Virus record (IMG/VR): IMGVR_UViG_3300010411_000011 | Span: 1-25,708 of that record | Reading direction: 5' to 3' (one strand) | Length of the DNA stretch: 25,708 nt | From: a virus | Shown here: in pieces, positions 1-25,708 of the stretch | How the letters are laid out: each line of letters begins with the position of its first letter | Numbering within the stretch: position 1 is the first letter of the stretch | The notes under the pieces: model-generated | Database searches by the model: none | What the model saw: only the letters and a program-made list of their open reading frames with translations | Told to the model about the DNA's origin: nothing | Position numbers and translations under genes: made by a program

Positions 1-1
1 T

Positions 2-1432
2 ACTGATTCGCTGATCTGCCAAGAAGCACATCCGAAGCAGATGGAAGAGTTAGCACAGCTGAAAACTGTCGAAGCTTACGATCGCCAACGAGCGTTGATT
101 GAGCCACTAACCTACATGATGGAACGTGGGATAAGGGTTGATGTAGCACAATTCCGTAAACGTCGGACCGAGCTTGACATAGAAATAGAAACACTCAAAG
201 AAGAGCTTAACAAGGTAGCTGGAAAAGAGCTGAATGCCAACTCCTCGAAACAGCTTTGTGAATATTTCTACGGTCAACTAGGCCAAAAGGCGTATAAAAG
301 TCGTAAGACAGGGAATGCGTCAACTAACAATCTCGCTATGAAACGTTTAGCGCGTAAAGGTTTTGAAGCGGCTAAGCTGGTACTGGAAATACGGGAACGG
401 ATTAAGCTGGCTACTACCTATCTGGATGAAAGCAAACTTTCAAATGGGAACCGTCTGCGCTGTTCGTACAATCCAGTAGGTACACGATTCAGTAGATTAT
501 CCTCTAGCAAAAACATCTTTGGGGAAGGGATGAATTTGCAGAACCAGCCCCACAGCATACGGGATATGCTACTACCCGACGAAGGTTATATCTGGTACTC
601 ATTCGACTTAGCCCAGGCTGAGAACCGTATCGTGGCGTATGTGGGTCGGATAGATCCAATGATTCGTGCGTTTGAAGAAGGTAAAGACGTGCATAGATTA
701 ACTGCTAGTTTGATTTTCAACAAACCTCCGGAGGAGATCTCAGATGTAGCAGGTTCAAGCACACTGGGGGATGGACGGCATTCAGAACGCGACTGGGGAA
801 AACGTTCGAACCACGGACTCAACTACGATTTCGGCTACAAGTCTTTTGCAATTTTGTATGAGATGTCTGAGCGAGAGGCAAAATATATCGTTGAATCATA
901 TCATAAGGTATATCCAGGCGTACGACAAGGCTTTCATGCCCACGTTAGACGCTCTCTCCGCAAAACGCGCACACTTACAAATCTTATGGGAAGACGAACG
1001 CTGTTTCTTGGACCTCTTGTGGACGAAACCTTCAAAGAAGCATACTCTTGTATCCCTCAAGGGACTGTTGGAGATCTTATAAACGAAAATGGTTTGGAGT
1101 ATATCTACTACGATCAAGACCAGTTTGCAGATGTTGAATTGCTAACCCAAACGCATGATGATATAGGCTTTCAAATTCCGCTAAGCATCGGCTGGCATGA
1201 GCATGCGAGGATTTTGTTAGCGATAAAAAAATCTCTCGAACGTCCGCTGCGCGTTCATGACTACACATTCAAACTTCCAGCGGATTTAAGTATCGGACTT
1301 ACAATGGCTAAAAAACACGGACGGGAATTAAAGTGGAAAGGGTTTCCTGAGACCTGTGATAGCCTCGCAGACAAGCTCGCTGAAATTTATGCAGAACTGA
1401 GGGCACAACATGAGCAAACGGGAACTGACTGA
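2..1432 (+). CDS. Family A (Pol I-like) DNA polymerase, C-terminal part, 5' truncated by window
   Basis: Replicative phage DNA polymerase that extends primers from dNTPs on the phage genome. The frame is open to the left edge, so the Met at 41 is internal. The expected 3'-5' exonuclease domain would lie outside the window. The thumb begins with a typical ERGIRVD segment (about 124-144). Palm/fingers motifs are visible: motif A FDLAQAENR (602-628, catalytic Asp at 605-607, steric-gate Glu at 620-622), the O-helix/motif B (788-835, Arg 788-790, Lys 800-802, Tyr 824-826) and motif C QTHDDIG (1148-1168). Oddities are His (812-814) where E. coli Pol I has Phe762, HDD instead of HDE in motif C, and a short insertion just before the O-helix. 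The 3' end overlaps the next gene by 23 bases, which suggests one replication operon. The family is certain; the sub-clade is not. Confidence 0.95.
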   Translation, partial: TDSLICQEAHPKQMEELAQLKTVEAYDRQRALIEPLTYMMERGIRVDVAQFRKRRTELDIEIETLKEELNKVAGKELNANSSKQLCEYFYGQLGQKAYKSRKTGNASTNNLAMKRLARKGFEAAKLVLEIRERIKLATTYLDESKLSNGNRLRCSYNPVGTRFSRLSSSKNIFGEGMNLQNQPHSIRDMLLPDEGYIWYSFDLAQAENRIVAYVGRIDPMIRAFEEGKDVHRLTASLIFNKPPEEISDVAGSSTLGDGRHSERDWGKRSNHGLNYDFGYKSFAILYEMSEREAKYIVESYHKVYPGVRQGFHAHVRRSLRKTRTLTNLMGRRTLFLGPLVDETFKEAYSCIPQGTVGDLINENGLEYIYYDQDQFADVELLTQTHDDIGFQIPLSIGWHEHARILLAIKKSLERPLRVHDYTFKLPADLSIGLTMAKKHGRELKWKGFPETCDSLADKLAEIYAELRAQHEQTGTD

Positions 1433-2591
1433 TTGGCTTGATAGCTACATGGAATACACATACAATTCTGAGCCGCCAGACTCCTACCGCCTCTGGTGTG
1501 GCATTTCAGTGATAGCGTCAGTTCTCCAGCGTAAGTGTAAACTGCCTTGGGGCAGTCTAACCTTTTATCCTAACATGTATGTGGTATTGGTAGGACCTGC
1601 CGGTCGTGCGCGTAAGGGAACTGCCATGTCACCTGCGCATAAAATGCTTGAAGAGTTAGACATAAAAATGGCTGCGGAATCTATGACACGAGAATCGCTG
1701 ATTCAGTGCTTAGCAGAGACGAGTGAGAGTCTGCAAACAGATGAAGGTAAAATCTGTTTCCACTCCTCGCTAACCATCTTCTCTCCCGAGCTTGTAGTAT
1801 TCCTCGGTCATAACAATCATCAGCTTTTAATGGACCTGACAGATTGGTATGATTGTCGTAGTCGCTGGACCTATCGTACAAAAAACATGGGGACTGATGA
1901 GATAACAGGGGTTTACGTCAACCTGCTTGGCGCTACCACTCCTGAGTTGCTACGATCCTCGCTGCCTCTTGATGCTATCGGAGGCGGGCTAACCTCCCGA
2001 ATAGTCTTTGTGTACGAAGAGCGGAAGGGTAAGATTGTTCCAGCACCTATGTTCACTGACGCTGAACGTACGCTACACGCTAAGCTAAGTAGAGACTTGG
2101 AACGGATATATCTACTCAGAGGTGAGTTTCGTGTAACGCAAGGATTCTTCGATCGCTGGGTTGCGTGGTATACTGCGCAGGAAGGCAATCCACCTTTTCA
2201 GGATGATAGGTTTGCCGGCTACACTGAACGGCGCCCAAACCATATCATGAAACTGTCAATGATTCTATGCGCCAGCCGTGGGGATAATATGATTGTAGAT
2301 GAGTGTGACATAGAACGTGCGATTAAAATCCTAACCTTCACCGAGCGTAAGATGACTAAAACCTTTGGAGGGGTTGGCAAATCGCAGAGTGCCGATGTTA
2401 TCAATCGTGTAATGACCGAGATTGCAATTAAGAAGGAATTGACTTTTGCTGAACTGGTTGAGATGTTTTACCATGATGCTGACATGCGTATGCTGACGGG
2501 GATTGTAGATACATTAGAATCTATGAAATTCATAGACCGTGTAAAACGTGCTGATGGGGAGTTGTTGAAGTATAGAGAAAAGGAGGAGTAG
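1410..2591 (+). CDS. DUF3987-like P-loop ATPase, probable replication helicase/primase-associated protein
   Basis: A 393-aa protein encoded directly after, and overlapping, the DNA polymerase. It resembles the DUF3987 family of phage and plasmid replication ATPases. Visible features are a divergent P-loop, VGPAGRARKGT (residues 61-71), a FSPELVVFL segment (124-132) of the kind that carries the Walker B-like strand, the LLGATTPELL sensor-like motif (172-181) and GGGLTSRIVFVYEE (191-204). The C-terminal third is helical and could be a winged-helix region. The ATG has only a weak purine-rich site upstream (GAGGG) and probably relies on translational coupling with the polymerase. The role in DNA unwinding or priming is inferred from family and position. 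The P-loop lacks the usual Gly before Lys and has Gly-Thr after it, a pattern I believe occurs in this family. Confidence 0.75.
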   Translation: MSKRELTDWLDSYMEYTYNSEPPDSYRLWCGISVIASVLQRKCKLPWGSLTFYPNMYVVLVGPAGRARKGTAMSPAHKMLEELDIKMAAESMTRESLIQCLAETSESLQTDEGKICFHSSLTIFSPELVVFLGHNNHQLLMDLTDWYDCRSRWTYRTKNMGTDEITGVYVNLLGATTPELLRSSLPLDAIGGGLTSRIVFVYEERKGKIVPAPMFTDAERTLHAKLSRDLERIYLLRGEFRVTQGFFDRWVAWYTAQEGNPPFQDDRFAGYTERRPNHIMKLSMILCASRGDNMIVDECDIERAIKILTFTERKMTKTFGGVGKSQSADVINRVMTEIAIKKELTFAELVEMFYHDADMRMLTGIVDTLESMKFIDRVKRADGELLKYREKEE

Positions 2592-2602
2592 TCTACTCAA
2601 CC

Positions 2603-2625
2603 CTATGGCAAGAAAAATTACATAG
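2603..2625 (-). promoter_or_regulatory. 23-bp imperfect inverted-repeat element, copy 1
   Basis: Ends are CTATG and CATAG with 13 bases between. It matches copies at 10592, 17341 and 24013 in length and sequence. It is the only copy not placed just before a start codon. It lies between the ATPase stop and the terminator hairpin, so read on the - strand it follows the hairpin by 2 bases. Orientation is assigned by analogy with the other copies and is not certain, because the ends are palindromic. Possible roles are a promoter, an operator, or an RNA structure or processing site. Confidence 0.6.
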
Positions 2626-2627
2626 AG

Positions 2628-2665
2628 AACCCCAGTCAGGTTTATACCCTAACTGGGGTTTTTAT
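2628..2665 (+). terminator. Intrinsic terminator at the convergent gene junction
   Basis: A stem of AACCCCAGT/ACTGGGGTT plus AGG/CCT with one C-A mismatch (arms 2628-2640 and 2648-2660) and a 7-base loop is followed by a T run (2659-2663, then ATT). It lies 36 bases after the ATPase stop, so it would end replication-operon transcripts. Reading the other way, the stem is followed by TTCTCTATG, a poor U tract, so termination of the late - strand transcript is less certain. The rest of 2592-2688 holds only the 23-bp element listed separately. Confidence 0.85.
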
Positions 2666-2688
2666 TCTCCACCTGCGCGCATACCGGC

Positions 2689-5600
2689 TTACCTACCTGA
2701 ACGTCCCTTTCTACCACCACTACTCTGTCGCGTCGGTGCTCGATACGACTGATGGCCAGCATCCAAACGCTTCAAGCCAAACAACTGGTCTATGGGGGTT
2801 AGATAATAACTGTTAGGATACCTATTATCCCACATTGTTAGATATTTATATATCGGTGTATAACCAAAATGGTCCACCAGTCCGTGTCCCACACCTTGTC
2901 GAGCCATCTGTGCGACCAACTGTATCGGAGGCGCTAGCGGTGTCTTAGGCTCTGCCAGTTTATACGGCATATTAGGATCTTCAGAGCCGTAAATCCAGTG
3001 GTGGAAATAGGGAATTTCCAACAGCATAGCTATCAGATCCTTGTCAAAATGTCTTGCCAGCCCGATCAAGGCTCCCCATAAAAGCGTATAACGGAATAGC
3101 TGCATTCGTTTAGAGTTGCTATAAACATCCTTCCCGCCCTTGACGAAATCAAATACCAATCCAGCACGGAGTTCAAACAGCTTTTGCACAGTGGTCTGGA
3201 ACATGCCTAGTATACGTCCGGCAGGATGCTTCATATACAATGGCTGATCAGGACCGCCACGAAAGTTTGCTTTGCAGATGTTGTCCCAGATCAGTTTATG
3301 CGTCTGCTCCATAGACAGTCCAGCTTTCGCAGCCTGGCCTATCCCTGCAAAGATCGTAGTCCCGTTATCGACTAACTCCGTAAACGTAGTCAGCGCGCCT
3401 GAAAGCACCTTAGCCAGCCGCCAGGCTATGGACGCCCCTGGCGATTCATCCATCATCCGGACGATCTGATCCATGCTCACGAAAGTTTTAAGTACTTTCA
3501 ATTCAACGTTTTCACCTTTGATACCTGCCGCTCGTCCTGCCTGTTGCAAACCTGCCTTTACAGTATGATGAACCCCTTTAAGCGCCTGGCCTGTGGTGTT
3601 AGTCGCAAAGGTGTCGAGAAACTTTGTAGCATGCTTAACCGGAATTGAAAGCGAGCCGCCTACCAGTCTCAGATACTCAAGAGCTACCCAGCCATTTGCT
3701 ATTGTATGAAATATCCCTCCATGTTGCTGATAAACATTAGCCTTCAGCCAGTCTATCAACATCCCTCGCATATGCGGAGGAGCTTGGTATTCAATAAAAT
3801 CGCTCCAACGGTTCAGGAATGGCTGCAAGGCTAACTTACGATTAACCATGGGGATGTAGTTATCCAGAATCATATGCAGATCAGGGATCCAAATTCTGGA
3901 TCTGGGAGATTGATACAAAAACTTAAAGCGTGTAGGCACAGCAGGTTCGTAATTAAACTTCTGCGCCCAACGATCTGTCATCAACTCTCCATACGAATGG
4001 CTCATATACGCACGACTTTCAAGGACGCTAAAACCCAGCGCACGAAGATCCTCACGAGTTTTTTCAAAGTATCCACGAAGCTGTCGGGCTAGTAGCTTCT
4101 CAGAGTCAGAAATCTCCACACCTATCGGAAGTGCATCTCCCGCAGATAATGCTATACGAACACTCGCATGTGCTTTAGCCAGGCCTGGGAGTAGTCTATC
4201 ATACTCCATCACCAGCATTCGTTTGGAGGTTTTAGCATACTTGACAGACTGTTTTTTCAACTTCTTTCTCATAGCTTTCAATTTAGCTAACGTATTCTCA
4301 GCATGCCGCATGTCAGCTATGAACAAATCCCTACGAGGATGCGTAACTGAGACGTTTTCCAAGCGGCTCGTGTTAAGCTTAATCACATCCTGCGCTTCTT
4401 TCATACGTTTGGATAGTCGTGCATATCTAGCTTGATGCTGTTCGCTAACCTCCAAGCGCTTTTTAGCCTTTTTGTACAGCGGGCCTAGGGTTTTCTTAAT
4501 AGCACCTTTAGCCGAAGGCACCATACCGAAGATATCCTTCTTCCATCTAAAGTCATTACTACGATTGCGCCCTGATACCATACCGCATTCCAACAGGTCT
4601 ACAACTGGATGATCCCCAGGAGCGAAGAAAGGTCGTAGCGCAGTGCTAGGGGACATTACATGCCCTTTAGTCGTTCTGCTATCCCCTACTTTACTAAACA
4701 ATAACTTCATATCAGCGTTAGGATCTAACAGCTTAGGCGCATGCTCCGCGATTATCGGTTTAGCACGATTCGGCATTATATACGATCCGCGCAGATATTC
4801 AGGTACGATCCTGCCACGGGCCCTAAGAAATTTGTAGTATTGCTCTACAGCCGGGAGCTTTCCTGTAAACGCCCTATCTAACTCAATCTCCATCCTACGC
4901 TGGATGATCGCTGCGGCACGTTTTTCTTCAGCAGCTGTTAATGCAATAGCTTTTTTGCCCTTAGTCTCAACAATTATATCTGAACGTTGTACTGAACCCT
5001 CCACAGCAGCACTTTCAGCTAACGCTGCAAGCTTCTTCAAATCCTGCTGAAATATACTAAGTCCTTCTTCTGTAGGAGCATCCGCCAGACTGCCTGCACG
5101 TTTAGCAGCGGTACCAAGCGCGGAGGCGACCACATCTGTAGCAGCGGTTTTCAGACGCTTCTCCCTGCGTTTGGCAAGCGCTAAAGCTTCCTTAACCTCG
5201 CGAGCAGTTTTTTTCAGGTCAGAGATATCCCTACCCACTGCCCCACGTTCATCTTCATTCAGCTTCTCTACGGCCTTCCAGATACCATCTACAACTTTCC
5301 GCGCAGTGCCTACATACTCGCCAGATTCAACTCCGTCCAAATCTTCCAGCGAATGTAATTGGCTATGATACGACCGCTCAGTCTCAGCAACTTCCATATC
5401 AATAGCCGCTTGCGCTTCTTCCAACTCCTCAGGACTCAGTACCTGTCTGCGCAGCTTTTTGGATATAGCGTCGTTCGACAGTGTTTCCAACTCCCCTTTG
5501 GCAATTTTATTTCCATAGGTTTGTTGCGTAGCTTCAAGGTCGTCTACCAACTTTCCAAGTTTGTTGATGTCTAACGCAACATCATCATCTTCGTATTCTT

Positions 5601-7830
5601 CGTCCGGTCCAGTATCTTCATAAAGCTCGTCTTCTGCAGCAGCTTCCTCTGCGTCTGAAAGCTCCTTTGTCGCAACACGAAGTTTTTTACCAACCTTAAT
5701 CAGCACTGGCTTAACGTTATCACGCTTAGCTATCGACTCCGCAAAATGCTTGGCGGTAGTGAGGTCATTAAAACTACGTGGATTGATTATATATCCATCA
5801 GCTTTAGCTTCAACTACTGACGCATAGGCAGGTATTGCTGCTAACTGTTGCAGCTCTGCCTCAGCAGTCTGGATTTTTTGCAGTGCTTCCGCAGGACCTG
5901 TCTTACGTCCGACAGGAACCTTAAGCACCTTGCCATTGGATAACGTGTGTTTCCAGTACTTCTCCCCACGCTTAACCATCAACTCTGCCCCAAGCTCCTC
6001 AAGCTCGTCAACAGCGGAGACTGTCGCTGAGAGCGGGGCAGAGAGTTCAGGCTCAGGTATGGTTTCGGATTTGGTTGCTACGTCAAGTTCGGCCTCTGTC
6101 GTAGTCGCTACTTCCCCATCATCCTCTGTCGGCACTTCCAGCGTAGAAACCTCTTCAGGCTCCTCCGCTACTTCAGCCTCTGGAGACTCTTCTGCAACAA
6201 CCTCTTCAGCTTCAGCTTCAGCTTCAGCAACCTTTTCCGCAACTTCAGGCACACGCAGTTTAGAACCCTCACGCCACTCTTTCATGAACTCTTCATGCGC
6301 CTTCAGTCTTGCAAATTCTTCCTGGACGATCTCTTTAGGGATTGCAGCGATTACTTCCAGATCATCGTTTGTCAAACCTTCCCCGGTAAGAAGCTTCTGA
6401 ATAACAGAGAGGTCATAGGCAGGTTCAGCAGCTGGGGCAGCGACAGGCTCTGCTACTTGCTGATCCTCCACAGCCTCTACTTCTTGCGTAGCAGCCTCTC
6501 TGGTAACCGCCAGTGCTACTGCATACGCATCCAATGCTTTCGTTTTGTACGCAGGAAATTTTGTAATCGCTTCAGCCACAGATTTTGTTGTAGCAATTAC
6601 CTCAACAGCCCGTGTGCGTTGATCGTCTGTAAGAGCCTTTCCGAGTTTGTCTATCAGTTCGAAGTTAGTAGTAGCAGTTTCAGCTTCAGCATCAACTTCA
6701 GCCTGCTCATCAACCCCACCCTGCTCATCAACTTCAGCCTGCGGCTTCACAGGCCCTCTATAGGGGGGCGATGTAGAGGTGTTCGCCATAGCAATCGGCC
6801 CACCAACAGCCCCAGCTATGGTTGATTCTATAATACCATCTAAATACCCGACAGACTCATCATACCCATGCTTTTTGATTGCATTCTGAACAAGCTGTTG
6901 GGCATCCTCAGTGCCTGCCTCGCCTACAAAGCCCGTCAAAAACCGCTTACCTGCGGAACCGTTAGCCTTAAGTACTGAATCCAAACCATACTTTTCCAGT
7001 AGGCCTGTCAGTATCGCAGCCTTAGCACTCAGCTGAAAAGCTTCTTTCTCTGTCTTGTCGTGCGCTAGGGCTTCATCCCTGATACCACCACTCTCACCAA
7101 GAGACAGAAACCCTATAGCCACCTCAGGCCCGAACAATGCTGTAAGACCTACTGCAGATGTCAGCGATACGCCACCCTGCATAAGAGCCGAGGCAGCACG
7201 TTCAACACTGGGGTTTTCTACAAAACTACCCGGAAACTTCGGCGTGTGCTCCTGCGCTACTCCTCCCCAGTAGTCTTTAGTGCTTTCCAGAAAAGTATCA
7301 AGTCCCTGCTGGGTAGATTCATTCCATGCATCCATCTTTTTGTTAACAGCTTTAACCCAGTCTGGGCGAGGGTAGGTAGCTTGCGGCATACGCGCATTGA
7401 TCTCTGCTTCACCCTCTTTATACGCCCGCTGGCTACCTTGCAGCATTGACGCTGTACCGCTGATTAGATTCGGTATGACAGCTTTACCTGATTCAGAGAC
7501 TTTATTCCAGTAGGGATTTCCTGACTGGCCAAAATTCATGACGTTGTTGATCGTATCGCTGGCATGCTGTAGCCGCGCATCCTCAGAACGTTCAGCTGGC
7601 CCTGACAGGAATGCGCCGAGTCCTGCAAGGCCGGCAGGAGCTGCCATTAACCCTGACGCGGCAACATCGCCAACGGCGTCTAGCGGTGCTGAAAAGCGCT
7701 GACTGAGATCTTTAGAAGTATCCAGGAACTTTTCATAGTCACCCTTAAGCAGCTCAGGGTCAACTTGAAATGGTTCAGCTCCTGGATGTGTGCTTAACAA
7801 GTCCTCGAAGTTTATTTGCCTGAGTGCCAT
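2689..7830 (-). CDS. Giant internal/ejection-type virion protein (1713 aa)
   Basis: Last gene of the late cassette and by far the largest. Visible layout: three hydrophobic Ala/Gly-rich segments near the N-terminus (residues about 52-78, 213-245 and 332-350), and a GEAGTEDAQQ motif (303-312) similar to segments in other giant phage virion proteins. These are followed by an acidic Glu/Ala/Val/Pro linker (about 360-620), a helical charged region (about 750-1000), and a long, better-folded C-terminal half ending in a basic, Gly/Ser/Arg-rich tail. I see no catalytic signature for an RNA polymerase, peptidase or lysozyme. Position after three smaller candidate ejection proteins suggests DNA ejection or inner-membrane passage; this is inference. 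The start is supported by AGGATGG upstream of ATG. It begins 9 bases after the previous stop. Confidence 0.8.
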   Translation of the reverse strand: MALRQINFEDLLSTHPGAEPFQVDPELLKGDYEKFLDTSKDLSQRFSAPLDAVGDVAASGLMAAPAGLAGLGAFLSGPAERSEDARLQHASDTINNVMNFGQSGNPYWNKVSESGKAVIPNLISGTASMLQGSQRAYKEGEAEINARMPQATYPRPDWVKAVNKKMDAWNESTQQGLDTFLESTKDYWGGVAQEHTPKFPGSFVENPSVERAASALMQGGVSLTSAVGLTALFGPEVAIGFLSLGESGGIRDEALAHDKTEKEAFQLSAKAAILTGLLEKYGLDSVLKANGSAGKRFLTGFVGEAGTEDAQQLVQNAIKKHGYDESVGYLDGIIESTIAGAVGGPIAMANTSTSPPYRGPVKPQAEVDEQGGVDEQAEVDAEAETATTNFELIDKLGKALTDDQRTRAVEVIATTKSVAEAITKFPAYKTKALDAYAVALAVTREAATQEVEAVEDQQVAEPVAAPAAEPAYDLSVIQKLLTGEGLTNDDLEVIAAIPKEIVQEEFARLKAHEEFMKEWREGSKLRVPEVAEKVAEAEAEAEEVVAEESPEAEVAEEPEEVSTLEVPTEDDGEVATTTEAELDVATKSETIPEPELSAPLSATVSAVDELEELGAELMVKRGEKYWKHTLSNGKVLKVPVGRKTGPAEALQKIQTAEAELQQLAAIPAYASVVEAKADGYIINPRSFNDLTTAKHFAESIAKRDNVKPVLIKVGKKLRVATKELSDAEEAAAEDELYEDTGPDEEYEDDDVALDINKLGKLVDDLEATQQTYGNKIAKGELETLSNDAISKKLRRQVLSPEELEEAQAAIDMEVAETERSYHSQLHSLEDLDGVESGEYVGTARKVVDGIWKAVEKLNEDERGAVGRDISDLKKTAREVKEALALAKRREKRLKTAATDVVASALGTAAKRAGSLADAPTEEGLSIFQQDLKKLAALAESAAVEGSVQRSDIIVETKGKKAIALTAAEEKRAAAIIQRRMEIELDRAFTGKLPAVEQYYKFLRARGRIVPEYLRGSYIMPNRAKPIIAEHAPKLLDPNADMKLLFSKVGDSRTTKGHVMSPSTALRPFFAPGDHPVVDLLECGMVSGRNRSNDFRWKKDIFGMVPSAKGAIKKTLGPLYKKAKKRLEVSEQHQARYARLSKRMKEAQDVIKLNTSRLENVSVTHPRRDLFIADMRHAENTLAKLKAMRKKLKKQSVKYAKTSKRMLVMEYDRLLPGLAKAHASVRIALSAGDALPIGVEISDSEKLLARQLRGYFEKTREDLRALGFSVLESRAYMSHSYGELMTDRWAQKFNYEPAVPTRFKFLYQSPRSRIWIPDLHMILDNYIPMVNRKLALQPFLNRWSDFIEYQAPPHMRGMLIDWLKANVYQQHGGIFHTIANGWVALEYLRLVGGSLSIPVKHATKFLDTFATNTTGQALKGVHHTVKAGLQQAGRAAGIKGENVELKVLKTFVSMDQIVRMMDESPGASIAWRLAKVLSGALTTFTELVDNGTTIFAGIGQAAKAGLSMEQTHKLIWDNICKANFRGGPDQPLYMKHPAGRILGMFQTTVQKLFELRAGLVFDFVKGGKDVYSNSKRMQLFRYTLLWGALIGLARHFDKDLIAMLLEIPYFHHWIYGSEDPNMPYKLAEPKTPLAPPIQLVAQMARQGVGHGLVDHFGYTPIYKYLTMWDNRYPNSYYLTPIDQLFGLKRLDAGHQSYRAPTRQSSGGRKGRSGR
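6205..6228 (-). repeat. Hexanucleotide tandem repeat (TTCAGC)x4 in giant-protein linker
   Basis: Four perfect TTCAGC units on the + strand, read as GCTGAA on the coding strand, encode alternating Ala-Glu in the acidic linker of the giant virion protein. Being an in-frame hexamer, unit gain or loss would keep the reading frame. Confidence 0.9.
6690..6741 (-). repeat. Overlapping short direct repeats in giant-protein linker
   Basis: A 16-base unit (CATCAACTTCAGCCTG) occurs at 6690-6705 and 6726-6741, and a 13-base unit (CCTGCTCATCAAC) at 6702-6714 and 6720-6732. They encode a repeated VDEQ/EVDEQ-type acidic peptide. This looks like slippage-driven expansion inside a disordered linker. Confidence 0.8.
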
Positions 7831-7839
7831 ATTACCATC

Positions 7840-8751
7840 CTAGTACATAGATTCACGACGTTTAGCTAGCCCATCCATGATCTCTTTTTTGTTGTAGATC
7901 CAGATAGGATCATCATCCTCTATACGATTCCAATGTCTGACACGTTCTAGATATTCACTAAGCTCCGCCTCGTTCATAGTCCACTCTTCATGAGGAGGTA
8001 CTATCATGTAGATATCTTTCCCAGGACGATCATTCACACCACGCAGGTGGTATCTGCCCAGATCCATACCTGCCATATCCAGCAGTTTAGTAGCTTGAGC
8101 TACATCTGCATCACTCAAGTCTTCTCTGAGCTGGGAATTTGGTATGTGAGTAACAGGATCCTGCCCACACAAAGAAGATATTCCCTCATTAAGTGCCTGC
8201 CGCGTGTCATCGGCAGAAACTACGGGCAGTTTTTTGTTGATAGCTGCCAGAGCACCTAACGGGATCTCATCTACAGTATTAGCTCCTTGCGCAGCCTTGA
8301 TAGCTTGCAGTCTCTGGTTAATCTCATCCCCTTCCAGCTCAAGCTTCCTAGCCGCTTGCTCCGTCTTCTCCAACTCAGCGACAGCCTTGGCATGCGCAGC
8401 TTTAGCAGCCTGTGCGTCTATTTCATTCTTCGCATTTTGCGCCTTTAGCGCAGCTTGCTGCATTTTATTCTCAGCTTTGCGCCTAGCATCCTCCGCTCTG
8501 CGTACACGAGCCTCAGTGGTACGTTGAAGCTGAGCCATCTTAGCGCCCTGTTCCAGTAGCCCTGCATTATACTCCCGCGCCGCAGCGCTGTTCATCAACC
8601 GATCACGCATGCCAACTTCTGCTAGACGGTCATTATACACACCGCTGAGGCGTTCTGCTAGCATATTCGCATTAAGTCTGCTAGCATCTCCAATAGTATT
8701 AATCTCGCCAGGCGACAACCCTGTCAGATCAGGAAGATTTCCTGCACTCAT
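7840..8751 (-). CDS. Coiled-coil virion protein, probable ejection-module component
   Basis: A 303-aa protein if started at the ATG at 8751. A TTG at 8769 in the same frame is possible but has no ribosome site and overlaps the upstream gene. A central region of about 100 residues is very rich in Ala, Lys, Glu and Gln with few helix breakers (RRAEDARRKAENK and following), which predicts a long coiled coil. The C-terminal 100 residues are mixed and acidic, with several Trp and Tyr. It sits between the Gln-rich protein and the giant virion protein, in a stretch where podophages place internal core or ejection proteins. No family is recognised, and the role is inferred from position only. Confidence 0.65.
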   Translation of the reverse strand: MSAGNLPDLTGLSPGEINTIGDASRLNANMLAERLSGVYNDRLAEVGMRDRLMNSAAAREYNAGLLEQGAKMAQLQRTTEARVRRAEDARRKAENKMQQAALKAQNAKNEIDAQAAKAAHAKAVAELEKTEQAARKLELEGDEINQRLQAIKAAQGANTVDEIPLGALAAINKKLPVVSADDTRQALNEGISSLCGQDPVTHIPNSQLREDLSDADVAQATKLLDMAGMDLGRYHLRGVNDRPGKDIYMIVPPHEEWTMNEAELSEYLERVRHWNRIEDDDPIWIYNKKEIMDGLAKRRESMY

Positions 8752-8762
8752 CTCTGACAGGG

Positions 8763-9632
8763 CTACCAAGGGTTTGCGTTTATGAACTGATTCCCAAGCG
8801 TTCGCTGTCCGCCACCTACGCCGCTGTATGCAGGGGACGACTGCGGGCTGCCAGTAGTAGGAGGTGGACTACCAGCAGTGCCTGCCCCCGCAGTCGTTGA
8901 TTGTTGCGCAACTGGGCTATCGTACAGATTGCCTGTAGCCGTATAAGTGCCATCATGGTTGATTGTTCTAGACGTCTCACCTTGTTCACCTTTAGGCGTC
9001 ATCGGCGGTAGTCCAAGATAGGACGGCTGCTGCTGTTGCTGCGGCATGTTTACTGGTGTGCGATACGAACGATTCAGCGCATCTATCATCTGTTGACGAG
9101 TAGCTTGCTGCGATTGTGCCGCACGATTAGCTATCCGACTCTTCGCAAACTGCGTACCTATTCCCGCAAACATATTGTTAGGAGCTAAGCGACTTCCTAC
9201 CGCATCTAGCATCAGCGCCATCTGATCAGGATTGCTGCTCATATAATCCTTAAGGCCGCTTCCTGCGTTGCTGAGCGAGTTGCCCATACTGGTGAACATA
9301 CGACCTATAGGCGTGGTAGTTGCAGGCAAAGCCTGATTAGGGTTAGGATCGTCTATAGTCAGCGCCTGTCCACGCTGCTGCTGCGGCATATACATGGGTT
9401 GCTGCTGCTGCTGCATAGGCCTGGCTTGCGCTAGCTGCGAAGGCTGTTGCTGCATAACAGGTGCAGCACTAGGCTGTGCTAGCGGACGCGGCGGTTGCTG
9501 CGGCATAGGCTGCTGTTGCTGCTGACCCATACCAAGCATAGCCAGTATTTGCTGCAAACCGCCCATACTCTGCATACCGCCTGCACCCATGCCGCCTGCA
9601 CTAGAACCTGAGGCTCCTGCTGGAATTGCCAT
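8763..9632 (-). CDS. Gln/Pro/Gly-rich low-complexity virion protein
   Basis: A 289-aa protein with an N-terminal Gly/Met/Ala stretch, five or more runs of Gln interspersed with Pro and Met (first ~90 residues, plus one run near residue 200), and a Gly/Ser/Thr-rich C-terminal third. The middle (about 100-180) is more ordinary and may be the folded part. A strong AAGGAGAG site precedes the ATG. It has no recognisable catalytic domain. It lies in the putative ejection module between the glycine-zipper protein and the coiled-coil protein. The composition suggests a flexible, disordered internal protein; no known family is claimed. Confidence 0.7.
   Translation of the reverse strand: MAIPAGASGSSAGGMGAGGMQSMGGLQQILAMLGMGQQQQQPMPQQPPRPLAQPSAAPVMQQQPSQLAQARPMQQQQQPMYMPQQQRGQALTIDDPNPNQALPATTTPIGRMFTSMGNSLSNAGSGLKDYMSSNPDQMALMLDAVGSRLAPNNMFAGIGTQFAKSRIANRAAQSQQATRQQMIDALNRSYRTPVNMPQQQQQPSYLGLPPMTPKGEQGETSRTINHDGTYTATGNLYDSPVAQQSTTAGAGTAGSPPPTTGSPQSSPAYSGVGGGQRTLGNQFINANPW
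9027..9529 (-). repeat. CAG-type trinucleotide tracts encoding poly-Gln clusters
   Basis: On the coding strand, several CAG/CAA tracts occur (complements around 9027-9043, 9374-9384, 9400-9415, 9442-9453 and 9510-9524), giving Gln runs of 3-5. CAG dominates with some CAA interruptions. The tracts are in frame inside the Gln-rich virion gene and are candidates for length variation by slippage. Confidence 0.8.
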
Positions 9633-9653
9633 AATAAACTCTCCTTAAATTAA

Positions 9654-10583
9654 TTACGAAAAATATCCTGCAACCCCACCGACAATGCCTCCAGCTAACG
9701 CTCCCCAGGGACCTGCGGCCATACCTGCTGAAGCACCGCTGGCTGCACCACCCAACGTATTCTGGACCTTAGAGCCGCTCTTGGAGCCTCCATCGTTGAT
9801 AGGACTGACGCCACTGATCGAGGCCAGCACTGCTGAGTAATGCTGAAAAAGCTCTAAATTCCATGTAGAATCTTTAACATTGGCCTCGCTGTAGAACTTA
9901 GTCTCGTCAAACTTACCAGCTATATACATTCGTGCGGCTTCAAGTCCTTGCGCAACTAGCTGCGTATGCCAGCTAAGATACTGCTGAAAAACCTGCCCAG
10001 CTACATTGACCATAGCACGATTAAGCTCAGCTGCAAGCTTAGTTACTGCCAGATTTTTCTTACTCTCAAGCAGTGCTTGTCCGATACTGAATGCGGATGT
10101 CATCACACATTGCATATCTCGCATACCTGTTTGAAATCTAGGCAATACAGTGCTATCCATATCATCATTCATTAAAGCTATTTCAGAGTTCAACGTATCA
10201 GTGTAGGCAGCGCAGGTAGACACACTCGCAAACACTGCGTTAAACGTAGCCACAACGTCTATGTTAAGATTATTCTCAAACAGGTTATACAGCGTTGTCG
10301 GACGTTCTCCAAACATGTCATCTACTTTATCAGGTAGATAATCCATATATGGAGAATTATCGAAAAGATTGTTTATGAAATATGTAATACTATGCGCAAG
10401 CTCTGTATCTCCATTCGCTGTCAACGCACGATTATGCGCCTTTTTTAGATAGCTGGGCCAGTCAGAACCTCCACCACCACCGCTACCTTTCGCTAACGCA
10501 ACCTGTCCTGTGTACTCAAAAGAAGTCTCCTCCAAAACTTCCATTGTGCACATATCAAGTACAGTTTTGGTAATAACTTTCAT
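9654..10583 (-). CDS. Putative internal/ejection protein with C-terminal glycine zipper
   Basis: A 309-aa protein. The N-terminus (MKVITKTVLDM... EYTGQVALAKG) is of a type I associate with podophage internal proteins, followed by a Gly5 linker. The central ~200 residues are mostly helical. The C-terminal ~35 residues are Gly/Ala-rich with small-xxx-small spacing (GAASGASAG, GALAGGIVGG), a glycine-zipper pattern typical of membrane-inserting segments. It starts at an ATG preceded by AAGGAG and is the first gene after the 23-bp element at 10592-10614. It heads the four-gene module ending in the giant protein. A role in forming or lining the ejection channel is an inference. Confidence 0.7.
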   Translation of the reverse strand: MKVITKTVLDMCTMEVLEETSFEYTGQVALAKGSGGGGGSDWPSYLKKAHNRALTANGDTELAHSITYFINNLFDNSPYMDYLPDKVDDMFGERPTTLYNLFENNLNIDVVATFNAVFASVSTCAAYTDTLNSEIALMNDDMDSTVLPRFQTGMRDMQCVMTSAFSIGQALLESKKNLAVTKLAAELNRAMVNVAGQVFQQYLSWHTQLVAQGLEAARMYIAGKFDETKFYSEANVKDSTWNLELFQHYSAVLASISGVSPINDGGSKSGSKVQNTLGGAASGASAGMAAGPWGALAGGIVGGVAGYFS

Positions 10584-10591
10584 ACCAGCTC

Positions 10592-10614
10592 CTTTGGCAA
10601 TAAAAATGCCATAG
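10592..10614 (-). promoter_or_regulatory. 23-bp imperfect inverted-repeat element, copy 2
   Basis: Most divergent copy: CTATGGCA...TGCCAAAG on the - strand, differing from copy 1 at 4 of 23 positions. The inner stem TGGCA/TGCCA is perfectly paired here, with one A-A mismatch further out. The element ends 8 bases before the ATG at 10583, and its last bases run into the AAGGAG ribosome site. It starts just beyond the stop of the upstream 144-aa gene. Confidence 0.6.
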
Positions 10615-10615
10615 G

Positions 10616-11050
10616 TTACAGACGCTTAGAGATCACAGAAAACGTTTTAACCAATCCGAATTTCTCCAACTTCTCACAAAGATACTCGTTGTTGGTATAG
10701 CCTGTCATTACAGTGCAGTTATTATGTTTGGCAAAAGTCTGTAGTTTTTCAAAACCTTCCTGCCAATCCTCTTCTGTCAGCGGACGTACTCCGTACAGCA
10801 CGTAAAGACGGAAGAAGCGCTGATCGCTGAAAGTATCTGTTGCAATTTCAGATATGACAAAACACTTAAAGCGGTCCGATTGAGGCTCAGTGGATATCCA
10901 GCACTGAAACTGCCCCATGAGAAGCTTCTTGAGTATGTCATTCATAGCAGCGTCATTGTCGGCCGTCATAGGAGGCAATACCTGCTGACAGCCGTGCTTG
11001 ATAATATCCCAATAGACAGATACTTGTTCTGGTAAAAGTTTAATAAACAT
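10616..11050 (-). CDS. Small protein, possibly GNAT-like acetyltransferase fold
   Basis: A 144-aa protein from the ATG at 11050, chosen because AGGAGG lies 8 bases upstream. The in-frame GTG at 11059 falls inside that ribosome site. The C-terminal half (a helix with a strand TVMTGYTN, then helix EYLCEKLEKFGL, then final strand FSVISKRL) resembles the end of GNAT acetyltransferase domains. The acetyl-CoA-binding R/QxxGxG/A loop is not evident. GNAT-like proteins are known in podophage structural clusters, including internal virion proteins, but function here is unknown. It overlaps the tail-like gene by 11 bases, so it is translationally linked to it. It is the last gene before the second 23-bp element. 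Confidence 0.6.
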   Translation of the reverse strand: MFIKLLPEQVSVYWDIIKHGCQQVLPPMTADNDAAMNDILKKLLMGQFQCWISTEPQSDRFKCFVISEIATDTFSDQRFFRLYVLYGVRPLTEEDWQEGFEKLQTFAKHNNCTVMTGYTNNEYLCEKLEKFGLVKTFSVISKRL

Positions 11051-12356
11051 TTGTAGCACCTCCTGAGGCTATCGGACCTCTACGATACCTACGATCTCCG
11101 TACTGTACATGGGCTTGAACGTAGTCCAGAAACGTAGGTTCAAGCACTGCTGAATCGCGTACAAAGCGCAGCCCGATCATGAACTCTATGGCTGTAACCC
11201 CTATATGCACATATCCTTCATGATTCAAGCGCACATTAGGAAATTTTCTAAAAGAATCGTTTTTGCGATAGCGGTAGTAGACTACTGCCCAAACATTCGT
11301 AGCCTCATCGAAGTCAATCCCGAAGGAAAGTCCTGTGATTGTTTTCAAACCACGCTGGCCAAAATCCTCTATATGCGACACACACTCATGTGTGACCAGA
11401 GGTAGTGTGTTGTTAGCCGCAGAGGGGGCTATGACCGTCAGCGTATCCTCATATCGTACCAAGTCGGTAATGAGCAGGTCTAGAGAGGTTAAGCCTAGTT
11501 CTGGATTGTATACCAATGTAGTCTCAGTCTCAACGCTGGAGAAGAATGCTCTACCTGACAGCTGGTCAAACATGCCTACCATATTACCGCTAAACTTTTC
11601 GAAATATTCCGCATAGCCTAGCTTATCAGGCGTGTTCTCAGGCTGAATACGGTATAGATTGTTATCTTCTCCGACGAAGTAGTGTACCAATTCATTACCG
11701 GCTACTGCATAACGTCCAGCCAGACCGAAGTTAAACAACACGTTTTGGCCATATCCAGAGTGGGGTTCAGATACAGGGTGAAACTTTGAAATCCCATTCT
11801 CTCCGTATACCATCATACGGTTGCCTAACTTCTTCACCTGCCAAACGTCACCTGACCATGGAAGTACTGCATGCCCAGCGGTGATATTATCAGAACTCGG
11901 AATGATATTGAAATTGCCAATACCTGACCATGCAACAGTGTTTAGCTTGCTATAGGTTTTAGCAAACGTTCCTGTTATGTAACTTTCGCCGAAAATCGAA
12001 GTTGCGGAGATTACAACGCTACGGGCGAGGTTAAAGGATAGCAGCCCGGCGCCGATGATCTTGTTGGCGAGGTCCCCAATACTGCCGCCGTGCGGATATA
12101 TTCCTGTGATATAGCCGCTGCCACTAGGCCAGTTACCGTGATCGAAATACCAGTCGAGCAGTGGGCCGTAATCCCCGCCGTCCGATAGATCAATTGTGAC
12201 GTCAAAGTTTTCGTTATGGACAAAAGTTGCAGGTGTAGCAGTGGCACTAATAGTACCACTGCCAGCTACAAAACCTGCCTCGATGCGGATGCTTAGCAGA
12301 TCGACCGAGCTAGCTAAATAGCCACTGCCCTCTATACAACCAACATCAATTTCCAT
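11040..12356 (-). CDS. Putative tail (nozzle/tail-hub type) structural protein
   Basis: A 438-aa protein. The N-terminal ~80 residues are beta-rich and Ser/Gly/Thr-rich, followed by a WYFDHG-type segment. The middle has strands spaced like a propeller or beta-sandwich (GNRMMVYGENGI, AGNELVHYFVGEDNNLYRI). The C-terminus has the pattern RLNHEGYVHIGVTAIEF...VQYGDRRYRRG, which resembles the end of podophage tail proteins I know only as virion structural proteins. It is placed after the RCC1-like pair and the 142-aa protein. No enzyme motif is seen. The start ATG has only a weak site (TTAGG). A tail role is an inference from fold character and gene order. Confidence 0.6.
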   Translation of the reverse strand: MEIDVGCIEGSGYLASSVDLLSIRIEAGFVAGSGTISATATPATFVHNENFDVTIDLSDGGDYGPLLDWYFDHGNWPSGSGYITGIYPHGGSIGDLANKIIGAGLLSFNLARSVVISATSIFGESYITGTFAKTYSKLNTVAWSGIGNFNIIPSSDNITAGHAVLPWSGDVWQVKKLGNRMMVYGENGISKFHPVSEPHSGYGQNVLFNFGLAGRYAVAGNELVHYFVGEDNNLYRIQPENTPDKLGYAEYFEKFSGNMVGMFDQLSGRAFFSSVETETTLVYNPELGLTSLDLLITDLVRYEDTLTVIAPSAANNTLPLVTHECVSHIEDFGQRGLKTITGLSFGIDFDEATNVWAVVYYRYRKNDSFRKFPNVRLNHEGYVHIGVTAIEFMIGLRFVRDSAVLEPTFLDYVQAHVQYGDRRYRRGPIASGGATNVY

Positions 12357-12365
12357 GAGTACTAC

Positions 12366-12794
12366 CTAACTCTGAGGGCCAATACCAAGTGCGAGGTTGG
12401 CGATAGTAAACACGCCACTCTCAGCCGCAGTTTGATCCGAGCCGAAATCTGCATATCCAACGATAATGTCATCAGCATGCGTGTCGTCGTAGATGATGGC
12501 GCCAGGAGAAGGACCGATGGAACCTCCAGTAGCATTCCATGCAACGTTGTTATATGAGACGTATCCACGGTTGCTGACATCATCCTGCACAGCGGTAGCG
12601 CCAGCCAGGGTAGTGACAGTGTAGCCATACTGCTCGGTTAGCAGGCTGGATGCTACGTCTGATAACGTGCTGTGACCGCTCTGGCTAAAAGTAAAGCCAG
12701 AACTGACTAGCGCGATCTTCAGGGTATCCGTCAGCAAGTCAACGTTACCCTTGCAAAGTTCGAGTTTACATCTGTTTGAAAGTTGTGTAGCCAT
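12366..12794 (-). CDS. Small beta-rich phage virion protein (142 aa)
   Basis: The sequence follows a pattern common in phage structural clusters: a LKIALVSSGFTF segment, then a DVASSLLTEQYGY region, a W-x-A-x-GGSIGPSPGA segment, and IIYDDTHADDIIVGYADFG near residues 98-116. The fold should be mainly beta. The ATG at 12794 directly abuts the TAA of the upstream RCC1-like gene, with GGAGG just before that stop, so the two are coupled. A tail-associated or capsid-decorating role is possible; I recognise the pattern but not a named function. Length and start are secure. Confidence 0.65.
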   Translation of the reverse strand: MATQLSNRCKLELCKGNVDLLTDTLKIALVSSGFTFSQSGHSTLSDVASSLLTEQYGYTVTTLAGATAVQDDVSNRGYVSYNNVAWNATGGSIGPSPGAIIYDDTHADDIIVGYADFGSDQTAAESGVFTIANLALGIGPQS

Positions 12795-14609
12795 TTAGTC
12801 CTCCAATTCTTTTGAGTAGTTGTTTAAGATAGCAAAATAGTATCCGTTCCATATATAAAGCAATGCGGAGTGTGTCACATATCCTAGACAGTATAAATAA
12901 TCGGCTGTATACGGACCATAATCGTGGTCTGCCGGAAGCTCAGGACAATTGAAAATGTCTAGAAAATAGATACCGTTCAGCAACTTCTGCGCGTCATAGG
13001 ATGTTTCTAGATATAATAAATTGTCAGGTGTTTGATACAAGAACGTGCCATAATAGTGGATATAACGAAGCACCTTAAAAGGCAACTCTTTTTTTACTGG
13101 TGTATATATATCATAATAACCCCAGTACCACAGATCGCCAGAAGCATCCAAAGCGTGTACAACACTATTAGCCTCACAGTCCTGCGGATTAGTATCGCTA
13201 CCCACTTTCCAATCACTCTTATTTGAGATTAAATCCCAACCCGTTGGTGCTACACCTTCCCCCAAGCCAGTATAAGCAATCTCAAAACCGCCGTACAGAT
13301 AAAGCTGACCATCGAAGGTTATCATGTACGCGAATATTTCATCTCCCCAATTAAGGATATCTCCAGTAGGGGTGCGTATCCAGTCCCATGTAACGGCTAA
13401 AGAACTAATCCCTAGAGCTGAAGGCTCTTCTAATTTTGTAAGATAAGCTGTATATGAACCACCGGCACTGGGGGACACTGTAGACGTATGGCCAGAAAAA
13501 TATATTGTACCGTCTTGGAGTAGTAAGAAGCACCTATTCATACAGGAAATAACTTCTTTAACATCTAGGCTGGCATTGCTATCCCTATCAGTCAGCACGA
13601 TCTGATAAGGTGGGGGTGTCGCAGCAGTGAAGGGGAGCGTAAAACCATATGCGCCGTAGCTAGATCCTTCTGAATATATAAAAAGATGCTTATCACCATC
13701 TAATATATATAAAGCATTCCCAGTTTGCCAAATATCGTTGAGGGGATATTTAATACGGTCATCTAAACTTAGCTCAATGTAGGTATCAGAATCTACGCTA
13801 AATAGATACTCAAGTAGCACATTATCCCAGCATATTCCGCCATGCCCACATCCATATAGGCGCCCATTGGCCCCTAAACCATAAGCCACCTTATTATAAC
13901 AAGCTATTTTAACAAAAGTAATAGTTTCAGGTGTAGGACTAGCTAATACGTAAAGAGCGTGAGTTAAATAATCTTCAGCCTCCGAGACACCTGTCGTTCC
14001 GCAAGGATAATATTTAGGGGTTTCTGGAACATCCACGACCGGCTCTTTAACGGGTTTAGTATAATGATGATCTAACGGGTAATCAGGTACTTCAAAATCA
14101 TGCACAGGATCTACGTTAATCTGTAATCGCTGCGGAAGGGGAGCTAGATAATCAAGCTCTACCCCTCCAGCAAAAAGCTGCCCATTGAACAGGGCTAGGC
14201 TGCGTCCAGTAGGATCAGTCTCACCTGCCACTTCTGCTATTGAGCCCGTAGTAGTATCATACGCTACATTGCAAATACCGTTTGAGAAGTATAGATACTC
14301 CCCAGCAACTACCCACGCCCAACGTCCATTTGGAGATAGCCCAGAGATTAGCACTGATAACACATCATCAGCAAAGCGATAAAACGTGTCAGAGGTTAGT
14401 ACTAAACACTGTCTAGCTGCGATGAGTAGCTGAGGAAACGGCCAGGAACTTTCCAGCTTCGTCAGAACCTGGATAAGTTCAGGCGTATGCAGCATGTCAT
14501 CAGAGCCTAGCATATTAGTGCAATCACTGAGCCATTCAGCAGATCTTTCCGTAGCAGAATCTTTACGCAGCCCATGAAAGATGTCTATGGTGTGCGTAGC
14601 TTCTTTCAT
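12795..14609 (-). CDS. RCC1-like beta-propeller virion protein, second of tandem pair (604 aa)
   Basis: The start is the ATG at 14609, which shares ATGA with the upstream stop and has GGAG 6 bases before it. The same frame stays open to 14849, but that extension lies inside the upstream gene. Residues 1-180 match the N-terminus of the upstream paralogue: YFSNG (107-111), LFNGQLFAGGVEL (140-152) and HDF...YPLD (170-180). The rest has RCC1/BLIP-II-type repeats with 'G.LY.CG/YGG/WGYY' strands, for example ANGRLYGCGHGG, LLLQDGTIYFSGH, MITFDGQLYLYGG and ALDASGDLWYWGYY. These repeats are more degenerate than in the paralogue. It is probably part of the tail or a receptor-facing structure, inferred from position after the head-tail adaptor. 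By eye the gene seems more AT-rich than its neighbours. Confidence 0.75.
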   Translation of the reverse strand: MKEATHTIDIFHGLRKDSATERSAEWLSDCTNMLGSDDMLHTPELIQVLTKLESSWPFPQLLIAARQCLVLTSDTFYRFADDVLSVLISGLSPNGRWAWVVAGEYLYFSNGICNVAYDTTTGSIAEVAGETDPTGRSLALFNGQLFAGGVELDYLAPLPQRLQINVDPVHDFEVPDYPLDHHYTKPVKEPVVDVPETPKYYPCGTTGVSEAEDYLTHALYVLASPTPETITFVKIACYNKVAYGLGANGRLYGCGHGGICWDNVLLEYLFSVDSDTYIELSLDDRIKYPLNDIWQTGNALYILDGDKHLFIYSEGSSYGAYGFTLPFTAATPPPYQIVLTDRDSNASLDVKEVISCMNRCFLLLQDGTIYFSGHTSTVSPSAGGSYTAYLTKLEEPSALGISSLAVTWDWIRTPTGDILNWGDEIFAYMITFDGQLYLYGGFEIAYTGLGEGVAPTGWDLISNKSDWKVGSDTNPQDCEANSVVHALDASGDLWYWGYYDIYTPVKKELPFKVLRYIHYYGTFLYQTPDNLLYLETSYDAQKLLNGIYFLDIFNCPELPADHDYGPYTADYLYCLGYVTHSALLYIWNGYYFAILNNYSKELED

Positions 14610-16291
14610 ATAAGCTCCACAAAGGTATCTGTCTGAGAATCGCCAGACAGAATATAGTCTCCCAAACGAAACAAGCCAGAAGAGGTTTTTGCTATAAGAG
14701 TCGGCAGTCCATGAATGAGTGTAAAATCTTCCACACCTTCCAATACCTTGGTGGGAATTAGAGTAGGTTGCACCACTGAACCATCTAAAATGGAAGGCAT
14801 TTCGCCCCAGGCGTATAGATTGCCCTCGGCATCTAATGCCGCACAACAATAGTATCCCTGAATAACCTTTACAATGTTGGATAGTGTGGGAATTTTAGTC
14901 GGATACATTACATGCTCAAGCTCTTGCCAGGTCCAATCCAATCCTGAAATTCCATTGTGGTTCCAGCCGAAGAAATACACGTCACCTGCTTCGGAAAGGG
15001 CTAATACAGCGTGTGTAAAGGCTGAAATAGATGTAAACTTTACAGCCGCATTTGGACCCTCAACAGGCGCAAAGCTGGTGTAGTAAGTACGTGTACGGTA
15101 GGAATACTCCCCCCTGCCTACACAGGGATCACCTATCTGCCCGCATGTGCATAAAATGCCATCATCGCGGATAGCATAAGATGCGGAAGCGCCTATAGCA
15201 ACTGCTTTATACGCAGCACTCTCGTTGAGTTCAACATAGCTCTCAGCTATACCCCCATCCTCAACGCGAAATTCGTGGGTAGGCACTATATCGCCTAACA
15301 GATTGCAGTAGTTATACCCTGCACCATAAAGCTTGCCTGAAATGAGCAGCAGTCCAACATCATCATAAGGGGTGAAATCTATATCAGACACATTTTCAAG
15401 TAATGTGTTTTGATAGAACTTGTTAAAATGCTCCGCCTCGTCACCTAATCCTAAACAGTAGCCTTCACCAACCACAGAGAGTTTTCCGGCGGTGGTTAGT
15501 ATCGCAGATCCATACGCATTGGTTACGATTTTTTTAATAGGACTTGTTAATGCTACGTCAAAAACGCAGGGTTCTAGGGTGGCTACCGGTGTATCTTGTG
15601 GATAACCAGAATACCGATAAGGAGTATCATCTCCGTGACAGTAGAGTGTAGCCGCGTCAAGGTAGAATAAGCCTGCCCAGCCGCTAGGATATAACTGGCC
15701 TAAAGATATCGGAGAAGCAGCTCCCGCTCCCCAAAAGATGCCGTTTTCTGCACGGTCTAAAGGATACTCATGTGGAGAGAAATCGTGATAATGGACAGCT
15801 GCCATTCGAATCCGTGCATCAATGTCTGTAAGGGCTGAGAGATCAATCCCGCCAGCAAAAACTTGCCCGTCAAAGAGTTCTAGGGTAGTCGCGAGTCCAT
15901 ACCAAGGATTTCGAGTAAGGGCGAAGCTGGCGATTGTAGGATCATACACAACCTTGGCTACACCGTTTGAGAATAGTGCAAAATCGTTTAGGATCAGTCC
16001 AGCCCAACGTAGGCCTACTTCGAGATTAGGAATGATAGTTTCCTGAACTGGTAGAAGTTTTACCAAACTGGAGGCCGTGAGACAGTATAAGCAGTCTTTG
16101 AATATGAAAAGTTGACCTGTAGGCCAGGTAGTTGAAAGCGCAGACAACTCTGTAATATCCTCAGGCGTTACTATTTTCTTATTCCTCCCCATCAGATTCG
16201 TGGCCACACTGCAGCAATGCTCGCCACGTTTTGTGCGTGAAGTTCTGCGCAGACCGCTAAAGCCTTTTATCTGATGAGTAAATTCTTGCAT
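14606..16291 (-). CDS. RCC1-like beta-propeller virion protein, first of tandem pair (561 aa)
   Basis: Residues 1-180 form an N-terminal module shared with the downstream gene: ALFSNGVAKVVYD (105-117), LFDGQVFAGGIDL (139-151), YPLD (176-179). Residues ~190-561 carry about six RCC1-like blades, each with a 'V..I.. G...A.L..G.LY.WG.N..G.LG' pattern. Examples are GSAILTTAGKLSVVGEG, VGLLLISGKLYGAGYN, ASYAIRDDGILCTCGQ, AVLALSEAGDVYFFGWNHNG and CAALDAEGNLYAWGE. RCC1-like propellers usually serve as binding scaffolds. In this position the protein may be a tail nozzle, adaptor or receptor-binding part. The ATG overlaps the upstream stop as TAATG, with no clear ribosome site, implying coupled translation. 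Repeat identity is clear; function is inferred. Confidence 0.8.
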   Translation of the reverse strand: MQEFTHQIKGFSGLRRTSRTKRGEHCCSVATNLMGRNKKIVTPEDITELSALSTTWPTGQLFIFKDCLYCLTASSLVKLLPVQETIIPNLEVGLRWAGLILNDFALFSNGVAKVVYDPTIASFALTRNPWYGLATTLELFDGQVFAGGIDLSALTDIDARIRMAAVHYHDFSPHEYPLDRAENGIFWGAGAASPISLGQLYPSGWAGLFYLDAATLYCHGDDTPYRYSGYPQDTPVATLEPCVFDVALTSPIKKIVTNAYGSAILTTAGKLSVVGEGYCLGLGDEAEHFNKFYQNTLLENVSDIDFTPYDDVGLLLISGKLYGAGYNYCNLLGDIVPTHEFRVEDGGIAESYVELNESAAYKAVAIGASASYAIRDDGILCTCGQIGDPCVGRGEYSYRTRTYYTSFAPVEGPNAAVKFTSISAFTHAVLALSEAGDVYFFGWNHNGISGLDWTWQELEHVMYPTKIPTLSNIVKVIQGYYCCAALDAEGNLYAWGEMPSILDGSVVQPTLIPTKVLEGVEDFTLIHGLPTLIAKTSSGLFRLGDYILSGDSQTDTFVELI

Positions 16292-16638
16292 TATAGTATC
16301 CCGTTACTCCGAGCACGTCCGTCTAGACTGTCCAAAGCAGGTTTATCCGCATTGTAATTTACAGCAGCTTGCTGCACAGTTTGTGTATACTGCTCAGCAG
16401 CAGTGGATAGAATCTGCGAAGTTTCCCAATCAGGGTGCTGGTTTTCTACTTGCTGCACCACTAACGCGAAAGACTTGTCTCCTTTGAGATGGGCGTATTT
16501 AGCGTGGAAATCATCTAGCAGTTTCTGCGAATACGCGCCTTGCTCCATCAAACGTGCTAGGACGGCAGGGAGCATACGAAGCACAGTCTCAACAGATTTC
16601 TGAACGAGGAATTCTTCTCTGGGCGTTAACACATTCAT
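16291..16638 (-). CDS. Small mostly helical protein in the neck/tail module (115 aa)
   Basis: Starts at an ATG overlapping the adaptor-gene stop (ATGA), with AAGGAT just upstream, and ends in TAATG overlap with the first RCC1-like gene. The protein is mostly alpha-helical by composition (Ala, Gln, Leu, Glu rich, for example EEFLVQKSVETVLRMLPAVL near residues 8-27) with no catalytic or membrane motif. The fixed, coupled position between the adaptor and the tail-type genes suggests a neck or tail accessory protein. I do not recognise a family. Confidence 0.65.
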   Translation of the reverse strand: MNVLTPREEFLVQKSVETVLRMLPAVLARLMEQGAYSQKLLDDFHAKYAHLKGDKSFALVVQQVENQHPDWETSQILSTAAEQYTQTVQQAAVNYNADKPALDSLDGRARSNGIL

Positions 16639-17333
16639 CGCAGATCCTTGTGTTTACAGTGTTGAGTAATCATGTCTTTTTCAAGCTCTATCAACTCAGC
16701 AGTAATCCCAGCAAGCCAATCGTTAGCTCCAGCAGTGTTGCGATTAAAGACTTCGAGTTTATACAAACTGGCCATTAGCAGCAGATCAGGATAGTTAACA
16801 GACCAGAAGTTATCATCGTAATTAGCGAGCAGTTCGTCAGATTCAAACAGCCCTTCTATTTCCAGTACATAATCGCCATCAGCAACGTTGAATACTACGC
16901 CTGTCTGAGCCTCGTCGTCGGTAGTAACGTATTGCAGAAACTGGGCTAAAGATTCAAAGGCAGTTAAATCTGTTGAACGTAGGTTGATAGGTGTGTAGTA
17001 TGCAGGACGCCCTGGAGCCCTTGTGCTGACAGGTCCAGCAAACGCCTGATAGAAATCTATCGGCGTGCATAGTTCCACCTCAGTACGAGATTCTGTGTTA
17101 GAGATCCATACACGTTCTATCGCCCGACAGCGTGTAAACGTTTTGTAGAAATCATTGGCAGCGACTGCGATAAAACTAGTCGCCTTGGATTTCAAATGCT
17201 GTACGGATTTATCTAAAAAACGCGTACCTGCTTGAATGAAGAAATCAGCGCCAGAATCTGAATCATCCTCGTTCAGCAGATCAAACCTACCTGAACGTTC
17301 TGCAAACAATTTTCGGATTTGCATTAGAGTCAT
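16635..17333 (-). CDS. Head-tail adaptor/connector, gp6-like
   Basis: A 232-aa protein with features of the podophage gp6-like adaptor family. The N-terminus MTLMQIRKLFAERSGRFDLL is followed by GADFFIQAGTRFLDKSVQHLKSK (residues ~29-51; Asn/Asp-Gly-Ala, then the LDK helix). It continues with CRAIERVWI (68-76), a P-x-YY-x-P-x-x-LR segment (~109-119), and the C-terminal run WSVNYPDLLLMASLYKLEVF with RNT.G..DW. Such proteins form a ring under the portal and link the capsid to the tail. It starts the second late module, directly after the capsid-gene hairpin and the 23-bp element ending 7 bases before its ATG. The assignment is by pattern memory without a database search. Confidence 0.7.
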   Translation of the reverse strand: MTLMQIRKLFAERSGRFDLLNEDDSDSGADFFIQAGTRFLDKSVQHLKSKATSFIAVAANDFYKTFTRCRAIERVWISNTESRTEVELCTPIDFYQAFAGPVSTRAPGRPAYYTPINLRSTDLTAFESLAQFLQYVTTDDEAQTGVVFNVADGDYVLEIEGLFESDELLANYDDNFWSVNYPDLLLMASLYKLEVFNRNTAGANDWLAGITAELIELEKDMITQHCKHKDLR

Positions 17334-17340
17334 AAGGCAC

Positions 17341-17363
17341 CTATGGAAATAAATTTTACATAG
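17341..17363 (-). promoter_or_regulatory. 23-bp imperfect inverted-repeat element, copy 3
   Basis: CTATGTAAA (arm), AUUUA-type loop and UUUCCATAG (arm) on the - strand; 8 of 9 arm positions can pair, with one mismatch at position 6. It differs from copy 4 at a single base. It ends 7 bases before the adaptor ATG (17333) and abuts the GC-rich hairpin after the capsid gene, sharing its outer TAG. Confidence 0.65.
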
Positions 17364-17386
17364 GGGGAGGTGTTATCCTCCCCCTA
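17361..17386 (-). terminator. GC-rich hairpin after the major capsid gene, probable partial terminator
   Basis: A perfect 10-bp stem (TAGGGGGAGG at 17361-17370 and its complement at 17377-17386) with a 6-base loop lies 13 bases beyond the capsid stop. On the - strand it is followed by TGTAAAATTTATTT, an AT-rich but interrupted U tract, so it may be leaky. A leaky terminator just after the capsid gene would be analogous to T7's terminator after gene 10. It could also act as a 3' mRNA stabiliser. Confidence 0.6.
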
Positions 17387-17399
17387 GGCAGGGATGAGT

Positions 17400-18704
17400 T
17401 TACGAAGGCGTACCGTTAGCAGAGCCAAAACCGGTCAGCACAGCGCACTTTTGAGGGAAGTGGAACTCCAAGCCGCACTCAGTCAGCCACTCTTCAGCAG
17501 TGCCGTCATAACGCGTTTTACCTGTGTTCTGCTTCTCACCATCTTTGTAGAATGTAGTATCCGTAATGTAACGATAACGGATATCAGAGCCGTCAAAGAT
17601 CACCAACGTGTTACGATCGGTCTGCTCGTAGGAGAACAGTGGATGGCGTTTGAAGTTGATGATACCGAAGGGGGTTTCGTAGGAGACGACTGCCATCCCA
17701 TAACGTCTTTCCCCGCCAGTGATAGTATACTGAGCGTTGTTTTTAATCAGCTTGTTCATGGCCAGGATAACGCCCGAACCACAGAACGCATCACGTTCAG
17801 ATCCACCATAACGGAAGACCTGTTCCAGGTAGTAGTCAAGCCATTCCTCACCGGCATCTACCCAGTTTTTATCAGTGAACTCAACGGCTGTCTCAGTCGT
17901 GAAATCATGGACAATGGAGCCAAGGGCCGTGTTCTGGCGAATGAAGTTAATCAGGCCCAGAGTGGTACGTTCAGGCTTGCCATTATCACCGATGTTTTCA
18001 GTTTTGATCCCCCACAGAAACGCCTTTTCCATTTCAATGCCGTGGAGTTCCAACGCTTCCCGTTTGGCTTCGGCATAGGCATCACCTGTCCGCAGCTTGG
18101 TTTTACGGGCAGTACGGGAAATCTCCAGCGGGGTGCGAAAGATCTGGGTCAGGCCGTAGTATTTGGTGGGATCATACGCGATCGGAGTCGGCATAGCACC
18201 CATTTCAGGGTTGATGTTACCGATAACCAGAATACGATCACAATCGCTGAGATCGCCAGAGCTGGAATTATCATCAGCCTCCAGCAGGCGAACAGTGATG
18301 ACGGAGTTGGCACCGTTTTTATCTGCCGCAATACACTTCGCCACGACGTCTACGGTGTAGTCAGACTCATCACGCAGCAAAACCTGATGACCAGGACGGA
18401 AATGCTCTGCAGTCGCCAGAGGTACTTTAACATACAGAACGGTTCCGGCAACAGCGCCAGAGACGTATGCAGACGACAGGGCAGAATCGGTGTATACATT
18501 CGTGACAGCGCCGCTTTGAGTGGCCAGTGCTTTGGTCCACCAATAGTATTCTGGATCGTCTACACTTTCAGCACGCATGAGACTCGTAAGGGCAGTCAGG
18601 GGCATATCACCATCGGGGTAGATGCGCAGAAGACCACTACGCCAGTTTTTGGGGCGCTCGTCAGTTGCGAAGTCATTAGAAGCGCGAGTTCCGAGAAGAG
18701 CCAT
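17400..18704 (-). CDS. Major capsid protein, DUF5309 / SU10-type HK97 fold
   Basis: A 434-aa protein with hallmarks of the DUF5309 (SU10 major capsid) family. The N-terminal region SGLLRIYPDGDMPLTALTSLM (residues ~24-44) is followed by DPEYYWWTKAL (~51-61). An inserted beta-rich segment (LRDESDYTVDVVAKC...) precedes the YYGLTQIFRTPLEISRTA helix (~180-197), AEAKREALELHGIEMEKAFLWG (~209-230) and GNNG-like glycine stretches. The C-terminus carries HPLFSYE...LVIFDGSDIRYRYI. It forms the icosahedral shell. It lies downstream of the scaffold and decoration genes in canonical order. The start ATG has GAAAGG upstream. No cleavable N-terminal delta domain is evident, and a separate scaffold gene is present. 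Confidence 0.9.
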   Translation of the reverse strand: MALLGTRASNDFATDERPKNWRSGLLRIYPDGDMPLTALTSLMRAESVDDPEYYWWTKALATQSGAVTNVYTDSALSSAYVSGAVAGTVLYVKVPLATAEHFRPGHQVLLRDESDYTVDVVAKCIAADKNGANSVITVRLLEADDNSSSGDLSDCDRILVIGNINPEMGAMPTPIAYDPTKYYGLTQIFRTPLEISRTARKTKLRTGDAYAEAKREALELHGIEMEKAFLWGIKTENIGDNGKPERTTLGLINFIRQNTALGSIVHDFTTETAVEFTDKNWVDAGEEWLDYYLEQVFRYGGSERDAFCGSGVILAMNKLIKNNAQYTITGGERRYGMAVVSYETPFGIINFKRHPLFSYEQTDRNTLVIFDGSDIRYRYITDTTFYKDGEKQNTGKTRYDGTAEEWLTECGLEFHFPQKCAVLTGFGSANGTPS

Positions 18705-18729
18705 GAGAGTTACCTTTCAGAAAATGTTA

Positions 18730-19389
18730 TTAACCGGCAGTGCTAAAAGCGACAGCGCCGAGATTCTCAACGACTGCAAAACGAGTCGCAGTCAAACCGT
18801 AGAGGACCAACGTCTCACCAGCAGCGTTAAACGTAGCAATCTCGTTAGTACCGTCAAACGTGCCAGCGGCCAGGGTGACGGTGTGTCCCGACGTACCGGC
18901 GTCGATCTGGGTAATGACCAGAAAACGTCCCGCAGCAGGAGCGGTCAGAGTGCTTGCCAACACGCCATCAGATTTGTTGAGCTGGACCAATTCGGCCAAT
19001 GGCTCGATCGCCGCCGCCGTAGTGGTGATAGTCTGCACTTTATCCGCTACAGGCAGCGCATAGCCGGGAATGGAAGTGCCGAGAATACACCAATCACGGC
19101 CAGTGCAGAACAATACAGCGTAGTCATCATCTGCGTCCAGATCGCCTCCAGAAACTTCTGAGCCAGACTCGTTGTCGAGAATACTAACATCGTTAGTAGC
19201 CCCGGCCGGTGCGTGGATGATGTAGGTCTTACCCGCAGCCTGCGCTTTCGAAGGCAGGGTGATGCTGATTGCGTCTTCGCTGGAATCTGCAAAAACCAGC
19301 GACTGATCAGGCTTGAGAGTGGAATCTTCAGAGATTCGGGTAATACCTCCGAGAACATCTTTGTTAAGCAATGCTTTAATGGCGTCCAT
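18730..19389 (-). CDS. Probable capsid decoration / head protein with two beta domains
   Basis: A 219-aa Ala/Thr/Gly-rich protein between scaffold and capsid genes, where phages often place a decoration or head-stabilising protein. Two similar beta modules are visible. The first is residues ~28-106, with DAISITLPSKAQAAGKTYII, then VSILDNESG and WCILGTS. The second is ~117-215, with LASTLTAPAAGRFLVITQI, then VTLAAGTFDG and RFAVVENLG. Both share a 'thLPs/A..AGh.h.I..h' opening, an inner D/N-G turn and a closing 'R..hh' strand. A strong AAAGGAG site precedes the ATG. Function is inferred from position and composition; no named family is claimed. Confidence 0.65.
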   Translation of the reverse strand: MDAIKALLNKDVLGGITRISEDSTLKPDQSLVFADSSEDAISITLPSKAQAAGKTYIIHAPAGATNDVSILDNESGSEVSGGDLDADDDYAVLFCTGRDWCILGTSIPGYALPVADKVQTITTTAAAIEPLAELVQLNKSDGVLASTLTAPAAGRFLVITQIDAGTSGHTVTLAAGTFDGTNEIATFNAAGETLVLYGLTATRFAVVENLGAVAFSTAG

Positions 19390-19400
19390 AAAAGCTCCTT

Positions 19401-20330
19401 TTAGAGGTTGAGAAGTTCATCAATATCAGCTTCTAACGTTGATTTGCCGGGCGGGGTAGGTACGTTTCGGCTAGAAGAACCGCCAGGCAGAGCCGGAGAC
19501 TGTGGCGCACTCGGAGCGGCAACTTGCTCATTAACGCTCTGCACCACAGTAGGATCAATCTGCAGACGTGCGTAGGAACTCTTTGCAATCATAGGCAACA
19601 GAGTATCCAATCCAGCTTCAGGATTTTCCGCTTGAAGTTGATCGGCAACAGTACCGACAACCTGACGAAAATTACTCAGAATCTTATGCTCATCGAAAAA
19701 ATTCTCGATAGCACGTTCCATGGCGTATGTCTGCCGAATGGCAGGCTGCACCATTTGAGGAATGTGGGGGAGAATATTCCCAAGACGCTCTTCGATTTTC
19801 GTGACCGCCAAGTCTACCACATTATTCAGAACTTGGTTAAACAGTTCTGGACGGGCAACGAGTTCGTCAATGTCTTGCTCTCCCACAAAATCATTCTGAG
19901 AGGTGTCCTTACCAGCATCCTCAGCCGATGCTGCTGCATCATTAGGCTTTGCAGGAATTGCTGATGCTTTTAGTGCTGCAAGTTCTGCAGATACTTGTTC
20001 AAGCTGTGCGCGAAGAGCCTCGGAAGGATCCGCAACAGGCTCAGGCACGACAGGAGATTCAGGTTCAGGAGCAAGCGCAGGCTCAACGCTGGATTGCGCA
20101 ACAGGCTCAACAGACTCTGGCGCTGCGATAGGCTCTGCGTCAGAAGCAGGCGGCGCCTCATCAAGGGCAGGTTCCACCACAGCCGGCTCAGGCGCTGGTT
20201 CCGGCTCAGGCGCGGCCCCGAACAAGTCCAGCAGATCTGGATCAATAGGCTCCACAACATCATCAGACTCTACTAGCTCGTTACAGTGAAGCTTACCAAG
20301 AAACAGCTTTTGACTAATCTTCCAGGGCAT
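19401..20330 (-). CDS. Scaffolding protein (309 aa)
   Basis: Start set at the ATG at 20330, because AAGGAGG lies 6 bases upstream; the frame extends to 20360 but lacks such a site. Residues ~24-110 are an acidic, Pro/Glu/Ala-rich low-complexity region with repeated PEPEPAPEP-type units. This is followed by a predicted coiled coil (RAQLEQVSAELAALKA, ~103-118 counted from this start) and a helical C-terminal half. It lies between portal-side genes and the capsid gene, is acidic and helical, and lacks enzyme motifs, all typical of phage scaffolds. These assemble inside the prohead and are released before packaging. It overlaps the 89-aa gene by 17 bases. The fold assignment is by context and composition. 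Confidence 0.75.
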   Translation of the reverse strand: MPWKISQKLFLGKLHCNELVESDDVVEPIDPDLLDLFGAAPEPEPAPEPAVVEPALDEAPPASDAEPIAAPESVEPVAQSSVEPALAPEPESPVVPEPVADPSEALRAQLEQVSAELAALKASAIPAKPNDAAASAEDAGKDTSQNDFVGEQDIDELVARPELFNQVLNNVVDLAVTKIEERLGNILPHIPQMVQPAIRQTYAMERAIENFFDEHKILSNFRQVVGTVADQLQAENPEAGLDTLLPMIAKSSYARLQIDPTVVQSVNEQVAAPSAPQSPALPGGSSSRNVPTPPGKSTLEADIDELLNL

Positions 20331-20583
20331 CACGCACCTCCTTCTCCATGATAGACACAATTACTGTAGGCAGTTGTTGTAGGTCTCTCGCAGCTCTAAT
20401 GCAACCCTGAAGATACGAAACTTCAGCCGGGGTCAGCTCAGGGTTTTCCAGCGCTGTGTGGGCATCCGAAATCCAAGCAGAGATTTCTTGCCTCATATCA
20501 GACCAGATGGTAGACTCCGCAAAAGCGGCAAACTGTCCCGGAGTACTACGATAATTCTCAGTATTAGGCAATTTAATCGACAT
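20314..20583 (-). CDS. Small conserved-looking phage protein between portal and scaffold (89 aa)
   Basis: Starts 2 bases after the portal stop and ends inside the scaffold gene, so it is fully coupled to both. The protein is largely helical, with TPGQFAAFAESTIWSDMRQEI (residues ~14-34) and LTPAEVSYLQGCIRAARDLQQLP (~50-72), and an acidic C-terminus. It shows no catalytic, membrane or DNA-binding motif. The position suggests a head-assembly helper. Family is not recognised, but the coding status is strongly supported by spacing and composition. Confidence 0.7.
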   Translation of the reverse strand: MSIKLPNTENYRSTPGQFAAFAESTIWSDMRQEISAWISDAHTALENPELTPAEVSYLQGCIRAARDLQQLPTVIVSIMEKEVRDALED

Positions 20584-20585
20584 TG

Positions 20586-22529
20586 TTATAGCATCCCTTC
20601 TTGCGCTGCCTGCTCAACAGGTATCATATTACCTTTTTGAACCTCCTCTTGAATCTGCGCAGTTGGCTGTACATCAGTGCGTATGAAATCTTCTACATTT
20701 TTAGCTCCGTTATTCCGCGCAATGTGCTTGAATATGCGAGTAATGTCAAACTTCTGGGTTAGCTCAGGATGCTGTGCAAGCTGCGTAAACATCGTTTCCC
20801 AGACTTTAGAGTAGTTACTCCCAGGAATAGACCCCTCACTCACCAACACGTCGTAGTCGATAGAGATATCATCCGGAGTGACTGAGAAACGTGTGGGAGC
20901 TTTATCTCCAAACTCTGCTTGAAGCTGGGAAAGCCAATCTCCTGTTACTTTGACGTAGGCATCCTGTGACATAAACTGTTGCGTATGCGCTGCGAAAAAC
21001 TCAGCAATATCATTCAGGCCCTGATAGCTAATAACCTGTACGATGCGGTTTAGACGCGAGAAGGCACCCTGGCGAGTTCCCTGAAACTCCTCCCCTGTCA
21101 GTCGCTCAGGCCCGCCCTGTCGTAATGCGCCCATAGAGCCATCATCAGCTGCTCCAATACGCTGCATCCACTGGACAATGAAAGCAGAATCGGCTACATG
21201 GCCTTGAGTCACATCTGAGACGGGCAGCTGCATGATAGAATCTTTAACGCCCTTACCCCAGGCAGGCCGACGAGTACGCACCAGCTTACCCTCATCCGGC
21301 TTCTTCAAATCATTTCCATTGAGCATGAAAGGATCGTAGATTAATACATCATTGATAGCCTTGCGCACATTCGTTATATGCGCATTGAAGAGCCAATCTA
21401 GTGTTCCTTGCAGCCCAAACAGCATTTCAAGACGGGAGATGGGCGCGGTGGAATATCCATCAAACTCAGGCGCTCCGATGGCTACTGGATACATATCATG
21501 CCACAAACCCAGCGGCTTGGCTTCGATGAGAACGCTGTCAGCAGCGACAGTTAGCAGCCATTTTTCAGGATACTTGCTAGAACCAAGTCCGTGCTCAGCC
21601 GGGATTAGTTTAACATACATTACAATTTTATCGACAGGGTTAACCACAGCGTTGTTTTCAATATTACCCATCTGGTGTTTAGTATCTCGCCCAGACGGAT
21701 CATGCTCCATGATAGCTGTCTGCTTTCCTGCAACGTGTTTTAGATAGCGAACATTGAACAACTCGCCATCAGATGTTTTTTCTTCTGCTAAAAGATTCAT
21801 GAGATTGGTATGCTCTACCCAACCCACAAACTCCCCTTTTTGAATGTCTTGGATAGCTACGCTTGGATCAGGTAGGAAGGTGTAGGGATCGATATTAGTC
21901 AACCCATTACCTTCAAATACAACCTCAGACTTGTCAGCCTTTTTAGAAAACATAGACAGGATTGAGGATATCCCACTGACCTGTTTAGAGCGTCGTTGAG
22001 ATGTTTTACGAATCCACACAGGTGCAGTAGCCCCAAAGCCGTAGACTAGCATATCCCGAAAATACGTGTGAAGATTTAACGGTACTTTGTTTTTAGCCAC
22101 ATGGACGTTTATTACATGTTGGAGGAGTGTGGCTCCTACTACATCCTCCGGCCCAACACCTTCGTAGCGAAAGACGGGATCTTGGAAAAACGAGGCGCAG
22201 AGATAGCTGAGGATGGTTTCTAGGATAGCGTAGGAGTAGGGAAATACTATCGAAACCGGCCGACGTTTATCAGCGTTTTTAACTTCCTTCTCAGCTTTGC
22301 TTAGAGGAATAAACCCAGTAAGCACATGATCAATCTCCCGCCAGGAACTGTGCCGGCTAGTCATCACACCAGCGCTGGCCCGCGCCCTATCCAACACCAG
22401 TTTAACCAGTTTGTCATGCTGATCAGTGCCGGGCTTTAGCTTCAACTGCTCAGGATAGTCATAGTCATAACTAACCTTTAGCAGGTCTGTGTTAGAGCGG
22501 GATTCCGCAGGATTGATTATGGCTGGCAT
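20586..22529 (-). CDS. Portal protein (647 aa)
   Basis: A large protein directly downstream of the terminase, with podophage-portal features. The N-terminal helical region contains W-x-E-I-D (about 63-67) and the hydrophobic stretch IVFPYSYAILETILSYLCASFF (~94-115). This is followed by the FRDMLVYGFGATAPVWIRK segment, then NIDPYTFLPDPSV (~218-230), a typical portal wing motif. ISRLEMLFGLQGTLDWLFNAHI (~370-391) and TGEEFQGTRQGAFSRLNRIVQVI (clip/stem region) come next, and the C-terminus is a helical, Gln-rich barrel-like tail. It forms the dodecameric channel through which DNA is packaged and ejected. A CTAGGAG site precedes the ATG 10 bases after the terminase stop. Confidence 0.9.
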   Translation of the reverse strand: MPAIINPAESRSNTDLLKVSYDYDYPEQLKLKPGTDQHDKLVKLVLDRARASAGVMTSRHSSWREIDHVLTGFIPLSKAEKEVKNADKRRPVSIVFPYSYAILETILSYLCASFFQDPVFRYEGVGPEDVVGATLLQHVINVHVAKNKVPLNLHTYFRDMLVYGFGATAPVWIRKTSQRRSKQVSGISSILSMFSKKADKSEVVFEGNGLTNIDPYTFLPDPSVAIQDIQKGEFVGWVEHTNLMNLLAEEKTSDGELFNVRYLKHVAGKQTAIMEHDPSGRDTKHQMGNIENNAVVNPVDKIVMYVKLIPAEHGLGSSKYPEKWLLTVAADSVLIEAKPLGLWHDMYPVAIGAPEFDGYSTAPISRLEMLFGLQGTLDWLFNAHITNVRKAINDVLIYDPFMLNGNDLKKPDEGKLVRTRRPAWGKGVKDSIMQLPVSDVTQGHVADSAFIVQWMQRIGAADDGSMGALRQGGPERLTGEEFQGTRQGAFSRLNRIVQVISYQGLNDIAEFFAAHTQQFMSQDAYVKVTGDWLSQLQAEFGDKAPTRFSVTPDDISIDYDVLVSEGSIPGSNYSKVWETMFTQLAQHPELTQKFDITRIFKHIARNNGAKNVEDFIRTDVQPTAQIQEEVQKGNMIPVEQAAQEGML

Positions 22530-22538
22530 TAAAAACTC

Positions 22539-24005
22539 CTAGATAATTTGATATGCAGAAAGGTCTATAGCAGGAGGGTTTTCCAACTGCTCAAACTCAT
22601 CAGCATCATTAGGCAAATCCATCGGATCAAAGTATATTGCTTCTTTTTCCATGACTTCGACAATATACGCTGCCGCATCCATAACATCCCATTTGCGGGA
22701 TCGAGGAAAAGTCAGTAGTTGCTGCTCGTATTTCTCAGAAATTGCCTTGTTGTGTGTGATATAGCCTTGGCGATAAAACGGTGCGAGCCAGGCTACACGC
22801 TCTTCCTTCTTCCCTCTAGCATTCAGCGCGACTAGATGAGGAAAAATCCCACGTTTCCGCATCTCGTTTTTGAGCGGCTGGAGAATAAACTCATTAAGGG
22901 AAGTTACTTCGATTGCTAGTATATCCGCATTATACTGCACAACCATATCGAAAATCGCATCGTAGAGTTGGTCAGGATACAGAGTGTCAGCAGTGCAATC
23001 TCTGAAATGCATCAGCTTCGATGTACGATCAATCCCCCAGCACACAACAGCAGAGTCAGCTGAGTGTAGCTGGACAGTTTTAGCCGGATCGACGATGACT
23101 ACATTGGTCAGATGTGAAGGCACCAGCTTCGTCTCGTCGTGATATTTGAACATATCAGCTTTGAACGTCGCGTTTTCGGTAGATATTGGAATATTACGAT
23201 ATTCGCGATAAAACACGTCCAGCTGCTTACGACGTTTATAGCCTTCATACAGCTTACGAACCTCTGAGTCTGGCATAAAATCAGGCCAGTTTGATTTTAG
23301 ATCATCATCGCAGATTTCAAGCCGTACACTGTCCCATTCAGGGTCATCTAATAGGTTGACCAGTAGCGCATCTTCATGAAGGACTGTTCCAATCACGATT
23401 ATCCGCCAGTCTTTCGATGAGCGGTCTACACAGTTGCAGAGATCCGCGAAAAACCAATCTTTTAGCTTCAAGCGCAGCTCTGGATTCATGACGCTTTCAG
23501 CATCTTCTAGATCATCTACGATGATTAGATCAGGGCGTTGGTTTCCGTAGAGAATTCCGCGCACCTGCTGCCCGGCACCCCTTGGCATAACCATCGTACC
23601 GCCAGCAGTAATCCAGCAATCTTTTGAAAACACATCTGATTTCAGCGGTCCGAACAGTTTACGAATGTTGACGTTAGTCATCAACTCCCGTTTTAAGTTC
23701 TCGCCCTGCATTACTGCGTGTGTGGCAGTAGCAGACACAGGTACAATGAACTTCTTTTCTTGGAATAGTATCCGTTTTGCAGGATACGTGATGGTGTTGA
23801 TCGTAGTTTTTCCAAAACCCCTGGGCGCGGCGATAGCTACCCGCTGCTTAGAATCATCATCCAGCAACTTGAAGATCTCATCATGCAAGGATGAGAATGG
23901 GTTGTAGAAACGTTCAGGAAACAGTACTTTGGAAGTAACTTTCGTACTTCGCACACACTGTGCCATGATCTGTTTCAACGCAGGATTTTGAATTGCCTGT
24001 GACAT
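22539..24005 (-). CDS. terL: Terminase large subunit (TerL), ATPase-nuclease
   Basis: A 488-aa motor that cuts and pumps DNA into proheads. ATPase: Walker A APRGFGKTT (residues 60-68), Walker B LIIVDDLED (160-168) with catalytic Glu, and coupling motif IVIGT (203-207). Nuclease: Asp306 in VVIVDPAK, Glu366 in ILAIEV, and KWDVMDA (438-444) supplying the last acidic residues. Start chosen at the ATG at 24005 (MSQAIQ...). The open frame extends to a GTG at 24080, but that region overlaps the upstream gene and has poor coding character. The ATG is preceded by only AGGCG, which belongs to the end of the 23-bp element. It is the first gene of the head module. Confidence 0.95.
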   Translation of the reverse strand: MSQAIQNPALKQIMAQCVRSTKVTSKVLFPERFYNPFSSLHDEIFKLLDDDSKQRVAIAAPRGFGKTTINTITYPAKRILFQEKKFIVPVSATATHAVMQGENLKRELMTNVNIRKLFGPLKSDVFSKDCWITAGGTMVMPRGAGQQVRGILYGNQRPDLIIVDDLEDAESVMNPELRLKLKDWFFADLCNCVDRSSKDWRIIVIGTVLHEDALLVNLLDDPEWDSVRLEICDDDLKSNWPDFMPDSEVRKLYEGYKRRKQLDVFYREYRNIPISTENATFKADMFKYHDETKLVPSHLTNVVIVDPAKTVQLHSADSAVVCWGIDRTSKLMHFRDCTADTLYPDQLYDAIFDMVVQYNADILAIEVTSLNEFILQPLKNEMRKRGIFPHLVALNARGKKEERVAWLAPFYRQGYITHNKAISEKYEQQLLTFPRSRKWDVMDAAAYIVEVMEKEAIYFDPMDLPNDADEFEQLENPPAIDLSAYQII

Positions 24006-24012
24006 TGAACGC

Positions 24013-24035
24013 CTATGGAAAGAAATTTTACATAG
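24013..24035 (-). promoter_or_regulatory. 23-bp imperfect inverted-repeat element, copy 4
   Basis: CTATGTAAA...TTTCCATAG on the - strand with 8 of 9 arm positions pairing; nearly identical to copy 3. It overlaps the last codons of the upstream 103-aa gene (its ATG-TAA end lies inside the element) and ends 7 bases before the terminase ATG. Overlap with coding sequence shows it is maintained despite little intergenic space. Confidence 0.65.
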
Positions 24036-24339
24036 AGGGCGGAACCAGGTTGATAAAATCCTTACCTGATAAGTTAACACCGGCTTTGTCTATGATACTG
24101 CCCAGGATCTGCTTAACAGCGCGTATATCCGCCCGCATAGTTTCAAGTTCCTGAAGTAATGTGTCGATTTTGTGGGCATGCTCGGTCTGGAGTAGTTGAC
24201 ATTGCTGCGTGGTGATATAGCAATTCTTCCGACCAAAGAGCTTGTTTAGGGAATCCCCCAACGCCTGATCAGCGATTCGAAGTCCAACGTAGCAGCCAAG
24301 GAGCAACAAAGGGTTATTAAGAAAATCCGCCGTGGTCAC
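24028..24339 (-). CDS. Small protein with N-terminal hydrophobic segment and helical tail (103 aa)
   Basis: Start assigned to a GTG at 24339, because GGAGGAGG lies 4-5 bases upstream and the GTG overlaps the previous stop as TAGTG; a TTG at 24357 is the alternative. Residues ~8-24 (NNPLLLLGCYVGLRIAD) could form one membrane helix. Residues ~50-85 (QLLQTEHAHKIDTLLQELETM...) predict a coiled coil. The gene lies just before terminase. A holin-like or other membrane-anchored lysis or assembly role is possible, and a small terminase is less likely given the hydrophobic end. No family is recognised. Confidence 0.6.
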   Translation of the reverse strand: MTTADFLNNPLLLLGCYVGLRIADQALGDSLNKLFGRKNCYITTQQCQLLQTEHAHKIDTLLQELETMRADIRAVKQILGSIIDKAGVNLSGKDFINLVPPSM

Positions 24340-24692
24340 TACCCCTCCTCCCGCCAAATTTGCATAGGAGTTATTTCAAAATAAATCTCGTCGATTAAAG
24401 GAAGGTCTGTGCCGAGATTTGAGTTATACAAACCTTGTAGAGTAACTATTCGTGTATAACGATCATTAGCGAAGATGGCTAGATCGTCGTCAGTTAGGGT
24501 TAAGGTCACGGAGCTGGCAGGCGTGACTGAAACTTCTTCACGATTGTTAACGATAGTTCCGTCTAGACGTGTAAGGGTCCAGTTAAGGGATTCAGGAATG
24601 ATCGCAGTACCAAACTGCTTACTGGTTAACTGCACTGTGATCCCAAAAGTGCCTCGTTCAGGAGCTTTGACATCAGATATAATACAAGGCAT
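24339..24692 (-). CDS. Ig-like beta-sandwich phage protein (117 aa)
   Basis: The sequence is mainly beta-strand, with LNWTLTRLDGTIVNNREEVSVTP (residues ~35-57), VTLTLTDDDLAIF (~62-74), then RYTRIVTLQGLYN and a closing LPLIDEIYFEI. This strand and turn pattern resembles small Ig-like phage proteins found in virion gene clusters. GTGAGGAT precedes the ATG. Its TAG stop overlaps the GTG start of the next gene by one base. A structural or virion role is likely; no specific function is claimed. Confidence 0.65.
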   Translation of the reverse strand: MPCIISDVKAPERGTFGITVQLTSKQFGTAIIPESLNWTLTRLDGTIVNNREEVSVTPASSVTLTLTDDDLAIFANDRYTRIVTLQGLYNSNLGTDLPLIDEIYFEITPMQIWREEG

Positions 24693-24698
24693 AAATCC

Positions 24699-25355
24699 TC
24701 ACAAGGATGTTAAAACACTCATCGGACGATCTACTGTGACGTTTAGCACTACCAATTCAGGAGAAGTTTCGGCTGTGCATGCGCAGAGAAGCAGTTCTGA
24801 TGAGAGATAGTATACACAACAACGTCCTTGGTTAGAGTGAAGAGAGATGACCCCATCGGTTAGGAGAAGACAGTAAGGAGCGATGCCGGATATCAACGTG
24901 CGGAGTAGGATCGATCCGAGATACGCGTTGTAGGTAGTACTGGAAACTCCTGACATTCCCGCAACGTTAACTGAGACAGAGATGAGTCCCGCAACAGCTT
25001 GAAGCTCACATACAGCCGAATCTCCTATAAGGGTTGTCTCTACTGCAAGCATCAACTGTTCTGTTAGCGTTTCCGCCGACACACTCAACCCAGACACGTT
25101 AAGCTGAAGAGAGATAGTTGCAAGGTCTGTTATGGTGATAGCATCAGCAGGCTGCCCTGCAAGTGTAAGCTGCACTGAGACTGTTTGGGAGCCTGTGACA
25201 GGGTTAGTACAAACCTCAACACCACTCAGAGTGGTTAGGATGGTTAAAGTCCCTACATCCGTCGAAGGCGTGCTGATAGCACAAACGCCCTCAAAAGAGG
25301 TGTCGCCTACAAAATATCCAGGCTTAACATAGCCTTCTTTGATGTAGGAACTCAT
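24699..25355 (-). CDS. Beta-rich repetitive phage structural protein (218 aa)
   Basis: The N-terminus MSSYIKEGYVKPGYFVGD (EGYV..GYF motif) is of a type seen at the start of podophage structural proteins. The body has repeated strand-like units of alternating hydrophobic and Ser/Thr residues ending in Gly (VSVQLTLAGQ, ISLQLNVSGLSV, ISVSVNVAGMSGV, at roughly 18-30 residue spacing). It also carries eight Cys, many for a phage protein. The C-terminus is more hydrophobic and lacks the repeat. It ends 6 bases before the next ATG. It is probably a fibre-like or head/tail surface protein; that is an inference. Confidence 0.6.
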   Translation of the reverse strand: MSSYIKEGYVKPGYFVGDTSFEGVCAISTPSTDVGTLTILTTLSGVEVCTNPVTGSQTVSVQLTLAGQPADAITITDLATISLQLNVSGLSVSAETLTEQLMLAVETTLIGDSAVCELQAVAGLISVSVNVAGMSGVSSTTYNAYLGSILLRTLISGIAPYCLLLTDGVISLHSNQGRCCVYYLSSELLLCACTAETSPELVVLNVTVDRPMSVLTSL

Positions 25356-25417
25356 AAGGTCCGCCTATACAGCTAAGCTTTCCGCCAGCGCGTAGCACTC
25401 AACCTAAAACGCAACGA

Positions 25418-25708
25418 TTAAACGAGGGCATCGGAAACTTCTGCTACTGTAAAACCAAGCCGGAAAAGCGCAGCGTTGACGTCTTCGACCAGTTCCATTT
25501 GATACCGCGGAGTGACCCCCGTCCCGTCATTTTCCTCAACCTGCACCCGATGAGTAGCGTCCTCGATCCCCTCGTCGCCATCGGCTAACGTGTCGGAGAT
25601 CTGCCAACAATAACGTTCGTCAAGTAACCGCTGCCAAACTGGCTGCCAGAGGGAGGCGGGAAAATTATCGCGCACATATTCATAGTCAGCACGGGTATTT
25701 AGATGCTT
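25418..25708 (-). CDS. Partial gene at right edge, C-terminal 96 residues of unrecognised phage protein
   Basis: The frame is open to the right edge (begins KHLNTRADYEYV), so the GTG at 25675 is not a convincing start and the true N-terminus lies outside. The visible part is Trp-rich (NFPASLWQPVWQRLLDERYCW) then acidic, with a DGDEGIEDATHRVQVEENDG segment, and ends in AALFRLGFTVAEVSDALV. It may be a small head-tail or virion-assembly protein, but no family is recognised. The 62 bases between it and the next gene hold nothing I can identify, except AGGCGG before that gene's ATG. Confidence 0.6.
   Translation of the reverse strand, partial: KHLNTRADYEYVRDNFPASLWQPVWQRLLDERYCWQISDTLADGDEGIEDATHRVQVEENDGTGVTPRYQMELVEDVNAALFRLGFTVAEVSDALV

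Follow-up and report, generated by a model that had tools for sequence, protein, structure and literature searches.

The stoperators of cluster A mycobacteriophages, bound by the L5-type repressor, are spread over the genome in many copies and differ in specificity among relatives; they are asymmetric, are read by a monomeric two-domain repressor and belong to temperate phages (PMC9283540, PMC6550527). The SAS and ESAS elements of cluster K (TM4, Pixie, Anaya) lie directly 5' of gene starts. The SAS is a conserved asymmetric 13-mer, GGGATAGGAGCCC, while the ESAS is a pair of 17-bp inverted repeats with a variable spacer of mostly 4-13 bp, whose sequence varies between subclusters and whose function is unknown (PMC3203893). 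Promoters of T7- and N4-type phages also occur in many copies per genome, 5' of genes. In the case of phiC31, a temperate Streptomyces phage, the repressor sites are palindromes, the conserved inverted repeats (CIRs), which lie between genes at many places in a single genome; its protein family and sequence differ from those of the system described here. Where neither a polymerase nor a repressor is known for a phage, dependence on ordinary host promoters is usually assumed. In the literature we found no lytic phage reported to combine dispersed dyads with a ribbon-helix-helix protein.

The DNA analysed here (the window) is a stretch of 25,708 nucleotides, for which an initial annotation had listed four copies of a 23-bp imperfect inverted repeat. 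All four are present at the positions it gave. Copy 1 (CTATGGCAAGAAAAATTACATAG, 2603-2625, no strand assigned) lies at a convergent junction, between the stop codon of the primase gene (phrog_14296, 1410-2591, plus strand) and a terminator-like repeat. The other three are on the minus strand: copy 2 (10592-10614) is 8 nt 5' of the ATG of gene 9654-10583 and overlaps the Shine-Dalgarno sequence of that gene, copy 3 (17341-17363) is 7 nt 5' of the ATG of gene 16635-17333, and copy 4 (24013-24035) is 7 nt 5' of the ATG of the terminase large subunit gene (phrog_38, 22539-24005, minus strand). A fifth dyad had been overlooked. It lies at 5496-5518 on the minus strand (window sequence CTTTGGCAATTTTATTTCCATAG, sense CTATGGAAATAAAATTGCCAAAG), within the gene of a putative internal virion protein of 1713 aa (2689-7830, minus strand), which matched nothing in PHROG, Pfam or PDB. 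Exact CTATG-N13-CATAG occurs three times in the window, compared with 0.04 expected from dinucleotide shuffles, and a half-site matrix derived from the window finds five sites in it and none in shuffles. The consensus of these half-sites is CTATGKMAA, with two inverted half-sites at fixed spacing.

The window DNA had no match in a DNA search of the phage collection. Relatives were found by protein scans and amount to about 30 phages with DNA polymerase, primase and ParB-methylase genes in common. Nearly all carry a 23-bp dyad of their own sequence, mostly in 5-17 copies per phage, and nearly all shuffles gave 0 matches. The further copies on which the initial annotation had made its reading depend are thus plentiful, and its claim that the dyad is under selection has strong support. 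Half-sites differ between members (e.g. CTATGGGGA in G028 and CTATGGTAA in G021), and half-site spacing is exactly 23 in 194 of 196 pairs; in the subclade of G033, G034 and L161 the dyad is 24 bp long. Some places are shared: no dyad location in the clade is more conserved than that of copy 3, and the location of copy 1 is also occupied by a dyad in five phages (G001, G002, G003, G004 and W01). Neither the sites nor the candidate binder described below matched anything in the searchable databases or the literature. Altogether, these are clade-wide, phage-specific DNA dyads of fixed length, far beyond chance. They have neither the 13-bp SAS nor the 17-bp repeats of ESAS when site sequences are compared with those published (PMC3203893), and unlike SAS/ESAS each is a single dyad of fixed length.

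The initial annotation had argued for a hairpin from compensatory pairing. Copies 3 and 4 do pair at 8 of 9 arm positions, as it stated; copy 2 is mismatched at arm positions 3 and 9, and copy 1 pairs at just 6 of 9 and contains two half-sites, CTATGGCAA and CTATGTAAT, that both fit the consensus without pairing with one another. An RNA hairpin, be it a translational operator, an RNase site or an N4-like single-stranded hairpin promoter, would be in line with the overlap of sites with Shine-Dalgarno sequences and with the strong covariation of the arms between phages, where pair 7 is complementary in 182 of 208 sites (78 expected). Within phages, however, arm pairing amounts to 1549, compared with 1608 +/- 9 for randomly matched half-sites, and is therefore not above random, which indicates that the half-sites are read independently of their partner. 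Furthermore, G-U is not favoured over A-C among mismatches (29 G-U, 42 A-C), the spacing is invariant though a loop could vary, the symmetry extends in some phages to positions unable to pair in a hairpin, and the dyads have no match in Rfam. The letter change in copy 2 is real, but across the 208 sites changes of this kind do not count as evidence for pairing, and arms conserved by compensation, as expected of an N4-type or RNA hairpin, were not found in the within-phage test. An RNA hairpin is thereby largely refuted and we regard it as very improbable. The dyad is a DNA site recognized at the level of the half-site: its two independent half-sites at fixed spacing are those expected in the operator of a dimeric DNA-binding protein, and the operator of a dimeric regulator, one of the candidates initially named, fits best.

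A second group of explanations concerns promoters. The dyad could be the core promoter of a dedicated transcription machinery, with the start at or just after CAWAG|G. Many operons are preceded by sites, and some sites lie 0-5 nt past hairpins and 7-12 nt before the start codon, which leaves no space for a separate host promoter. Against this, a T7-type RNA polymerase (PF00940) is absent from the ten members tested and from the window, with a positive T7 control, so that the encoded single-subunit polymerase belonging to a T7-type promoter is missing; a T7-type promoter was rejected on these grounds, and the promoter readings initially proposed are not supported. T7-type promoters are moreover devoid of symmetry, and dyads also occur within genes and at convergent ends. 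Where the start codon is farther away, the G that follows the dyad shows no enrichment (22/75), which implies that it reflects the Shine-Dalgarno sequence. In the case of the host, neither a conserved sequence 5' of the dyad nor a promoter motif at fixed distance was found, sigma70-like promoters are not in excess, and sigma70 promoters at fixed distance were dropped as a candidate. Overall, dyad phages differ from those with T7- and N4-type promoters in having no T7-type polymerase, in dyad symmetry, in invariant half-site spacing and in the lack of within-phage pairing. N4-type virion polymerases, which PF00940 may miss, are less firmly ruled out, the large virion protein having no match in PHROG, Pfam or PDB. 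A dedicated promoter nevertheless appears improbable.

Similarly, a stoperator network of a (cryptic) temperate phage was considered, where a bound repressor would block elongation by RNA polymerase throughout the genome in the manner of L5. The sites are dispersed, mostly intergenic and phage-specific, like L5-type stoperators (PMC9283540), and half-site specificity varies among relatives, as expected for immunity. However, a tyrosine integrase (PF00589) is absent in 18 members with a positive control; an integration or maintenance module, as judged on this integrase alone, is accordingly not seen. In the genome collection no integrated prophage of the clade was found, all matches being phage-sized contigs in MAGs, and the pink berry phages, including the Desulfofustis phage, are predicted to be strictly lytic (PMC10370329). 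In contrast to cluster A stoperators, the dyads are symmetric, 23 bp long, carried by phages lacking an integrase and accompanied by a ribbon-helix-helix-like candidate binder. A temperate stoperator was rejected for want of an integrase and an integrated prophage, and we give it little credence.

The candidate binder, R1, is a protein of about 80 aa that is ribbon-helix-helix-like (Arc/CopG-type). Its gene lies outside the window, which cuts off this region. It is located just 5' of the gene for a small lysine-rich protein, with those for a ParB-methylase fusion, the DNA polymerase and the primase beyond. R1 and the neighbouring small gene are present in 30 of 30 clade phages, one R1 being recognized by synteny and pattern only, and in 0 of 9 outgroups, which have the primase in common with the clade and no dyads. 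A repeat scan gave identical loci, and two MAG contigs found later, outside the discovery set, both carry R1 and dyads (one of 23 bp, one of 24 bp). R1 is present and no dyad was detected in G031 and G039; the dyad of G036 is weak. The clade is of common ancestry, and the co-occurrence of R1 and dyads represents one or few independent events. In 8 phages the start of R1 is directly preceded by a dyad, compared with about 10% of all ORFs. The ParB-methylase, a fusion of ParB_N with an N6/N4 methylase, was dismissed as binder of parS-type sites, being present in 4 of the 9 outgroups without dyads.

At the level of the protein, R1 has the strand-helix-helix sequence pattern of Arc, Mnt, CopG and NikR (RLSIEIS, compared with RLTITLS in CopG). 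The profile match to this group is weak but in the right register (hhalign P 0.0045, probability 7.8%). The AlphaFold2 model predicts an unpaired N-terminal stretch followed by helices 11-20 and 26-44, and the order of elements in this model is the one expected of a ribbon-helix-helix monomer. Unlike these four proteins, R1 has no detectable Pfam or PHROG family and contains an (I/L)PWG turn; its sequence matched nothing in Pfam, PHROG or PDB, its model nothing in Foldseek, and tblastn nothing in phages. The dyad that Arc recognizes is similar in length, and Arc binds it as a dimer of dimers. The four proteins act on one or few operators, in contrast to the many dyads here. A simple residue code in the R1 strand was not apparent by eye. 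Divergence of R1 and of half-sites gave a partial Mantel r of 0.06, with the neighbour c16 and terS scoring higher, and co-evolution specific to R1 was discarded because the Mantel tests were not specific to it. Provided that the binder is phage-encoded, the phyletic pattern and the synteny make R1 probably the protein that recognizes the dyads.

Dyads lie mostly 7-17 nt 5' of start codons, and otherwise at convergent gene ends or within the longest gene. Their spacing is more regular than that of random gene starts (Fisher p ~1e-20, the phages not being independent) and also more regular than uniform placement would give, and 12 of 21 listed long ORFs, including the 1713-aa gene, contain an internal dyad. 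So regular a placement is uncommon, and one may ask what a short viral genome needs a site every few kilobases for. One answer would be genome organisation, in which a protein sitting on the evenly spaced dyads would bridge or condense the phage DNA, tag it or segregate it, in the service of replication, packaging or protection; sites would then lie 5' of genes simply because a compact genome offers room there. Sites at convergent ends and specificity varying among relatives are consistent with this as well, and CdbA, which has a part in organising the nucleoid, belongs to the ribbon-helix-helix proteins (PMC7156744). Three observations point instead to expression: the sites retain some polarity with respect to transcription (AA 17, TT 4 at positions 3/21 where the ATG is >13 nt away), hairpins abut a subset of them on the 5' side, and the same gene borders are used repeatedly. 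Genome organisation is possible, although rather unlikely. In its fullest form, lytic phages would organise or mark their own DNA by evenly spaced, phage-specific palindromes read by a tiny ribbon-helix-helix protein with a small basic partner, as a self-recognition or chromosome-organising system that varies in specificity from one relative to the next and places a site even in the longest gene when there is no intergenic gap; this we consider unlikely. Operators account for the even spacing and the in-gene sites no better than genome organisation does.

We favour, with modest confidence, that the dyads are a phage-wide set of protein-binding sites on which an R1-type dimer acts on transcription at unit borders. 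Each half-site of the double-stranded site would be contacted by one half of a phage-encoded protein with two identical halves, a dimer or a dimer of dimers, most likely R1. The sites partition the genome into segments of a few kilobases that end at borders of genes or operons, where the bound protein may act on the host RNA polymerase and repress, stop or reset transcription; in several phages it would also act on its own gene. For the transcriptional effect itself we see about an even chance, with genome organisation as the main alternative. What emerges is a clade of mostly uncultivated phages with genome-wide, individually tuned putative protein-binding dyads and a tiny conserved candidate binder. 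If true, this would offer a compact and testable way into the question of how these phages time or organise their genome, some 28 protein/DNA specificity pairs as a library supplied by nature, and a marker for recognizing the clade in metagenomes.

The remaining features of the window concern its genes and hairpins. The 3' part of a family A DNA polymerase gene (41-1432, plus strand) precedes the primase. Next to copy 1, an inverted repeat followed by a T run (2628-2660, plus strand) is terminator-like by sequence for the primase operon and partly bidirectional. A portal or head-tail connector protein (phrog_332) is encoded at 20586-22529 and the major head protein (phrog_1328) at 17400-18704, both on the minus strand. 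On the 3' side of this capsid gene, a GGGGAGG-N6-CCTCCCC hairpin without a U tract (17364-17383, minus strand) abuts copy 3. An intrinsic terminator made of hairpin and dyad was dropped because the hairpins usually have no U tract. Hairpins similar to that of copy 3 abut a dyad in G003, G004, G022, G026 and G027.

The window, a 25.7-kb fragment from the virus record of an uncultivated tailed phage, carries DNA polymerase and primase genes on the + strand (41-2591), and terminase, portal, capsid and tail genes as well as the gene of a 1713-aa protein on the - strand. The four copies of the 23-bp inverted repeat reported in the initial annotation were confirmed at their positions, with 3 exact matches to CTATG-N13-CATAG versus 0.04 expected. 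A half-site matrix, which gave none in shuffles, located a fifth dyad at 5496-5518, within the 1713-aa gene. The gene at 9654-10583, the gene at 16635-17333 and the terminase gene have copies 2 (10592-10614), 3 (17341-17363) and 4 (24013-24035), respectively, 7-8 nt ahead of their ATG. Copy 1 (2603-2625) is located between the primase stop codon and a terminator. Because the equivalent site stands before a small post-primase gene in two related contigs (G001 and G002) and in the Desulfofustis phage OP947158 (L018; 15470-15492), this gene was probably lost in the window lineage, its dyad being left behind.

The initial annotation had proposed searching relatives for further copies. Relatives were collected by scans with terminase (13 contigs), with the candidate binder R1 described below (4 new contigs) and with primase (27 loci, part of them already found by other scans), and by a protein search giving one annotated complete genome, OP947158. 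Known copies were used to tune the thresholds of the dyad search, and shuffles served as controls; gene calls in relatives were simple ORF calls, and for counting, phage contigs were assembled from overlapping pieces of single records only. Many of these contigs are incomplete, and the relatives are not independent. Nearly all of them carry the same kind of dyad, each with its own sequence, while shuffled genomes give 0 to 1 matches. The half-site is CTATGTCCCAANTTGGGACATAG in OP947158 (9 copies), CTWTGTCCA in G001 (6), CTTTGTTCA in G002 (9), CTATGTAAA in G005 (9), CTATGGGGA in G028 (10) and GAGYGGTCA in G038 (17); G024, G027, G029 and G030 hold 12, 11, 15 and 13 copies. In the members G033 and G034 the dyads are 24 bp long. 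Two contigs from bacterial MAGs, found after the other relatives, served as an outside test: L160 showed the half-site CTTTGATGATTNAATCATCAAAG in 8 copies and L161 the 24-bp form. As L161 is a close relative of G033 and G034 (primase 81% identical), the 24-bp form represents one event. Both contigs (JAUUZE010000001.1, 48 kb, and JASEGW010000001.1, 46 kb), labelled bacterial MAG genomes, are apparently complete phage genomes of the clade that were binned as bacteria. In the case of OP947158, deposited as 'circular', bases 1-127 are repeated at 44317-44443, which could be an overlap remaining from assembly or else a terminal repeat.

Compensatory changes in the arms had initially been read as selection on a hairpin or dyad. 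Between phages the arms indeed covary strongly, in a manner that looks like compensation (complementary pair 6 in 185/208 sites versus 88 expected, pair 7 in 182 versus 78, pair 8 in 187 versus 73). However, random re-pairing of half-sites within each phage gave 1608 +/- 9 complementary pairs over positions 1-9, against 1549 observed, and pairing was lower still at positions 3 and 4. Pairing is thus no greater than two independently constrained half-sites give, and the compensation argument for a hairpin does not hold. Among mismatches, G-U (29) is not commoner than A-C (42). The total length of inward-facing half-site pairs is 23 in 194/196, which speaks against a hairpin: a loop could vary in length, as a rigid protein dimer bound to the helix could not. 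The symmetry of the OP947158 dyads extends into centre and flanks, and copy 1 of the window pairs at only 6/9 positions, yet both its halves match the half-site consensus. Altogether, these observations identify the repeated feature as a DNA dyad.

An ATG follows 5-13 nt downstream in about 59% of oriented sites, and many sites begin exactly at the stop codon of the upstream gene. Sites are found most often ahead of the gene that follows the capsid gene (14/20); the post-primase spot is occupied in 12/24. Of 21 listed long ORFs, most of them the large virion-protein gene, 12 contain an internal site. Spacing is more even than for gene starts picked at random (combined p about 1e-20) or for uniform positions (p about 3e-15), both values being nominal as the genomes are related. 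RNA hairpins are enriched just upstream of the sites (22% with z < -2, versus 10% at more distant upstream positions and 4% downstream). Copy 3 is one of several sites at which the hairpin end abuts the dyad exactly. Positions -90 to -4 relative to the sites showed no further conserved sequence. A G follows the dyad at 62/79 sites with a near start codon and at 22/75 with a far one; owing to this difference, it mainly reflects the Shine-Dalgarno sequence. Where the start codon is distant, positions 3/21 still show a weak polarity. A role of the dyads themselves as promoters, as first suggested, is not supported: a T7-type polymerase was found in 0/11 records with a positive T7 control; sigma70-like promoters showed no excess at the sites.

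We favour an effect of the dyads on transcription, by repression, roadblock or resetting, because the sites lie at gene borders, abut hairpins and recur at the same gene locations. Genome organisation is a less probable alternative, to which the regular spacing, the sites within genes and a convergent-end site point. The bound protein is unlikely to be an activator, since the interval from most sites to the start codon is too short for a promoter.

A candidate ribbon-helix-helix binder is R1 (~80 aa), which in the clade is followed by c16 (small, lysine-rich), a ParB-methylase fusion, DNA polymerase and primase. Its sequence has the pattern of such proteins (RLSIEISEEQ...LIPWG..., comparable to RLTITLSES of CopG). 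In the AlphaFold2 model, residues 11-20 and 26-44 are helical and the N-terminal stretch ahead of them is unpaired (mean pLDDT 77; above 90 for residues 11-40). Profile alignment puts R1 in register with CopG, NikR, Arc and Mnt, with P 0.0045 and a probability of only 7.8%; Pfam, PHROGs, PDB sequence and Foldseek searches gave no meaningful match. Among 30 clade contigs covering the region, R1 is present in 29 and c16 in all 30; the thirtieth for R1, G040, has a divergent ORF with the same pattern at the same place (MEKHHQIHVDIKEETFKELCRLLPEPRMVSWLVRKLI). Neither gene occurs in nine outgroup phages sharing the primase (PaP2, Mel-JY34, Tiera, Kuura, EBPR podovirus 3, VS-ABTNL-3 and three others), and the same nine are without dyads, including the 4/9 that have the ParB-methylase. 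In eight members the R1 start has a dyad within ~15 nt, versus ~10% of all ORFs. Two observations count against R1 as binder: the divergence of other proteins tracks half-site divergence at least as well, and R1 is present in G031 and G039, where no dyads were detected. The cut of the window leaves R1 outside it, and G003, its closest relative with that region, has the end part of an R1 at the contig edge. The fusion gene (10342-11634 in OP947158, with orthologues clade-wide) is annotated 'ParB-like partition protein', which is misleading because the protein is an N6/N4 DNA methylase with a fused ParB_N domain. R2, another protein that looks like a ribbon-helix-helix type but is unrelated to R1, occurs in ~22/30 members (G001 35977-36366, G002 1941-2414, G005 11001-11720, possibly OP947158 862-1191).

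Dispersed regulator sites are represented by the CIRs of phiC31. Further examples are L5-type stoperators (PMC9283540, PMC6550527) and the SAS/ESAS of cluster K (PMC3203893). None of these is known to combine a dyad of fixed length, even spacing and phage-specific versions clade-wide without an integrase and with a candidate ribbon-helix-helix binder. Stoperators of a temperate phage would be a related reading, against which integrase was found in 0/18 (control positive) and the pink berry phages, the Desulfofustis phage included, are predicted to be strictly lytic (PMC10370329).

In the tail region of the window, two adjacent, overlapping reading frames lie on the - strand (12795-14849 and 14606-16291). 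PHROG profiles for 'regulator of chromosome condensation' (RCC1-like) match the second, and the two frames fall in one family among relatives, which suggests duplicated RCC1-like propeller proteins.
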